Below, piece after piece: positions 1 through 64,000 of a stretch of 64,000 bases of DNA. The notes beneath the pieces were generated by a model that worked only from the letters and a program-made list of their open reading frames with translations, was not told the DNA's origin and did not search any database. The stretch is taken from the NCBI RefSeq assembly GCF_030503435.1, contig NZ_JAUKPO010000001.1, forward strand, positions 1-64,000. Direction: 5' to 3'. Position 1 is the first letter of the stretch. Each line of letters starts with the position of its first letter. The DNA comes from Rhodocytophaga aerolata. Its GTDB lineage: Bacteria > Bacteroidota > Bacteroidia > Cytophagales > 172606-1. Position numbers and translations under genes: made by a program.

Positions 1-89
1 AACTTAAAGAACTATTGCCTCCCTATTGGAAAAAAACCGAGGCATCACCTCTGCCGGAAATATAACCTGCTATTTCACCGGACGGATAC
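1..89 (+). mobile_element. Right end of a third IS66 copy (cut by window edge)
   Basis: Positions 3-65 encode the last 20 residues of an IS66 TnpC transposase and a TAA stop. They match the tnpC end at 3074-3136 nearly residue for residue (LKELLPP.WKKT). The outer terminal repeat ends GGACGGATAC at 80-89, as at 3151-3160. The element continues left of the window. Its end directly abuts an IS3 remnant, so this IS66 copy seems to have inserted into an older IS3 transposase gene. Confidence 0.8.
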
Positions 90-91
90 AT

Positions 92-178
92 TATTTCCGC
101 TTTTATAACAGAGAAAGAACCCACCAAAGTCTAAAATATCACACCCCTGAAAAGGTGTACAAAATGTCTATTGGATGA
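92..178 (+). pseudogene. IS3-family transposase (orfB) C-terminal remnant
   Basis: Reading from 92 gives a peptide containing FYNRERTHQSLKYHTPEKVY and a TGA stop at 176-178. This is the classic C-terminal signature of IS3-family DDE transposases (YN..R.HQSL.Y.TP..VY). Only about 28 codons remain; the rest was cut off by the adjacent IS66 end. The sequence differs from the IS3 at 43.5-44.6 kb (RPHQSLGYLTPAQVYF), so it is a separate element. It has no function now. Confidence 0.7.
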
Positions 179-250
179 AATCAATCCAGAGAGAAAACAT
201 TAAAAAACGGATAACTAATAGTTTCGTTTTACCCATTTCCTGTCCTAACG

Positions 251-820
251 ATGGGGTTCACCATACTCAACGACCAACCAGCAGCACATGACCAGTTTTA
301 TTTTTGGGCATATCGGGATATAGATATTGCCGTTCTAACTGATGATGATAGTGGGCAGTATTACGTTTATTCAATTGCTAGAGCAATTGAAATTCTTCGT
401 TGTCGCTATCCCAAAGCGTATCAAAAGTTATTTATGGAAAGTAGAGTTTTTAGTACTCAGGCACCTAAACCTGGTACATTTATCAACCGATATAGTAAAA
501 TACTTATTTCATTTAATAATAACACAAAAGCTTCTATAGCTGAAAGTGGAACTGTACTTGGGACAAATGAAGATCCTAGTGGGGCATTTGGTAAATATTC
601 AAATTTAGCTGTAATATCCTTTCACCAAGCTAACCTTTTAGGTTCAACCAACCAGGGCTCAAAAGTATTGTATGATAAATCCCCAGATGAGAATTATATC
701 CGCTATTTACGTGAAGGCATAGTAGAAACGCTTCTTCATGAAATGCTCCATCGTTATATTGAAACAAGAAGAAACATTGATGAATTGGCTACAACAGTTG
801 TTAGTGCCCGTCCAAATAAA
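251..820 (+). pseudogene. HExxH metalloprotease-like gene, 5' part (split by IS66)
   Basis: This is the first 190 codons of a gene interrupted by IS66 at 821; read into the element, the frame stops at 835. The sequence contains HEMLH at residues 163-167, a zincin-type zinc-binding HExxH motif in a predicted helix (ETLLHEMLHRYIE), so the ancestor was probably a zinc metallopeptidase or zincin-fold toxin-like protein. No signal peptide is visible. The reading frame is open upstream to 215 without another ATG, and the upstream DNA is IS debris, so the true N-terminus may also be lost. Removing IS66 and one copy of the 8-bp duplication joins residue K190 in frame to the segment at 3169-3417, giving about 272 residues. 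The family is not otherwise recognised. Confidence 0.7.
813..820 (+). repeat. IS66 target-site duplication, left copy
   Basis: CAAATAAA immediately precedes the element's left end and is repeated exactly at 3161-3168, after its right end. An 8-bp duplication is the known IS66-family length. The perfect match implies fairly recent insertion and fixes both ends of the element. Confidence 0.93.
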
Positions 821-885
821 GTATCCACCGCCTGAAGTAGCCTTGATTTAGGGTTGTTAGCCCTCCTAACTTAGGAGAAAAAACG

Positions 886-1203
886 ATGACACAAATCAGG
901 ACTGAAAAAGAAATGTTTCCCTTCGTGGAAGAGTGGCTCAAAAGTGGAATCACTCAAAAAGAATTTAGCCAAAAACACGGCCTTGCCTTGCATCTGATGC
1001 CGTATTGGGTGGCCAGATACCGCAAAGCGCATCCCTCAGCAGCACCCACACCAACAGCTAGTAGCGGATTCATTCGGGTATCCGCTCCTCAAACTACTGT
1101 CAGCCCTATGGAAGTGGCTTTACCTTCCGGAGCAGTGATTCGCTTTTCTTCCCTGATTCCGGTAAGCTATCTGCAAGAGGTGTTGTCGGTATGTTCGCGT
1201 TAA
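886..1203 (+). CDS. tnpA: IS66 accessory protein TnpA
   Basis: A 105-residue protein with an N-terminal helix-turn-helix (MFPFVEEWLKSGITQKEFSQ...LMPYWVARYRKA) typical of the IS66 TnpA, a small DNA-binding accessory protein needed for transposition. The C-terminal end (MEVALPSGAVIRFSSLIP) is the usual beta-strand tail. It overlaps tnpB by 13 bp, the translational coupling expected in IS66. A purine-rich stretch (TTAGGAGAAA) about ten bases upstream is a good ribosome binding site. It is 27 residues shorter than the copy at 16685-17083, which has a longer Ala/Lys-rich linker. Confidence 0.85.
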   Translation: MTQIRTEKEMFPFVEEWLKSGITQKEFSQKHGLALHLMPYWVARYRKAHPSAAPTPTASSGFIRVSAPQTTVSPMEVALPSGAVIRFSSLIPVSYLQEVLSVCSR

Positions 1204-1553
1204 CTGCTGCACAGCGTTTTTTCCTCTACTCAGAGCCGGTAGATATGCGAAAATCATTTGATGCCTTGAGTGGGATTGTTACAGGATACATGGGTAAAGA
1301 TGCTTTATCGGGCGATGTGTATATTTTTATAGGCAAGAGTAGAGACAAGATCAAACTTTTAGTGTGGGAAAAAGCAGGCTTTGTGCTCTACTACAAACGG
1401 TTGGAATCGGGTACCTTTCATTTGCCCAAACTGCAGGATGGCAGTTTGTCCTACAGTGAACTGTGTTTGTTGATTGAAGGGGTAGAAGTGGAAGTCACTC
1501 ACCGCCGCAAACGTTATGTGGGGCTGCAAGAAAAAAGCGCCACGCTTGCTTGA
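1191..1553 (+). CDS. tnpB: IS66 ORF2 protein TnpB
   Basis: A 120-residue protein of the IS66 Orf2 (TnpB) family, required for transposition with unclear biochemistry. The family hallmarks are visible: the N-terminal EPVDMRKSFDALSGIV, then GDVYIFIGKSRDKIKLLVWEKAGFVLYYKRLESGTF. It starts inside tnpA. It is almost identical in sequence to the other copy at 17071-17412 but runs a few residues longer at the C-terminus because of a different stop. Confidence 0.88.
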   Translation: MFALTAAQRFFLYSEPVDMRKSFDALSGIVTGYMGKDALSGDVYIFIGKSRDKIKLLVWEKAGFVLYYKRLESGTFHLPKLQDGSLSYSELCLLIEGVEVEVTHRRKRYVGLQEKSATLA

Positions 1554-1601
1554 CAGCTATAGGAGTAAGATATATCTTGCTTTAACTCAAGAAAAGCTTC
1601 T

Positions 1602-3136
1602 ATGTCTGCTGTCGTCCCCCTTTTATCTGCTGCCCAACAAGAAGCCTTATTAGCCGAGAAGCAGCAGTTGCAGGAAGCCAATGAGCAGTTGCGGGAGGAA
1701 GTAAAAGAACTCAGGCGACTACTATTTGGTAGTAAAAGAGAACGTTTTGTACCGGCAACTGATAGTGGACAACTGAGCCTGGAATTAGCTTCCGCAAGTG
1801 GGGAGTCGGCCATAGTTGTCAAGCAGACGGTCAGCTATGAGCGGGCAGTCAAACACATAGCCAAAAAAGCCATTCGGGGAGGCTTTCCTGCGCATCTGCC
1901 TCGAGTAGATGTCATCTTGGAGCCAGGGGAAGATGTCTCAGGTATGCGCAAGATCGGGGAAGAGATCACCGAAGAATTGGATTTAAAACCTGCTTCTCTG
2001 TTTGTTCGCAGGTACATTCGTCCACGTTATGTGAGTAAAGAGGAGACTTTTCATATCGCTACACTACCCACACGTCCTATAGAAAAAGGCATGCCTGGTG
2101 CAGGTTTGCTCTCCCAAATCATCTGCGATAAATTTGTTTACCATCTGCCTTTCTACCGGCAGGCACAGCGTTATGAGCAGTTAGGCATGAAGATTCCTGC
2201 CTCTACCTTAGACGGCTGGTTTGAAGGGGCTTGCTCATTATTGGAACCACTTTATCAAACATTACGCTTATATATCCTTGCATCTACCTACCTGCAAGGA
2301 GATGAGACACCTATTGCCGTATTAGACAAGCAAAAAAAAGGAGATACACATCAAGGTTATCATTGGGTGTACTTCTCACCCGAACAAAGACTCGTCTTGT
2401 TTGATTACCAACCCGGCAGAGGCGGAGCAGCAGTAGGTAAACTATTGAAAGATTACAAAGGCTATCTGCAGACCGATGGCTACGCAGCCTATGAGCAATT
2501 TGAGGCAAGAGAAGATATTGTGTTAGTGGGCTGTATGGCTCATGCCCGCCGGTATTTTGAACATGCCAATCGCTGACGTGAAGCGCAGCTTCCGGCACGA
2601 TAGATAATGACAAGGCAAGAGCAGAAAAAGTATTGCTCTGGATGCAAGCCTTATATGCGGTAGAGCGTGAGGCCCGGGAGAAGAAGCTCTCTGCTGAAGA
2701 CCGCTATCTGCTGCGCCAACAAAAAGCCCGTCCGATTATGGATCTGCTTGGAGAATGGCTTGTCGAAGAACATAGTAAAGTACTTCCCAAAAGTGCCATA
2801 GGGAAAGCCGTTAATTATTTAGTAGCCCGCTACAATAAAATCTATCTGTATCTGGAAGATGGCAGATTAGAAATAGACAACAATCCGGTGGAGAACGCTA
2901 TCCGGCCGGTGGCTTTAGGCCGCAAAAACTATTTGTTTGCCGGATCTCATGCCGGGGCACAAAGGGCGGCTATGGTTTACAGTCTGCTTGGCAGTTGTAA
3001 ACTGCAAGGCATCAATGCCAATGAATATCTACAAGATGTGTTACAGAGATTGCCCGACCAGCCCATCAATCAACTCAAAGAACTACTTCCTCCCTTTTGG
3101 AAAAAAACCGATGCATCGGCTCTACCGGAAATGTAA
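1602..3136 (+). pseudogene. tnpC: IS66 transposase TnpC, interrupted
   Basis: The IS66 DDE transposase. Segment 1602-2576 carries the N-terminal leucine-rich coiled coil (EALLAEKQQLQEANEQLREE), the zinc-finger-like region and the first catalytic part (YLQGDETPIAVLD, then LQTDGYAAYEQF and GCMAHARRYFEHA). Translation stops at 2574-2576. The remainder (NDKARAEKVLLWMQ...), including the late acidic motif EIDNNPVENAIRPVALGRKN, resumes in another frame from about 2603 and ends at 3136. The break is about 29 extra bases (2574-2602) that hold a bulged hairpin and leave the frame shifted. Full length would be about 500 residues, normal for the family. As written it is inactive unless the two parts act as a split protein. 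Confidence 0.85.
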
Positions 3137-3160
3137 CCTGCTACTTTACCGGACGGATAC

Positions 3161-3168
3161 CAAATAAA
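3161..3168 (+). repeat. IS66 target-site duplication, right copy
   Basis: CAAATAAA, identical to 813-820, directly follows the element's right terminal repeat. Confidence 0.93.
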
Positions 3169-3417
3169 GGGGGAACAGCAATGCCCTTAAATATTTTATG
3201 GGAAGAGGTATTTATTAACAACACTTCTCTTTCATTTTTTAATAAAGAAGGTGGATTACAGAGTCCAATTCTATACTACTATCGTGGAGTAATAGAAGGT
3301 AATATTGCTGCATTGCATGGACTACGTTTGGCAAGAGTTTCTGATGATATGTCACGTCTTAAAGGATTTAATGGGAATAATTACCTAGAAATTATGAAAT
3401 TCAACTACCTTGATTAG
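3169..3417 (+). pseudogene. HExxH metalloprotease-like gene, 3' part
   Basis: This is the 82-codon continuation of the gene cut at 820. The codon phase is restored exactly when IS66 plus one 8-bp duplication is removed. It encodes GGTAMPLNILWEEVFINN and a Leu/Tyr-rich tail ending KFNYLD before TAG. It has no start signal of its own other than the ATG at 3181, so expression is doubtful. A strong hairpin terminator follows 17 bases after the stop, consistent with this being the true 3' end of the ancestral gene. Confidence 0.7.
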
Positions 3418-3434
3418 GTTACCAAGCAGCACCG

Positions 3435-3468
3435 TATGAAAAGCAGGACCTAGACCCTGCTTTTCATA
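3435..3468. terminator. Bidirectional terminator hairpin
   Basis: A perfect 13-bp inverted repeat (TATGAAAAGCAGG and its complement) around an 8-base loop, lying between the plus-strand gene ending at 3417 and the minus-strand gene ending at 3536. The A-run in the left arm and T-run in the right arm let it work on either strand. Confidence 0.75.
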
Positions 3469-3535
3469 GTAAAACAAATCAAATTCTGGCTACTCCACTT
3501 TAGTCAGCCTTAGTTATGATATACACTTCTCCAGT

Positions 3536-4270
3536 TTATGGTTTATATTTCATACAGGCTTCATAACATCTAGTACCCGTTAAACCAGCTTTTAATCCAG
3601 TAAAGTTTGCACCAAAATCACGAGCAGAATCCTTTATACTTTCTATTACACCTAATCTAGGAGAATACTGAGGTATGTCTTTCACTTCTTTAAGTATGTC
3701 GATCCTTAAAGCTGCTCCGGCTCCACCTAAACCGTATTCTGCGGCTTCACAATTGCCAAAGCAATGGTAATAACGGTCAATACCATTGGTATTAGCTAAC
3801 TTCATCTCCACAAAATTCTCAACCATTTTACAGCCTCCATTTAGTGAATCTTTCATATTACTATCAGGAAGTAAGCTTTGCATCTTCTCAATTTGCTCGC
3901 AAGACCAAATCATTGCTTTATCAAAAACGCCTATTTTTGCTGAATAATTTTCATGAGTTTTATCTACTTCGAAATCTAGGGTTTTCCCACTACTAATTGA
4001 AAATTTAGAAGTCAGCGAAGTTCTTTCTGAAAAAAGGTCCATACCTGAATCCTTATTATTAGCTCTTTCGCTTAATACAGATTCTCTAAAATCTCCTGTT
4101 GCCCTTAAATGACAAGCGTTTTCTTTGAAAGAATCTCTAGTTTCTCGCTCACTATGATGTATCTCTCTATTAAATCTGTCAGTTGAGCTACTATTCCTAT
4201 TAGGGTGTGATGATTCTTTTTCAGAATTATGATTCTTATCTGGTTCGTTATTTAAGTCTTCAGTTAGCAT
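3536..4270 (-). CDS. Hypothetical protein with HC-x3-C / C-x3-C toxin-like C-terminus
   Basis: A 244-residue protein. Residues 1-75 are highly polar and probably disordered (runs of N, S, E, R). The C-terminal half has a compact domain with HC at 169-170, C174 and C235/C239 in the pattern YHCFGNCEAAEYGLGG...ARDFGAN...TRCYEACMKY. This pattern of a His-Cys box followed by a late CxxxC pair resembles C-terminal domains at the ends of Rhs/polymorphic-toxin proteins, but I cannot name the family. No signal peptide or membrane segment is visible. The gene sits 19 bp downstream of the TcA-like gene on the same strand and is probably cotranscribed with it. A toxin or effector role is inference only. 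Confidence 0.6.
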   Translation of the reverse strand: MLTEDLNNEPDKNHNSEKESSHPNRNSSSTDRFNREIHHSERETRDSFKENACHLRATGDFRESVLSERANNKDSGMDLFSERTSLTSKFSISSGKTLDFEVDKTHENYSAKIGVFDKAMIWSCEQIEKMQSLLPDSNMKDSLNGGCKMVENFVEMKLANTNGIDRYYHCFGNCEAAEYGLGGAGAALRIDILKEVKDIPQYSPRLGVIESIKDSARDFGANFTGLKAGLTGTRCYEACMKYKP

Positions 4271-4289
4271 AATATTGATTTCAGTTAAA

Positions 4290-6140
4290 TTATAATTTAG
4301 AAGTCAATTCTTTTTTAACACCCCACCTAAACGCTAAATGAAGATCAACCTGGATGTCATCAATCTTTTCATATGATTTATTGGGCATTGACCCTAAAGC
4401 TTTTATTTCCCATTTACCTAAAGGACTAGCGTTATATAGGGAAGTTAAACCAACAACATCTGGAATCTTAAATGATTCTCTTTCTACAACTCTACCAATA
4501 ATACAAGGATCTAAATGGCTTTGATCTAAAGTAGTCGTTTGACCAGTTAAGAAATGTCGAATATCTACTGCCTTATCCTTCGGAGCTTGTATTTGAAACT
4601 GCCAAATTCTATCCTTATGTGTGTAATTGTCTACGATGCTTAGGCTTATTCCTCTTAATCTAATATTAGTCATTTCGTTAAACAAAGATTCCTTTATTTG
4701 GAAACTCCAAGTACCGCTTTTCCTTTGACTTTTAAAATTTGATTCTCCCAATAAGCTTCTTAAGGAAACAGGGTAAATAGCATTCAATTCTCTTCTTGAG
4801 AACTTTATAATAAATTGAACAACGCTCCTTGTCCAACCTAAGCAGTTATCAAAATAATCAATACTACTCTCATCAGATGGCAACGGTAAATTGTAACCAT
4901 AGATTAATTTAAGTCCCTTTTCAATAGCTTTCATTCTAGCAAGTGCATCACGAAAATCTTGATGAAACCTTTCTTTTAATGGGACTAACCTCTTAGCATA
5001 ATTCAATGCACCATCATCCTGTGTCGCTGTCTTAGTCTTTATATCTTGATATTTTCTTGCGACAAGTGTTCTACGTCTAAGAAAATCAGCATTTAACTTA
5101 TCCCACTTTGCTTTTTCTATAAGCCCCTTCATTTTGGCTCTAGATATATCTTTTTGATTTTGTGCAAAATATTGTTGAGCTATAAAACTGTACCTTTGTG
5201 CATACAAACCATGTGTACCCATAGCCACTGCTGCGTCCTTATAATGCTGAGCTGATGTTTTTGCAACTCCATTCCAGGTATGAGTTCCATAGCCGGCAAA
5301 ATTTTGTCCTTGATAGCTATAAGGAACAAGTCCTTGCAGCCAAGCAGAGAGTTGAATAGCTCCATATACTTTAGTTATTTCATCAAATGAATAATGATTG
5401 TCAGAAACTGAGCTTATATAACTTTCATTATACTCACTGTTTATTGCATTTAGTCTTTCAGCATTATAATCAGCTATACTAGTATGCCAGTTTACATCAT
5501 AAACGCCTGCAGCTTCTTCTTCTTCATGTATTTTATCTAATTCTTTATATTCATTTAACTCTAATGCAAGATCTACCATCTTAACATTTAATTCATCCCA
5601 TGTTGCTCTATCTCTTAAGCATCTATCTAATAAGTCTGCAGCTTGATCGATTAAAGGTTCTATGTGAGCAGGAATGAATTCGTCATCTAAATATTCAGGC
5701 TTAAACTTAAAGTTCGACTCAACCCTTAAGAAATTTTCTCTTAATTGTCCTGTACTTAGATTGTTGGCAGTGGGACCTAGTAAGAACTCAATTTGCTTAC
5801 GTAGTTCCTGCCAAGTATTGGCTTCTTCTTGTGTTCTAGAAAAACTCACTTTATCTATCTTTTCTGAAACAATTTCTAAACTATTATTTTTTGACAGACC
5901 AAACTGTTTTTCTATTGTACCTGCTTGCTGAGTTTTAGCTGTTTGCTGCAGTGATTCTTGGCTTGATATTGTCGATGCATGACTGGATTGCTGACCACCT
6001 GTTTGACTTGACGCTTTATTGGAAAGTAGTAATCCAGCCATTCCAGTAACAGCCATTCCTATTATTTGACGCCTATTTGTTTCTTTACCTGATTTAATCC
6101 TTTCATCTGAAGGATTTGAAAATTCCTGCATATTTTCCAT
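4290..6140 (-). CDS. Exported protein with TcA-like C-terminal domain
   Basis: A 616-residue protein. The N-terminus has a twin-arginine-like leader: paired Arg at residues 23-24, then the hydrophobic stretch IIGMAVTGMAGLLLS and a Gln/Ser-rich linker. Residues 70-400 are mostly helical. The C-terminal 150 residues (FQIKESLFN...IRLRGISLSI...WQFQIQAP...NASPLGKWEIKALG...IDDIQVDLHLAFRW) recall the TcB-binding/C-terminal part of insecticidal Tc toxin A subunits, in particular the final I.DV.LHLRF pattern. The protein is far too short to be a full TcA (over 2000 residues). It probably forms an operon with the toxin-like gene downstream. Two palindromic operator-like sites lie 270-450 bp upstream. 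The Tc relationship is a recollection of pattern, not a search result. Confidence 0.5.
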   Translation of the reverse strand: MENMQEFSNPSDERIKSGKETNRRQIIGMAVTGMAGLLLSNKASSQTGGQQSSHASTISSQESLQQTAKTQQAGTIEKQFGLSKNNSLEIVSEKIDKVSFSRTQEEANTWQELRKQIEFLLGPTANNLSTGQLRENFLRVESNFKFKPEYLDDEFIPAHIEPLIDQAADLLDRCLRDRATWDELNVKMVDLALELNEYKELDKIHEEEEAAGVYDVNWHTSIADYNAERLNAINSEYNESYISSVSDNHYSFDEITKVYGAIQLSAWLQGLVPYSYQGQNFAGYGTHTWNGVAKTSAQHYKDAAVAMGTHGLYAQRYSFIAQQYFAQNQKDISRAKMKGLIEKAKWDKLNADFLRRRTLVARKYQDIKTKTATQDDGALNYAKRLVPLKERFHQDFRDALARMKAIEKGLKLIYGYNLPLPSDESSIDYFDNCLGWTRSVVQFIIKFSRRELNAIYPVSLRSLLGESNFKSQRKSGTWSFQIKESLFNEMTNIRLRGISLSIVDNYTHKDRIWQFQIQAPKDKAVDIRHFLTGQTTTLDQSHLDPCIIGRVVERESFKIPDVVGLTSLYNASPLGKWEIKALGSMPNKSYEKIDDIQVDLHLAFRWGVKKELTSKL

Positions 6141-6412
6141 AAGTAATTTGAGTTTAAGTTATTAAATAGATAGTATGACTTTACCTTCTCTAGATGAAAG
6201 GAGGTTTATAAGCTAGCCGTAATACTTTAATTTTAGTCTGTATGGATAAAGGATATTTATTAACTTGATGGCATGAAGCCACTCAGAAGACTTTCTTAGA
6301 AAAAACTTATTAAAATTATTAGTTTAAAAGATTTTCTTGAATGTATATAATAGTTGATTAAGTATATCTTAGAATTGTAAGAGGAAAGATAGTTACTAAA
6401 CTTGAGCAGTAC

Positions 6413-6432
6413 AATACTTACTTTTAGGTATT
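6413..6432. promoter_or_regulatory. 20-bp palindromic operator-like site, copy 1
   Basis: AATACTTA, four bases, TAGGTATT: one mismatch to the perfect consensus AATACCTA-N4-TAGGTATT seen five more times. It lies in the divergent intergenic region between genes starting at 6140 (minus) and 6634/6816 (plus). Confidence 0.55.
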
Positions 6433-6568
6433 TTTATCATTTATATTGATAAAAGTAACATTATTAGCTCACTATTTTGATAATTTATAAGAATATAAAA
6501 ATAAACACAACTCTAGATTGATATGACGAGGATTAGATTCAAATCTATTGAATGAGAAAGTGAATAAA

Positions 6569-6588
6569 AATACCTAGAATTAGGTATT
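6569..6588. promoter_or_regulatory. 20-bp palindromic operator-like site, copy 2
   Basis: A perfect AATACCTA-GAAT-TAGGTATT palindrome, 156 bp from copy 1 in the same intergenic region. The flanking bases (AAA before, GATT after) match the copy at 46606, suggesting a conserved larger element. Confidence 0.6.
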
Positions 6589-6633
6589 GATTCTTAAATA
6601 TTTTCGTTAAATATTTACTATTTCTATACCGTT

Positions 6634-6771
6634 ATGGGCATTGTGAATATATGCTTATCACAGGCTGATTACTCTAAAGCGATATTTATTTTTTCAGCAG
6701 GTTTGCTTATTATTCTGGGAGTTTTACTCTACATCTTATCTAACCGTTTACTTCCAGCCTTAATTCTATAA
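6634..6771 (+). CDS. Small single-pass membrane protein (hypothetical)
   Basis: A 45-codon frame from ATG to TAA encoding a short N-terminus, one strong hydrophobic helix (AIFIFSAGLLIILGVLLYIL) and a short basic-to-hydrophobic tail. No clear Shine-Dalgarno is seen, which is normal in Bacteroidota. It lies 44 bp before the start at 6816 in the same direction and could be its upstream partner. Support is only the open frame and the well-formed membrane segment, so it may be spurious. Confidence 0.3.
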   Translation: MGIVNICLSQADYSKAIFIFSAGLLIILGVLLYILSNRLLPALIL

Positions 6772-6815
6772 GATTCAACATGGCATTCTTTCTTTAACTT
6801 GAAAAAATTATAAAT

Positions 6816-8006
6816 ATGGAACGTTTTCCTTATATGTTATTAAGGTTGAGCATAAAATATTATCTTCAAAAGATAATATCTAGAGAACTTTTCCTTGGTA
6901 AAAAAGCCATCATTCTCTCCTTTCCTCTATTCCTGTATAATTCCTTGTTTTTTTCACTTTATGCGCAGGAATTACACTTAACTACTCCCTTATCCTCACA
7001 ATTTGAATGTAATTCTTCTTCAATAACCAATTGGGATACCATAACTAACTATTATTATGGAGTGGCTAGCACTGGTTTTATCGGTTTAGATGAAAAAATT
7101 GGTCTATGTCAAGCAAAAGCAGATGAGGGTGGACCTTGGACTCCTGTGGATGGATATAAAAGAACTTTATGTGGCTATTTATCTATTAAAAGTAGACCCA
7201 TAAGGGTAAATACTGATGGTGATATAGATCTGTATGTAATACCTGATCCCCCTTTTAGATGGCTACAATTTAATTCTCGTCGGCCCCGAGGTCATGTTTA
7301 TGATGCCTATTCTTTATGCTGCGAAGTGGCATTAAATGAACCAGGTGGGGATAAAAGTAATAATGGAGTTGCTTTCCTTAAAACTATTCCTAGACATATA
7401 TTACAATTTAATAATGTAGGCGTGTATGGACCATGGGTAAGCGATAATGGTCATGAAAATAGTCCTGAAATACATCCGATTCAACAAATGTGGCGGACAA
7501 CCAAAAACCCAAATGGAGATATAGACTACTTTTTGTATTGTTTTTTGGACAATAGTGGAAGATATAACCAAATAAGTGACTTTAGCCCTCAAAATTGCAT
7601 TCCCACTCCTTGGGTAACCATTCCTTTGGTTAATGTATTTTATATCCCTTTTGAAATAAAACTCAATGAAGCCAATTCCTATAATTATGTGCTTGAATTC
7701 CAATCAGGCAGAAATATAAATTACCAACCTCCTTTAGCAGATCAGTTACGTTTGATTGTCAATAATACCGTCCGGATAACTGCCAATAAAACAACATCAA
7801 ATTTGCCAGATAACCCTACTAATCAGCAATTTCCGATAATAACCTTTTATGACATTTGCCAAGTAGACAACAATACTATACGGGGATATTTAGCAGTGGA
7901 AGTATCAATCGGAAAACAAACATCAAATACAGGTGCTCATGCATTTTTTAAAATTACAAAGATGAAGATTAATGGACCGAGAGTAGAAGGGACAACCACA
8001 AAATAA
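6816..8006 (+). CDS. Secreted protein of a GxWV..EIH family
   Basis: A 396-residue protein. Basic residues precede a hydrophobic stretch (AIILSFPLFLYNSLFFSLYAQ) ending in an AQ/E signal-peptidase-like site near residue 50. The ATG at 6816 therefore gives an unusually long leader, and a later start is possible. The mature part shares a pattern with the lipoprotein at 9153-11474: a PW.PV.GYK-like segment, a D.DLYVIP segment, then GPWVSDNGHENSPEIHP and a short-spaced DNSGRY. Conserved Asp, His, Glu and His in that motif could bind metal, but no catalytic role is established. Cysteines are frequent, fitting an exported protein. The function is not known to me. Confidence 0.6.
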   Translation: MERFPYMLLRLSIKYYLQKIISRELFLGKKAIILSFPLFLYNSLFFSLYAQELHLTTPLSSQFECNSSSITNWDTITNYYYGVASTGFIGLDEKIGLCQAKADEGGPWTPVDGYKRTLCGYLSIKSRPIRVNTDGDIDLYVIPDPPFRWLQFNSRRPRGHVYDAYSLCCEVALNEPGGDKSNNGVAFLKTIPRHILQFNNVGVYGPWVSDNGHENSPEIHPIQQMWRTTKNPNGDIDYFLYCFLDNSGRYNQISDFSPQNCIPTPWVTIPLVNVFYIPFEIKLNEANSYNYVLEFQSGRNINYQPPLADQLRLIVNNTVRITANKTTSNLPDNPTNQQFPIITFYDICQVDNNTIRGYLAVEVSIGKQTSNTGAHAFFKITKMKINGPRVEGTTTK

Positions 8007-8168
8007 GTACCTTTCCTAAGCTGGACTTTAGCATTAAACAGCCCAAGCTAAAGCGTGCTGAGAAAGTAGCAGTTGCTCTATTTACTATTTCAGTAATAGT
8101 CCCAATAAATTATTGTGTGATAAGACGCAGACCAGCCAGGGGGAAATGATTACTTGATAGTAAAGGTA

Positions 8169-8639
8169 AGCAGCGCGGGCAGCAAACAGTGGGATAAACG
8201 TTTTGGGGCTCTGCTAATGAAGAATTGAGAACAGCACTACAGACTACTGATGGAGGCTATCTGCTTGGGTGACGTTCTGCTTCCGGCATCAGTGGTGATA
8301 GAACCTAGGCAAGTCAAGGTTTGATTGATTACTGGATTGTCAAGGTATTAAGTACCAGTACTGCAGGTCTTATTGCTGCTATAAGTGAGGCTAGAATAAG
8401 TATAGAGGCTGAATCTTCAGAAAATGATGAAATAATTCTAAGTGCCAGTCCTAATCCGTTTATTGAGGTAGTAAAGCTGCAATTCACACTCACTAAGCAT
8501 GAGTCTGTTATTTTGAAAGCGTATAATGATTAAGGCTCTGGCACATGAACTAGCCGGCAATCCTAATCAGCCACTAGAGGTAATCAAAAATGATTTCAGT
8601 GAATACATTGAAATGTACATCAGAAACCAAGACGAATGA
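8169..8639 (+). pseudogene. Decayed T9SS-sorted protein, C-terminal part
   Basis: Across shifting frames the DNA reads SSAGSKQWDKRFG, then NEELRTALQTTDGGYLLG, RSASGISGDRT and ASQGLIDYWIVKVLS. This is the repeat style of large Bacteroidota surface proteins. It is followed by a recognisable type A T9SS sorting domain (SASPNPFIEVVKLQFTL...ESVILKAYN). There are frameshifts near 8207 and 8530, a TGA after YLLG, and a TAG after DRT. The longest surviving frame is 70 codons (8321-8533). A T9SS C-terminal domain would normally direct a protein through the outer membrane. Here it shows that the host lineage has or had T9SS. Confidence 0.65.
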
Positions 8640-9001
8640 ATAATGTTATTAGATTTGGTAATTCCCCCGGTCGAGTACTTTATGTGTGTGATGGCCATGG
8701 GCTAAAAATAGGATCCTCCACCGGCGTTATTCTGTATCATTATGATGGAGCTACCCTGAAGAAAGGTGGCTCCCATGGACCGGTCGAGTATCATTTCGAT
8801 GGCAGATAGTCCAAAGAAAAAAGCCCTACAGGCAAAACCTTGTTTACCTGGGATGGAAAAATGCTAAAAAAGAATGACTTGGATGGATCCTTTGCCTTTT
8901 ATGTAGGGGCTCACTTGCCTGCAGCTATTTTGATTTTACTTACCTTGCTTGAGGATCTGGATGCTAGCAAACAAAATTTTACCAATGCAGCAAACGTTTA
9001 G
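8636..9001 (+). pseudogene. 18-residue-repeat protein with premature stop
   Basis: ATG at 8636 opens a 122-codon frame with one internal TAG at 8807-8809. Ignoring it, residues 15-86 form four tandem 18-residue units of the form LY.(C/Y/F/W)DG..LK.G...G.: LYVCDGHGLKIGSSTGVI, LYHYDGATLKKGGSHGPV, EYHFDG...KEKSPTGKT and LFTWDGKMLKKNDLDGSF. A short hydrophobic tail (AAILILLTLL) follows. The unit looks like a beta-hairpin repeat, similar in style to MORN/YwqK repeats but not the same. A single stop in an otherwise regular repeat suggests recent loss. It overlaps the end of the T9SS remnant by four bases. Confidence 0.5.
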
Positions 9002-9110
9002 TTAGCCTCCTGCTATTGGCAGCTATTAACTCATCTTCAGAAGTAAGCCTACCAAGGAGCAAGTAGTAGAGTTCAGACTTTATGTCTTAGTTAATATAAT
9101 TTCCCAATAT

Positions 9111-9133
9111 TTGAGACTTATGAGTTGTCTCAA
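9111..9133. terminator. Hairpin downstream of the 9153-11474 gene
   Basis: A perfect 7-bp inverted repeat TTGAGAC/GTCTCAA with a 9-base loop, 19 bases past the stop of the minus-strand lipoprotein gene. It has only a weak U-rich tail on the minus strand, so it is a moderate terminator at best. Confidence 0.4.
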
Positions 9134-9152
9134 TTTAATGGATGAGATCAAT

Positions 9153-11474
9153 CTAAATATACCCAAACTTCCTCAATGCACCCAACACATCCCTCAACTC
9201 CTCAATCGTAATCTGCTTATCTTTCACTGTCTCTTTTAGATAAGCATTGATGATATATGCCTGCCTCGTTTTATCATCCTGCGGAGGGTTGTTAGTCTGG
9301 GGTTTTCTGGTAGGCGCAGGGGGAATCAGTATCGATCTATCCTTCAAACCACTCAAAGCTTGAATCAGCGTGGCAATCTCTTCAACATTATTGATTGAAT
9401 TAGAAAATCCATGACTCCACAAACGATGCTCAACAACCGTTGTCTTGCCCTTCATATCAGTCAAACTACCTTTGGCGATGAATTCTATAATTCCTTCCGC
9501 TCCTTGAGAGAGAAATTTTACTTTTAGCGAATCATTCTTCATCTTTCCGGACAAAAGTTCAACCTGTATACCACTACACATTGTCTGATTATTTGTACAG
9601 ATAGGAACAGGCTTCCCTGTCAATAAGTTGGTTGCGCTGAAGCTCCAGCTAATGTTGAATGGCTGGGTGGACTGGAGCAATACCTGCATCTTCTTCTCAT
9701 CTTTCCCGATGATGGCTTCGTTGAGTTCAGCGGCATAGAGAGAAGGTTTATCTGTCATCACGTTATTGCCCTTGTAAGCAGCATAGCGTGGAAGGAATTT
9801 CAAATGATATTCCTGCGAGCGCAACAGTTGCTTATTACTCGGAATGGACACATTAGGAATTCCACCAACTGCAGATGGAAGAAATTTTAATGCTCCTTCA
9901 TCAACCGTTGCCTGTATAAGCGTGTCACTTATGCCAGGAGCCAGCTGAATAGAAGGGGTGCTGACCGCTAAATTGAGTCCCGATGCCGTAGTCACAATAA
10001 TCTTTCCACCCGGCAGTAAGGGCAAATTCCGGATCAATACTTCCTTCGACTGTCCGCTTTGTTCAAACCGTAATTCCTGCCGCACGCCCTTAGCAGCAAA
10101 TTCTACTTTGGAAATGAGGAAATCACGACTAGAGGTGGAATCGTTACCGTGCAGTGTTAATTGTAAGTCACCCACAAAAAAATCCTGCTCCACCTTGATT
10201 GAGCCTCCGACTTCCTTTGAAGTTATCAGCAACCGGGGAAATGCAATGTCTGGGCGGACGACATCAGGTCTTGTGGATCCCAGGCTCCGCGTTACATAGA
10301 GAATATGAAAACCTTCCTCGTCCTTATCATCATCGCCGCCGATCTTGGAACGAATGGTCACAAACCCCTGCAACTTACCATCAGGCCTCAGGCAAAGATT
10401 GGTAAACGTTACCCCCAAGTCATCGTCATTCTGTTGCGTCTCCTCAACTCTGACCACCACTCTTCCGTTAATTTCTAGAGCGTGTGATTTGCCATCATCC
10501 GCATCTCTCCTGCCATCCACATCTTGGCTGGTTACCACGAAGCGGTTGAACAATTCAACGATGGAAAAATTCACTACCTCTCTGGACGGATTCACTTCAA
10601 ATGCAATATTAAACTGCCCAGAGAGAGGGGATTGAGCCCAAGGCTTCCATCCGGCCGGCGCATCGCCATCGCAATCAAAATTGTCGCTGTCATCAAACCG
10701 ACCTGTATTATCCTGCATGAACAATAGCCAGAAAATATCCAGAGGGGCGGGATTTTCAAAATGATCCTTAAACCAGATCATTTCTGAATTATGGATCTCA
10801 GATTTGAAATCGTGGTTCGCATCCATGACCCATAGTCCGTAGAAACCTAACTGTCTGCCTTCAAGCCATGAGTACCCATTATCTTCAGTATCTGCAGGGT
10901 CTACACCTGGTGCAAAAAACCAAGGGTTGTTCCAGAATTGTTTGTCTGGAGAGATCTCAGCTTCCATGCAGGGAGAGTCGCCGCAGTTTTTCCGATGCTC
11001 GTCTGAGGATTCATCGTGCAGAGCTTCCACATCGCTGATCAGGAAGTTGAAGGCCTGAGTGGGAATGATGTGAAGATTCCAATCCTCATCATCATCATAA
11101 TGCCAGTTGAATTGATGAAGGGTCGCCGACATATTGTATTTGAAACCATTTACTGGCCGCCAGCAATTGAACAAGAAGGGAGGCCAGTCCCAAGCAACAG
11201 CCATCTCGCCCTGACATTCCGCCCCTACAAAATCTCCGTTGGTAAAATCACTTGCTGAGACCTCGAGTAGATTATCAACGGTGTGCCTCCAGGCTTGGAC
11301 TGAAGGGAAACAATCGTCATCCACTCCTGCATTACAGCTGCAAAGTGTGGATGGATTCACCACGAAGTTGTTGTCCTGGCAAGCTGCAAGAATAAGTACA
11401 AGTAGAACTAAGAGTTGAACCAATAGTTTACTTGATTTTGCTGCCGAAATACTAACACGAAGTAGTTTTTTCAT
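9153..11474 (-). CDS. Large lipoprotein of the GxWV..EIH family
   Basis: A 773-residue protein with a lipoprotein signal: charged MKKLLR, a hydrophobic run, and the lipobox LILAAC placing the lipid-modified Cys at about residue 32. Residues 45-400 resemble the protein at 6816-8006: a PPF.FNCWRPV.GFKY segment, DWNLHIIP, then GLWVMDANHDFKSEIHNSEMIW and DNTGRFDDSDNFD. The rest is beta-rich, with Ig-like pacing. The last 30 residues (KDKQITIEELRDVLGALRKF) form a helix pair reminiscent of a dockerin-like end. It is likely anchored in the outer or inner membrane facing outward. Base composition is clearly more GC-rich than the neighbouring 3.5-8 kb and 12-16 kb genes. Function unknown. Confidence 0.65.
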   Translation of the reverse strand: MKKLLRVSISAAKSSKLLVQLLVLLVLILAACQDNNFVVNPSTLCSCNAGVDDDCFPSVQAWRHTVDNLLEVSASDFTNGDFVGAECQGEMAVAWDWPPFLFNCWRPVNGFKYNMSATLHQFNWHYDDDEDWNLHIIPTQAFNFLISDVEALHDESSDEHRKNCGDSPCMEAEISPDKQFWNNPWFFAPGVDPADTEDNGYSWLEGRQLGFYGLWVMDANHDFKSEIHNSEMIWFKDHFENPAPLDIFWLLFMQDNTGRFDDSDNFDCDGDAPAGWKPWAQSPLSGQFNIAFEVNPSREVVNFSIVELFNRFVVTSQDVDGRRDADDGKSHALEINGRVVVRVEETQQNDDDLGVTFTNLCLRPDGKLQGFVTIRSKIGGDDDKDEEGFHILYVTRSLGSTRPDVVRPDIAFPRLLITSKEVGGSIKVEQDFFVGDLQLTLHGNDSTSSRDFLISKVEFAAKGVRQELRFEQSGQSKEVLIRNLPLLPGGKIIVTTASGLNLAVSTPSIQLAPGISDTLIQATVDEGALKFLPSAVGGIPNVSIPSNKQLLRSQEYHLKFLPRYAAYKGNNVMTDKPSLYAAELNEAIIGKDEKKMQVLLQSTQPFNISWSFSATNLLTGKPVPICTNNQTMCSGIQVELLSGKMKNDSLKVKFLSQGAEGIIEFIAKGSLTDMKGKTTVVEHRLWSHGFSNSINNVEEIATLIQALSGLKDRSILIPPAPTRKPQTNNPPQDDKTRQAYIINAYLKETVKDKQITIEELRDVLGALRKFGYI

Positions 11475-11532
11475 GACGAATATTTTGAGTTAAAGAAATC
11501 GAGAGCCAGTTTGGGTAAACGAGAAATGAACC

Positions 11533-11715
11533 TTAAAGAAAGCCGTTGCTTACCTGCACCTTTTGGCTGACTTCACAGTACAAGCCTAACCGTTTAGCTA
11601 GCTGGCCAATCTAAAATCCTACTTCATGGTCACGCACATAATCATCTCCCCGTAATGCTTCTTTAAAGTAGCGTTGTGCATGAGAAATATTTTTGCAGGG
11701 TGTGATATTGAGCAT
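11533..11715 (-). pseudogene. MobF/TrwC-type relaxase N-terminal remnant
   Basis: Reading the minus strand from ATG at 11715 gives MLNITPCKNISHAQRYF, KEALRGDDYVRDHEVGF, a TAG, then IGQLAKRLGLYCEVS and a TAA at 11533. This follows the N-terminal pattern of MobF relaxases (ML.I.P..SA..A..YY...DYY....G.W.G..A..LGL.G.V). The TAG stands where the family has a conserved Trp. Only about 60 codons remain and the catalytic tyrosines and HUH motif are gone or mutated. It is a scar of a former conjugative or mobilisable element. Confidence 0.5.
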
Positions 11716-12052
11716 ATGTAGTCAGAGGCTAAAACCCTACCAAAATGCAGTTACCGGTTCCGATAGGGGCAGCACAAAATAAAGAATACACTTTTCCCCT
11801 ATCCGAAATGGATATGTACTAAGTATGCATAAATAAGTCACAACTACAAGTTAAAGAAGTATAAAATTTTTAATCCTCCTATTCATAGCATGGCATCAAG
11901 AAAGATTTTGAAGTATGCGCTTTCAACATTCAATAATGTATGATTGCCCAACAGGCAGAAGCAGCTCGGGTGGAGATGTGTGATAATCCTATTGAGGTCA
12001 GACAGTCGCTAAATCGAAAATATAGATAAAGATCAATATATGATATTTTAAA

Positions 12053-12072
12053 AATACCTAAAATTAGGTATT
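12053..12072. promoter_or_regulatory. 20-bp palindromic operator-like site, copy 3
   Basis: A perfect AATACCTA-AAAT-TAGGTATT palindrome 300 bp upstream of the four-cysteine peptide gene at 12372. It is the only recognisable signal in the otherwise empty, very AT-rich stretch 11716-12280. Confidence 0.6.
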
Positions 12073-12280
12073 GCTTTAATAAAAATTAATTTTTATGTTT
12101 ACTAATAACCTTTGCAAGACATTTATATTAAGATGATTTGAGTTAATATACAATTCACTAAATAATAAATCGTATTGTGGTCTAACCACCGCTTCTATTG
12201 CTTTATTTTAATACAATGTCTTTTACTATTCTCACTTAGATGATATCTTCTAAGTTTAGGGAATTATACTGCAGCCTTTT

Positions 12281-12322
12281 ACCTACATAGTAGGGTTAAT
12301 CAGTTTACCTATGTAATGGGTT
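12281..12322 (+). repeat. Two tandem near-palindromes upstream of the peptide gene
   Basis: ACCTACATAGTAGGGT (12281-12296) and ACCTATGTAATGGGT (12307-12321) repeat with a 26-bp period. Each is a short hairpin or near-palindrome with an ACCTA core like the 20-bp operator family. They end about 50 bp before the ATG at 12372, a suitable place for a regulator site. Confidence 0.4.
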
Positions 12323-12371
12323 GATATATCTTCCTCTTTTTCTAATCTTTCAACATTTTAAATAATTTAAT

Positions 12372-12581
12372 ATGTCTTGGATAAATGGAAACTGTCAAGG
12401 TGACAGAAATTATGAGTGTTATTATCAAAGTTTTAATCCTATTGGATATGATCAATATGGTTTTCCTGTATACCAAAATTGGTGTAGAGATTCTGACAAC
12501 CCTTGTTCAGATTTTGAAGCTGGTGGAGGCTTAGTCAAGGTTGTAGATCATACTCGGCCTGATGAAGGTGGAGGTTGGTAA
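12372..12581 (+). CDS. 69-residue four-cysteine peptide, possible precursor
   Basis: A small Tyr/Asn/Asp/Gly-rich protein with cysteines at 8, 16, 38 and 45, no signal peptide and no membrane segment. It ends in a Gly-rich acidic tail (RPDEGGGW). It is the first gene before a run containing isoprenoid-synthase-like and terpene-cyclase-like proteins. A small cysteine-bearing peptide there could be a substrate (for example for cysteine prenylation or thioether formation), but no leader/core boundary can be shown. Composition and codon use match the AT-rich genes that follow. The spacing to the next gene (162 bp) leaves cotranscription uncertain. It could also be a small structural or regulatory protein. 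Confidence 0.5.
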   Translation: MSWINGNCQGDRNYECYYQSFNPIGYDQYGFPVYQNWCRDSDNPCSDFEAGGGLVKVVDHTRPDEGGGW

Positions 12582-12743
12582 GATTGAATATTATCTGTAT
12601 TGACAGGAAAATTATTATATCAATACCTTGATTGCTGATAGCTTTTATTTGGCTTAACTAACCTTATTTTCCCTTATTACTCTTTAAATATAATCTATTC
12701 ATTTTTTGTTGATGCATCCTTTTACATAAAACAAATTATACAA

Positions 12744-13364
12744 ATGAAGCAACCTAATAAAAATATTAAAGTTAGCAACTCTGATGTTCGCTTTCTTACC
12801 GAAATAGATGAGTTATTAAAGCAAATACCTGCTATGAAATACAAACCAATGGTGGGTGTATATGATTTAAGAGAAATATTGAAAGTAATGAAAGAACTCC
12901 CAAAACTTACTTTTCCTATTAAAAGCGCAGGAGAACTTATTGAAAAATTAGGAGGAAGCGGCAAAACATTTCGTATTGAAAGTATTGACGTAGATCCTGT
13001 TCGGATGATCAAATATATGCCGGCTTATTATTTTCCTATTGCAGATATGGGTAATTTCCTTGAAAAGATGGCTGAGCTTATCCAGCAAAATCGATATAAA
13101 GCAGACCTGCCAAAAGAAATGAAAAATATCCAGGAGCAAACTTCTGGTGCTTTGCATTTTCCAATTGAAAATAGGGAAAGCCTTTTTGCTCAATTATCTA
13201 CTACAGGTAGAAGTTTTACCTATCAAGGTAGAAAAGTTAACTTGGAGCAAGTAATTCGGCACATTCCAGATAACTACTTCCCAATAAAAACGGAAAAAGA
13301 TTTCTATGCTCGAGTGACGGATTTAATCGTAAGTCGCCCTTTAATAGTTCCACATACTAGTTAA
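12744..13364 (+). CDS. Hypothetical protein with two 63-residue tandem repeats
   Basis: A 206-residue, Lys/Ile-rich soluble protein with no signal peptide. Residues 55-117 and 138-200 are tandem copies of one motif: L.FPI....L...L...G..F......V....I...P..YFPI......F.......LI. The repeated YFPI/FPI boxes and the IxxxP spacing are clear in both. The N-terminal segment (FLTEIDELLKQIPAMKYKPM...LREILKVMKELP) looks like a diverged third unit. No family is recognised. It lies 63 bp ahead of the class I isoprenoid-synthase-like gene in the same direction. Alternating helical and FPI segments suggest a binding or scaffold role, which is inference. Confidence 0.6.
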   Translation: MKQPNKNIKVSNSDVRFLTEIDELLKQIPAMKYKPMVGVYDLREILKVMKELPKLTFPIKSAGELIEKLGGSGKTFRIESIDVDPVRMIKYMPAYYFPIADMGNFLEKMAELIQQNRYKADLPKEMKNIQEQTSGALHFPIENRESLFAQLSTTGRSFTYQGRKVNLEQVIRHIPDNYFPIKTEKDFYARVTDLIVSRPLIVPHTS

Positions 13365-13427
13365 GATGCTCATTCATTAGTTTAATTAACTTAAGGTTTT
13401 AAGTACAAAATACTAATTTTTCTACGC

Positions 13428-14540
13428 TTGATTCAAAACAATCATATATGGCCTTTAGGATTACTGCTAGACGAGGTCTGGTTAAAGGTGCATAGGGTAA
13501 TAATACATCAACTTCAAGTTACAGATTATTGGATACAGGATGAAGAGTATGCTGAATTTATGGATCAGCAAAGGATTAAAGGTGAAAATTTGAAAAAAAG
13601 ATTGATCTTACCTCTAATGGGCGAGGATTATTTTTTACTGGAAACCGAAAGCGTTTTTGGTCCAATGAATAAGCGTTTCCGCTCAAAGTTACCAATCAGC
13701 TTATCATTTGGTTATGATATTGGATTGCACTTTTCTTACCTTTCTTCAGGGCAGACTGATTGGGCTGAAAAAATAGCTTCTTTAAGTGCACTATTCAATA
13801 CAGGTATTTCTATTTTTGATCTTATCCTAGATCATTATCCTCATCTTTCAAAGCAGTTAATAGAGATTATTAATGAGAAAACTTTATCTGACTTAGCAAC
13901 TTATACACCTACGCAGCTGGCAGAATTTTATAGTGTCGTTTTAAATGTTGAAAAACCCGAACTTAAAATTTTACTCAAATTTATTATTGGATTCTTTATC
14001 GAATTAAATAAATTATTTCCTGAGAATAATAAAATTAAGGCCCGTCAAGAATTATTGTTAATGTTAATAAAAGGATTAAAATCGGAGCTATTATCGGTTA
14101 ATTATGGGACTTTGCCTATAGCAGAGCAGCTAAAAATAGCACGTTTAAAATCTGTTTTGCCTTTTCTTATTATTAAAAAATTAGCTACTATTCCAGTAAC
14201 TGATAACAATAAAAAGCTTTCTAAAACTCTAAATACATTTATTACTTGTTTTGCTGAAAGCTTTTGGCTTCTGGATGATTTTGTAGACTTAGTTAGGGAC
14301 TTACAAAATAAATCCATAAACAATGTTTTACTTCAAATTCAAAAAAACATACTGGTAGAGGAAGATTATCCAGTTTTACAGGAAATACTTAAGGGCAACT
14401 ATATAGTGGATACTTCTCAAAGGTTGATTCACCGTATCAATATATGTAACAATTTTTTAAAGCAGCAAGAATTAGATTCTAACATCTCTAATTACTTTAT
14501 ACTTTTTTTCCTTGCATATATTAGGGATTGGATGTCCTAA
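13428..14540 (+). CDS. Class I isoprenoid-synthase-like protein
   Basis: A 370-residue, nearly all-helical protein. Two acidic motifs stand at positions expected for a class I isoprenoid synthase fold: D131-L-I-L-D135 in GISIFDLILDHYP, and D283-D284-x2-D287-x3-D291 in FWLLDDFVDLVRDLQNKSINN, the latter typical of the second Mg-binding region of polyprenyl-synthase-related proteins. The first motif is degenerate relative to DDxxD, so activity (head-to-tail condensation, cyclisation or peptide prenylation) cannot be assigned. The start used is a TTG at 13428; no ATG exists between the upstream stop at 13392 and a conserved-looking N-terminus, so start choice is uncertain. It is followed after 13 bp by the QW-repeat gene, clearly one operon. 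Confidence 0.55.
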   Translation: MIQNNHIWPLGLLLDEVWLKVHRVIIHQLQVTDYWIQDEEYAEFMDQQRIKGENLKKRLILPLMGEDYFLLETESVFGPMNKRFRSKLPISLSFGYDIGLHFSYLSSGQTDWAEKIASLSALFNTGISIFDLILDHYPHLSKQLIEIINEKTLSDLATYTPTQLAEFYSVVLNVEKPELKILLKFIIGFFIELNKLFPENNKIKARQELLLMLIKGLKSELLSVNYGTLPIAEQLKIARLKSVLPFLIIKKLATIPVTDNNKKLSKTLNTFITCFAESFWLLDDFVDLVRDLQNKSINNVLLQIQKNILVEEDYPVLQEILKGNYIVDTSQRLIHRINICNNFLKQQELDSNISNYFILFFLAYIRDWMS

Positions 14541-14553
14541 TTAGATTTAGCAT

Positions 14554-15669
14554 ATGAATTTAGACATAATAAAGTCGAATGGAATTAAAGATTGCCTAAT
14601 TAGAGGAAAGCAATTTTTAACCGAAAGTCGGTCTTCTGATGGTTTATGGAGGGATTTTAAAACTAAAGCTGATTTAAGTTCTGAATGGGTAACAAGCTTT
14701 GTTACTTATGCCTTGATGCATACTAGTCCACCTAACTGGCAAAATAATCGAAAAATGCCATTTCAACAACTGTTTTATAGGCAGAAAAGAAATGGAGGTT
14801 GGGCATACAACAGGCAAGTTCCCACTGATTGTGATAGTACAGCTTGGGCTCTCTTAGCTTTGTCTTGTTGCAAAATATGGAGACCTTCAGCTATTTTAAG
14901 AGGTATAGATTACATTCGTAGACATCAACAAACTACTTATGGAGGTTTTTCTACTTATGATACTTATGATGGCATTGGTCGTTATATACAAGCTCCAAAT
15001 AATTACTGGGTTCAAGGGTGGCTACAAGTACATCCTAGTGTCACTGCTGTAGCTTTGCAGGCTTTATTAATACATGGAGAAAATTCAAATAATAATTCTG
15101 TACGGCAAGCAGTACAATACTTAAAGAACACTAAATCAAATATTGGTCATTGGACGTGTTATTGGTGGAAAGGCTATGCTTATCCTACTTATCAAACGCT
15201 CAAAAGTCTGATCTATACTCAGGACTTGACAACAGTACAATATCAAGAAACAATAAATTTTATTATTGCCAATCAGAAAAAAGATGGCGGATGGAATGAT
15301 GCTAATGAACAAGAGAGTGAAGTTTTTGCAACAGTCTTCAATTTGCTTACATTATTACTATTTCCACAAAGAAGTGGAGAAGAATCTATAATTGCTGCCA
15401 TAAAGTTTATTTCCTCAAAACAATTATCGGATGGAAGTTGGCCTGTAAACCCAATTTTAAGAATTCCTCCTCCAATGACTAAAGACATATTAACGGTAGA
15501 AACATGGGAAGTGGATAAACTTATGACAGGAGTTATTATCACAGATCAAGAAAGAATCTTTACCACAGCAGCAGTTATCTGGGGATTGTCTATTTATGAA
15601 GTCATTTACAGAAATAAAACCCTTATTTCGAATCTGCCAACAATTAAAAATGTCAAATTAAAAAAATGA
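14554..15669 (+). CDS. Prenyltransferase/squalene-oxidase repeat (QW) protein
   Basis: A 371-residue alpha/alpha-barrel-type protein with the QW-like repeats of terpene cyclases and protein prenyltransferase beta subunits: SSDGLWRDF, RNGGWAYN, YGGFSTYD, KKDGGWND and SDGSWPVN. PTDCDSTAWAL at 91-100 occupies the place of the class II cyclase DxDD acid motif but reads D-C-D-S, as in many single-domain QW proteins of unknown chemistry. No signal peptide. Its immediate upstream neighbour is isoprenoid-synthase-like, so a two-enzyme terpenoid pathway is a reasonable inference. It is shorter than squalene-hopene cyclase (about 630 residues), comparable to one barrel. Confidence 0.65.
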   Translation: MNLDIIKSNGIKDCLIRGKQFLTESRSSDGLWRDFKTKADLSSEWVTSFVTYALMHTSPPNWQNNRKMPFQQLFYRQKRNGGWAYNRQVPTDCDSTAWALLALSCCKIWRPSAILRGIDYIRRHQQTTYGGFSTYDTYDGIGRYIQAPNNYWVQGWLQVHPSVTAVALQALLIHGENSNNNSVRQAVQYLKNTKSNIGHWTCYWWKGYAYPTYQTLKSLIYTQDLTTVQYQETINFIIANQKKDGGWNDANEQESEVFATVFNLLTLLLFPQRSGEESIIAAIKFISSKQLSDGSWPVNPILRIPPPMTKDILTVETWEVDKLMTGVIITDQERIFTTAAVIWGLSIYEVIYRNKTLISNLPTIKNVKLKK

Positions 15670-15676
15670 TATACAT

Positions 15677-16354
15677 ATGGCAACACTCAAACTCAAATCA
15701 ATTACCTGCTTAGACACGGCAGAAACCGGCGCTGATGAATTATATGTAACATTTAACGGAACAAAGCGATCATTGCCTAACATGACTCCGGGTCAAACAA
15801 AAGCAATTAATGATGAATTTACATTCGAGGGATCGGAGACGCTCAGTTTGTATGAGAATGACGGAGATCATTGGTACGATCGGGATGACTTCATCGCCAA
15901 ACATACAATCACCGAATCGTCAGGTGACATAACGCTTGATTTTAAAGCGACTAGTGGCCATGGTGTGCCTGCGCACTACACAATAAGTGCAAGTGTGAAT
16001 GCCAGCCAGACACCCACAACTGCATTACTCCGTCTTAAATCAATTAACTGTATAAAAACTGCAGAATCCTTCACTGATGAGTTATATATAACATTTAATG
16101 GAACAAAAACATATTTACCTGACATGACTCCGGGTCAAACAAAGATGCTTAACAATGAATATCTATTCGAGGTAACATCGGATCTGAGTTTGTTTGAAAA
16201 TGACGGAGATCATTGGTACGATCGGGATGACTTCATCGGCAAACAGACGATCACCAAAACGCCGGCTGAAAGAACACTCGAGTACAAAGCGACAAGTGGC
16301 AATGGAATGCCTGCGCACTATGTATTGAGTGTAAGTATAACTCCAGTTTCCTAA
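15677..16354 (+). CDS. Duplicated beta-domain protein with acidic D-rich loops
   Basis: A 225-residue protein consisting of two tandem copies of a roughly 110-residue beta-rich domain (residues about 3-109 and 114-221; DNA period 342 bp). Each copy has L.LKSI.C..TAE...DELY..FNGTK, then P.MTPGQTK and the acidic loop ENDGDHWYDRDDFI, which looks like a calcium-binding C2-type or beta-sandwich loop. A 40-bp stretch is identical between the copies (15857-15896 and 16199-16238), indicating recent duplication or gene conversion. It starts 7 bp after the cyclase-like gene and ends at a hairpin terminator, so it is the last gene of the cluster. No signal peptide. Function unknown. Confidence 0.6.
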   Translation: MATLKLKSITCLDTAETGADELYVTFNGTKRSLPNMTPGQTKAINDEFTFEGSETLSLYENDGDHWYDRDDFIAKHTITESSGDITLDFKATSGHGVPAHYTISASVNASQTPTTALLRLKSINCIKTAESFTDELYITFNGTKTYLPDMTPGQTKMLNNEYLFEVTSDLSLFENDGDHWYDRDDFIGKQTITKTPAERTLEYKATSGNGMPAHYVLSVSITPVS

Positions 16355-16377
16355 TTCCCTGCTGGCAAAACGCTGGG

Positions 16378-16395
16378 CGAAGTTTTATAACTTCG
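16378..16395 (+). terminator. Hairpin terminator after the terpenoid-like cluster
   Basis: A perfect 7-bp stem CGAAGTT/AACTTCG with a TTAT loop, 24 bases after the stop at 16354 and followed by a T-rich stretch. Confidence 0.55.
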
Positions 16396-16419
16396 TTCTG
16401 CTATTTTCCGCGTCTTTGA

Positions 16420-16611
16420 CGCAAAAGGCTTGTAATCCAAAGTCATCTAAAATCAATAGATCCTATTTTTCTATTTTGTTAATTTCTTTACTATAACTAG
16501 CATCTGCTTTACTCATTTTCAACCGGGAAAAGAGTTTGCCTATATTAAAGTACATCACCTTATAGCCTTGCATGCATGCCTGATGACTCAAAGCAGAAGC
16601 TATGTAGCTTT
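16420..16611 (-). pseudogene. istB: IS21 helper ATPase IstB remnant
   Basis: The minus strand reads SYIASALSHQACMQGYKV, MYFNIGKLFSRLKMSKADAS, YSKEINKIEK, then a TAG and DLLILDDFGLQAF. This is the central AAA+ part of IS21-family IstB, including the Walker B LLILDD. The Walker A region that should precede it is missing because the IS66 copy starts at 16612 on that side. A TAG replaces the residue before DLLILDD. Non-functional. Confidence 0.7.
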
Positions 16612-16684
16612 GTATCCACCGCCTGAAGTAGCCTTGATTTAAAGTTAAGAGCCAAAGTAATTTAGCAGAAAAACTGTTAAATAA

Positions 16685-17083
16685 ATGGCACAAGTAAAAA
16701 CAGAACAAGAGATGTTTCCCCTGGTGAAAGGCTGGCTTGAGAGTGGCTTGACCCAAAGACAATTCTGCGCAACTCATCAACTGCCGGTACATATTTTAGC
16801 CTATTGGGTAGGCAGGTATCGCAAAGCACACCTAGAGGATACCACTCCTTCCACCAAAGCAAGAGCAGAAAAAGTAGTAGCTACGACCAGTAAGGCTGCC
16901 AAAAAAGTAATGATCCCTGATAGTACGCAAGGATTCATTCGCCTTACCCCGCCACCTCCCTCACCGGCACCAATAGCTACAGGGAGTATGGAAGTGGTTC
17001 TGCCTACAGGTGCAGTCATCCGCTTTTCTACCACTGTTCCGGTCAGTTACCTCACAGAACTACTCTCTGCATGTTCGCAGTAA
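16685..17083 (+). CDS. tnpA: IS66 accessory protein TnpA (second copy)
   Basis: A 132-residue TnpA with the same helix-turn-helix start (EMFPLVKGWLESGLTQRQFC...ILAYWVGRYRKAH) and C-terminal strand (MEVVLPTGAVIRFSTTVP) as the 886-1203 copy, separated by a longer Ala/Lys-rich linker. It overlaps tnpB by 13 bp. It is still open, but the element has lost its transposase, so it probably has no transposition role unless it acts on related copies in trans. Confidence 0.8.
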   Translation: MAQVKTEQEMFPLVKGWLESGLTQRQFCATHQLPVHILAYWVGRYRKAHLEDTTPSTKARAEKVVATTSKAAKKVMIPDSTQGFIRLTPPPPSPAPIATGSMEVVLPTGAVIRFSTTVPVSYLTELLSACSQ

Positions 17084-17412
17084 CGGCTTCACAGCGGTTT
17101 TTCCTTTACTTACAGCCGGTGGACATGCGAAAATCATTTGATGCGCTGAGTGGTATTGTTACGGGAGCCATGGGTAAAGACGCTTTATCTGGTGATGTGT
17201 ATATATTCATAGGCAAGAGCCGGGATAAGATTAAACTCCTTGTATGGGAAAAAGGTGGTTTTGTTTTGTACTACAAGCGGCTGGAATCCGGCACCTTTCA
17301 CTTACCCAAACGGCAAGACGGTAGTTTGTCCTACAGTGAACTATGCCTGCTGATCGAAGGGGTGGAAGTAGAAGTTACCCACCGCCGTAAGCGCTATGTG
17401 CGGGTGCAATAA
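17071..17412 (+). CDS. tnpB: IS66 ORF2 protein TnpB (second copy)
   Basis: A 113-residue TnpB, nearly identical to the 1191-1553 product over its whole length (PVDMRKSFDALSGIV, GDVYIFIGKSRDKIKLLVWEK). Strong protein conservation despite many silent DNA differences from the other copy suggests each element was under selection for transposition before this one decayed. Confidence 0.85.
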   Translation: MFAVTASQRFFLYLQPVDMRKSFDALSGIVTGAMGKDALSGDVYIFIGKSRDKIKLLVWEKGGFVLYYKRLESGTFHLPKRQDGSLSYSELCLLIEGVEVEVTHRRKRYVRVQ

Positions 17413-17464
17413 AAAACCACTACGGCTGCTTGACTAAGCCCTAGCTAAGGTGTAGCTTTCTCGT

Positions 17465-17985
17465 ATGGATGAAAGTTCTTCTCTTCCTCACTCTGCTCAA
17501 CAGATCTCGCACCTACGGGAGGTGAATGCCCGCCTGCAGGCCCAAAATGAGCAGCTATTAGCCGAGAAACTACTCTTGTTAGAGGAGCTCAAAGAGCTCA
17601 AACGGGTTGTGTTCGGCCAGAAACGCGAACGTTTTGTGCCGGCTACACCTCCTAATCAACTTTCTCTCCAATTAGAAGGCGACTTAAAAGAACCCCCAGT
17701 AGTCGTTGGGCAGACGGTGCAGTATGAGCGGGTGCAAAGACAAGCAGCCAAGGTAGCCATACGGCAGCCATTTCCTGCGCATCTGCCCCGGATGGATTTG
17801 CTCATAGAACCAGGTATTGATGTGTCGGGGATGCATAAAATCGGCGAAGAGATTACTTAGGAACTCGACTTAAAACCGGCTTCTCTATTTGTCAGAAGAT
17901 GGACCGCAGACTAGTGTCAGCACTAGGGTCCACATTCGTCCCCGCTATGTAAGTTGGAAGAAACATTCCATATCGCTCCACACTT
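17465..17985 (+). pseudogene. tnpC: IS66 transposase TnpC, truncated and interrupted
   Basis: The first 131 codons carry the coiled coil (REVNARLQAQNEQLLAEK) and the FGQKRERFVPATPP region, ending at a TAG (17858-17860) where the other copy has Glu. In-frame similarity continues (ELDLKPASLFVRR), is broken by an inserted bulged palindrome at about 17902-17932, resumes as IRPRYVS, shifts frame again (EETFHIAPH), and then ends. All catalytic residues are missing. Confidence 0.8.
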
Positions 17986-18048
17986 TTACTGCCACCTTTG
18001 ATCCATCATACTTTCTAGACCTCAACCATGATTTTTTCTTTTCAACAA

Positions 18049-21000
18049 CTACACTTTCTTTTCCTTAACAGTATCGTATTCCAGTCCGCTATTGGCTTCT
18101 CCATGACCATTCTGTACTCTGCGGCCCAGCCAGGTAAATACCGCTCCATTCATCCAACGAGTTCGATGCCATGAACGCTTGACGATAACACCTGACCGTG
18201 GCACCTCTTCCTCGTGCAGGAAATAAGGCCCCCAGGTGTCGGTGGTAGGATCATAGCCTGTACGCAGTAATTCAGTGCGTGGACGAATACGCTTAGGGGC
18301 CTGGCCTGGGATCAAACGGGGCATTGCCGCCCTGCGGAGTTGGATCTGACGACTGTTAACCCCTCCTTTGCGCATAGGAATGAAGGGAATCCAGTGTTCG
18401 GGTACGGTAGTTCCTAATTGATATTGGATCTCCGCATTATTAGGTGCGGGAGGTGGAGATGCAGGAGGTGGTGTGGTGATACTTACCAGGTAATTATACA
18501 GCTTACGTGAGGCATCCCATCCCTCCTCGTGACCTCCCAGCCCATCCGGAATAACTATTTCGATACCCCACACCATATTGGCCATTTCATCACGGAGTAG
18601 ATTTACATGTTCAACTGGTTCACTTTCCATTGTACGTACCACAGCTGGAGGAACGTACAACCGGGTATCTGCAGATCCTGAGATAAAATCTCTGCGTTTG
18701 AGATTAAACATCGACCATCGCTTCCAATCTGTGTTATCACCAGACCCAGCGGCCTGTACTGATGTATATTGCCCAAAAACATCCTGCACTACCAGGTTGT
18801 GTATGTTACACAAACTACCCACCTCCACATCATAGGGTAACAACATCCAATCGTTGCTGTAGATCAAAGCAAACTCTGCTAACAGTAACTTAGGAATTTC
18901 ATTAATATTGGCTTTGATAGACCCAATATCTACTTTGAAATCTTCAAATTGCCACCAACGAGGGAGAGGCATACCAGGAAATGATAGGTCTGATGGCAAC
19001 ACTGAGATCAACTTCCGCTGAACCAGGCTTAGATCTGGTGTGCCACTGGCGAGCGAGCTATGGTATTTTGAGGCATCAATTTCAAAATCAAAGCTGAACC
19101 AATCCAGGCGTCCACTGGCATATTCAGTGGTGGTCAGGATGGTAGTAGAGGATGTGCCGGAAGGAGCAGAACTATGGAACTGGTACTCCAATTGAGATGG
19201 ATTCCATGCAGAGTCTGCCGCAGTTACCGGCTGATTATATACCGTCTCAAACCAGGTCATAAAAGCCGTAGCCGCATCATTGACTCGATTGAGTGCTGTA
19301 GCATTCGTGGTGGAGGAAACTAAAGAAGATGCTACAGTACCCTCCTTGAGGATTCTGTAAACAGCGCCCCCATCTAACATTCTGCCTATTCCGATGGCAG
19401 CGTATGTTTTTAATAAGGCAGGATTGCTATATATTTCCGGGAATTGCTCAGCAGGCGTGGGTAAGGTAAACTGCAGGGAACCGGTATTACGAAAATCTGA
19501 CTTGATACCATCTATCGTAGACTGCGGTATGGCTCCGGGAATTTCCGACAGTTTAGCCTGTATCAACCGCCCAAAATGACGTCCCATTTCCTGTCGCATG
19601 GTCAAATCAATTTGCACTGGTTCGCGCTCTACAACTGTCTCCATCGGGATGGTATTCTGATAAGCTTTGGCTGTATCACCTCTCAATGAATACCGGTTTA
19701 CCTGGGTGGTTTCCATGTCAACTCGCATTTCCATGGCAGAACCCGTATCTTCCCCTTTAAATTCCCCAAATTGCCACTGGCGGCTCAGAAACCACAGGGA
19801 ATCCCGCACTTCGGCACGCAGAGCGCGGGAGAAATCCTGTGTTCTGGGTCTGGCTTCCAGACGGTTCCACGAAAGAAGAGCAGGCCGGTGCAACTCCATA
19901 CCTACCTGGAGGAGCAATTGATCTATAAACCGGTCTGTCACAAAAGCTGAAGATACACGGTAGGTAAAATACGCTTTATCATTCTCTTGCCCTTCAAGCA
20001 TCCGGTTTACCAATTGTGTATCTTCATTCTCAATAAGTGCAAAAAAGGTAGTAAATTGCACCTTATTGACCATATTCTCACGAAACTCAACTGTATCTCC
20101 CTCGAAGACACCATTCTTGTATTCTTTCAGCCCAATAAATTGTGAAAAGCGTTGGAACCTGCTTTTTACAGGTCCTTCTTTAAGGGTATAATAAGCCAGG
20201 AGGTTCCAGGTCAGCGATCGCTTAGCATCGTAATCCATAGCATAGGCATCCGAATTCCCAGTAAGTGAGGCGGGAGGAGAGAAGTCAGTATAGCGGGCAG
20301 TAAGGTCTTCCTGATCAATCCTGAAATCATCATCTTTTCCGATACGGTGATCACGAAGGTACTGGAAAGTTGAGTTCCCCAATCCCAGCAAATAGGTAGC
20401 AAATGCCTGGTTGGATTCAAGGCGCACCTTGTCATTCCCAGTATCTACTCCAGAGGGATGAAGTCTGGCATCTAACCCGGCCAATACCACCTGCATATTC
20501 ACCCAGGATGCTCCAATTTTCACTACTGCTTTTTGTCGTATGAGGGATACCGCTGCTATCAAATCCCGCTTGATACCCCATTCTACAGGAATATTAACTT
20601 CTTTGGCCCCGGGAATGACTTTATTCCAATCCAGTTTGCTTTTCTTTTGCTGCCAGGTAGGTATTTCATCATCAAAGTAAAGCTTCCGCACTGCAGTAAG
20701 TACATTGTCGGCTGCCATCCCTTTCTGTAAACCAGAAAGCTCCAGGGTACTTAGGGCAAGAATATATTGATCGAACTCCTGCCCCAGACCAGTAGGTACA
20801 GGAGCCCGGAGATGCACAAAAGTATAGACCAGGTCATGCAATTTATCTTCTCCAAAATAAGGGATATTCTCTAACTGGGACAGATCGGTAAACCTCCCGC
20901 CGAGTTTTTTTCGCTGATCCAGGATACGTTGCGCTACCTTTAGCCCAATATCGTATCCTTTGCCACCCACTCGGCCTGTTCTACGTGTAGGATCATCAAT

Positions 21001-21141
21001 GATAGGGCCTACACTTGGCTCGGCTACTGCAATGTCTTCTGCGGTACGTGCCCTGTTCAGAAAATCCAACATGGCCAGCTGGTACACGGGAAGAGCGCCT
21101 GCGGATTCTAATTTTTTAAGGATTTGTAGTGCGTCTAACAT
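18049..21141 (-). CDS. Giant-operon protein, 1030 aa, unknown function
   Basis: The last gene of the nine-gene operon. The N-terminal region has a helix-hairpin-helix-like segment (AQRILDQRKKLGGRFTDLSQ...IPYFGEDKLHDLV, about residues 70-110), the style found in DNA-binding or protein-binding ComEA-like modules. The centre has a striking motif LEARPRTQDFSRALRAEVRD, then LWFLSRQWQFGEFKGEDTGS (about 440-480), which I recall as conserved among large uncharacterised bacterial proteins. The C-terminal part is mixed alpha/beta (LRDEMANMVWGIE). No signal peptide or transmembrane helix is visible. It starts 27 bp after the 1914-aa gene. Compositionally it matches the rest of the operon (clearly more GC-rich than the 12-16 kb genes). 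No name or reaction can be given. Confidence 0.8.
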   Translation of the reverse strand: MLDALQILKKLESAGALPVYQLAMLDFLNRARTAEDIAVAEPSVGPIIDDPTRRTGRVGGKGYDIGLKVAQRILDQRKKLGGRFTDLSQLENIPYFGEDKLHDLVYTFVHLRAPVPTGLGQEFDQYILALSTLELSGLQKGMAADNVLTAVRKLYFDDEIPTWQQKKSKLDWNKVIPGAKEVNIPVEWGIKRDLIAAVSLIRQKAVVKIGASWVNMQVVLAGLDARLHPSGVDTGNDKVRLESNQAFATYLLGLGNSTFQYLRDHRIGKDDDFRIDQEDLTARYTDFSPPASLTGNSDAYAMDYDAKRSLTWNLLAYYTLKEGPVKSRFQRFSQFIGLKEYKNGVFEGDTVEFRENMVNKVQFTTFFALIENEDTQLVNRMLEGQENDKAYFTYRVSSAFVTDRFIDQLLLQVGMELHRPALLSWNRLEARPRTQDFSRALRAEVRDSLWFLSRQWQFGEFKGEDTGSAMEMRVDMETTQVNRYSLRGDTAKAYQNTIPMETVVEREPVQIDLTMRQEMGRHFGRLIQAKLSEIPGAIPQSTIDGIKSDFRNTGSLQFTLPTPAEQFPEIYSNPALLKTYAAIGIGRMLDGGAVYRILKEGTVASSLVSSTTNATALNRVNDAATAFMTWFETVYNQPVTAADSAWNPSQLEYQFHSSAPSGTSSTTILTTTEYASGRLDWFSFDFEIDASKYHSSLASGTPDLSLVQRKLISVLPSDLSFPGMPLPRWWQFEDFKVDIGSIKANINEIPKLLLAEFALIYSNDWMLLPYDVEVGSLCNIHNLVVQDVFGQYTSVQAAGSGDNTDWKRWSMFNLKRRDFISGSADTRLYVPPAVVRTMESEPVEHVNLLRDEMANMVWGIEIVIPDGLGGHEEGWDASRKLYNYLVSITTPPPASPPPAPNNAEIQYQLGTTVPEHWIPFIPMRKGGVNSRQIQLRRAAMPRLIPGQAPKRIRPRTELLRTGYDPTTDTWGPYFLHEEEVPRSGVIVKRSWHRTRWMNGAVFTWLGRRVQNGHGEANSGLEYDTVKEKKV

Positions 21142-21168
21142 AATATATTCCGATTGAGGTTCACCCGC

Positions 21169-24100
21169 TTATTCCGGGTTTTGAAATTCAATGTTGAATT
21201 TCTTAAAGTCCTTAAGTTTTATCAGGTCGAATATGCCCGGTTTTGGTTTTTCAATGATATTACGCCCGAAGTCCAGATTGGGGGTATCCTCTGATCCACT
21301 TACTGGCGCATAGATGGCAGGCAGCACCTGGGCGTAAAAGGTTTTATTCAACTGATCGGGATCAACAGCACGTTTTTTCGCCCATTCCAGGGTTTCGGAA
21401 AGTGTATCCATCAGGTCGTCCCAAGACCAGCTACCATTCAAATCAGGGGAGACCGCCAGAAGACAAGTCTGCGGAGGTTCCGAATTTGGGTTATTGTAGT
21501 GCACTGCTACTCCTGTGTGTGCAGTTTTCTCAGGAATCTCTTCTACCCAACTGTCTAACATGATCCCCGCCTGTAATCCTATAACCGAATATCCTTCATG
21601 GGTTTGGAAAACAAAAGCAATATTGTCGTCTGGTATATCATAATCTGGTGGAAACTTCATCCCCAGCCAGCGCATAGCCACATCACCATTGCTGTCAAGC
21701 GGTTCCATGGGCAGTTGTGCCAGAGACAGCGATAGATGACTGTCCGTTCCTTTCAGTGCCTGGGAAAGGAGACCTGCCTGGTGAAAGGCACGTATGTGGC
21801 TACGCACAGGAGAAAGTCCCTGCAACCATTCCTCCTTGGCATGAGGACCGGCAAAAGCCAGGTAATCATCGTAACCAAAGGCTGCATCCAAGGAACCTTC
21901 ATTATACAGGCGATATTCCGGATATACCCGAAATGGCCGGCCAAACAAATTTTGTGCTGCCTGGCTTAATAAGGGTACTTTCTGGTCCTCTGAGACAGCA
22001 GTGGATACTTCTCCCAATAACCGCACTGCCTCCCCATGCCGAGGCTGTAGTTCGGCCAATACTCTATCGCTTAGTGCCAGTAGTTCCTCTGCTGTTGCCT
22101 CCGTAGTTTCTAAGGCCTTTTTTGGCATCGCATTCTGTGCACCGAAATTTGCGGCATTGATTAAAGCATTACGTATGGGTGTCAGTAGCTCTCCTCCCGG
22201 CTCATAAATACCAGTAGTAGAGATAATGTTTCTTATATTTGTCATCTCTGAGCTGAGGTCTGCAATTGTACCTTCCAGTCCACTTTTACCATTGCTCATC
22301 GTAAGACCAGCCACATCATTGAGGCGAGCCAACATCAGACTGGTATCCACTCCTTTGGCAGGATTGGCAGCAATCAATTCCTCTGCACCGGTAGGCAGAA
22401 GAAAGTCCTTGGGATCAAGGGCACGGCTACTTCCCAGAACCTCTTTCAACCGATCGATCAGAGATTGTAATTCAAATAGAGAAACCTGGACAGGACTGAA
22501 CCCTGAACGGTCCGTAAAGGCAATCTCAATAGTAACATTGTCGGCTGCCAATACCTCCTTCCGTATGTGATATCCAATCCGGTCTACCAATTCTATAGCT
22601 TCTCCTTGCTCTGAGGGCTGGGACAGGATATAGTATAAATCGATGGGCTCAATGCTAATATCTCCCAACGTCAAACGATCCTCATACACGGATCCGGGAG
22701 TACCGTCAAAGGCGAGAAATCGGTATCTGTAATTGACTAATAGATTTTCCTTGTCAGGCAGCATGGCAGCAAGCCAGCGATTCAGATGGGGCTCAGCTAC
22801 TGAACGTGGTGTTCCCTGTGGCGTCCATAGTTTATGTCCATTAGCGCTGAGATCAAATTGAATGCCCATCCGCTGGGATATAACATGGTAGTTCCGGGGG
22901 GTATTGATCACCTCTGGATCTACCACTACACTTTGCCCGCTCATGGCGTTAAGGGCTCCGTTGGCCCTGGTGAAGTTACCCTGCACTATCTGGTACATCG
23001 CCTCTGACATCATCAGATCATTGATAGCGTCCAGGGTATTGTGAAGCTGGGTAACCTCACTAATGATCGCTGATTTAGCCTCTCCTGTGTTGGGAAGGCC
23101 GGTCACACCGTAGGGGTAATCTGTAACTGGACTACGGCTATTCTCCACCAGAGCCAGCCCATTTACTACGTTATAGGCCTCAGCCGTATCAATACTGGTC
23201 ACCCCATTACTTCCGGTCACCCTACCAGCTACCAAAGGAAATTTTAATCTGATTTCCAGAATGAATGCATCCAGTCCTATATCCCGGTCGTGCAGGCCTC
23301 GTTCGAATTGATAACCCAGCAGAGCACCCAATTCCTGCCCGTTTTTTAAACCTTCAAGAAAAAACAGGGCCCGGCGTACGCGATCTGAGCTTAAGTTAAC
23401 AGCCATCGTATCGCCTGCAGAACCGGTGTTTATCTTGTGTGTTTCATAACCGGCTCTCAGTATGGCAGCTGTCGTAGCATGGTTGATCGATGGTGCATGA
23501 ATATATCCCATATTACCAGGATCGGCCCTGGGGCTATGAATGAATTTATCTTTCACCGGATCGTAAGTAATATTGCCTACTGTATCAGTGCCCAGATAAA
23601 TATATTGAGGCCCCAAGTTATCCAGGATGGGCACCTCCATGATCAGTGGGTTATCTACTATTACTGTAGATATACCCTCTTTGATGCTGAGCCTTTTACC
23701 TCCGGTTACCATGAGATTTTCGACAGTGGCATCATTTGAATTACCTGGATTATCCATCGACGCAGTTGAGGCAGAGCCGCCAGTCGTTTCGTCAGTCACA
23801 CGAATTTTTCCCTTCAGGCTTTCCCTGAACAACCAGGGTTTAACAGGCGTTATTTTGCCTGGAATGTCCACCCCTTCTACTATAATATCTTTGAACCCCG
23901 GTACCAGAATTTCATCGGGTTGAATACTGACTTCTCTGTAATGTATACCCTTGAAGCTTCCGGGCCGCAAGTCTTCCAGCCAGGAAAAAGCTCCCAAATA
24001 GATTCCGGTGGTCCTTTGTTCCCCACCCCTCCGCTGTTGATGAAGACGTTCCAGCACCAGGCTGTAAAACCAGGCGTCAAGGCGGTAAGATGCCAAGTCT

Positions 24101-26913
24101 ACATGTTCGGCAAAGCACCTTTCCAGTCGGGCTGTGGGAAGATCTTTCAGGCATTGCATACCCGATATCAATTCTTTTATTTCCAGTAGATCCGGGTCAA
24201 CAGTCGGCTTCAAAATTTCCTTATAAATGTGTTCCGAGAGGGTGACGTCTTTCAGGAATTCATATCTTTCGGTGAGGATTTTGGTCTTACTGACGGTTGT
24301 TTTAAGGGTAGCCATCACATTTTCCACTTCCCGGGCAATATCTTCCTCAAATTTGGACGTAGCTTCCGCTTTCAACCAGGACTTGAAAACTGCTTTTTCT
24401 GTATTGAGCAATTTCAGGTTCATTCCTTCCAGCACTCCTGTGGCAGCCCGGCGCTCGAATTCCTCCTGCACCTTCTGATTCAGTTCTTTTTCCAGTTGCA
24501 TCCCATGTCTGAAATGGACTTGTGCCCTGACAAGGTTTCTCATCTCAGGTGAGGCCTGTCCCTGCACACTCACATTCATAAGTTCAGTATCAAGGAAAGC
24601 GGTGTTATCCAGTACACCATGATTTACCAAAATCGTCACTCCTGTACGAACATATTCCAGTAAGGCGGCATGCCGCAGCATCAGATACAACAAAGCTGTA
24701 GGCGGAGGGGCACCAGTTGCTCCGATATTGGAAAAGTTTTCAGCTTTGATCTCTTCCCAGTTACTCTGAATCAGCCAGTCAATATAGTTTTCTTCATTGC
24801 TACCCAAAGCCTGGATCGTGCGTAATTCTGAAAGGGGCAGGGTATCGATCACCGGACCGTTAAGATACTTATGCTCATTAACATAGTAAACATCAAAGAG
24901 GCGGGGTGGAAAAATGAAGTCAAAATTCTGATCTCCAAAGAGTTGAAGGAAATTCAGCGATGTAGCATAGGGAGCTGCAGTTGGTTTAACAAATACGCCC
25001 TTGATGATAGCACTGTAATTGTAGAGGTTCCAGAGGAAGTAAGGACCGGCAATAAAGCGCTGATAAAATTCAACGCTGGAAGCATGGAGCCCCATAATAC
25101 TGAGAAACTTATCATCAGCGTTGGCTCCTGTGGTGGCGGAACCCGCATGTTTGGTTTGTTGGACGAGTGAATCCCAGGTTGATTCCATATTTTTCAGTAC
25201 CTTCTCAAACATATTCCCCAGGAATACATCATTGGGAGTGTTGTCTTTATACTTCCATTTAGTAAAGGCTGTGACAGGTAAGATACCGTACGGCTGATCA
25301 TCAACCCTGATGGCAGGTATCCTACCGCGTCCCAATATATACTGGTTGAAGTGATTCCGTGTGCGGGAAATATCAATGGTGGAAAAAATGGGATGCATCA
25401 TTTGTGATAGATAATACCCTAAGGTAGTTGGCCACAATGCCCGGTTCATGCATATGGCTTCCCTGATATCAGCGCGGTCGGCATGGCGGATATGCTGGAC
25501 CACATCGTAGGAAATGCCCAACGCATCAGCCAAGCGCTGACCATCGGTTTGATCCAGGTCATTGGAAGTTTCAGTGAAGAGGGGATCCTCTAATTCGAGA
25601 TCAAAAAGATCCTCTTCGTCACTGTTGTAAGCTGTATATCCTGATTTGGCATCCTCAGTGTTATTGGTAGGAGTACCCTGTGGCACAATAGAAAACCCTC
25701 CATGTGTATAATGATGATTATTGATCAGTTCTTCCAGCAATGCTTGTCCTTCTTCTTGATTTGCAGATATTTTTACGCCAAGAATTAAAATTTTGTCAAA
25801 CCCTATGAACCTCTCCGAGCCCAGCAGGGGTACACGGATACCCATTCCGATTTTTTCAGCCTCTTCAAAATCATGCATCCAACGCAGCTTTTCTGCCAAA
25901 GTGAGGCCGCTGTCCTTACTTTCTATCTCATTTTCAGCAGCCTGAGGATCAATACTGAGCTGTAAGGAATCAGGTATGGGTTCTCCCACCACCTCACGGA
26001 AATGACCGCCTGTATAGAGGCGGACTACAAACCGCTCAGGCAATACTTTTGAATGCGGTGCCTGACTCCATGCGCTTTCTTTTACCGGAAGGGTAGGAAA
26101 TATCGGATCAACCGGAAGGTCCAGATCCGGATCTATCGTAGAAGCTGGTTTATCTTGTGAATTGGTGGGTTCCATTTGCTTGGCAATCCAGGCTGCCCGT
26201 TCCGGTCCACGACCCGATACTAACCCCCGCCACGCCCCAATTCGTAATGCCTCGTCCTCTCCAGCATACCAGATGTGAACCCAAAAAGTTTTAGCAGCCT
26301 CAATCTCACTGGGTGTAAGGGCTTCTTCGTGGGTATGCACGGCGATATCATCCGGAAAGATACGGACCCATAATTCATGTGCATCATCAATCACTGGAAG
26401 TGCTTTTCGGCTTTCAAATAAGTCTTTCACCTGAAAGGAAAGCGGCTGGGAAACTGCCCGCCCTCCCACTACAGTAAATGCTGAGGCTTCGGTTCTTCTC
26501 CTGGTTTTATCCCGGCTCACCCGGACAATATGTTTGATGGTCATAAACCGGGCCTCTATCCGTACAGGCATCAAAAATACAGGATAAGCATCATCCAGTT
26601 GAGTAATCTGATCGCGTGGATCGGTAGAAAGGAGGAGTTCATCTATCAGGCGGGAAATATCAGCTTCGGTGTTAGCTACCTCTGACCTGATGGTGGTTAC
26701 CTTATCGGCAAGCTTTTTCTGATTGGCATTCAACAGGTTCACCGTCCTGCGATTTGCTCCAGAGCCTTTCGATAATTCCTGCTTTAGGGATCGTTCTATA
26801 GTGGCCAGTTCGGCGATAGTTTTTTGAAGGTTCCGCTGTTTTTTCTGCAATAGCTTTCTGCTAGAGGAAGCCTTTTTTTGAAGCGAAATGAACTTTGTTT
26901 TATTGATAGCCAT
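21169..26913 (-). CDS. Giant-operon protein, 1914 aa, unknown function
   Basis: The largest protein of the window. Residues 1-95 form a long coiled coil (QKKASSSRKLLQKKQRNLQ, EVANTEADISRLIDELL). It is followed by a beta-rich domain (FPVFLMPVRIEARF) with the conserved segment LWVRIFPDDIAVHTHEEALT and RAAWIAKQM. A long helical middle follows. Near the C-terminus lie HEGYSVIGLQAGIMLDSWVE and TGVAVHYNNPNSEPPQTCLL, patterns I have seen in other uncharacterised giant proteins but cannot name. No signal peptide, membrane helix or catalytic signature is evident. It is preceded by a 46-bp gap and followed by a 27-bp gap within the operon. A structural or scaffold role, perhaps with the 1017- and 1030-aa proteins, is inferred only from size, coiled coil and context. 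Confidence 0.8.
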   Translation of the reverse strand: MAINKTKFISLQKKASSSRKLLQKKQRNLQKTIAELATIERSLKQELSKGSGANRRTVNLLNANQKKLADKVTTIRSEVANTEADISRLIDELLLSTDPRDQITQLDDAYPVFLMPVRIEARFMTIKHIVRVSRDKTRRRTEASAFTVVGGRAVSQPLSFQVKDLFESRKALPVIDDAHELWVRIFPDDIAVHTHEEALTPSEIEAAKTFWVHIWYAGEDEALRIGAWRGLVSGRGPERAAWIAKQMEPTNSQDKPASTIDPDLDLPVDPIFPTLPVKESAWSQAPHSKVLPERFVVRLYTGGHFREVVGEPIPDSLQLSIDPQAAENEIESKDSGLTLAEKLRWMHDFEEAEKIGMGIRVPLLGSERFIGFDKILILGVKISANQEEGQALLEELINNHHYTHGGFSIVPQGTPTNNTEDAKSGYTAYNSDEEDLFDLELEDPLFTETSNDLDQTDGQRLADALGISYDVVQHIRHADRADIREAICMNRALWPTTLGYYLSQMMHPIFSTIDISRTRNHFNQYILGRGRIPAIRVDDQPYGILPVTAFTKWKYKDNTPNDVFLGNMFEKVLKNMESTWDSLVQQTKHAGSATTGANADDKFLSIMGLHASSVEFYQRFIAGPYFLWNLYNYSAIIKGVFVKPTAAPYATSLNFLQLFGDQNFDFIFPPRLFDVYYVNEHKYLNGPVIDTLPLSELRTIQALGSNEENYIDWLIQSNWEEIKAENFSNIGATGAPPPTALLYLMLRHAALLEYVRTGVTILVNHGVLDNTAFLDTELMNVSVQGQASPEMRNLVRAQVHFRHGMQLEKELNQKVQEEFERRAATGVLEGMNLKLLNTEKAVFKSWLKAEATSKFEEDIAREVENVMATLKTTVSKTKILTERYEFLKDVTLSEHIYKEILKPTVDPDLLEIKELISGMQCLKDLPTARLERCFAEHVDLASYRLDAWFYSLVLERLHQQRRGGEQRTTGIYLGAFSWLEDLRPGSFKGIHYREVSIQPDEILVPGFKDIIVEGVDIPGKITPVKPWLFRESLKGKIRVTDETTGGSASTASMDNPGNSNDATVENLMVTGGKRLSIKEGISTVIVDNPLIMEVPILDNLGPQYIYLGTDTVGNITYDPVKDKFIHSPRADPGNMGYIHAPSINHATTAAILRAGYETHKINTGSAGDTMAVNLSSDRVRRALFFLEGLKNGQELGALLGYQFERGLHDRDIGLDAFILEIRLKFPLVAGRVTGSNGVTSIDTAEAYNVVNGLALVENSRSPVTDYPYGVTGLPNTGEAKSAIISEVTQLHNTLDAINDLMMSEAMYQIVQGNFTRANGALNAMSGQSVVVDPEVINTPRNYHVISQRMGIQFDLSANGHKLWTPQGTPRSVAEPHLNRWLAAMLPDKENLLVNYRYRFLAFDGTPGSVYEDRLTLGDISIEPIDLYYILSQPSEQGEAIELVDRIGYHIRKEVLAADNVTIEIAFTDRSGFSPVQVSLFELQSLIDRLKEVLGSSRALDPKDFLLPTGAEELIAANPAKGVDTSLMLARLNDVAGLTMSNGKSGLEGTIADLSSEMTNIRNIISTTGIYEPGGELLTPIRNALINAANFGAQNAMPKKALETTEATAEELLALSDRVLAELQPRHGEAVRLLGEVSTAVSEDQKVPLLSQAAQNLFGRPFRVYPEYRLYNEGSLDAAFGYDDYLAFAGPHAKEEWLQGLSPVRSHIRAFHQAGLLSQALKGTDSHLSLSLAQLPMEPLDSNGDVAMRWLGMKFPPDYDIPDDNIAFVFQTHEGYSVIGLQAGIMLDSWVEEIPEKTAHTGVAVHYNNPNSEPPQTCLLAVSPDLNGSWSWDDLMDTLSETLEWAKKRAVDPDQLNKTFYAQVLPAIYAPVSGSEDTPNLDFGRNIIEKPKPGIFDLIKLKDFKKFNIEFQNPE

Positions 26914-26959
26914 AGGTCTTTTTCATTTTATTCGCGAACCAGCTTTCGGATACATCCTT

Positions 26960-29900
26960 TTAGGGAATCATCTCATCACCATGAACTGCCAGAAGTACCG
27001 GGTTTTGATAAAGAATTTGTGCGAAATTGGTAGAATTGAAACCCCAATTGACAGGCTTTCCGTTGATTTCATTTCCACCGGTACCCGATGTAGTTACTGC
27101 ATTATCAGAAGCATTGAGATAAAGCCCACTAAAGGGCGCATTATTTTGATTTAGGCCATTCCAGGTAATAGGTGCAGTAGAAGAACCACCCACATCGATA
27201 CCAAAGCGGATTTCACCCGGGCGCTCCTGTATGATGAAGAACCATCCTGGATCATCGGCCTCCCGGTCTCCCTTGGCTTGCTCTGCAGTGAGATTGAATC
27301 CAAAAAAGTTAATATCAGGCTCTATCCTGGCACTGAACATTGGATACTCAATCGCTGTATCTAATTCTCTGGGATCTTTTAAATGGTTACTTCCTGCCTT
27401 GAACTTGGCTTGTTGAGCGTAAATGATGGTATCTGGAAATTTTTTTAACAAATCACCCCGGATGACCAACACCAATAATCCTGTGTCAGGTACTCCCGGG
27501 CGCGCATTATGGGTACCCAACTGGGTGTTAGAAGCCCAGGTATGGATTTCCTCGATATCCAGACTCTGTGCTGCAAGTTCTTTTTCGCTGAGACCGGAAT
27601 TATTCACCATGTCACTAGAGTCCCAGAACTGGCGAAAATAGCTGCCCCGCTGGTCGGTTGGATATTCTCTCCAGAGCAGCTCACGGCCCATCTCATGATT
27701 AGCCCCCACCATGAATGCTTCTACAAACCGTTGGTTAGATTCTAACAAAGTAACGGTATTGTTCGGAATAAGATGGAGGTTGGGAACGAGGAAATCAATC
27801 CCTAATACACGCACCGTTTCATACATAGGCTCCTGAAATACCGGATAGGCCATGATTGGCACGATTTTATCGGCAGGGGGAACCATATAGCCCAATCCAT
27901 CAAAGATAAGCTTCTGGTAGATGAGTTTATGGATCGTAAATAAGGGGTTGACTTCCTCAACCACCTGGGTGGTAAGAATGCTGAGGTTGAGCGCGTTTTT
28001 GTCTGCTACATCTATCCAGTTGTCGGTAGCAAAATAGTCATGATAATTCTCGATGGCAGCCTTGAACCTCACTTCAGCCTCCATGTCAGGCGTAATTCTA
28101 TCTGCATCAGGGTTGGTAGGCGAAAAATTAGATGTTCTGATCAGATAATCGGCAATAGTGCTGACATCGCTGTGGACATCAGAGCGTGGCAAGAGGCCCT
28201 GCATCTGACTAAAAGTTTTAGGGTCTACCGCAACTTTAGATTTATTGGCTAAGGATATTCGGAGTGCGTTTTGAGCAAAAATTGTCTTATTGGGGTCCAA
28301 ACGCCTCATCACTGGTCCATAGGGACGTTCGATCCGGCGATATGTGAAACTTTGGGTGGCATCCGGAAGCGCACTGTCCTTCACCTGTTTGAAGGCAGTA
28401 GTTGTACCGAGTTTCACTTTGCGAAAGAGTCTGGATGCTATAGCATTGGCTTGTTCTGCCTGCTGGCTTTTCAAATGTTTGGCATAGGCAGCAAACGACA
28501 CCTGCTGAGAAAACTGTCCCCAGCGAATTTTCCGATTGGCTTCGAGTACTTCTCCCAACTGCTCCCAGGCTTTATCCATCAGTTTCTCCTGGTTGTTCTT
28601 GACATGTTTTACGCCTAATCCAGCTACAGTACGGCTGCGCGGATCCAGGTTCAGATCATACAGCCAGGTATTGTTATTACTTAAAGCTGCTGTAGTAGTA
28701 TCCAGCGTATTTTTGAGGGCATGCCAGCGGCCATACAATTCAGGAGTGATGATGGGATCGTCTTTTATATCCTCTGCCGGACCCTCGTATCCAAAGGGAT
28801 TAGTGCCGTAAAACTGGTTGGAGGGAAAGGTAGCAGCCATCAGGTCCTCACTCAGGTTGAGGAGTTGGGCCAACTTTCTCCGGTAATTTATAGAAGGTGT
28901 TGCATTGGACCAGGGATAAGGTTCCCGGTTAGAAGTGCCTCCGGGAGGTAAGAGAGCACCTTCCAGCATCAATACTCCGTCATTATGAGGCGGCCCCGGA
29001 TCGAAATTGATATTAAAGCCCGGTTCCTGTACATCCATAGTGCGCGTTCCCACCCGTGGATCTACCTCCCGCGGTACCAGCTTCCGCACCAAAGACTCGA
29101 AGTCTCCCACATCCCCGGTCATAAAATGCCACTCGTAATAATAGGGGAAATGATCTACATAGGCCGAATGATCCTCATCGGTATTATGATCAACACCAAA
29201 GGAAGCTTCCTGCGCATTATGAGTAGCAATGATGGATGCATCCACTCCCAATCCAGCCAACCGGCCGGTCTCATAGGCAGGCATCAAAAAGCAATAGTAG
29301 CTGGTATTGGGTTCCAGCTTTCGGGGACAGATCATACGCGAGACAGCCTGATCAGGATTGGCAGCCAACAGTTGCCTGAACCTGTTCAGTGCCTTATCTA
29401 GGTCTGATTGATTGGTAGGATCCAAATTATTAGTAGGGTCAAGATCTCCATTCAGGTGCACGTGGGTCCAGGCCCAGATCTGAGCTGCATTGGGAAAAAC
29501 GCCGCTGGCTGCTCCGGTAGTGTCCGGTGGGTCATCCTCATGGCCCAGCACCAGAATAGAGGGCAGAGGACCAAATTGAGCGGTGTCCCGCTTGAACTCA
29601 TCAGCTTTCAGGGCTAACAATAACAACCAGGGTCGGAGTTTGTTGCCAGTAGCACTTGCCGGAGTGTATCGCCAGGGGAAATCCTCTTCATAAAATTCTA
29701 TGTAAGGGAAGAAATTGGGTTCAAAATTAGTAACCCAGTGGCGTGGTTCGGTTTTTATAATCACCCGGGGATCAATTCCGGTAATATCGCCTGGCCCCAC
29801 CAGTGAAATAATTTGATTCACATGGTCATTGGCGGTTTGATCACCTTTCTTGGCTTCGATGTTTACCTTTACCTCGATCTGTGGCCGCTCAACGGTCCAG

Positions 29901-30013
29901 CCTCCTGTAGGAACAGTGGTGAAATTGTTAAAATTTTCCGCTTCTTCAATCTTGACGGAAAGCCCCCGGTGCATCCAGGGAAGAAAGGCATATCTGGCTA
30001 ATACATCGCTCAT
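26960..30013 (-). CDS. Giant-operon protein, 1017 aa, unknown function
   Basis: A soluble mixed alpha/beta protein without signal peptide. It begins LARYAFLPWMHRGLSVKIEE and has GWTVERPQIEVKVNI, then a conserved stretch around VIIKTEPRHWVTNFEPNFFP, a D-F-PWRYTPA segment and LRPWLLLLALKADEF (residues about 95-160). Later parts include HKLIYQKLIFDGLGYMVPPA and a C-terminal W-rich, Asn-rich end. It starts two bases after the 1144-aa gene stops (30016/30013), so translation is probably coupled. The Trp/Pro-rich conserved blocks suggest a large structured enzyme or a baseplate/scaffold component, with no evidence to choose. I do not recognise the family by name. Confidence 0.8.
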   Translation of the reverse strand: MSDVLARYAFLPWMHRGLSVKIEEAENFNNFTTVPTGGWTVERPQIEVKVNIEAKKGDQTANDHVNQIISLVGPGDITGIDPRVIIKTEPRHWVTNFEPNFFPYIEFYEEDFPWRYTPASATGNKLRPWLLLLALKADEFKRDTAQFGPLPSILVLGHEDDPPDTTGAASGVFPNAAQIWAWTHVHLNGDLDPTNNLDPTNQSDLDKALNRFRQLLAANPDQAVSRMICPRKLEPNTSYYCFLMPAYETGRLAGLGVDASIIATHNAQEASFGVDHNTDEDHSAYVDHFPYYYEWHFMTGDVGDFESLVRKLVPREVDPRVGTRTMDVQEPGFNINFDPGPPHNDGVLMLEGALLPPGGTSNREPYPWSNATPSINYRRKLAQLLNLSEDLMAATFPSNQFYGTNPFGYEGPAEDIKDDPIITPELYGRWHALKNTLDTTTAALSNNNTWLYDLNLDPRSRTVAGLGVKHVKNNQEKLMDKAWEQLGEVLEANRKIRWGQFSQQVSFAAYAKHLKSQQAEQANAIASRLFRKVKLGTTTAFKQVKDSALPDATQSFTYRRIERPYGPVMRRLDPNKTIFAQNALRISLANKSKVAVDPKTFSQMQGLLPRSDVHSDVSTIADYLIRTSNFSPTNPDADRITPDMEAEVRFKAAIENYHDYFATDNWIDVADKNALNLSILTTQVVEEVNPLFTIHKLIYQKLIFDGLGYMVPPADKIVPIMAYPVFQEPMYETVRVLGIDFLVPNLHLIPNNTVTLLESNQRFVEAFMVGANHEMGRELLWREYPTDQRGSYFRQFWDSSDMVNNSGLSEKELAAQSLDIEEIHTWASNTQLGTHNARPGVPDTGLLVLVIRGDLLKKFPDTIIYAQQAKFKAGSNHLKDPRELDTAIEYPMFSARIEPDINFFGFNLTAEQAKGDREADDPGWFFIIQERPGEIRFGIDVGGSSTAPITWNGLNQNNAPFSGLYLNASDNAVTTSGTGGNEINGKPVNWGFNSTNFAQILYQNPVLLAVHGDEMIP

Positions 30014-30015
30014 GT

Positions 30016-33000
30016 TTATACAAGTTCAAAAGCTGAAACAATATCAAGCTGACCTTCCAATTCCGGACGGTCCATCAGCAAGGCTTCCATCATCAATTGC
30101 GCTTCCTGCAAACTTGCTGCTGTGGTATTATCGAAGATGGAAAGATTATTACTATTGACAACCGCAAAATTTTCTTCGGCAACCTTAACCTTGGAAGGTG
30201 CCAGTGAGGAGATCTTTTTGGCTTTGGAGCCCAGTGCCGACCTGGCTGCCGAACCGTTGCGGATAAAGGCGTTAAATTGCATGACATCATAACTGACAAG
30301 TTCAGGCTTAGGATCCGGCCCATCCAAAATGATTTGTTCAAATTGAACTTCACGTTCCTGGAAGAAATCCGAAGTCAGTTTCGAAGCCCCTGTTCCTGTC
30401 AGGCCGCTATTATATTTCTCAAAAGAAGGTCTGCTGAGTCTGTCTGATTCAGAAAGCTTGAAGAAACTATCAGGGGCAAACTCCTCTTTCACAGGGGTAT
30501 CGGCTATATCTTTATCCTGAGCATCGACCATATCCAGGTGAAACAGCGTGAAATCGGCAGGTTTCTGTGTGCCAAACTTTTCAATATTGATATCAAGGGG
30601 AACAACCTTCTGACTCACGGTAAGGCTCCGGCTGGGATGTGCGATGATAGCTTCATCTGTGTTAGTGATACTGCGCAAGGATACCAGATTATCTAAATTC
30701 TGTTCACTGGCTTCCACAGGTGTGAGCCAGTTGGCTTTATTCAATAGAGCCTCTTTGAGTTGAGGCAGCACCTGAATATCAGGCAGGGAAGTATCCTTGG
30801 TATCCCCCCAAGTTCTTTCGATACTCACGCTGATCTTAATGAAGAACAGGATCTTGAATTTGATCCGGCCTGTGATATGCCATGGCGTGGGGCCTTCAAG
30901 CGACCCGGAAAGATGAATGCTCATTATTTCCTTGCTTCCTACGTAAACACCCAATCCGGCTGCAATAGAAATCTTGAAATAAAAAGGGTTAAACTGAAAG
31001 AGGGCATCGAAATAAAGGTAACCGATGACTTTGAATTTACTTACGGAAAAATAGAAGTCAACGCCTGCTCCAAACTGTACGGTGTTGGAAGTAACGGCGA
31101 AGTAGGAGGATATCGTCAGCCGAGGATTGCCGCTCATCAGGCTGATAGACAGGCGTTTCAGGCTGGGCAAATTCAGAGGGGGTGGCGTATAATCTGGATG
31201 AAACCCACCCACCGTAAAGAGAAAGTTGGGATTGTCGCCCCACGTAATCCGGAGCGCCATGTCACCTTCCAGTGTAAAAATAAGCAGTTTGGAATCAAAC
31301 AGGCTGGCATCGAACGTGATATACTTGGCCTCAAAATCGATGGTACCTACGAAATTGACTTGTAATTTCAGGATGGCTGCCTCCTCAGTGGGCAACACTA
31401 TTTTTATAACCCCTAAAATGGCCAGACGCACAGGATTAGGCACTTCCAGCATCAACCCGAGCTCAATGCTTATTAGGGTAGGTGTACCCCACCCAAGCAA
31501 TCCCATCGGACCGAAGGTATACCGCTGTTGTAACTGAGGAAAAACTTTCTCCAGATCGGTGATAATCTGGTTGGCATTGGCAATAGGATTGGAAGGAAAC
31601 AGGATATTATCTAGCGTATTGTCCCGTACCCCGGTCTGGAGAGCGAGCAAAACCATGGTGCGGTTAACCCCTACAATGCCACCTACACCATTTAAAGTGA
31701 AACCGAAGCCCAGTTGGATAGGCGTAAACTCCGCAGTAATCAGGAGTAATAGAGAAAATCCTGGACTGCCATCGGGATTTTTGGTAGTCAGCAACCCGAT
31801 CGCAGTAACGTTGACTACCTCTTTGATGGAAAGGTAAACGATCCCTGTATACCGTCCTTTCTCAAAATCGAAACTCAAAAAGCCTCCGCCTTTTACCACT
31901 CCGGCGTCTATGGCAAGTCCTATTCCGGTAGGAGGTTTGAAATCCACATTCAGGTCGGCAATTCCCATATTACCACTGTTGTTAGGTGGAAAGGTCAAAA
32001 TCGCTTTGATTCCCATATTTTCCACCACAGCAGCAAATGGACCTAATTGGAGCCCAATGTTGGCTCCTATGCCTAAAGGAATGCCCTCTGAACCAGCCTG
32101 AATCGATAGGATAACTGATTCGATCAACAGCGGACCGAGTTGCAAATGCGTAGGTAACTGGATCTCCAGTCCGCCACTGCCGTCAAAATAAAAGCCCCGT
32201 TCGCTGTCGTAACCGATGAGCAGGTTGAGATCGATGGATATACCGTCTTCAGGAAGGATTTTAGAGAGAAACCCATCAGGATTCCGGGGTTTGATGATGA
32301 TCTTGCCCTCCTGCAATTCCCCTTCCACATGAAATCGCCCTTGCGCTTCACCATCTCCAATGTTCCAGGTGAGTCCTACGCCTGCTTCAGCACGAAATTG
32401 TTTGAACTCAAAACGGCTGGCATCCGCCTCACCAATTAGAATATAAGGGGTTGCGGCCCCTCCTGGTCCTGGAACCGTGAAGGTGATGATGAAATCACCG
32501 TTAAATGGGCCGGCAGAGGGCGGCACCAGAGAAACATCACCGCTGGGCCGCAGTGTAATCCCAGCCTGTACTGGAATAGAAGCACCTAAATTGGCTGTCA
32601 GGTTCCAGTTATTATTGCCAATAGAAAGCGCCGCATCGGCACCGAAGGTCTCATGGATGAGTATGTTCAAACCCGGCAAAGGGCTGAGGCTGGTATTGGG
32701 AGTGATTTTCAGGAACAGAACGTCCAGTTCGGGAATGGAAGCATCATATATGGAGGGAAAACCTACGCCTAAAGCTAGTTTATGCAGCTTTTCCAACATA
32801 GTATGTCCGGTAAAGGAAGGTTTGCTCCAATCGTACAAGTTGGCCAGCAGGTTGTTAGGATTGTTGAAAAATTCCACGACATTGTTCAGATGCAGCTTGT
32901 ATCTGACATATTCAGGGAACACCGGATTGGAAGAACCTATATTCTGCACAGATCGCTCAATAAGGCCAAAAAACTCAAACCCGGCCACCATGGCTTCGGA

Positions 33001-33450
33001 TTTTCTTTCAAAATATTGGATGATCAGGTAGTCCAGTAAATTCCGGGCAAAATTGCCAATGAAAGCATCCAGTGCTACCTGCTCTCCGGCACTAAGCCCT
33101 CCCATGGGAAAGTCATCAAGTGCGTCTTTGACCGCCGTGAATTTTTGAATAGTGTCTGCAATCTTTTTAGCAAGGCCGATCGACTTTTCAGTCGCTGTAT
33201 CCCAATCTTCAGCTTCAATGGCATCAATCAAGGCCTTGACCAGGTCAGGCATGGCAGCAATATTGTTGACCAACCCCTCCATGGCGGAGGCAAAAGCTGG
33301 ATCTGATTTCAGAGACGCGGGGAATTGTATGCCCAACTCTGCCAAGAGCACCAACACTTCATCGTCGTCTACCCGCTGCTTGATAGGCTGAAGCATGTTT
33401 ACCATTTCAATGCCAATGGCATCCAGGGTGCCGGGGTTATTATCTGGCAT
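30016..33450 (-). CDS. DUF6603-type large beta-rich protein, 1144 aa
   Basis: The N-terminal 190 residues are helical. The remainder is an extended beta-rich region with repeating amphipathic strands. The segment GGGFLSFDFEKGRYTGIVYL followed by TAIGLLTTKNPDGSPGFSLL and PIQLGFGFTLNGVGGIVGVN matches my memory of the DUF6603 signature (a family of roughly 1000-residue proteins with no known function). The C-terminal 250 residues are polar and less ordered. No signal peptide. Long runs of alternating hydrophobic residues would suit a groove- or barrel-like surface, possibly binding lipid or a polymer, but this is speculation. Its start overlaps the upstream protease gene by 11 bp. Confidence 0.75.
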   Translation of the reverse strand: MPDNNPGTLDAIGIEMVNMLQPIKQRVDDDEVLVLLAELGIQFPASLKSDPAFASAMEGLVNNIAAMPDLVKALIDAIEAEDWDTATEKSIGLAKKIADTIQKFTAVKDALDDFPMGGLSAGEQVALDAFIGNFARNLLDYLIIQYFERKSEAMVAGFEFFGLIERSVQNIGSSNPVFPEYVRYKLHLNNVVEFFNNPNNLLANLYDWSKPSFTGHTMLEKLHKLALGVGFPSIYDASIPELDVLFLKITPNTSLSPLPGLNILIHETFGADAALSIGNNNWNLTANLGASIPVQAGITLRPSGDVSLVPPSAGPFNGDFIITFTVPGPGGAATPYILIGEADASRFEFKQFRAEAGVGLTWNIGDGEAQGRFHVEGELQEGKIIIKPRNPDGFLSKILPEDGISIDLNLLIGYDSERGFYFDGSGGLEIQLPTHLQLGPLLIESVILSIQAGSEGIPLGIGANIGLQLGPFAAVVENMGIKAILTFPPNNSGNMGIADLNVDFKPPTGIGLAIDAGVVKGGGFLSFDFEKGRYTGIVYLSIKEVVNVTAIGLLTTKNPDGSPGFSLLLLITAEFTPIQLGFGFTLNGVGGIVGVNRTMVLLALQTGVRDNTLDNILFPSNPIANANQIITDLEKVFPQLQQRYTFGPMGLLGWGTPTLISIELGLMLEVPNPVRLAILGVIKIVLPTEEAAILKLQVNFVGTIDFEAKYITFDASLFDSKLLIFTLEGDMALRITWGDNPNFLFTVGGFHPDYTPPPLNLPSLKRLSISLMSGNPRLTISSYFAVTSNTVQFGAGVDFYFSVSKFKVIGYLYFDALFQFNPFYFKISIAAGLGVYVGSKEIMSIHLSGSLEGPTPWHITGRIKFKILFFIKISVSIERTWGDTKDTSLPDIQVLPQLKEALLNKANWLTPVEASEQNLDNLVSLRSITNTDEAIIAHPSRSLTVSQKVVPLDINIEKFGTQKPADFTLFHLDMVDAQDKDIADTPVKEEFAPDSFFKLSESDRLSRPSFEKYNSGLTGTGASKLTSDFFQEREVQFEQIILDGPDPKPELVSYDVMQFNAFIRNGSAARSALGSKAKKISSLAPSKVKVAEENFAVVNSNNLSIFDNTTAASLQEAQLMMEALLMDRPELEGQLDIVSAFELV

Positions 33451-34927
33451 AAGCGCTGTTTTTATTCAGGGTACCACAATTCGGACAAAAAGCATGTTGC
33501 TCAAGAAGGTTATTCAGGGAATCGAGCCCGGTATACGCTTCGGCAAAGTTGAAAGCAGCAAGTGCATAATCTTCCACCGTCCTGGCGAGCTGGCGGCTGC
33601 CGTTCCTTTCCAGCACATCGCTCATTTTAATGAGCAGGTTATGGAAAGAGTAGCCATTGATGTCCCGGGGAATTTGATGTTCAGGTTCTCTCGCATTTTT
33701 TATTAGGTGCCCGACAAAGGAAGGCCCTTGGTAACGGTTCCAGGCAACTTTCACTTCACGGTTGTCATTGATTAGGTCGAGAACCTCATGGCGATTGTCA
33801 CGGATTACCTGGATCAACTCTTTACCTTTTTCTGTTCGCTGGAGTTGTTGTTCCATCCTGGCCAGAAAGGTCACAGGATGAGCATGAGGAAGGGCATCTG
33901 CTTCCACAGCGGAAAGTGGTATAGTGCCTGCCGTACCGGAAGACATCACGGCGATGCCCAATCTGTCAATAACCTGTGTAATACGGTTAGCGATGGATAA
34001 GTCCCCACTTCCGGAAAAGTGTAATCCTACCACCTGGTTAAGATTATTAACAATGGCAGAGCCTGAATCTCCAGGAGCAGAAAAACGAGGATACGGTGCA
34101 TTGGGTTTAACCCGGATCTGGTTGACATAAGTAATATGAATCGGATTGTCTTCCGTTCCGTAATTCACTGTTGGTGAATGGTTTATAATGTCGATAGTGC
34201 CTTCCGTAAAATGGGTAGTACGTCCCCTTTTCCGCACAATATCTCCGGGTATGGGAGCAGCACTGCCAAACACCGGCCCAATGTTGATGATCTTATTGGT
34301 GAATCTGGTTTCTTCATCATCTCCGGCATTCTGGCCATGCAGAATAGCAATTGCCGCATCTACAATATTTGGGGTTCCGACAGGAGGGGTTACTACTCCT
34401 ACTTGTCCGGCTGTAATCTTACCAATATCCCCACAGGCACAACAGCAGCATACTGAGGGTGCATCGGGATGACCAACCAGGTTACCAACGGCTCCATTCA
34501 TGCCAATAATGACATGATGATTGGTGAGCAAGTGTACTTTGGTATCGCCAGTCAGGGTCACAAAGCAACCCAGAGTTCCGAGCCCGCCGCCCGTTCCCTG
34601 CCCGCCAATCTGAATCCCGCCCCATAAGGGAGAATAAGCAGAGGTGTCTACCTGAATAGTATATATCCGGTATACCTGTACATCTGTAGGAACACCTCTT
34701 ATTTCTTTAGGAATCGTTTCTTCCGGTTTCAGAGCATTTGGATCCTTCTTTTCCTCTACATGGATGATGAAAGCAAATTGTTGCCTGAGTTTCCCTTCGG
34801 TTTCTTTCAGCCCCACATCCACACTTTTTACTCCCTTATACTTGGCCATAATTTCCTTGCGGACATCATCCAGCATGGCCACCAGCCGGTCGTGGATCTC
34901 AATGCGTTCCTGTCTTGACCATCCCAT
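33440..34927 (-). CDS. Trypsin-like serine protease with CCCC cluster, 495 aa
   Basis: A chymotrypsin-fold protease with the triad H138 (LLTNHHVI), D190 (NIVDAAIAIL) and S288 (SAPGDSGSAI). A short helical N-domain (residues 1-80) precedes it. Cysteines at 160-163 and 165 form an unusual CCCCAC cluster between His and Asp. Residues about 343-495 form a helical domain that resembles the separate 138-aa protein encoded next to it (shared LIN/D-NR.V...W.R..GP.F and NGSRQLARTVE-like segments). It ends with a CPNC pair. No signal peptide, so it may act in the cytoplasm or leave by a non-Sec route. It overlaps the 1144-aa gene by 11 bp. Substrates are unknown; the neighbouring giants are obvious candidates. 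Confidence 0.8.
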   Translation of the reverse strand: MGWSRQERIEIHDRLVAMLDDVRKEIMAKYKGVKSVDVGLKETEGKLRQQFAFIIHVEEKKDPNALKPEETIPKEIRGVPTDVQVYRIYTIQVDTSAYSPLWGGIQIGGQGTGGGLGTLGCFVTLTGDTKVHLLTNHHVIIGMNGAVGNLVGHPDAPSVCCCCACGDIGKITAGQVGVVTPPVGTPNIVDAAIAILHGQNAGDDEETRFTNKIINIGPVFGSAAPIPGDIVRKRGRTTHFTEGTIDIINHSPTVNYGTEDNPIHITYVNQIRVKPNAPYPRFSAPGDSGSAIVNNLNQVVGLHFSGSGDLSIANRITQVIDRLGIAVMSSGTAGTIPLSAVEADALPHAHPVTFLARMEQQLQRTEKGKELIQVIRDNRHEVLDLINDNREVKVAWNRYQGPSFVGHLIKNAREPEHQIPRDINGYSFHNLLIKMSDVLERNGSRQLARTVEDYALAAFNFAEAYTGLDSLNNLLEQHAFCPNCGTLNKNSAYAR

Positions 34928-34938
34928 GGTGATTCTGT

Positions 34939-35355
34939 TTATTTTGTACCCGGTGTAAACTCTGCATTTATTTTTTTTATCTCATCAAAAACCTGATGTA
35001 AACTGTTACAGCGCTGGGCCCAATTCAGCACCAGCACTGAATAATTGCCGATAGTCCGGGCCAGTGCAGGGCTTCCATTTTCCTGGAGAACCGCTGCCAT
35101 CCTCCGGAGTAGGGTGGTAAGTTGGATACCCTTTATTTCCCGGGGTACCTCAAAATCTTTTTCCATTCCGCTCCGCACAGCATGATTGATAAACTCTGGG
35201 CCCAGATTTCTATGCCAGATAACCATCACCTGCCGGTTGTGGTTGATCAGCATCATCACTTCTTCCACATGTTCTTCGAATATATCCCTGATCTGCCGAC
35301 CCAGCGGGGTAGCCACTAATTGTTCTTCGAGCACTTCCAGGCGATACATTTTCAT
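34939..35355 (-). CDS. 138-aa helical protein sharing the protease C-terminal domain
   Basis: A small helical protein: LEEQLVATPLGRQIRDIFEE, then EVMMLINHNRQVMVIWHRNL, GPEFINHAVR, VPREIKG and LRRMAAVLQENGSPALARTI. The same order of motifs is found in residues about 343-495 of the protease encoded 11 bp downstream (RTEKGKELIQVIRDNRHEVL, NREVKVAWNRYQGPSFVGHL, IPRDINGY, NGSRQLARTVEDY). It looks like a duplicated stand-alone version of the protease's C-terminal domain, perhaps an inhibitor, partner or adaptor. No other family recognised. Confidence 0.7.
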   Translation of the reverse strand: MKMYRLEVLEEQLVATPLGRQIRDIFEEHVEEVMMLINHNRQVMVIWHRNLGPEFINHAVRSGMEKDFEVPREIKGIQLTTLLRRMAAVLQENGSPALARTIGNYSVLVLNWAQRCNSLHQVFDEIKKINAEFTPGTK

Positions 35356-35359
35356 GTCT

Positions 35360-36001
35360 TTAGTTTAACTCATTTACCTTTTCAATCAAGATCTTTATTT
35401 CTTCCTGCTGTCCATGGGTTACAGAGTTTTCCAGGTTGTTCAGGTATGACAGCACTTTATCTTTTCCTCTAAGAATCTGGTACATAATACTTGCAATAAC
35501 CACCCGGGTAGAAGGGGCCTGATAGGTACGCACGGCATTAACCAGTGGCTGCAAAGCAGGCTCACCGATGCGAATAAGAGCTTCTGGCGGATCGGCCATC
35601 CGGTAAGGTATATCTTTTATACTCCCCATATAAGATACCTCCAATCGTCTGATGAGCAAGTCGATGGCCTCTGTTGCCACCATTTCTCCCAAAATGAACA
35701 CGGATGTAGCAGCTGCTTTTTTATCAGGATTGTCCTCTTCCAGGAAACTGATCATTTTTTTGATATACTGTTCCCGCTTTTTTGCTGAAGGCTCTTTCAA
35801 CACACAGTCTAACATCCTCAAACGGTATGGTTCATCCAGACCCAGGTCTCGGATGAGGGTAGATGGCTTACATCTGCATGGCTGAATGGAAATCGCATCA
35901 CCTACAATTCGGGTATTAGCCCATGCCGGTCCCGCCTTCATGACAAACAGATATAGCAGTATTAATCCTGTTAATTTTTGAGTCTGTTTCATCCTTTCCA
36001 T
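35360..36001 (-). CDS. Exported HEAT-like repeat protein
   Basis: A 213-residue protein with a Sec signal peptide (basic start, hydrophobic LTGLILLYLFVMKAGPAWAN, Ala-x-Ala-like cleavage near residue 28), making it the only operon member with an obvious export signal. The mature part is helical with HEAT/armadillo-like pairs (KKAAATSVFILGEMVATEAI, EALIRIGEPALQPLVNAVRT), plus a CRCKP segment. HEAT repeats usually bind proteins. The start overlaps the upstream HEAT gene by 13 bp, so translation is probably coupled. Confidence 0.7.
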   Translation of the reverse strand: MERMKQTQKLTGLILLYLFVMKAGPAWANTRIVGDAISIQPCRCKPSTLIRDLGLDEPYRLRMLDCVLKEPSAKKREQYIKKMISFLEEDNPDKKAAATSVFILGEMVATEAIDLLIRRLEVSYMGSIKDIPYRMADPPEALIRIGEPALQPLVNAVRTYQAPSTRVVIASIMYQILRGKDKVLSYLNNLENSVTHGQQEEIKILIEKVNELN

Positions 36002-36498
36002 TGTTTAAGCCCTTCAAAGGCATCATCGAACAATTTGGCATCTTCGGGCTTTCGCTGAGCAAGTATCCTTTCCAATGTTTGCTTGACTTCGCTTTTACTC
36101 TGGGTAAGATTAAAAAGCATGATGGTTGCCAGGGTTATTCGTTCAGTATCTACAGCAGATTCCAGAATCTCTTCCACGGCGGGTCTCGCTTTGGCTCCTA
36201 TTTCAAGTAGAGCTGTTTCGGGCTCATACTTTAACGATGGGTTTTTGTCGGATGGTGGAATTAAATTAGTGCCCACCATTGTCTTAAGATCTGGTATCGC
36301 TTTTTCTGCTTTTAATTTTCCTAACATATAAGCTGCTGTTGCCTGTGCTACCAGGCCTGCCGTTTCTAATCGCAAAACAGCGATTAAGCTTTGGATCAGT
36401 TCCTGATCTTCTTTGCTTTCCGGTGTATCAAGGATATGTTGTACGTACTCTCTACGGAGAGGGCTTTCATGCTTTATCTTATCGAGGTCTATTTTCAT
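35989..36498 (-). CDS. HEAT-like repeat protein, 169 aa
   Basis: A helical repeat protein (VAQATAAYMLGKLKAEKAIP, ETALLEIGAKARPAVEEILE) built like the 213-aa neighbour but without a signal peptide. Three or four helix pairs with conserved Ala/Gly packing positions are visible. It starts two bases after the 820-aa protease gene stops and overlaps the next gene by 13 bp, so it is firmly in the operon. A likely protein-protein adaptor; partner unknown. Confidence 0.7.
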   Translation of the reverse strand: MKIDLDKIKHESPLRREYVQHILDTPESKEDQELIQSLIAVLRLETAGLVAQATAAYMLGKLKAEKAIPDLKTMVGTNLIPPSDKNPSLKYEPETALLEIGAKARPAVEEILESAVDTERITLATIMLFNLTQSKSEVKQTLERILAQRKPEDAKLFDDAFEGLKQWKG

Positions 36499-36500
36499 GA

Positions 36501-38963
36501 CTAAGAAATTGTAATTTTTACAATATCAGGCAAACTTTCGTGATCACCCGCCGAACGGGGAAGTCCTTGTGTATTGTCTCGTATTACCACGCTGAATTCT
36601 AATGCACCGGCTGCTGCCGGAGCGGTAAAGGTTACTTTCTTTTTTGCTCCTCCATCGCTCAGAACAACCGGATCTCCCGAAGTTTTCGTCCATTGGAAAG
36701 AAAGAATCTGATCATTATTTGCATCGCTTTCTGTGGCTTCCAAAGTAACAACCGCTCCCTGTGCTACGGCCTGATCTGCCCCTGCATTTACGGCCGGCCT
36801 GCTATTTGGAATAGTTTCTGTAGTTGTACCAGCGCCTATATTGCTTGGAGTGTCCGCCCTTGCATCTGGTAATTTGGCTGTTATATTGCAGAACCAGGGG
36901 ATATATTCTGTAATACGTATCCAAGTTGTGCCGTTATGGAATTCGATATACTCTCTGAAGTCATCTCTGTAATATCCTTGCTTATGCCCGGTACGATTAA
37001 AACCTGGCTCATCAATTCTAAAGAACATGTTTGGTTTTGCATCGCTGGGATATTGGGCATCACCTGCATCTGCATCACCATCATTGGCAAATGCCTGAGA
37101 TGTATGTGTTCGATGGGGGGAGGCTGTGTTTTGAAACCCATCGGTAAACGCATTCTCTCTTCGCATCACACAATCAGCTTTGCTACCAACACCTCCTGCC
37201 GAACCTCTTCCCATTTGAAAGTTTATTCCTCTTGTGCTCCACTTGATCCCTGTAGGAAGAATAGACCACTTCACTTCAATCTTGCCTGCATAACGGGTCG
37301 CCCCAAAATCTCCTGGATTCACAAATCCTGCTTTATTAGTTTGGGTTCCTGTACCAACAGAAAACCTTAATGAATCATCAGCATGTAGGTTAGCTGAGGT
37401 ATTCACAACTTCATTTTTGATCTTAAATATTGTTCGCTGGATGCGTTTCGTCACTCCACCCTGGGTAGCCTCAACAAAGGCGGCCTGAGCTGCAGTGACT
37501 CCCGGGGAATGGGTATCGAACCGAACCTTTATGTTTGCCCTTCCGTTAGCAGTCATGGCATTGGTTTCTATAATTAGCCCTGCTATCCTTCCTTTACTTA
37601 CATTCCAATCGCAATTACCAGCAAAACCAAAGTCAGAGGCCTTGAATTCCTCGACCGGATTAAGGACAGTATTCGCTTGTCCACCCGGCCAAGCATTCCA
37701 GTTGACAACAATTACTGCCGCACTTGATGTGGAAGAAGCAGAGCTGCCAGGTACATCATGAATTCCATTGGATGAGCTGGAACTTCCTGAAGAATTAGCC
37801 GAGATCGAACTGCTGGACGAAGAAGAGCTCAATGAACGGCTACTTGAGGAAGATGAACTCCTGGACGAAGAACTCAGCGAAGAAGGACAAGACGAAGAAC
37901 AGGAGGATGAAGGGATGGCCAGGCCTCCAGCACCGGAGCCGGCGATGGTAATGCCTAAGGCACTCATGACAGGGCCGATGTGGCTAGCCACGCCATGGGT
38001 GCGGGTAAGCTGCACCTTACTAGGTGTCTCTCTATCTGGGGTCGCCGGGTTATCAAGAACTCCCAAATAGTCCTGATCGCTTCGGATGGCAGCCCAAAGC
38101 AGACCTACTACTTGCATGGCATCGTTGACCAGCACTGCCCCAGAATCACCGAAATCGGCAAATGACCTACCCGGAGTATCGCTTCGAATCAGGAGCTGGC
38201 TGCCATCGTAAAGCACATCTACCACCGTGCCTTCGGTAAGTTGGGTGGCTGCCCCCCGCTTTCGCACCCGTTCGCAGCAAACAGCCTGCGCCACACCAGT
38301 GATATCACCGATCCCTTCGATGCGATTGGTGAGACCATCGTTGGTGATGGCGGTGCGGAAATCGGCCTCCAGGGTTACAAGGGCACAATCTACAGTGGCA
38401 TCTTTCCGGGCTGAGTGGACCTCTCCGAATTCATTAAATGTACAACAGCAGCAACATTTGATATACCGGGGTTGTCCGATTTCTATGCCGACGGCATTGG
38501 GGTCTCCAGGGTCGTGCACTCCATCATCAACTACATGATGGCAGGTGAGGCCTTTCAATTCTCCGGAAGCGGTGTGGGTAACAATCAATCCCAGGGTGCC
38601 GGTACCCCGGATGGTTTCGCCCTCATTCTGGTACCGTTGGTTGCGGATCATGACCCCTCCGCGCAACGGCCGGTATGTGGTGAAATCAGCAACCTTGTAG
38701 GTTTCCCCTTTTTCCAAGACATCGGTTTTTATACCCATTACCTTCTGGGGTATGGTGTCGGCAGGTGCTAGTTCTCCCAGCGATCTTTTCTTCTTTACAT
38801 ATACCCGGAAGCATAGCTCATGTGTGAGGTCACCCTTCACTTCTTTCACCCCAACGCCAACGTGATCTACACCAGGATATTTTATAAGCTGGGGTTCAAC
38901 CATGCCATGCAGTCGAACTAAGCGCTCCTGTTCAAGTAGCATTACCTTTTTTGTTCCAGTCAT
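36501..38963 (-). CDS. Trypsin-like protease with Ser-rich linker and PKD-like end, 820 aa
   Basis: The first gene of the operon proper. Residues 1-340 are a chymotrypsin-fold protease preceded by a helical/beta N-domain: triad H143 (LTCHHVV), D192 (ATVDCALV) and S274 (DFGDSGAVLV). Five consecutive cysteines lie at 170-174. A linker of about 50 residues, almost all Ser with a few Cys/Arg, follows at about 352-400. Then comes a beta-rich domain (NWNAWPGGQANTVLNP...) and a C-terminal Ig/PKD-like domain (AGADQAVAQGAVVTLEATES...FQWTKTSGDPVVLSDGG). No signal peptide is found at the chosen ATG. Such Ser linkers and PKD domains are typical of surface or secreted enzymes, so an unusual export route is possible. 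It is paralogous to the 495-aa protease. Confidence 0.8.
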   Translation of the reverse strand: MTGTKKVMLLEQERLVRLHGMVEPQLIKYPGVDHVGVGVKEVKGDLTHELCFRVYVKKKRSLGELAPADTIPQKVMGIKTDVLEKGETYKVADFTTYRPLRGGVMIRNQRYQNEGETIRGTGTLGLIVTHTASGELKGLTCHHVVDDGVHDPGDPNAVGIEIGQPRYIKCCCCCTFNEFGEVHSARKDATVDCALVTLEADFRTAITNDGLTNRIEGIGDITGVAQAVCCERVRKRGAATQLTEGTVVDVLYDGSQLLIRSDTPGRSFADFGDSGAVLVNDAMQVVGLLWAAIRSDQDYLGVLDNPATPDRETPSKVQLTRTHGVASHIGPVMSALGITIAGSGAGGLAIPSSSCSSSCPSSLSSSSRSSSSSSSRSLSSSSSSSSISANSSGSSSSSNGIHDVPGSSASSTSSAAVIVVNWNAWPGGQANTVLNPVEEFKASDFGFAGNCDWNVSKGRIAGLIIETNAMTANGRANIKVRFDTHSPGVTAAQAAFVEATQGGVTKRIQRTIFKIKNEVVNTSANLHADDSLRFSVGTGTQTNKAGFVNPGDFGATRYAGKIEVKWSILPTGIKWSTRGINFQMGRGSAGGVGSKADCVMRRENAFTDGFQNTASPHRTHTSQAFANDGDADAGDAQYPSDAKPNMFFRIDEPGFNRTGHKQGYYRDDFREYIEFHNGTTWIRITEYIPWFCNITAKLPDARADTPSNIGAGTTTETIPNSRPAVNAGADQAVAQGAVVTLEATESDANNDQILSFQWTKTSGDPVVLSDGGAKKKVTFTAPAAAGALEFSVVIRDNTQGLPRSAGDHESLPDIVKITIS

Positions 38964-39229
38964 AAGGCAAGCCGTAATGTTGGAGAATAATTTCTTTAAA
39001 GATATCTGGTTTATTAATGAACAATATTCTGCTTTTATTCGGACAAAATATTTAGAGTAAGCTTTGGCTTATCCTGTATTTTAATGAAGAGTTTATGTAG
39101 AAATAATTCTTCCGGAGTATAACTGAAAGAATAATTTGAGAGCTTTAAAAGTCAGATAATTATGCTAGGGCTTGCCCAAACGAGTTAAGCATTATTTACT
39201 TGAAATCCAAGGGAATTCCTAATTATTAT

Positions 39230-40135
39230 TTACATGCTAAGTATTCCCCCTTGATAAAATAACTCAACTCGCCGGATCACTTCTTCAGCTGATATCATAT
39301 CCATGCAATGCGGCAGGAATCCCACAGGGTCTACACATAGATTTTCCGGTTGGTCTTTCTCGTCACCATCCCTCAATGGCAATACCCTGGATTTCCAGCA
39401 TCCTCCGTATGCACAACAGGGCAAAGCCCCTATCGTATGGATGAACTGATGGTTAGGATAGGCCTCCCACTGTGTGCTCTCGCGGCCTCCAGCAATGACT
39501 ACACAAGGTTTTAAAGGAGGTAGGCCCGGTTTTGAAGGTACCGCCGCTGCTAAGTGCATGATCAAACTAATAGGAGTTATTACCCCGGCTGCATGGTAAA
39601 CCAGCCGGACCAACTGGCGAAGATCGGTCTTTCCACGCAAATCAATGACATGATCTAACAAAGGATGATAGTGGTCTAACTGCCCTACCTGTACAAATTG
39701 TATTTTATCACGAAAATGCTCTACTACTGCCTGGTAGCGGTCATGAGCCCACCATTTAGCGGTATAATCAAACTTGCCTCCGGCAACAATGATCCAGAAT
39801 GGGTTATCTTCTCCTGTAATCTCGGCTACCTGCGGTAGCCAAGATTGCTCTAGGGCTGAAAGATGGATATCTCCTTTAAAGGCAGTGGGTTGAATTTGTA
39901 ACCCTAATTCGTGATTAAGAAAATTGATGAATCCGTGTATAAAGTGATAAGGCAACTCGTTGCTTTGGTGAATGAGTGGATAGGAACAGGGTAGGATGGT
40001 GACTTCGGGATCCTCTATCTCCAAAGGTGTTAGCCAGGGGTTATTTTCCCATATTTCAGAGCAGGAAGTACGGACATCCGAAATGAATTTTCCCGGATAA
40101 TTGAGGTGCAAGTCCCGTATAGCGGCTGTTAGCAT
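39230..40135 (-). CDS. GT9-like glycosyltransferase (heptosyltransferase-type)
   Basis: A protein of at least 301 residues of the GT-B fold ADP-heptose:LPS heptosyltransferase type: VAGGKFDYTAKWW with an R-Y-x-x-V-V helix after it, IDLRGKTDLRQLVRLVYHAA and GVITPISLIMHLAAA, the usual C-domain nucleotide-sugar site order. The C-terminal part has cysteines (CCAYGGCWKSR) and a long helix. The family pattern SPGDIVMLTAAIRDLH continues upstream of the ATG at 40135 in frame to a stop at 40193-40195, without any ATG, GTG or TTG. The real start may thus be non-canonical, or lost by slippage in an A7 run at 40075-40081 on the window scale of the upstream frame. It reads in the same direction as the giant operon, 266 bp upstream of it. 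A role in glycosylating a secreted product is inference. Confidence 0.6.
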   Translation of the reverse strand: MLTAAIRDLHLNYPGKFISDVRTSCSEIWENNPWLTPLEIEDPEVTILPCSYPLIHQSNELPYHFIHGFINFLNHELGLQIQPTAFKGDIHLSALEQSWLPQVAEITGEDNPFWIIVAGGKFDYTAKWWAHDRYQAVVEHFRDKIQFVQVGQLDHYHPLLDHVIDLRGKTDLRQLVRLVYHAAGVITPISLIMHLAAAVPSKPGLPPLKPCVVIAGGRESTQWEAYPNHQFIHTIGALPCCAYGGCWKSRVLPLRDGDEKDQPENLCVDPVGFLPHCMDMISAEEVIRRVELFYQGGILSM

Positions 40136-40430
40136 GACGATGTCACCTGGGGATTGAAAATTGGTAAAGATGTATTTTTTTGCTGCGATGGGTTACCTGT
40201 TTTATTTTTACTATCAAGTAGAGTAATGATAAAAGCTAGTAATCATCGGCTAAAAAAACAAATTTTTGATTAATTTTATTCTTTGTACTATTACCTGCTT
40301 TTTTAATCGGGAAAAATTCTTCGTTGTTATACCAAGCTCACTTACACAATAGATCGTTTTGCTTATCTCAATTCAAGTCAGTAAATTCGTTTCTTATGCT
40401 GGGGCAATTACAATGGGGCTAATTACAGCA

Positions 40431-40994
40431 ATGTTTAACAGTAAAAATTTTCTTTTTTATAGTTGTATTGCCATATTTTATTTCTCATATACTGTGTGTA
40501 GCGCTCAACGTGATACTGTGAATGACAATAAGGGGTTTCAGTATGTGGAATATGACTTGAATGGTATACCCATCCGTATGGGAGAAGTATATGAAAACGG
40601 CATAAAGAACGGACAATGGCGTAACTTCGATACCCAGGGTAGACTTTCGGCTATTCTGCATTATCAGCATGATACACTCCAGGGAATGGCAACCTATTTC
40701 CATTTTGATAATCCGGATATACCACTGAAAGAAGAAGGATTACTAGTCAATAGTAAACGGAATGGAATTTGGGTGGCTTTCGAGCAGTCTGGAAAGAATC
40801 GCTGGCGCCGGACTATGTATTCGGTATACAATGCCGAAGAAGAGGTTATCGCCAAAATCCTATTCCACCCCAATGATAAAATTGCAGTAGAAATATATAT
40901 GGATGCTGATGGCAATCCCCATTACTATAAGCAATTTGATAAGAAAGGAAACCTTATTTTTAAAGGTGAGGAATTGCCCTTAGTAGCAGAATAG
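40431..40994 (+). CDS. Secreted MORN/YwqK-like repeat protein
   Basis: From ATG 40431 this gives 187 residues: a signal peptide (MFNSKNFLFYSCIAIFYFSY...CSAQ) and then beta-hairpin repeats of the MORN/YwqK type (EYDLNGIPIRMGEVYENGIK, NGQWRNFDTQGRLSAILHYQ, KEEGLLVNSKRNGIWVAF). The frame also opens earlier at a TTG (40359), but the ATG gives a clean signal peptide and is preferred. It ends a few bases before the frame of the GT-methyltransferase-GT gene and is probably cotranscribed with it. YwqK-type proteins are widespread in Bacteroidota and often poorly characterised. Confidence 0.65.
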   Translation: MFNSKNFLFYSCIAIFYFSYTVCSAQRDTVNDNKGFQYVEYDLNGIPIRMGEVYENGIKNGQWRNFDTQGRLSAILHYQHDTLQGMATYFHFDNPDIPLKEEGLLVNSKRNGIWVAFEQSGKNRWRRTMYSVYNAEEEVIAKILFHPNDKIAVEIYMDADGNPHYYKQFDKKGNLIFKGEELPLVAE

Positions 40995-41045
40995 TTTTTG
41001 CATGATACCTTTACTCATTTTAAAGATTTTTTATCAATACAAGCA

Positions 41046-43157
41046 ATGTCTGAATCCACGCCTTCCCTCATCCATCCCCGGGTTACTATCTGTGTGTTGA
41101 CCTATGGGAATTATCCAGCATTAGCCGGCCAGAGTATTGGTAGCATTCTCCATTTTTGCGACCGCCATCTTTACCGCTTGATAGTAGGTGCCAATGCGGT
41201 TGGCGATACCACCCGAACTTACCTGGAAAATCTGCAGGAACTTGGAAAAATTGACCGGTTGTACTTTAGTGATGCGAATCTCAATAAATGTCCCATGATG
41301 CGGCGTATGTTTGAAGAAATCGATACCGACTATATTTGGTGGTTTGATGATGACTCCTTCATAGAGGAAGCCTCAGCATTATGTCTTCGTTTGGATTGGG
41401 CTGATACGGCGCTAGCAGATGAAGTGTTATGGGGGCATGTATTTTTCTTTGGGCATGAGCGGGATTTTAGCTATGGAACAGATGTGGTAGGTTTTGTCAA
41501 AAATGCATATTGGTATGGGGGGATGAAACCACCATCATGGGCACCAGGAGGTAAGGGGGAGTTTGACTTTGAAGGAAAAGGATGTGGTGATGGCCGTTGG
41601 TTCTTTGTCACTGGAGGTAACTGGTGGGTGCGGACCCATGCTATTAGGCAACTGGATTGGCCCGATCGCAATCTAATCAAACGCAATGACGATGTTTTCC
41701 TTTGCGAAGCCATCCGCCAGCAAGGTTGGACATTTAAGGACATTGGGCCGGCTGGAGTTGCCATCAATACCCAACCTCGACGTGGAGAAGGGGAAAATAT
41801 TGCCACTATGGAATTGCAAATGTCACGCCATCAGGAGCAACCGGACCTTGGAGGGTGGTTTTTCCCCGAAGAAGCTGCTGTTTATAAAAGGCTGGCCTCA
41901 AGGGTAAAAAGGGGTATCATTGTAGAACTCGGAGTTTGGAAAGGGAAGTCAATTTCAGAAATCCTGGACATCTGCTGGGCAAACAAAAATGAGGTGGTGG
42001 CGGTGGATCTTTGGCCCCTTGATCCGAATGACGAATACTTTGCAGAGGCACACCATAAGGATATTTATCAGGTCTTTGTACGGAACCTGGAATTGCTTGG
42101 CCACCGGGATACTGTACGGATCATTAGAGAAGATACGGCCCATGCAGCTAGCTATTTTGAAGATAATTCGGTCGATTTAGTTTTTGTAGATGCGGATCAT
42201 TCGCATGAGGCAGTAAGGCGCGATCTGCTAGCCTGGATACCAAAGATAAGGAAAAACGGTGTACTTCTCGGCCATGATTATATCTGGAAGGAAGGGGTCC
42301 GGACGGCATTGGAGGAAGTCTTACCTCATAAATTTAAGTTAGTGGGCGGCAGCCTGTGGCAGATGCTGCCATCATGGGAAGGGCCTTTACCTGGTTCACG
42401 GGGATGCGTTTTCCTGCCAACCTTTCAGGATACCGAATTACTAATTGAGAATTATGCCGGCCGGCCAGAGCTTACCCGGGAGATTGACCTTCATGTTTAT
42501 GATGATAATTTCAATCCCGATGAACAAGGACGGGTAAAGGAACTTTGTAAGGAAAACGGGTGGTTTTATCACCACTACGAAAGAGCACCGCATGGAGAGT
42601 GGACTGATGATTATCATGACCTACAGGGTTTTAACCGGTTTATATGGGATGGCCTGATTGCATTAGGAGAACACTATGATTTTGTGATTAAGATGGATAC
42701 AGATGCTTACATCCTCGAGCCGGATTTCTATCAAGAATTTGCTCATATATTAACTGGGAAGACTGCCCTAGCTGGTACGCCTGAATATCGTCCTACCCAA
42801 GATGTAATGGGGTTTTGGTCGCTGGCTGAATCGTATGGATATAGCTATCCACTAGGGGATTGGATCCCCCACATGCAGGGTGGAATATACGGCCTAAGCA
42901 AAGGTGCCCTCATTATGCTCAAGGAAATGGAGTTTATGCAAGGCCGACATGCTTATTTTGTAGAGGACGGTTATATTTCTTATTGCTGTTTATTAATAGG
43001 GATTGAGTTTGTTGAAGTCAACTATTCCGGTTCCTGGTGGCATCCCTATCGCCCCCAACTTGAACATTTATGTCATCTAAAAGCCATTCATCCTCTTAGC
43101 AAATCATCGTTGGAAGAATGGAAGCGCCTGGCAGTTGTAGAGAAAAAAAGCCAGTAG
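41046..43157 (+). CDS. GT2 - methyltransferase - GT three-domain protein
   Basis: From ATG 41046 this is a 703-residue cytosolic protein of three parts. Residues 10-260 are a GT2-like glycosyltransferase (VTICVLTYGNYPALAGQSIG, acidic WWFDDDSF, TGGNWWVRTHAI). Residues 275-455 are a class I SAM-dependent methyltransferase of the Methyltransf_24 type (IIVELGVWKGKSISEIL, VDLVFVDADHSHEAVRRDLL, GVLLGHDYIWKEGVRTALEE). Residues 465-690 are a second glycosyltransferase-like domain (HVYDDNF, FVIKMDTDAYILEPDFY, GGIYGLSKGALIMLKEME). The fusion implies that sugar addition and methylation act on one substrate. The frame is open back to a TTG at 40998, but the ATG is a better start. It is divergent from the GT9 gene, suggesting one glycan-modification locus. 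Confidence 0.7.
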   Translation: MSESTPSLIHPRVTICVLTYGNYPALAGQSIGSILHFCDRHLYRLIVGANAVGDTTRTYLENLQELGKIDRLYFSDANLNKCPMMRRMFEEIDTDYIWWFDDDSFIEEASALCLRLDWADTALADEVLWGHVFFFGHERDFSYGTDVVGFVKNAYWYGGMKPPSWAPGGKGEFDFEGKGCGDGRWFFVTGGNWWVRTHAIRQLDWPDRNLIKRNDDVFLCEAIRQQGWTFKDIGPAGVAINTQPRRGEGENIATMELQMSRHQEQPDLGGWFFPEEAAVYKRLASRVKRGIIVELGVWKGKSISEILDICWANKNEVVAVDLWPLDPNDEYFAEAHHKDIYQVFVRNLELLGHRDTVRIIREDTAHAASYFEDNSVDLVFVDADHSHEAVRRDLLAWIPKIRKNGVLLGHDYIWKEGVRTALEEVLPHKFKLVGGSLWQMLPSWEGPLPGSRGCVFLPTFQDTELLIENYAGRPELTREIDLHVYDDNFNPDEQGRVKELCKENGWFYHHYERAPHGEWTDDYHDLQGFNRFIWDGLIALGEHYDFVIKMDTDAYILEPDFYQEFAHILTGKTALAGTPEYRPTQDVMGFWSLAESYGYSYPLGDWIPHMQGGIYGLSKGALIMLKEMEFMQGRHAYFVEDGYISYCCLLIGIEFVEVNYSGSWWHPYRPQLEHLCHLKAIHPLSKSSLEEWKRLAVVEKKSQ

Positions 43158-43508
43158 CGCCTTTGAATTCTGGGTATTTAGGCATAAACAAGTGAAATTT
43201 AAGGCAGGAACATAATCATGATTGTGACATCGTTTAAACAATAATGATAATTCATAATTCAGTGAAAAGCACTTTCATGAGTGTAAGAGTTATTATAAGA
43301 TAATGTTTACTCTAAGTACATGTCAAAAGACTAATATAATGTAGAACTAACTGATCATCATGCTTGAGAGCTTTGTTAAATTGATCCAAGCCGTAGAGAA
43401 AGATACTACAGGCACGTCTTTGATGAGTTTTGGTAAGAATAGCCAGTGAGGTGTACCCCATGAGTTGGACAGATGGAAGTGAGAAATAAGATGGGAAGGT
43501 TTCTCACT

Positions 43509-44333
43509 TTATTGTACTTTTCCTGTATTGCTCTGAAAATATACCTGAGCGGGAGTAAGGTACCCTAACGACTGATGTGGTCGCTGATAATTGTAACGGG
43601 TAAAGTATTGATCAATGCCTGTCCAGAGTTCTTTTCCACTACTAGGCGCATATAAATATACATATTCATATTTGACATTTCGCCATAATCGTTCAATAAA
43701 AACATTATCCAAAGCCCTACCTCTGCCATCCATAGAAATACGAATACCTTTATCGGATAATTTTTCAGTAAAAGCTATAGCTGTAAACTGTAATCCCTGG
43801 TCAGAATTGAAAATCTGTGGTTGTCCATATTGAAACGATGTCTCTAAGGCGTCTAAACAGAAATCCATTTCCAAAGAGTTGCTCAGTTGCCAAGACAACA
43901 CAAACCGGGAATACTAGTCCATGACTGCTATAAAATACATAAATCCTTTTGCCATAGGTATATAAGTTATGTCTGTGCTCCAAACCTGATTGACTTGCTC
44001 AATCTTTACACTCCTCAGCAGGTAAGGATATATTTTATGTGCCGGATTAGCTTTACTTAAGTTAGGCTTAGGATAAACTGCTTCTAAACCCATCAATCGG
44101 AGCAATCTGGCTACTTTTTTGTGATTTTCCACATGACCTTTTTGCCCTAGAAACCACTGCATCCGCCGAATGCCATAGTAAGGTGTATCCATATACTGTT
44201 TGTCCAACAAACGCATCAAATCTAAATTTTCTTGACTTTCAGGGCATAGTTCATAATAGTAAGTAGAATGACTCAGTCCCAGTAACTCACATTGCCTGCC
44301 TATGCTGATTTGTTTGTTAGCTGGTTCAATCAA
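43509..44333 (-). pseudogene. IS3-family transposase orfB with in-frame stop
   Basis: An rve-type DDE integrase domain: N-terminal SIGRQCELLGLSHSTYYYEL, YGIRRMQWFLGQKG, then WSTDITYIPMAKGFMYFIAV (first Asp), NSDQGLQFT (second Asp), SMDGRGRALDNVFIERLWRN (final Glu) and RPHQSLGYLTPAQVYF. A TAG at 43914-43916 interrupts it in the sequence AVMD-stop-YSRFVLSW, where the family has Trp or another aromatic. The frame is otherwise continuous, so one point mutation inactivated it. Expression is expected through orfA frameshifting at an A8 run at 44364-44371. Confidence 0.8.
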
Positions 44334-44349
44334 TAAGCGCTTTTGTAGA

Positions 44350-44634
44350 CTATCCCATACCCGTTTTTTTTAGCCAGTCCAGTTCTACCTGTAACTGGCC
44401 AATCTGCTGGTAAAGTCGGTCTAGCAATGGCTGCTGATTTTCTTTTTTCCCTTTGGTTTCTTCTTTGAAAACTTCCATACCCTCTTGCAAGAGTTGCTTT
44501 TTCCACAGACCTATTTGGGTGGAATGTACCCCAAACTTTGCTGTCAGCTCACTCATTGTTTGCCTTTCTTTGACAGCCCCTAAAGCTACCTTGAATTTAA
44601 AATCGGCTGAGTAGCGCTTGCGTTTGTTTTCCAT
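44350..44634 (-). CDS. IS3-family orfA (helix-turn-helix)
   Basis: A 94-residue OrfA: KRKRYSADFKFKVALGAVKE, SELTAKFGVHSTQIGLWKKQ (the HTH), and a C-terminal leucine zipper (LLDRLYQQIGQLQVELDWLK) before an A8 slippery run. In IS3 elements it binds the ends and is fused to OrfB by programmed frameshifting. The downstream orfB here carries a nonsense mutation, so the element is dead unless complemented. Confidence 0.85.
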   Translation of the reverse strand: MENKRKRYSADFKFKVALGAVKERQTMSELTAKFGVHSTQIGLWKKQLLQEGMEVFKEETKGKKENQQPLLDRLYQQIGQLQVELDWLKKTGMG

Positions 44635-44737
44635 TTCTTGTATTTTTCAAATAGTTAAGTTATCAATTTCCATCTTAACTATCCATTAGGTTTGTCTTAC
44701 TGTATAAAATCAATATTCTCTCTAGATACTGCTTTTC

Positions 44738-44806
44738 CCTTTGGGTATTTCAGTTAAGCATTGTTTGCGAGTGAGCTTTGTGTGGCTTAGCTGAAATACC
44801 CAAAGG
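44738..44806. repeat. Long inverted repeat between IS3 and IS110
   Basis: Two 22-bp arms (44738-44759 and 44785-44806, one mismatch, core CTTTGGGTATTTCAGTTAAG) around a 25-base spacer. A second hairpin, TTGGGG/CCCCAA with a 5-base loop, lies at 44815-44831. It could be a transcription barrier or the trace of a small non-autonomous insertion. The rest of 44635-45068 shows no gene. Confidence 0.6.
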
Positions 44807-45068
44807 ATCGGGGTTTGGGGTGAAGCCCCAAGTAGCAGAATTATGCTCATCTTTGAGGCAAAGAATTCCACACCAGGCGCTTTATTTAACTACATAAATC
44901 TTGGATTTACGGACAGATTGAATCCTGGGTGGATTTTGAATCAGACTCAAATAGAAATTAAGGCAAGAACGGTTGCTAATAAATGACAGGTTTGAAGCCT
45001 ATTAGTATGGTTTTGAGTAAAGATTCAATACTATCTTATTGATTATCAAAATTTACACACCTTTATTT

Positions 45069-46070
45069 ATGTACAACTATTTTATCGGCATCGACATTTC
45101 CAAACTAACACTTGATATTGTTTTAGTAAAACAAGGACAGTTAGTTCTGCATGAGCAAATAGAAAACGACCTTAAGGCGATTAAATCTTTTATGAAACGG
45201 GTGAGGCAACAGCCCGGTTTTACTATTGAACAAACTTTGGCTTGTATGGAACATACCGGTATTTATGCGACTCATTTGCTGGATTATTTAACCAATCAGC
45301 AAGTAGATGTATGGCTGGAAAATGCTTTACAGATCAAAAAGTCTGGTGGTATTCAACGAGGAAAGAATGATAAAGTAGATGCCTATCGCATCGCTTTGTA
45401 TGCTTACCGCAACTGCTCCCAGGTCCGTTTATGGCAACCCCCTCGTCAGGTAATACAGCAACTAACTCAATTAACGAGTATGCGTTCTCGCTTACTTAAC
45501 GTAATTAAACAACTTTCTGTGCCATTACAAGAACACAGCTTGTTTGTCAGTATGGGCAGTAAAGCATTACAAAAAGCCTGTTGCAATTCACTAAAGGCAC
45601 TCAAGCAAGATCTAGCGAAGATAGAAAAGCAGATTGCCCAACTCATTGCCGCCGACGAAGAACTGAATCGCCTCTTTAATTTAGTTACTTCTGTAGAGGG
45701 GGTAGGTAAAGTAACAGCTGTGCAAATATTACTTACTACCAATGAGTTCAAAGCATCTTTTACGGCTAAAAAATATGCTTGCTATGCCGGAGTAGCTCCT
45801 TTTCCTTATCGTTCCGGTTCTAGTATCAAGGGCAGGAACCGGGTCTCACCGCTTGCCAACAAATCAGTAAAAACATTGTTACATCTGGCTGCTTTGTCTG
45901 CCATCAAGGCCAAGGGAGAACTACGGGAATATTTCTTAAGAAAAGTAGCTGAAGGCAAAAACAAAATGGCTGTTGTAAATGCAGTCCGTAATAAGCTTAT
46001 TACCCGAATATTCGCTGTAGTAAAACAAAACCGAAAATATGAAAAAAATTATACTTACTCTGTTGTTTAA
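45069..46070 (+). CDS. IS110-family transposase (DEDD)
   Basis: A 333-residue transposase from ATG 45069 (an earlier TTG at 45039 is less likely). The N-terminal RuvC-like DEDD domain shows FIGIDISKLTLDIVLV, CMEHTGIYATHLLDYL and RGKNDKVDAYRIALYAYRNC. The C-terminal Tnp_20 domain shows VTSVEGVGKVTAVQILLTTN and YACYAGVAPFPYRSGSSIKG, with the catalytic Ser region and LHLAALSAIKAKGELREYFL. IS110 elements lack classical terminal repeats and use a bridge RNA from their non-coding ends. The non-coding stretches at about 44880-45068 and 46071-46100 are where that would be. The gene is intact. Confidence 0.85.
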   Translation: MYNYFIGIDISKLTLDIVLVKQGQLVLHEQIENDLKAIKSFMKRVRQQPGFTIEQTLACMEHTGIYATHLLDYLTNQQVDVWLENALQIKKSGGIQRGKNDKVDAYRIALYAYRNCSQVRLWQPPRQVIQQLTQLTSMRSRLLNVIKQLSVPLQEHSLFVSMGSKALQKACCNSLKALKQDLAKIEKQIAQLIAADEELNRLFNLVTSVEGVGKVTAVQILLTTNEFKASFTAKKYACYAGVAPFPYRSGSSIKGRNRVSPLANKSVKTLLHLAALSAIKAKGELREYFLRKVAEGKNKMAVVNAVRNKLITRIFAVVKQNRKYEKNYTYSVV

Positions 46071-46081
46071 TCCATAGAAAT

Positions 46082-46102
46082 CTGTCCGATTTTCGGGGTA
46101 CA
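46082..46102. repeat. Candidate right terminal repeat of the IS3 element
   Basis: CTGTCC...GGGGTACA matches the reverse complement of the IS3 left end (43452-43472) at 16 of 21 positions. It sits 12 bp after the IS110 gene. Confidence 0.5.
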
Positions 46103-46605
46103 CTACAGTTCCGACACTAGCTTTAAAATAGGATAAAATAAGTATGCTTTGAGTATGTCTTTCTAACTAACTTTTTTATTACTTAAATTAGAACTTGTGC
46201 CCCTATAGTGTCCCAAATAAAGTGTAATTCAAATCACAATGTCTTATATAGGCATTAACCCTATTTTTATTAACTATAGCTGTACCACGAAAAGCTACAG
46301 CTTTATTTGGGCCAGTTTCTCTCGGGGTTCATTATTTAACATTATCTTTTTGCTTATAAATAGTAATGATGTTTTAGTGGATATCTCTATCTTCTTCACA
46401 GGAAACACAAAAAGTTAAGGAATTACTGCAGAAGCACTAGGGGCTAAAAGCCATACTTTCCAGCTTAATGTTCACACTTTCTGAACCAACATTTATTGTC
46501 ACAGCATCGAGATGAGAAGAAAAATCCCTGCTGCGGAGGCTTTTTCGCATTTAAGTACTTATGCATATTATCATCTTCTCCTGAATTTTTAGGAGAGGCT
46601 CTTAA
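46103..46605. other. Gene-free stretch with one hairpin
   Basis: No convincing gene on either strand. The only structure seen is AGCTGTA/TACAGCT (46278-46302, 11-base loop) followed by TTTATTT, which may be a weak terminator. The 20-bp operator copy 4 begins directly afterwards. Confidence 0.5.
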
Positions 46606-46625
46606 AATACCTAAAAGTAGGTATT
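46606..46625. promoter_or_regulatory. 20-bp palindromic operator-like site, copy 4
   Basis: A perfect AATACCTA-AAAG-TAGGTATT, ending 16 bases before ATG 46642 and 46 bases before the alternative ATG 46672 of the metzincin gene. This is the copy closest to a start codon and would overlap a promoter or leader. Confidence 0.65.
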
Positions 46626-46641
46626 GATAAGTTAGTGTTTA

Positions 46642-48036
46642 ATGCTTATTATTCAAAATAACTCTCTAAACATGTTTATAGATATCACTTTGCCAACGGT
46701 ATTCAGAATGCTATTGGTGGTTTCTAGTTTATTCTTGCTTCTTTACCCGAATTCAAAAGCACAGGTTGTTATAGAGCAACAGCGAGACCAAGTAAGAGAG
46801 TTGACTGAAGAGGAGTATAAGGCGATAAAAGAAGCCCAAAACAAGAAAACTTTCGCTGTTCCCAGAACAATAAAGAAGAAAGTGTTCACCACTACTGGAA
46901 ACGAAAATGCAACCACTATTGCCACTAACCCTACTGCAGGACTTACTGATGATGCAGATGGTGACGGCCTTACAGCTTCGGAAGAGCAAACATTGAGAAC
47001 CGATCCTAATAACCTTGATACTGATGGTGATGGATTATGGGATGGATGGGAAATACATCCCACTAATGGAGTTGATTTACGTGCATTGGGAGCTTCCCCT
47101 TTACATAAGGATATATTCGTTGAAATGGATTATATGAGTAGGGCTGATGCCACCAACAGCTTAGGACCTAATCCTACAGTTTTATTAGGAATCGAACGCG
47201 CTTTTGCTAGCTTACCAGTTAATAATCCAGATGGATTATCTGGAATTAATATTCATTTGGTAGCTGGCAATGAAGTTGAATATGATGAAAACCTTTCTCC
47301 GTACGCCCAAGAATTCTTTGCTTTAAAAGCAAGACATTTTGATCCAAATCGTGCCCCATTTTTTCATTATATGATATGGGCAAACAGTTATAGTGGTGGA
47401 CAATCCAGTGGAAGATCAATGGGTATTCCACACTCGGATTTTATAGTAACTCTTGGTCGTTGGAATAATGATAAAGGAGGCACAAACGAGCAAAAGATAG
47501 GCACCTTTATACATGAGTTAGGCCATAATCTAGGTCTAAAACATGGAGGTAGCGATGATGAGGGTTATAAACCCAATCATTTGAGCGTTATGAATTATTT
47601 ATTTCAGATGGATGGTGTGCCGTTTAGAGGAGCGTTTATATATACGTATCAACCTTTTACAACTCTTTCTCTTGTAGAAAATACGCTTGTAGAACAAGCT
47701 GGAATAGGAAATGAGCCACTTATGCAAGGATATTTTACTAGATACCGTACACCAAGTGGAAGGATTGAAACAGCACCTATAGGAGGGGCTATAGACTGGA
47801 ATAAGAACAATACAGTTGACCAGAATCAGGTCCAAGTTGACGTTAACGGCAGCGGATTCCTTTCACAGTTATTAGCAGCTCCCAACGAATGTACAATAAT
47901 GCAATTCGATGGTGCTGCTATTGGTGAACTTGGTGATCTAGCGGGCATATTAGAGGAAGCAGAAGCGGAATATACTCCATTGTTGGACCAAGAATTAACA
48001 GAAGATATGTACATACAGATCGCACCTAATAGGTAG
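46642..48036 (+). CDS. Secreted metzincin metalloprotease with TSP3-like repeats
   Basis: A 464-residue protein. A signal peptide is visible after the second Met (M11: VFRMLLVVSSLFLLLYPNSKAQ), so ATG 46672 may be the true start. Residues 103-137 are thrombospondin type 3-like calcium repeats (DADGDGLTASEEQTLRTDPN, DTDGDGLWDGWE). The catalytic domain has the extended zinc motif HELGHNLGLKH at 291-301 and a Met-turn (LSVMNYLF, M317), which defines a metzincin. The acidic C-terminus may be a propeptide or binding tail. No T9SS domain is seen. It likely acts extracellularly. It ends in a perfect 58-bp palindrome shared with the convergent barrel gene. Confidence 0.85.
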   Translation: MLIIQNNSLNMFIDITLPTVFRMLLVVSSLFLLLYPNSKAQVVIEQQRDQVRELTEEEYKAIKEAQNKKTFAVPRTIKKKVFTTTGNENATTIATNPTAGLTDDADGDGLTASEEQTLRTDPNNLDTDGDGLWDGWEIHPTNGVDLRALGASPLHKDIFVEMDYMSRADATNSLGPNPTVLLGIERAFASLPVNNPDGLSGINIHLVAGNEVEYDENLSPYAQEFFALKARHFDPNRAPFFHYMIWANSYSGGQSSGRSMGIPHSDFIVTLGRWNNDKGGTNEQKIGTFIHELGHNLGLKHGGSDDEGYKPNHLSVMNYLFQMDGVPFRGAFIYTYQPFTTLSLVENTLVEQAGIGNEPLMQGYFTRYRTPSGRIETAPIGGAIDWNKNNTVDQNQVQVDVNGSGFLSQLLAAPNECTIMQFDGAAIGELGDLAGILEEAEAEYTPLLDQELTEDMYIQIAPNR

Positions 48037-48046
48037 CTACACTATT

Positions 48047-48104
48047 ATAAATTTAACCTAGGCCAGAAATGTAATATTACATTTCTGGCCTAGGTTAAAT
48101 TTAT
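48047..48104. terminator. Perfect 58-bp palindrome between convergent genes
   Basis: Arms of 29 bp (48047-48075 and 48076-48104) are perfectly complementary with no spacer; cores CCTAGGCCAGAAATGT and complement. It begins 10 bp after the stop at 48036 and ends 6 bp before the stop of the minus-strand gene at 48111. Most likely a bidirectional transcription terminator; it could also form a DNA cruciform. Confidence 0.85.
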
Positions 48105-48110
48105 TGTGGT

Positions 48111-49514
48111 TTAAAAATTAAACTGAACCCCTACATACGGTCTAAGAGGGAATTGGAATTCATAGGAAAGATCTTTTTCTAGTTCTGCAGTGCCTGAAAC
48201 CTCATGTCCTACTTCCAGGGTTTTTAAGGTTTGGATAAAAGTAGAAGCATAGCCAGCTGCTACAGCCAATCTTCTTAAAGGTGGAAAATTTAGCCTAAGG
48301 CCTACGCCGGTAAAAAATGTGGGGAAATCTGAATTCACACCTATTCCAATTTGCCAAAAGGGATGCACAGATGAATTATTGATGAAGTAGTTAAGATTAA
48401 TCATAGTTGTAAAATTAATCCTCCGGAAAATCTCTTCTCCTGCACTAGCCACGCGCAGCACACCTAAAGAATCAGTTTCTGTGCCGTATTTAGGGAACTT
48501 CAGAAAAGTGAAAGCAGTTCCTGCAGAAACCTCAGGAATAAAACGACCAAATCTTCTGATGCGTAAATTACGCTTTGCCTTTTCCTTTATCAAAGATTCT
48601 ACAATTTCACCGTTTTCGAGGTGATATCCTGATTCATTGATCGTAATTGTATAAACTGATACTTTGCCAACTGTAGAAGGTACTTCAGGCAAAGCAATAG
48701 TCCACTTTGGCTTTCCCGATTCGCCACTAGCTTGCTCCTGTACCTCTTTCACCAACTTATACGTCTTTTCTAAATTAGTTACTCTTTTGTAGAGTTGATT
48801 CTTCAACTCGGTCATCTCTTTAGCCAAACTATTATAAACATACTTAGTAATAAACATATCGTATTCTTGACAAGATAATTTATTTATGTCTTGTTTTAGT
48901 TTAACAATAGACGCATCAATTTTAGTAAAATGGCTTTTAATAGGCTCAATGCTCTTTTCTATGGTTTGTAAAGACGAAATCGTAGCACTTTCTTGATCGA
49001 AGGAAAGGCTTTCAAGTTGCGCAAATAGTCCGTTTATTTCTTCTTTTTTAGTTATCGCTAATGAGTCTTGTAATGCCTTTATAGCCGCCTTTAAAGTGTT
49101 TATCTGGTCATCACAATCAGGGGCTGCTCCAGCAGCTGCATCGGCGGGGTTAGTAGTAGGCATCACTATTTCTAGTAGGTCAAAAATTGATCCCAGAGCC
49201 TTCCCTGCCTGCTCATCTATTTGATCGATAATTACTTTGTTACTAGTAGTGTGAGCATATTTGAGAGGGTTTAATGGATGCAAATAGATCTTTACTGCAG
49301 ATCCAGGTGCTAGAAAAATAGAATCTGCCAAGTCAATGAAGCGAATCTTCTCACTACCTCTGTCATACGCAAATTTGTCATTCACAAACCGTATAATAAT
49401 TTCTTCTTCATTTTTTAGTTTTATACCCCTTTCCAGCACATCGCCTGCAGTTTGCGAAAACACTAATGTTTTAGAAAGTAGAGTAATAATTAATACTAGA
49501 ATAAATTTGCTCAT
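48111..49514 (-). CDS. Outer-membrane barrel protein with periplasmic coiled coil
   Basis: A 467-residue protein with a signal peptide (KFILVLIITLLSKTLVFSQT). Residues 140-265 are strongly helical coiled coil (QINTLKAAIKALQDSLAITK, EMTELKNQLYKRVTNLEKTY). The C-terminal 150 residues alternate like an outer-membrane beta-barrel (RFIPEVSAGTAFTFL, FWQIGIGVNSDFPTFFTGVG, YASTFIQTL) and end in an aromatic strand (LRPYVGVQFNF), the usual barrel-assembly signal. It is encoded directly downstream of the C11-CHAT protease gene on the same strand (110 bp gap), so the two probably act together at the cell surface. Transport or anchoring of the protease is possible but unproven. Confidence 0.7.
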   Translation of the reverse strand: MSKFILVLIITLLSKTLVFSQTAGDVLERGIKLKNEEEIIIRFVNDKFAYDRGSEKIRFIDLADSIFLAPGSAVKIYLHPLNPLKYAHTTSNKVIIDQIDEQAGKALGSIFDLLEIVMPTTNPADAAAGAAPDCDDQINTLKAAIKALQDSLAITKKEEINGLFAQLESLSFDQESATISSLQTIEKSIEPIKSHFTKIDASIVKLKQDINKLSCQEYDMFITKYVYNSLAKEMTELKNQLYKRVTNLEKTYKLVKEVQEQASGESGKPKWTIALPEVPSTVGKVSVYTITINESGYHLENGEIVESLIKEKAKRNLRIRRFGRFIPEVSAGTAFTFLKFPKYGTETDSLGVLRVASAGEEIFRRINFTTMINLNYFINNSSVHPFWQIGIGVNSDFPTFFTGVGLRLNFPPLRRLAVAAGYASTFIQTLKTLEVGHEVSGTAELEKDLSYEFQFPLRPYVGVQFNF

Positions 49515-49624
49515 AAGTTAAGTTGTTTGATTATTAAAGGAATAACTAAGAATCAACCTCTTTTACAATTTGTGGAAATGCAGATAACAAGTAACTGATT
49601 GTAATAGATTTTTTAATTTTATTT

Positions 49625-52600
49625 TCATGGAACATAGAGGTTGAACGTGTTCCAAAATAAGCGTGAAGGATATTGTTTTTTTATGGAGAGTTTGGATTCG
49701 TGAAGGCTGGAAACAAGATCTTTTCCGATGCTGAGCTGGTTATAGAATTTTGTCATGAAGGATTTACCCACAGCATCATTTACTTTTAAAACTGAACTAA
49801 TAACATTGGAGACGTTACATTGTAAAAGTGTATAAGTTAAGCCAAGCGAGCCGTTGCTTACTAAGGTGCCATTGGCGCTTTCGCAGCTGCTCAAAGTGAC
49901 GAGTGAAATGGGATCAGAGCCTTTTAATGCATTGAGTAATTCATATGCTGTAATAATACCATCAGAATAAGATGAAGAGGCTGAACTTTTAGAATTATCT
50001 AATGAAGTGTTACTAGTGGATTGGGCTGAGCCAAAAGAACCTCCGGAATCAATGGGCTCAGTAGTTTTACTTAAAACAATTCCGGATGCAAATGGGCGCT
50101 GAGCGGTGAAATATGAATGTGTCGCAAAATGGAGGATATCGTAATTTTTGATTTTGTTATTTATAGAGATATCAGTGGCGCTTTCCCCTGAGATAATGTC
50201 GAGTTTTAATTGGTTATCGAGATTTTCTTTGATAGCCTCGCTTTCTCCTAATCCATTTTGTAAATAGGGAAATATGGTAGTAAAGGATTTTGGAGAAGAA
50301 ATGCAGAGCATACGTTTATTAATCATTGAAAATGGGTGATAAGTAGCTTTTCGTAAATTGAACGTATAAGTGAATGCATATTTATCAACGAGGTAATTTC
50401 CGCGTCCGTCAGACATGCCATCAAGCGGTATTTGAAATAAAAAATGATCTGGAATGACGATTATTTCTTTGGATTTAGCAGACACAAAAAAATTATCTAT
50501 CACATTATATATCCTGGTTTCCCGAGCAAGCTCGTATTGCTTCTCCATGCTACGTTCGCGCTGATAATTAAAATCAAAGGCTTCGGAATATGCTATGGTG
50601 TCTACGCTGTATTTGCTATCACTTTTCATCAATACATACATGGCGCGGTCGGCATAGGAAAAATGAAAATAGACATAATTTTTGTTGGCAACTTTGTTTG
50701 TATCAATTTCAAATGGCAATATTTCGCGGCTCTGTACCCGGTCATATTCAAACTTGGTAATTGCCGAAAGATCGCTTACCAACCTGAGTATTTTCGATTC
50801 CTGCGGCATGCCTACGACTTGGCTATTCAGGGGACTTTCGATCCATCTTTTATGCTCGAAAGCCTCAATGAAGGCATAAGGATTAACCGTTTTTCTTTGT
50901 TTAAATAGAACAGAAACAATTCGATTTAATGCTTTTACATCATTATTTTCCAGTGCAGGGGAGGCAATCAACCTGGCATTCGGGAAAAGTTCGGAGGCGG
51001 ACCCTGCCTCTTCCAAATCCATTACTCCATTACTTAATAATATTTTATCAGAAGGTTTTTCGATCTCAATGTATTTATAATATTCCGAGGCAATATTTTG
51101 AATAGCTATGTAATTTTTATCAGCATATAATGCATTAATTTTCATCTGGTATATGGACAGGTACTCACTATTTTGTACAGGTTCTATCTTCAAGAAATCA
51201 GGAATAACAGATTCAAGCTGTTTTATATAATACAAAGTGCTGTCATGAAGAAAGAAATAATTAGAAGATAGCTTCGTAAGTCCATAATATGTAAAGAATT
51301 TTAAGGCCGGAACGCGTGCATCTCCAGGTGAAAGAGAATTTATAAAATCCAGGCTGCGGTCGTAATAGTGCTTAGCTCTTAAATAACACCTGTCTCTGTC
51401 GTAATCCTCCTTGTCATCTGCTTCCGTAATTTCTGAGTTAAGTGCAGTGCGCACCTGGCGATTGTCACCGAGCCAAAATCTTTGCAATCTTGCATAATTA
51501 TCGGCTAGCATCATGTTCAGAAGCATATGATTAATTGGATCCTTTTCAAGTGGCCAGGTGAGTTCCCCTATAACGCTCAATATACCATAAGCAGGTGGAT
51601 TCAGTTCACCATTGCTGTTTTGCTCATCTACCCACAAATACATACCCATTAGGTAGCCAGTAAACTTGCGGAGATAAGAAGTATTTAAACTGCTTTCAAG
51701 CGCATTTATCATCGGCTGCAACTCATAGGTGTCAACCAGGCCATATTCTTGGGTTTCGAAGAAGGGCAATAAAACATTGGATAGAGATTTTACAAAATTT
51801 AAAGTGTCTTGGTGAAATGATTCCTTAAAATCAAGCAATAGAGTAGATAATTTTTCGCTTTGGGCAGAATGTTTACCTGAATATGCAGATTGTATCTTTT
51901 TATATAATGCTATTTCAGCATCAGAAGGTTCTGGATTGAGTGGAGAAGTAAGTTGTTGGCCGACACGGTCTTTGCCGCTGGATTTATAATATGCATTTAG
52001 GAAGTCAACCCATTTTTCATTTTTGACAAAGGCGACAGGATTATCTGTGTTGTTCTTTGAATAAGCAGAGCCGTCAGGGTCCAGTTTGAATATTTGAACT
52101 GATTCAGGAAAATAGATAGCTAGACCATAACTGCCACGTTTATCCTTGTTCACTTTGTCGCTGACATTATTCAGCACTAGTTTGTCAAATAGTTTCAACA
52201 ATTCAGCAATAGATGTGTTCAATTGTTCATCGTTGCTGTTGGTTTTATATTCAAGGAGAAATTTCTTTAAATCGATTCCATTTGGCCATGCATCTTCTTT
52301 CTGGTAGCCATAAGGAGTGTTACAGTTTTGTCTTGCTACTTTAATTATTTCCGGATATTTCAATAAACAGATACTTAATGCAGAAAGATCTGTGGCAAAT
52401 TTTGAAACCTGAGAGAGATCAATAGAACTTTGTGTATATTGAAATTTATCGGAATTGTCGATATAGTAATTACCGTAATTTTTTACCAGTGACTGAACGA
52501 GTTTTTTTGTGTCGTTAAATTCCGGTTTTGACAAAGATTCGACCAGTTTATCGTAAGGCCATCCTAGGCCGGGCTCAAGATCCTCGGAACCAACACCATA

Positions 52601-53215
52601 CTTAGCGAAATCTTTTACCTCATACCAGACCTCGAGCATCGACATGAGGCAGGCATCAAAACCAATAAATTCCAGTTTATTTTGTTTAAAGTTGCTTTTA
52701 CATTTTTTCAACGCTTCCGATACCTCATGCATATATAATTTATCACCGCCATTATCGTCGGATGCAATTGCCTTAAAAATAGGGTCGGGCCTTTTTTCCT
52801 CAACAAAATTCTGTTTGCGCCAGCCATCCCCATGGTTCCAGATGATCAGGCCATATTTCTTTGCAGGAAACTTAGCTACCGACCAGTCTATGAATTTTGT
52901 AAGCTCTTTCGGGTCGCCAGTATTTATTTCCCCGATGTCCTCAAGATATTCTGTTTTATACTTTAAACCATTTTCGATTTCAAACCTCCGGCATGTTATC
53001 CAGTCGGCCCAGTCTGTGTTATTGGATTTGTCTAGCTGCACCAAGAGATTGATATTGTCAGGAAGTTTTGGTTTCAGCATTTCAATAAGATCGAGTTCGG
53101 CGTAAGGATCTAGATTATTGTCTGCTGCGACATAGACCATAATGGTCCAATCTTTTTGTGCTGACAATTGAAAGGTGAAAACAAAGAAAAAAATAGCCGT
53201 GATAAAGAATCTCAT
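49625..53215 (-). CDS. Secreted C11 clostripain - CHAT dual caspase-fold protein
   Basis: A 1196-residue protein with a signal peptide (MRFFITAIFFFVFTFQLSAQ). Residues 21-390 form a clostripain (peptidase C11) domain: TIMVYVAADNNLDPYAELDL, catalytic H128 in IIWNHGDGW and C189 in FIGFDACLMSMLEV. The middle 450 residues are helical. The last 330 residues form a CHAT domain (caspase HetF-associated with TPRs): H1033 in ILHFATHS and C1111 in LVTLSSCESANG, with a Ser-rich insert between. It thus carries two clan CD cysteine-protease modules on one exported chain, each with an apparently intact Cys-His pair. An operator-like palindrome lies 250 bp upstream. Possible roles are self-activation by one module or proteolytic signalling on the surface; both are inference. 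Confidence 0.8.
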   Translation of the reverse strand: MRFFITAIFFFVFTFQLSAQKDWTIMVYVAADNNLDPYAELDLIEMLKPKLPDNINLLVQLDKSNNTDWADWITCRRFEIENGLKYKTEYLEDIGEINTGDPKELTKFIDWSVAKFPAKKYGLIIWNHGDGWRKQNFVEEKRPDPIFKAIASDDNGGDKLYMHEVSEALKKCKSNFKQNKLEFIGFDACLMSMLEVWYEVKDFAKYGVGSEDLEPGLGWPYDKLVESLSKPEFNDTKKLVQSLVKNYGNYYIDNSDKFQYTQSSIDLSQVSKFATDLSALSICLLKYPEIIKVARQNCNTPYGYQKEDAWPNGIDLKKFLLEYKTNSNDEQLNTSIAELLKLFDKLVLNNVSDKVNKDKRGSYGLAIYFPESVQIFKLDPDGSAYSKNNTDNPVAFVKNEKWVDFLNAYYKSSGKDRVGQQLTSPLNPEPSDAEIALYKKIQSAYSGKHSAQSEKLSTLLLDFKESFHQDTLNFVKSLSNVLLPFFETQEYGLVDTYELQPMINALESSLNTSYLRKFTGYLMGMYLWVDEQNSNGELNPPAYGILSVIGELTWPLEKDPINHMLLNMMLADNYARLQRFWLGDNRQVRTALNSEITEADDKEDYDRDRCYLRAKHYYDRSLDFINSLSPGDARVPALKFFTYYGLTKLSSNYFFLHDSTLYYIKQLESVIPDFLKIEPVQNSEYLSIYQMKINALYADKNYIAIQNIASEYYKYIEIEKPSDKILLSNGVMDLEEAGSASELFPNARLIASPALENNDVKALNRIVSVLFKQRKTVNPYAFIEAFEHKRWIESPLNSQVVGMPQESKILRLVSDLSAITKFEYDRVQSREILPFEIDTNKVANKNYVYFHFSYADRAMYVLMKSDSKYSVDTIAYSEAFDFNYQRERSMEKQYELARETRIYNVIDNFFVSAKSKEIIVIPDHFLFQIPLDGMSDGRGNYLVDKYAFTYTFNLRKATYHPFSMINKRMLCISSPKSFTTIFPYLQNGLGESEAIKENLDNQLKLDIISGESATDISINNKIKNYDILHFATHSYFTAQRPFASGIVLSKTTEPIDSGGSFGSAQSTSNTSLDNSKSSASSSYSDGIITAYELLNALKGSDPISLVTLSSCESANGTLVSNGSLGLTYTLLQCNVSNVISSVLKVNDAVGKSFMTKFYNQLSIGKDLVSSLHESKLSIKKQYPSRLFWNTFNLYVP

Positions 53216-54073
53216 ATCGGAAAGGTTTATTATTTAGAAATATATTGTTTAGGAGAAGTCTATGTCAACTTCCCAGAATTAGAACTGCATAAAAGTATAA
53301 AAACTATTGTTGTGAGCTCCTCCCAAAAACATGACAGGCCTAAAGTAGAAATTTAGGGTGGATGAGCTACACAATTATGATTCTTCGATTGTCTACTTGA
53401 CTACTAAAACCTTTTAAAATTGCTTTTAAGTAGTGACAAGGAAGGAAAATATATGGAGAAAGTAAATACCTACTTATAGGTATATTTGGTCTAAATTAAA
53501 TTTATATTCTAAGCTCGGGTTTCACATTAAGCAGCTTAGGTAAGGACTTGAAGGAAAGCCGTAGGGGGTAGTCTTACTATATTATGCTCAGAAGTGGACA
53601 TTTAGAAACTAGGACTGCTCCACAAAAGGTGTCTTACTGATGCAATAATTTTACTTGCTGATATTAAATTTTAACCATACTTTTTAGGATGGGACAACAT
53701 GCACATTATCTTATTAAACCACCATATTTTGGGTATAACAAAGAGGGGTAAATTTATCTATAAAGTGCTATAAAATGTGTCTTATATTGCCATCTCAACA
53801 TTGTCTAGGCTTTTATTGTTTTTGAGACTGATTTTATGATACAAAACCATACAATAAAAAACTCGACAACTGATAATCAATGTAGCCTACTAAGAAGTCA
53901 GAAAATTTATGAGTAAAGAAAAAGGGAAATTTATTTAACTGCCTTAAGCTTAGCGAAAATTCAAACAAATTACTTTTCTTTTTGTAATTAAAGGAAGCAT
54001 GGTTATTTTCTGCCCCTGTTTTCTTCAGATATATCAGCTTGGAGTTACTATCTTAGTCCTACCATTCTTGAAC
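53216..54073. other. Gene-free AT-rich stretch
   Basis: No gene is supported on either strand in these 858 bases. Apart from operator copy 5 at 53465-53484 nothing structured was seen. It marks the boundary between the protease region and the conjugative module. Confidence 0.55.
53465..53484. promoter_or_regulatory. 20-bp palindromic operator-like site, copy 5
   Basis: AATACCTA-CTTA-TAGGTATA, one mismatch in the last base. It lies 250 bp upstream of the C11-CHAT gene start. Confidence 0.55.
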
Positions 54074-54385
54074 TCAAGTAGCGATAAGTACCTTGTTGGC
54101 TGTTTCAACACCATTACCTAAAATAGTGAGAATAGGTTCTTTTTCTCGATTTACATTTTTATTATCATAGATAGCTGCCCACTTGATCCCGAACTCTGAA
54201 TGTTCAATGTACCAATAAATCCTGTTGCGCCAGTACTCAAATCCATTCACTGGTTCCTTTTGCCCAATGAATTTGGAATAGAAATCTTGTTTTCTGGTAG
54301 TGGTTTGGGCCGGATCGTTAAAAAAATAAATAATTGTTTTGTATCTGGAACCGGTTATATCTTTAGGTGGCAATTTTTTCTTCAT
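54074..54385 (-). CDS. Hypothetical protein, 103 aa
   Basis: A small soluble protein (KTIIYFFNDPAQTTTRKQDF, FEYWRNRIYWYIEHSEFGIK, KWAAIYDNKNVNREKEPILT) rich in aromatic and charged residues, with an alternating strand pattern. No signal peptide or known motif. It is a plausible cargo gene at the left edge of the conjugative module, with AT-rich flanks. Codon use looks normal and the frame is clean, but function is unknown. Confidence 0.45.
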   Translation of the reverse strand: MKKKLPPKDITGSRYKTIIYFFNDPAQTTTRKQDFYSKFIGQKEPVNGFEYWRNRIYWYIEHSEFGIKWAAIYDNKNVNREKEPILTILGNGVETANKVLIAT

Positions 54386-54624
54386 CTTAAGTAATTATAT
54401 ACTGTTGTAGATTAATTTAAAATCCAGCCGTACAAAAGGGTGTAACTGGAATCTTGTATTTATGGCAAGGCATTAGCAAGGGATATTATGTTGAGATCAT
54501 ACTCCTGACAACTGCCCCGGCTTCGTAACTTTCTTTTATATTTTTCAGATTTGTTCTTTATTCTGCAAAAGCTGCTTGGTTATATTTTTCTTTTTCCCTT
54601 TGATTTATTTTATACTTTAAAAAG

Positions 54625-54642
54625 TTATCCACATAATCCACA
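54625..54642. other. Two adjacent DnaA-box-like 9-mers (possible origin)
   Basis: TTATCCACA (54625-54633), identical to the strong DnaA box, is directly followed by TAATCCACA (one mismatch). An AT-rich inverted repeat TTTTAAAC/GTTTAAAA lies 9 bp further (54652-54671). The site is 83 bp downstream of the end of a winged-helix protein gene. Together these resemble a plasmid or element replication origin. No iterons were seen, so the call is tentative. The remainder of 54386-54724 shows no gene. Confidence 0.4.
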
Positions 54643-54724
54643 GCTCTTTCATTTTAAACTTTCGTTTAAAACTCTCTTAAAAGAAAGTGTCGGTAACTTT
54701 TACCATAGACAAAAAGTAAGACTA

Positions 54725-55243
54725 TTAAGTAATATGCCCTCCTGCTTTATAAAAGGCCATATTTGCAGAACTTATAGGAGGTGCGATAAACTTTGTCTTT
54801 TTGCCTCTATCCACCGGGTTATTCACATAGGGGGTAGAGGTAAATTCAGTGAATTTTACAATGTCCCTACCTATTTCAATTTCTATACAAGGGGTAAGGG
54901 TTTTACCATCGAAACAATGGGCGGTTAGTTTCTTTTTTACTAAGCCCGCTTGCATCAGGCGCAACAGGTGATTATAGGCAGTTTTCACACAGCATCCGGC
55001 AAGCTCTGCCAGATTGCCCATGGTGATATAGAGCTTTGCTTTGGAAGCGCTATGATGTCTGAACTTGGATATATAATCCTCCAGTATTTTGTTGATAGTT
55101 GTGATTTGAGAAGTCGTGACGGTTTCTCCATAGCTTTTGCCTTTATTATAGGTTTTAATTTTAAGGAAAGCGGCTTTCTGTGATTGCCATAAGTCAATTT
55201 TTTTTATTTGCGTTTGTAGGGGAATTAATTGTTTTTTGGCCAT
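54725..55243 (-). CDS. Winged-helix DNA-binding protein (replication/partition-like)
   Basis: A 172-residue basic protein. The central segment AKLYITMGNLAELAGCCVKT followed by AYNHLLRLMQAGLVKKKLTA is a winged helix-turn-helix. The N-terminal part is Lys-rich and helical. No catalytic motif is seen. Its gene lies next to DnaA-box-like sites and in the same direction as the excisionase-like gene, which suits a replication, partition or element-control role. Related short wHTH proteins occur on Bacteroidota mobile elements. Exact function unknown. Confidence 0.55.
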   Translation of the reverse strand: MAKKQLIPLQTQIKKIDLWQSQKAAFLKIKTYNKGKSYGETVTTSQITTINKILEDYISKFRHHSASKAKLYITMGNLAELAGCCVKTAYNHLLRLMQAGLVKKKLTAHCFDGKTLTPCIEIEIGRDIVKFTEFTSTPYVNNPVDRGKKTKFIAPPISSANMAFYKAGGHIT

Positions 55244-55516
55244 TTGTTTAAAGTTTATTGTGGTTTAACATATAATAGTGATCTGAAGAAAATTGTAGAA
55301 AACTCATTTTTCTCTTGAATATTTATTATCAAACAATTACATTTGTCTATATCAAAATGGCTTGTAAACGGCTGTTTCTTTCATATCCAATTAGTCAAAA
55401 GGCTGCCTTTGGATATAAAAAATCCAGTATGATCTAAGAATCACATCTTTCGAATCTTAGGTTTAGTCATTTACAAACAATGTTGCCACATTGCTTTTTG
55501 ATATCTTGCAAAAATC

Positions 55517-55548
55517 AAATGCCAGTGATTGGGGAATTGCTGGCATTT
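55517..55548. terminator. Hairpin terminator after the excisionase-like gene
   Basis: A perfect 9-bp stem AAATGCCAG/CTGGCATTT with a 14-base loop, 22 bases past the minus-strand stop at 55571. T-runs follow on both strands. Confidence 0.6.
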
Positions 55549-55570
55549 TTTATTGTTTGACTTGCTACAT

Positions 55571-55891
55571 TTATGCCTCTACTCTAGCATCACTCTCTTT
55601 CGCCTGTAGCATCAAGCGGTTTCGGCGTGTTTTAAATTTTTCATCTTCTAACCGTTGTTCTTCGGCTTCTTTCAGCCATCGTTCTAGTTCTGTATAAGGA
55701 ATCAGCAGTACCCTTCCCTCCTTCCTGTGGGCTAATTGCATCTTTAAACATTTTTGAACAATGACATGCGGTTCCAGTCCTGTACGCTTAGCAAATTCTA
55801 TGTGAGTAAGTAAACTTGCTTTCTGTGTCTTTAGGGTTTCTGCCTGCAACTCGATCAGTTGATTCAGTTTTGCTTCTAGCTGGTCTGACAT
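55571..55891 (-). CDS. Excisionase-like / helix-turn-helix small protein
   Basis: A 106-residue, highly helical charged protein. KASLLTHIEFAKRTGLEPHV followed by IVQKCLKMQLAHRKEGRVLL and IPYTELERWLKEAEEQ has the order of MerR/excisionase-type winged HTH domains used by integrative elements (helix, turn, wing with RRxGR-like basic loop, then a Tyr/Trp helix). A 17-bp palindromic operator-like site lies 81 bp upstream of its start, shared by two other module genes. Likely an element regulator or recombination directionality factor; no integrase is within the window. Confidence 0.5.
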   Translation of the reverse strand: MSDQLEAKLNQLIELQAETLKTQKASLLTHIEFAKRTGLEPHVIVQKCLKMQLAHRKEGRVLLIPYTELERWLKEAEEQRLEDEKFKTRRNRLMLQAKESDARVEA

Positions 55892-55971
55892 AGTGAGATA
55901 TTTTTAACGGTTTATATAATTGAGATACTATGTGCTCTCTTGAAATGAAAGTTAATAGCGAATCTTAAAAG

Positions 55972-55988
55972 TAGTCGTAAATCAACTA
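55972..55988. promoter_or_regulatory. 17-bp module operator-like site, copy 1
   Basis: TAGTCGTA-A-ATCAACTA: the left half is identical to the perfect copy at 62785 and the right half is 5 of 8. It lies within a larger 9-bp inverted repeat AAAAGTAGT/ACTACTTTT (55967-55993) between divergent genes. Confidence 0.45.
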
Positions 55989-56194
55989 CTTTTTTATCAT
56001 AAAATCCAATCTTTTAGAGAGAAAAAATTTTCATCAGTTCTAAAATCACCCTTAATCCTCTTTATACCAATAAATTACTCTTTTAGCCAAAGATCACACA
56101 ATCTCTTGTTTTGTTTTTGATCAATTCACTTCCTTCTGTCACTACTGGCTTTCAAGAAAAATCAGGGAATATAACTTTGAAAGTTAGCATAAAG

Positions 56195-56211
56195 TAGCTT
56201 ATATTCGACTA
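56195..56211. promoter_or_regulatory. 17-bp module operator-like site, copy 2
   Basis: TAGCTTAT-A-TTCGACTA with the right half 7 of 8 to the consensus. It ends 29 bp upstream of the coupling-protein ATG. Confidence 0.45.
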
Positions 56212-56240
56212 CTATTATTATCCTCTAAACTTTATATATC

Positions 56241-58352
56241 ATGCTCTCTAATCAGGAAAGAGAATCCTTAACCCTTCAGCAGTATTGGTATTTACTAGCA
56301 TCCGTGTTGGTTACTTTACTACATTATTTCGTATTGATTTTTATTCATATAACTTATTACATTCCTTTTGAGCTATTTGAGCCGCTAAAAAACACCTATC
56401 TTTTCCTCCTTGAAAAAGTATCCTGGCTAATTAATCCATGGTATATCTCAGTAATAATACTAGTAGGTACTACTTTCTATGGACTAGGCACCAGAGGAGT
56501 CAAGAGTACGAGCATCACTGCAGAGCAAGTAAGAAACACCTTGATAATAGGATTACTGCTTATGACTTCCACCGCTTGTGCGCTTTGGTTTGTGCCTTCA
56601 TTATTCAAAAACTCTATCTTCGTCATAGGTTATATTATGGTTCATTTTATAGGGCAAATTATAGTAGCCAAAGGAGCCACGCATTACAACAGAATTTTTA
56701 GCCATAGTCTGCAAAATGATTTATTCAATGAAGACAATGAAAGTTTCCCTCAGGAAGAGCGATTGCTCAAAACTGAAAACTCGGTAAACATTCCCACATG
56801 CTACCAGCTGAAAGGAAAACTCAGGAATGGATGGCTCAATATTGTAAATCCTTTTCGAGGTGTGATGGTATTAGGTATTCCGGGATCAGGAAAAACATTT
56901 TCCGTTTTAGTTCCAGCTATTGAGCAGTGCATAGCTAAGGGCTATACGGCAATGGTGTACGACATTAAATTTCCGGATTTATCTAAGGTAGCGCTGCAAG
57001 CCTTGCTTCAAAACAAAGGACAGTATCAGGTTCCGCCGAAGTTTTATGTCATCAACTTTGATGATGTAGAACGCAGTCACCGCTGTAATCCTTTGCTGCC
57101 TGAGCTGATGACCGATATAATAGATGCCTATGAATCTGCTCAAACGATTATGTTTAATCTCAACCGCACCTGGATACAAAAACAGGGTGATTTCTTTGTG
57201 GACTCAGCTATCAATTTTGTAACAGCTGTAATCTGGGTATTGAAGCGGATCGATGAAAGGCAGAAGCTGGAATATGAGCAAGCAATTGGGATGTGGAATT
57301 CAACTAACGGAACTGCGAAACCTCTACCCCCTCCCACTGTTTGCACATTCCCTCATGTGATTGAATTTGCCAACAGGGAATATGATAAGATTTTTCCTGT
57401 GCTGCTGAATTATCCGGAAATTGAGAACTATGCCCGCATGTTTGCAGATGCTTTCCGCAATGGGGCTATGGAGCAACTGGAAGGACAGATTGCTTCTGCC
57501 CGCAATGGAATGGCCCGGCTGGTATCCCCTACCCTCTACTGGGTGATGTCGGGAAATGATTTCACCTTAGATATAAATGATCCAACGCATCCCAAGATTG
57601 TGTGCATCGGAAATAATCCTCAGCGGCAGGGCATCTATGGAGCGGCGCTTTCTTTATATAATGCCAGGTTAATTACCTTAATCAATAAGAAGAATAAGCT
57701 CAAGAGTGCTTTATTTATCGATGAGTTGCCCACACTTTACTTTAAAGGATTAGATCAGCTCATAGCCACAGCCAGATCCAATAAGGTAGCTACTTTTTTA
57801 GGAATTCAGGATTTTAGCCAGTTGGAAAGGGATTATGGCACTAAGGAAGCCAAAGTAATAGAGGGGATCATCGGAAATCTGTTTGCAGGTCAGGTGACTG
57901 GAAATAGTGCAGAGGGACTCAGCAAACGTTTTGGCAAGACCAACCAGATGAAAGAATCCATTACCCAAAGCAGAAATGATACGACCATCAACAGGAGCAC
58001 TCAGTTACAGGAGGTAATTCCGGCAAGCAAAATTTCGGCTTTAAGCCAGGGATGGATGGTAGGTTCAGTAGCCGATGATACTGGTGCCCAAATTACAACC
58101 AAGATGTTTCATGCTAAACTGCTAGTGAGACCTAGTGGCAACCCCTTACCGGATATGCCGGTAGTGTACGACTTTGAGAAAATAAAGAAAGACATTCCAA
58201 CAGAACAAAATACTTCAATCGAAGCTTTTAAAACAAAGATAATTTTCAATAATCTTGAAAGAATCAAAGGTGAAGTAGATCTGTTGCTCACGAGGGAAAT
58301 GGAGCGATTACCTGAACATTTACGACAAGGATTTCAAAAATCACCTAACTAG
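56241..58352 (+). CDS. VirD4/TraG-type conjugative coupling protein
   Basis: A 703-residue type IV coupling protein: an inner-membrane ATPase that hands relaxase-bound DNA to a conjugation channel. The N-terminal 150 residues hold four hydrophobic segments. Walker A is GIPGSGKT at 212-219. VYDIKFPDLS follows, and Walker B lies in ALFIDELPTLYF near residue 495, then ATARSNKVATFLGIQDFSQL and GNLFAGQVTGNSAEGLSKRF, the RecA-like T4CP core. The length and TM layout fit TraG of Bacteroidota conjugative elements. The start ATG is clear and the upstream 17-bp palindrome suggests regulated expression. No relaxase or channel genes are visible in the window, so they must lie beyond it or be lost. Confidence 0.85.
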   Translation: MLSNQERESLTLQQYWYLLASVLVTLLHYFVLIFIHITYYIPFELFEPLKNTYLFLLEKVSWLINPWYISVIILVGTTFYGLGTRGVKSTSITAEQVRNTLIIGLLLMTSTACALWFVPSLFKNSIFVIGYIMVHFIGQIIVAKGATHYNRIFSHSLQNDLFNEDNESFPQEERLLKTENSVNIPTCYQLKGKLRNGWLNIVNPFRGVMVLGIPGSGKTFSVLVPAIEQCIAKGYTAMVYDIKFPDLSKVALQALLQNKGQYQVPPKFYVINFDDVERSHRCNPLLPELMTDIIDAYESAQTIMFNLNRTWIQKQGDFFVDSAINFVTAVIWVLKRIDERQKLEYEQAIGMWNSTNGTAKPLPPPTVCTFPHVIEFANREYDKIFPVLLNYPEIENYARMFADAFRNGAMEQLEGQIASARNGMARLVSPTLYWVMSGNDFTLDINDPTHPKIVCIGNNPQRQGIYGAALSLYNARLITLINKKNKLKSALFIDELPTLYFKGLDQLIATARSNKVATFLGIQDFSQLERDYGTKEAKVIEGIIGNLFAGQVTGNSAEGLSKRFGKTNQMKESITQSRNDTTINRSTQLQEVIPASKISALSQGWMVGSVADDTGAQITTKMFHAKLLVRPSGNPLPDMPVVYDFEKIKKDIPTEQNTSIEAFKTKIIFNNLERIKGEVDLLLTREMERLPEHLRQGFQKSPN

Positions 58353-58490
58353 ATTTTTCCTAAAGATTTGTTTTGATTATTTAATTTTTTCAAAATGAAT
58401 GGAAGAAATAGTTCAATTCACTAGTTTTAATTTTACTCAACTAGAAAAACTTTGTATACTATTTCTCCAATCAGCTTACTGCCAAATGAT

Positions 58491-60257
58491 CTAACAATCA
58501 GTAGAGAGATCAATGTACTCAAGTTGCCAGTTCTGTAGAAGATTTTGCTTGAGTTGTTCACTTCCAATAGGAATATTTATAAACAAGCGTTGCTTTGCCC
58601 GACTAAAAGCCACATAAAACATTCGTGCTTCATCAGATGGATTAGATAATCTTGTAGAGCAATCTATTACATAATTCATAAATTGTATGTTGGTAGACAA
58701 ATGCACCAAGACATTAGTAAACTCCGTTCCCTTTGAGCTATGAATTGTTCTGATTTTTTCTTCAGATCTTGTATCTACTGCAATACAAGATTGCAAGGTT
58801 CTAACTGTGTTTTTTTGATAAAATTTTTCACCTTTACCTCCTTTAAATTTTGCTCCTATTTTTATCTGATACTTTTTATCAAAGTATTGATAAATGTTAT
58901 TGTAATAATCAAAAAGGGTTAATGATTGAATTGTTTCATTTTCTAAATTTCCAAGAATCATAATGGCTTCTCTTCTAAGAGTAAGTTTTGGTAATTTAGA
59001 ACAACTTTTCTTTAGTGGCCTAATCACTGAATTAAGTGCCTCTTTTCGATTCTTCTTCTTATAGTAATTAGATCCTGCCAAAACCTGATGAACTAATTGA
59101 GCCCTTTTTGGGTCAGACTCATCAGCATAAAACTGATGCAACAAACTCATATCAGTACTTGAATGAGCTTGTTTGATGAGTTCAACATCTCGATTCTTTT
59201 GTGTTAAAATAACAGTATCTAAATATTGACTTTTCTCAAGCCACTGTATAGCTGCGTGTATTGTTCCTACCAAAATTCTAACCGGTTCCTGTGAGGTAGT
59301 CTGGAAAGGAATTTGTCTAATATCAGTTCTAAGTCTATTTAAAAAATGAACAATATTAGGTGTAGATCGATAATTATATTCAAGTTTATAACTATTCATT
59401 CCCGGTAGAAGAAAGTTCTCAAAATCGGGCAGCTTTGCGCCTGCAAATTTGTAAATTGATTGAGCAACATCACCAATAACTCCTACTTTGGTTTCTTTCT
59501 GTGCTAATTTGTAGACAAACCAAGTTTGTAAGGACGTTGTATCTTGAAATTCGTCAATAAACAAATAAGGATATTTACTACGAATGAACTCAACAACACG
59601 TGGTGACTTTGTTAAAATATACCATGTAAAAAATAATACGTCCTCATGATGCAAAATTCCTTCTGACCAATATTTTTTTTTGTATTCCCAAAGCACTCCA
59701 TTCTCTCGAGGAACACCAGCTTTATTACCGTTACGAAAGCCTACCTCAATTTTTCCTTCATTAAGAAAATAATCAATTTTCGCAAGTGTCTTTCTTATTT
59801 TAAGAGCATTATCAGGATAATTAAAATGATTATAACTTTTATTATTTAACTCTTCAAGTGTTTTTTGCCATCTTCGAATTTTGTCACTATGCGGAATATT
59901 CTCCTGATGACCGTTGAGCTCTGCTATATTAAATAATGGATCTCCATTTTTATCTTTTTCAATTAAGTGGGCAAATGGTTTAATAACATTGAAGTATAAA
60001 AAGCTGTGTATGGTTGAGACATCAACCCTATTTTTATCACCTTTTAGACGAGACTGGATTTCATCTGCTGCGACACTAGTATATGTAATACATGCAATCT
60101 TTTTAGTTAAACCAAGTCTCTTTGACTCTTTTAAAAGTCGATGTAAATGCTCAATTAACCATTTCGTTTTACCAGAGCCTGGCCCGGCGAATACCCGAAA
60201 ATGAGATTCTATTGATTGCAATTGAGATACATTCGGAAGTGAGTTTATATCAATCAT
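58491..60257 (-). CDS. gajB: Gabija UvrD/Rep-type helicase GajB
   Basis: A 588-residue SF1 helicase with all motifs: Walker A VFAGPGSGKT near residue 25, ITYTSVAADEI, motif II YLFIDEFQDTTSLQTW, motif III IGDVAQSIYKFAG, the YNYRSTPNIVHFL segment, IRTIHSSKGTEFTNVLVHLS and MFYVAFSRAKQRLFI. It starts one base after the OLD-family nuclease gene stops, on the same strand. An OLD-type ATPase-nuclease directly upstream of a UvrD-like helicase is the defining pair of the Gabija anti-phage system, in which GajB assists GajA in acting on phage DNA. It is somewhat larger than the best-known GajB (about 500 residues). The alternative is a generic class 2 OLD plus helicase pair, which is the same architecture. 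Confidence 0.8.
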   Translation of the reverse strand: MIDINSLPNVSQLQSIESHFRVFAGPGSGKTKWLIEHLHRLLKESKRLGLTKKIACITYTSVAADEIQSRLKGDKNRVDVSTIHSFLYFNVIKPFAHLIEKDKNGDPLFNIAELNGHQENIPHSDKIRRWQKTLEELNNKSYNHFNYPDNALKIRKTLAKIDYFLNEGKIEVGFRNGNKAGVPRENGVLWEYKKKYWSEGILHHEDVLFFTWYILTKSPRVVEFIRSKYPYLFIDEFQDTTSLQTWFVYKLAQKETKVGVIGDVAQSIYKFAGAKLPDFENFLLPGMNSYKLEYNYRSTPNIVHFLNRLRTDIRQIPFQTTSQEPVRILVGTIHAAIQWLEKSQYLDTVILTQKNRDVELIKQAHSSTDMSLLHQFYADESDPKRAQLVHQVLAGSNYYKKKNRKEALNSVIRPLKKSCSKLPKLTLRREAIMILGNLENETIQSLTLFDYYNNIYQYFDKKYQIKIGAKFKGGKGEKFYQKNTVRTLQSCIAVDTRSEEKIRTIHSSKGTEFTNVLVHLSTNIQFMNYVIDCSTRLSNPSDEARMFYVAFSRAKQRLFINIPIGSEQLKQNLLQNWQLEYIDLSTDC

Positions 60258-60258
60258 A

Positions 60259-62355
60259 TTATTGAGTTATAAACTGTATAGCTTCTTGAATATAAGGAGG
60301 TATAATGAAGCATATTTTTGCTCCTTGTAAGCTCAGATTTTCTCTTAATTGTTTTTCCAAAAGGAATGCATGTTCGCCTTTTGAATCTTCTAATACCTGA
60401 TGATATAATGATGCAATAAAAGCTCTTTTTTTTTGATCTTCATCCCATTTACTCATTTGTATTATTGTTTTCAATGGTTCATTCTCAGACAGGGCTAATA
60501 AGTCATTAATAGAAGATGTTCCTTTCTTATATTCACTCATTAATATTTCAAAAGCATCCCTTGTGTTTTTACCTCTGCTTGGTAGGCTTTCTGTTAGTAG
60601 TAATTGGCAAGATGGATTATAATATGCTAGTTCGTATTCTAATGTCTTACCTTTTCCTGCTATGGGAGTACATACATGAATATTTAAAAATAAATCAGCA
60701 AACTCCTTTAAACTTATAGCATGAGAAGCTAACTCTTGATAGTCAAATTGTGTATTATTTATGTTAAGTTCACAGGGATAACAACTCTTCCAGTACGCTC
60801 TGTCATTTCCTGGTAGTGCTTTTCTTCTTTTTAATGGATCAGCATCTGTAACACAAACTACTTTTCGATAAAGGGCAACGGGATTTGTTCGAGCATCGAA
60901 AGCAAATAGTTGTAAGAAGTGTTTAAAGGTACGACTATCAACACTTACAATTGAAACATGATCATCAATAAGCGTTTCTTCTTTGTCTAAATAGGCAGCA
61001 AAACAAGGTAATAGAAGTTGTTCCGCTAATCCTTCAACTAGTATAACTTTGTCTGCAAAAAGCATATTTGATTTAGTGGCATCTAAGAATCTTTTTACAA
61101 ATATTTTTGAATCTTTTCCTTCTGGAGTCAGAGGAAATGCTTTTGCAGGATAAGCCACACGTTGATTTCTTTCACAATCCTCATATAAGCAAATAATTGA
61201 ATCTAAATCTACCGCAGCTGTTATTTGAGTGGAATGGGTAGTAATGAATGCTTGTCTTGCTTGTTTTTGATCATGAAGGTTCTGATTAAGAAATTTTAAA
61301 AACTTATACTGCATAGAGGGATGTAAATGGGCTTCAGGCTCTTCAATAGCCAGTATAGGAAATATTTTAGCATTATCGCCCATAAAGCTTGAACGCTCCA
61401 TTTGCATTTTTGCTAATATGAGAGATATGTATAAAAGGTTGTTATAGCCTAATCCATTATTAGTTAATGGCAAATTCAAGCCATGTTTTTTAATAATTAA
61501 CCGCAGCGCAGACATTATTTCTAATTCTGACATATGGGCGTCGAAATCAGGTACGCCTCCTTTTTGGGCACCAGTAGCTTGGGAATATGCTTTTATCTGA
61601 TCTTTAGAAATTCGATCGATAAGATGCTGTAAAAGAGAATTTGATTTTTGGTTAAACTCTTTTTCTCGTTGAAAAAGCTCTCTTTTCTGACTTGGCTCAA
61701 GTTGTTCAAAATCTTTACCCTCGGTAAGTTCATAATCAAGAAAATAGTTTAGAACTTCTCTGAGTATAGAACCATTTTTATAATATAAATGACTTTCAGG
61801 ATCACGAATAGCATCCAAAAATTGAAAATCAAATCTGCTTAGAAGCTCTTCATCTGCTTTTTCTTGTTTGCTTAAATCTCCTCCATAAATATTGGCAACA
61901 TATTTAGGCAAATATTTCTTTTCGATGAGCTTGAAGCATTCATTGGTTTGATAGGTGCCATCTGGTTTTTTATATGTTTGGATTTCACTTGTGTAATCAT
62001 TTAAATGTTTAACAGGCAGAGCAAATAAATACGTTAACCTTGCCATATAAGGCTTTTCTTCCTGGATGAGCCAGTCAAAAACTACATTTTTATCTTCTGA
62101 CTCATCTTCATGCTCTTGTATAGTAACTGAAATTTGAATTGTTGGAGGAAATGAAAAGTCGGTGAATTGAGAATTAAAGTCTTCTATAGAGGGGCGATTC
62201 CTTTTTTTTCTTTCAAATATAAGGTGAAGAGCCTTTAAAACATTTGTCTTTCCTGCATTATTATGTCCAATTAAGATATTTAAGCCAGGCGAAAATAAAA
62301 TTTCATGAGAAGAAAAACTGCGATAGTTTTTAATGTGGATACTGGAAATATACAT
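60259..62355 (-). CDS. gajA: Gabija OLD-family ATPase-nuclease GajA
   Basis: A 698-residue protein. The N-terminal ABC-type ATPase has Walker A GHNNAGKT at 30-37, after HIKNYRSFSSHEI. Walker B and D-loop are in LAIEEPEAHLHPSMQYKFLK, with the H-loop ITTHSTQITAA. The C-terminal TOPRIM nuclease domain has VILVEGLAEQLLLPCFAAYL (catalytic Glu) and VVCVTDADP (the DxD). This is the OLD architecture. With gajB one base downstream it forms a Gabija-type defence operon, where nucleotide depletion is thought to release GajA nuclease activity on invading DNA. It is about 120 residues longer than the classic B. cereus GajA. An operator-like palindrome lies 165 bp upstream. Confidence 0.82.
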   Translation of the reverse strand: MYISSIHIKNYRSFSSHEILFSPGLNILIGHNNAGKTNVLKALHLIFERKKRNRPSIEDFNSQFTDFSFPPTIQISVTIQEHEDESEDKNVVFDWLIQEEKPYMARLTYLFALPVKHLNDYTSEIQTYKKPDGTYQTNECFKLIEKKYLPKYVANIYGGDLSKQEKADEELLSRFDFQFLDAIRDPESHLYYKNGSILREVLNYFLDYELTEGKDFEQLEPSQKRELFQREKEFNQKSNSLLQHLIDRISKDQIKAYSQATGAQKGGVPDFDAHMSELEIMSALRLIIKKHGLNLPLTNNGLGYNNLLYISLILAKMQMERSSFMGDNAKIFPILAIEEPEAHLHPSMQYKFLKFLNQNLHDQKQARQAFITTHSTQITAAVDLDSIICLYEDCERNQRVAYPAKAFPLTPEGKDSKIFVKRFLDATKSNMLFADKVILVEGLAEQLLLPCFAAYLDKEETLIDDHVSIVSVDSRTFKHFLQLFAFDARTNPVALYRKVVCVTDADPLKRRKALPGNDRAYWKSCYPCELNINNTQFDYQELASHAISLKEFADLFLNIHVCTPIAGKGKTLEYELAYYNPSCQLLLTESLPSRGKNTRDAFEILMSEYKKGTSSINDLLALSENEPLKTIIQMSKWDEDQKKRAFIASLYHQVLEDSKGEHAFLLEKQLRENLSLQGAKICFIIPPYIQEAIQFITQ

Positions 62356-62519
62356 AGATATTAAAGAGCAAAAAATTTCATTAGTAATTGCTACACTGAT
62401 AAATTGGCTTGCCTTACTAACGCATTCAGTTTGTTAATTTAATGTATTTTTTATTAAGCTAAGGAAATTGATTTAATACGTTTTTGTACCACAATATCAT
62501 ATCAATATTAGACTCGTAC

Positions 62520-62539
62520 AATACCTATTTATAGGTATT
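62520..62539. promoter_or_regulatory. 20-bp palindromic operator-like site, copy 6
   Basis: A perfect AATACCTA-TTTA-TAGGTATT, 165 bp upstream of gajA and 281 bp upstream of the plus-strand gene at 62820. The remainder of 62356-62819 shows no gene; a 17-bp operator copy follows at 62785. Confidence 0.6.
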
Positions 62540-62784
62540 TATTGCATACACATAAAGGTTTACATAGCTGATATACTTAGCGTATTATTTTATGCTACTA
62601 CTCCCCCAATGCTTTTGGATCTCCCGCTTGATTTTACTGTTTACTCTTGCAACACACATGCTTTTATTTTTCAAATGTAGCCTGTTAAAGCAATGATTAG
62701 TATCTGGGAGTATCTGTAAAGTTGGCTTTCTTATCATGTAATTAGTATCGTCCAATTAATATTGAAAGAAATTTCTTGTAAAAG

Positions 62785-62801
62785 TAGTCGTAATACGACT
62801 A
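62785..62801. promoter_or_regulatory. 17-bp module operator-like site, copy 3 (perfect)
   Basis: TAGTCGTA-A-TACGACTA, a perfect 8-1-8 palindrome ending 18 bases before ATG 62820. It is the best copy of a motif also found upstream of the excisionase-like and coupling-protein genes. Confidence 0.6.
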
Positions 62802-62819
62802 TATTTATAAGAAAAAACT

Positions 62820-63680
62820 ATGGAAGAAAATACTCAATCCTTTTTTCCTGAAAAGGCAGAAAACCTAAATTCTTCTTCAGGGCTGCAACAAGAAGAAATT
62901 GACTTCTTAAATGAAGATACCAGTTCCAATTATATTGGAGATGATCAAGGTATGTGTATCACAACGCCCACACAGGGTAATGATTTTTTAGAGAAGTATA
63001 AAAGCATAGAAGGGATTGAAATACTTGCCCAGGATGAAGAAATAAAGTGTTTGTTCATGCAATTTGAGCCCGAAAGTTTACAGAATCTTCAGCTATTAAG
63101 TATTTCTATATCAGAGCTTATATACAGCGGTACACTACTTTCCCTTTCTTCACTCATACCGGTTAAGGTTCAGATTCAGCCGGCAGGACTAGCACAACCT
63201 TTGGTTTTGCTCATTCATCCCCAGTTAACAGATTCTCATTTTATTCATCTAAAACTTATGCCTTATGCAAATTACCTCCCTCCTATTCCACTTACGCTTT
63301 ATCAGCAAGAGGCCTCAAAACAGGCTGCTCCCTTTTTCATCATCAAGCGTGTGGTAGATAGTGCTCAGTCATCAGTGTTTGAACAGAAACAGAATGAACT
63401 TTGGGATACATTGACCTTATCAGTTTCTATACAAAATAAGCTTTTTAAAGAATTGATGGAGGTGATAAAGTATCAGCCATTAGGGATAGAAAAATGGGTA
63501 CAGAACCAATTCTGGACGAAGGAACAATCTGAGAAAGCATTAAAAATTATTGATTCTATTTTTCCCTTACAACTTGGACTTTTCACATGCCTGCAGATAG
63601 TATTTTATCCATTTGAAAGGCTTCACTTATTTCCGCATCTACAGGCTATAGTACAATCTAAACTGCTTGAACAGCCATAA
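62820..63680 (+). CDS. Hypothetical protein, 286 aa, conjugative module
   Basis: A soluble protein with an acidic, Ser/Gln-rich N-terminus (residues 1-60) and then a mixed alpha/beta body (LLSISISELIYSGTLLSLSS, HFIHLKLMPYANYLPPIPLT, IEKWVQNQFWTKEQSEKALK). No signal peptide or known motif. The perfect 17-bp palindrome just upstream places it in the same predicted regulon as the coupling protein. A CAGCC/GGCTG hairpin spans its stop codon (7-base loop) and could end its transcript. It may be a mobile-element-specific gene; function unknown. Confidence 0.55.
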   Translation: MEENTQSFFPEKAENLNSSSGLQQEEIDFLNEDTSSNYIGDDQGMCITTPTQGNDFLEKYKSIEGIEILAQDEEIKCLFMQFEPESLQNLQLLSISISELIYSGTLLSLSSLIPVKVQIQPAGLAQPLVLLIHPQLTDSHFIHLKLMPYANYLPPIPLTLYQQEASKQAAPFFIIKRVVDSAQSSVFEQKQNELWDTLTLSVSIQNKLFKELMEVIKYQPLGIEKWVQNQFWTKEQSEKALKIIDSIFPLQLGLFTCLQIVFYPFERLHLFPHLQAIVQSKLLEQP

Positions 63681-63768
63681 ACAGGCTGCATAGTAAAAGC
63701 TAATAGTTCTTTCTTTGCTCATTTGACAGCATCCCTCATAAACATTATCCACCTTCAACCAGAATTTT

Positions 63769-64000
63769 ATGTATACAATTGATTGGAAAGAAGCGGCCCA
63801 TAATATGGACCCTTACAAGGTTTTGAATGAATTAGGTTTTCGGCATAATCCTAAAAAAGGATTAGTGGGAAGTGCCAGAAGCCAGACATTCGAAAGGGAA
63901 GAAGAAAAAATAACGGTATATCCTAATCCTGGCTCTAAAGCTATTTTCATTAACCACGGCACCGATAAAAAAGGAGATGTGATTGAACTTCTTAAATGGC
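63769..64000 (+). CDS. N-terminus of a primase/TOPRIM-type mobile-element protein (partial)
   Basis: ATG 63769 opens a frame that runs off the window after 77 codons: MYTIDWKEAAHNMDPYKVLN, then ELGFRHNPKKGLVGSARSQT, EREEEKITVYPNP and FINHGTDKKGDVIELLKW. The order (DP..VL..LGF....K......F......I.VY......FI....D.KGD.IEL..) resembles the N-terminal, CHC2-less domain of plasmid or ICE proteins with a later TOPRIM (DUF3991-like) domain, which serve in element DNA replication or priming. It follows the 62820 gene by 88 bp in the same direction. Only the N-terminal domain is visible, so the assignment is provisional. Confidence 0.5.
   Translation, partial: MYTIDWKEAAHNMDPYKVLNELGFRHNPKKGLVGSARSQTFEREEEKITVYPNPGSKAIFINHGTDKKGDVIELLKW

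Follow-up and report, generated by a model that had tools for sequence, protein, structure and literature searches.

The window, as the whole stretch of 64,000 nucleotides of Rhodocytophaga aerolata DNA analysed here is called, carries at 18049-38963 nine closely spaced ORFs on the minus strand, 2-46 nt apart or overlapping by 11 or 13 nt, exactly as a first, sequence-only reading had placed them. The genes are lettered A to I from downstream to upstream. A (18049-21141, 1030 amino acids), B (21169-26913, 1914 amino acids) and C (26960-30013, 1017 amino acids) code three large core proteins that the same reading could not assign, and none of them has a Pfam family above cut-off; the top match is that of A to HHH_3 (19.3 bits, cut-off 27). 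D (30016-33450, 1144 amino acids), the fourth core protein, had been recognized as DUF6603-type and is a full member of that family (PF20248; E-value 1.4e-138, 463 bits against a Pfam cut-off of 27). At E 0.01 neither PADLOC nor PHROG matches any of A to D, and none of them comes near an NCBIfam cut-off. Conservation of A is limited to residues ~400-1030, and its amino-terminal part, which bears the weak HHH motif, is peculiar to the window and its near relatives.

Upstream of D, gene E (33440-34927, 495 amino acids) codes a trypsin-like protease and gene I (36501-38963, 820 amino acids) a second one, which features a Ser-rich linker and a carboxyl-terminal PKD domain. The two had been read as paralogues and are such: they share 37% identity over E residues 12-305, and the catalytic triad of E (H138, D190, S288) is kept in all 21 aligned trypsin-type proteins, I included. 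Their Pfam Trypsin matches lie below cut-off, and PHROG 20754, annotated 'protease', matches both (E-values 1.7e-33 for E and 7.8e-29 for I). The PKD-like domain reported in I is genuine (41.7 bits, Pfam cut-off 27). Towards its carboxyl terminus E has a helical-looking domain of ~98 amino acids (residues 358-455, 33563..33856 on the minus strand), and F (34939-35355, 138 amino acids), singled out earlier as a small partner-like protein, is a free-standing copy of this domain with 36% identity to it. G (35360-36001, 213 amino acids) and H (35989-36498, 169 amino acids) resemble each other, as expected from their description as two HEAT-like proteins, but their HEAT matches are weak and under the Pfam cut-off. 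By a crude rule G alone among the nine proteins has a signal-peptide-like start, in agreement with the remark that almost none of them would carry one.

In the organism's own genome no second amino-terminal half of D is found, and the relatives of E are I and F only. A 44-residue piece resembling the carboxyl terminus of A lies on contig C110 (L142, ~28989-29120), with the other genes of the block absent from the 18 kb read around it.

Just downstream of A the window has IS66-type transposon genes on the plus strand (16685-17860; TnpB and the start of the transposase C gene), the last of which ends early and looks truncated. A plus-strand run of four genes at 12744-16354 codes an MTH865-like protein, an unassigned protein of 370 amino acids, a squalene-hopene-cyclase-like toroid and a protein of 225 amino acids made of two similar halves. 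A TraG/TraD-like conjugation coupling protein (56241-58352, plus strand) and an IS110-type transposase (45039-46070) are signs of mobile DNA in the window. The minus strand codes a protein of 1196 amino acids with clostripain (C11) and CHAT peptidase domains on one chain (49625-53215), and a UvrD-like helicase adjoining an OLD-like ATPase/TOPRIM protein (58491-62355), a pair which we take to recall the Gabija-type defence pair.

The C family was scanned against GTDB genomes, which gave 168 confirmed loci, and the best 80 of these 168 were analysed. Six-frame translation finds D, C, B and A all present in 68 of the 80, a recurrence showing that the block is not a product of chance, and in all 68 of these they lie on a single strand and run D-C-B-A. 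Of the 12 remaining loci, eleven reach a contig end or come near it (~1 kb is left after B in L035). L064 is permuted: C-B-A are followed by an M64-type enzyme gene that overlaps D by four bases and so still touches it. Median intergenic distances are -4 nt for D-C, 20 nt for C-B and 1 nt for B-A. Judged by their record titles, the best 80 of the 168 loci spread over 12 named phyla and one Candidatus Aminicenantes (39 loci in Bacteroidota, 16 in Pseudomonadota, 6 in Actinomycetota, 5 in Chloroflexota, 4 in Cyanobacteriota, 2 in Myxococcota, 2 in Balneolota and one in each of five further phyla). Within the window's own phylum C occurs in 8 of 395 genomes, and A in exactly the same 8.

The block consists of two parts, a fixed core D-C-B-A and the genes before it. 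The proposal of an undescribed multi-protein system of giants with a DUF6603 protein is borne out by the constant order and the shared genomes. The further idea that all nine products belong together holds for D-C-B-A, but not for the genes upstream of E: the nine do not form a single conserved unit, I, H, G and F being accessories. In L035, L037 and L068, too, the enzyme gene is preceded by a trypsin-like paralogue and by the helical domain standing free, and L035 has a G/H-like gene as well. The neighbourhood comparison suggested at the outset finds DUF6603 in all of the best 80 of 168 loci except L096, whose contig ends before C; homologues of the giants do, on the other hand, stand in loci without a protease.

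DUF6603 also occurs in a second kind of locus. A search of 296 genomes of the phylum gives 13 with a match (own genome included), 12 of them over the cut-off. Eleven further DUF6603 loci were read: five have C, B and A beside D in the same order, and six are of the second type (L025-L034; G157, G039, G166, G099, G048, G065). In these the DUF6603 protein is longer (~1290-3220 amino acids), the gene after it contains a small C-like piece, and the genes beyond are uncharacterised as well. The constant part of D is homologous between the two types (476 columns, hhalign probability 99.5%), and the gene that follows has an 83-column piece in common with C (85.6%), whereas the later genes have no detectable relation to B or A.

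Among plasmids, 13 records match the C family, four from haloarchaea, and six of the 13 were read (L124, L125, L130, L126, L128 and L129). In L124 and L125, from haloarchaea, and in L130, from Rhizobium, D, C, B and A are all recognised by profile, some of them as two pieces; in the Streptomyces records L126, L128 and L129 one of the four is missed by the ORF filter and an annotated gene occupies its place. Splitting of B, C or D in two or three ORFs, by frameshift or as true splitting, is seen in L041, L058, L036, L124 and L130. The plasmids of Streptomyces europaeiscabiei (L126) and Rhizobium lusitanum (L130) carry tyrosine recombinase/integrase genes near D-C-B-A, on both sides in L126. IMG/VR, searched with the DUF6603 protein of the window, yielded no confirmed relative. 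The C family also matches MT835531.1 (L127), whose portion read holds B and A and which is named 'Bacteriophage sp.'; this faecal record is marked UNVERIFIED, its other genes look actinobacterial, and it is probably a mislabelled bacterial contig rather than a phage.

The gene that stands before D, E in the window, is called X. The ORF list has an ORF before D in 72 of the best 80 of 168 loci, 69 times on D's strand, with a median gap of 2 nt. Among the opposite-strand cases, antisense ORFs hid an M64-like gene in L053 and a trypsin-like gene in L112; L103 (Pedobacter), one of the best 80 of 168, has D-C-B-A without X adjoining D. In the other eight loci D is absent, cut by a contig end or hidden in the ORF list, and two of these have a recognizable gene before D, trypsin-like in L056 and M64-like in L064. 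Classes were defined by clustering 77 proteins, which gave 21 trypsin-like proteins (window E and I included), 12 PhoD-like, 10 of a class named U1, 10 subtilases and 8 M64 peptidases, the rest being smaller groups or singles. Pfam, run on 20 representatives, identifies subtilases in L094, L050 and L084 (the last placed with the subtilases on this match), M64 peptidases in L060 and L063, a tyrosinase in L099 and galactose-oxidase-like proteins in L042 and L043; the PhoD-like match is below cut-off in L041 and the archaeal X of L125 is above it. L104, from Chitinophaga filiformis DSM 527, belongs to the PhoD-like class. L048, clustered with M64, has no Pfam match. The U1 class has no match in Pfam (L066, L085, L039) or PDB and features conserved His and GCR-x-G stretches, which presumably recall caspase-like peptidases.

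On a tree of C, built from 79 of the best 80 loci (one C shorter than 800 amino acids was excluded) and the window, the nine X classes need 28 changes, compared to a minimum of 8 and a mean of 41 after shuffling, with 15 classless rows uncounted. Enzymes have therefore been exchanged many times on related cores. L036, inside the starred four-row clade of the window, has a tyrosinase as X. The carboxyl-terminal domain of E does not follow X throughout: it is confined to trypsin-type X and some subtilase-type X and is absent from D and from the remaining X classes, a distribution that rules out a universal docking tag on X.

The exchange of enzymes extends into D. Residues ~491-1144 (30016..31980, minus strand), which include most of the DUF6603 match, form a constant part that evolves with C, B and A, and residues 1-~490 (31981..33450, minus strand) form an exchangeable part that co-segregates with the enzyme class. 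X changes class 9 times on a tree of D 1-485 and 27 times on a tree of D 520-1144, the minimum being 8; both trees use the same 54 of 59 rows, the five without a class being excluded, and the enzymes of L053 and L112, identified late, have no class in the trees. The fit to the D 1-485 tree is imperfect, M64 needing three changes and U1 two. Trypsin-type D amino termini of Bacteroidota, Pseudomonadota, Chloroflexota, Myxococcota and Planctomycetota form one starred group. Same-class pairs exceed other pairs in identity by 0.07-0.14 over D 1-500; the excess is 0.01-0.05 in D beyond residue 480, in C and in A. A sliding profile breaks near residues 480-500 of the window D. Samples taken at intervals along C and A give no same-class signal like that of the amino-terminal part of D; in B an excess of 0.15 is found in one of 16 sampled stretches (121-160).

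Close relatives locate the junction. D of L095 (Methylococcales, trypsin) and of L099 (Nitrosomonas ureae, tyrosinase) are 24.7% identical over residues 1-485 and 94.4% over residues 500-1144. Comparison of 11 locus pairs as DNA finds nine in which similarity begins within D, at residues ~400-540; eight of these have different or unclassed X and one, L095/L102, has like X. In the latter pair, both trypsin-type, D breaks too (37.2% versus 80.1% identity), so exchange also occurs within one class. L038 and L056, a control pair with like X, are similar all through X and D as expected, and the pair L078/L100 is uninformative since a contig starts inside D. L036 (tyrosinase) and L035 (trypsin type), both from the window's clade, are divided at the same junction. 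D is a mosaic; the gene order and co-occurrence, the enzyme exchange, this mosaic structure and the place of the junction are direct observations. As the first ~490 residues of D follow the class of X and the remainder does not, the swapped unit is the enzyme plus this stretch of D, and judging by the co-variation D 1-~490 is probably an enzyme-specific adaptor.

The predicted structure of D (59 sequences; pLDDT 81.1, pTM 0.51) is mostly helical to residue 230 and continues as a beta-meander to ~890, with weak fold matches to barrel-like proteins (porins, LptD, ushers) or ApoB-like ones. Its longer strands are mostly amphipathic; this was dropped as a sign of a membrane barrel, being also a property of soluble beta proteins. 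Outer-membrane beta-barrels are marked by a signal peptide and by a host with an outer membrane. The window D has no signal-like start, and D is also present in Actinomycetota and haloarchaea, whose outer membrane is absent or of another kind; an outer-membrane pore is therefore not the general answer. C is well modelled (pLDDT 81.7, pTM 0.67) and its model has no good match among solved structures. Transmembrane-like segments, mostly two in mid-chain, are predicted in 52 of the 80 C relatives (best 80 of 168) and not in the window C. By the crude rule none of 80 C, 75 B and 68 A proteins has a signal-like start, but 6 of 73 D proteins do, as do 9 of the 77 in the X set, one of which is window G, so the lack of export signals is not universal. 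Two haloarchaeal A proteins have lamin-tail domains; in one Streptomyces, C has an FG-GAP domain and the gene preceding D codes a peptidoglycan-binding domain. These domains and the PKD domain are usual outside the cytoplasm; they point there and favour an assembly for carrying, display or delivery. The surface or extracellular location first suggested for the products gains indirect support from them. No known transport part is recognised in A to D.

On balance we lean towards D-C-B-A being a fixed assembly of four proteins by which the enzyme X is carried, displayed or delivered, a reading drawn from gene order and co-variation. Its body would total ~5,100 residues, loaded with X, here the protease E. 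D would be the coupling part: the exchanged unit comprises X and half of D, and most simply that half would fit the enzyme, as an adaptor, chaperone or cradle, and the rest, with its DUF6603 part, would join C, B and A in the fixed body. The same body would be re-armed by exchanging X together with the amino-terminal half of D, through recombination within conserved D. That the four proteins form one assembly, that the amino-terminal half of D binds X and that the work is done outside the cytoplasm we infer from sequence comparison. The co-segregation of D with enzyme class could also come from linkage, or from inhibition of the enzyme rather than loading of cargo.

The main rival is an intracellular conflict or suicide system of the kind with effector-associated domains, in which X would be a cell-damaging effector, the helical domain of E and F a homotypic adaptor, and D-C-B-A a sensor or scaffold freeing X upon phage infection or stress. 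Trypsin-like effectors with the same adaptor copied in a second gene are described in PMC8195603. The locus has the same layout, a small helical-looking domain fused to a trypsin-like enzyme and free in the neighbour gene; this holds for E and F and for the trypsin-type loci L035, L037 and L068, but not for most X classes, many of which lack the small domain, as D does. The defence idea, already raised by the sequence-only reading, fits this paired domain and the scattered occurrence (8 of 395 genomes), but PADLOC has no match for any of the nine window proteins. No NTPase motif (Walker A) is found in window A-I; among relatives of the core it occurs in 1 of 59 D, 3 of 56 C, 3 of 41 B and 0 of 43 A. 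X moreover includes tyrosinase, galactose-oxidase-like and PhoD-like enzymes, which are unusual as suicide effectors, and we regard a conflict system as unlikely.

Alternatively, nothing would be delivered: X might be the catalytic subunit, and D-C-B-A the scaffold, of a static multi-enzyme complex on the cell surface or outside the cell that serves nutrition or changes the matrix. Every named X class is a hydrolase or oxidase, and the fused domains are usual on cell surfaces, which suits such a complex; but window A-E have no recognised anchoring or export signal and a scaffold alone leaves the joint exchange of X and half of D unexplained, and this reading seems improbable to us. The earlier suggestion, of giants built into a surface or extracellular assembly that the proteases process and mature, fares worst. 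The operon does code two trypsin-like proteases that look active, and L035, L037 and L068 retain the second trypsin-like gene with the free helical domain. Yet non-proteases (tyrosinases, galactose-oxidase-like proteins, PhoD-like phosphatases) precede the same core, even in the window's clade, where L036 has a tyrosinase, so that maturation as the general role is not supported, and we hold this reading very improbable.

The carrying or delivering assembly preferred here shares its logic with known systems. Contractile injection systems, T6SS and Tc complexes are likewise made of several large co-encoded proteins with exchangeable cargo, often with a cargo-specific adaptor. Neither Pfam, searched up to E 1, nor PHROGs, up to E 0.01, gives window A-D a homologue of sheath, tube or baseplate proteins, and in Pfam window A-I have no match to TcA, TcB or Rhs-type domains. 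According to PMC3482391, polymorphic toxin systems (CDI, Rhs and others) combine a constant carrier with an exchangeable active part recombined at a conserved junction. The arrangement described here is alike in these three respects, but differs in that the exchangeable half of D is amino-terminal and the enzyme a separate gene, where such systems have the toxin as a variable carboxyl-terminal domain of the carrier; the enzymes are peptidases, phosphatases and oxidases, and none of A-D matches a family of such systems. The median gap of 2 nt leaves no room for an immunity gene between X and D, and clustering of neighbours finds no common small gene before X, these being the two sites considered for an immunity gene. 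In the literature searched, no paper names DUF6603 or PF20248. D-C-B-A with X is rated a new gene system: the known systems share its logic and not its parts, as far as tested. Whether it amounts to a new class of protein-carrying or protein-delivering nanomachine of bacteria and archaea, unrelated to known secretion and injection systems and re-armed by X with an enzyme-specific half of D, we put forward tentatively, as a possibility somewhat short of even.

It is rare for a four-protein module of ~5,100 residues to be conserved across many phyla and in two domains of life and yet to have no functional family in the libraries searched, and DUF6603 gains a context from this module. The mosaic D provides a directly testable rule, namely which half should recognise the enzyme. 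If D-C-B-A is a carrier or injector, it would be a new kind among protein transport systems, and its cargo enzymes could be found by gene position.
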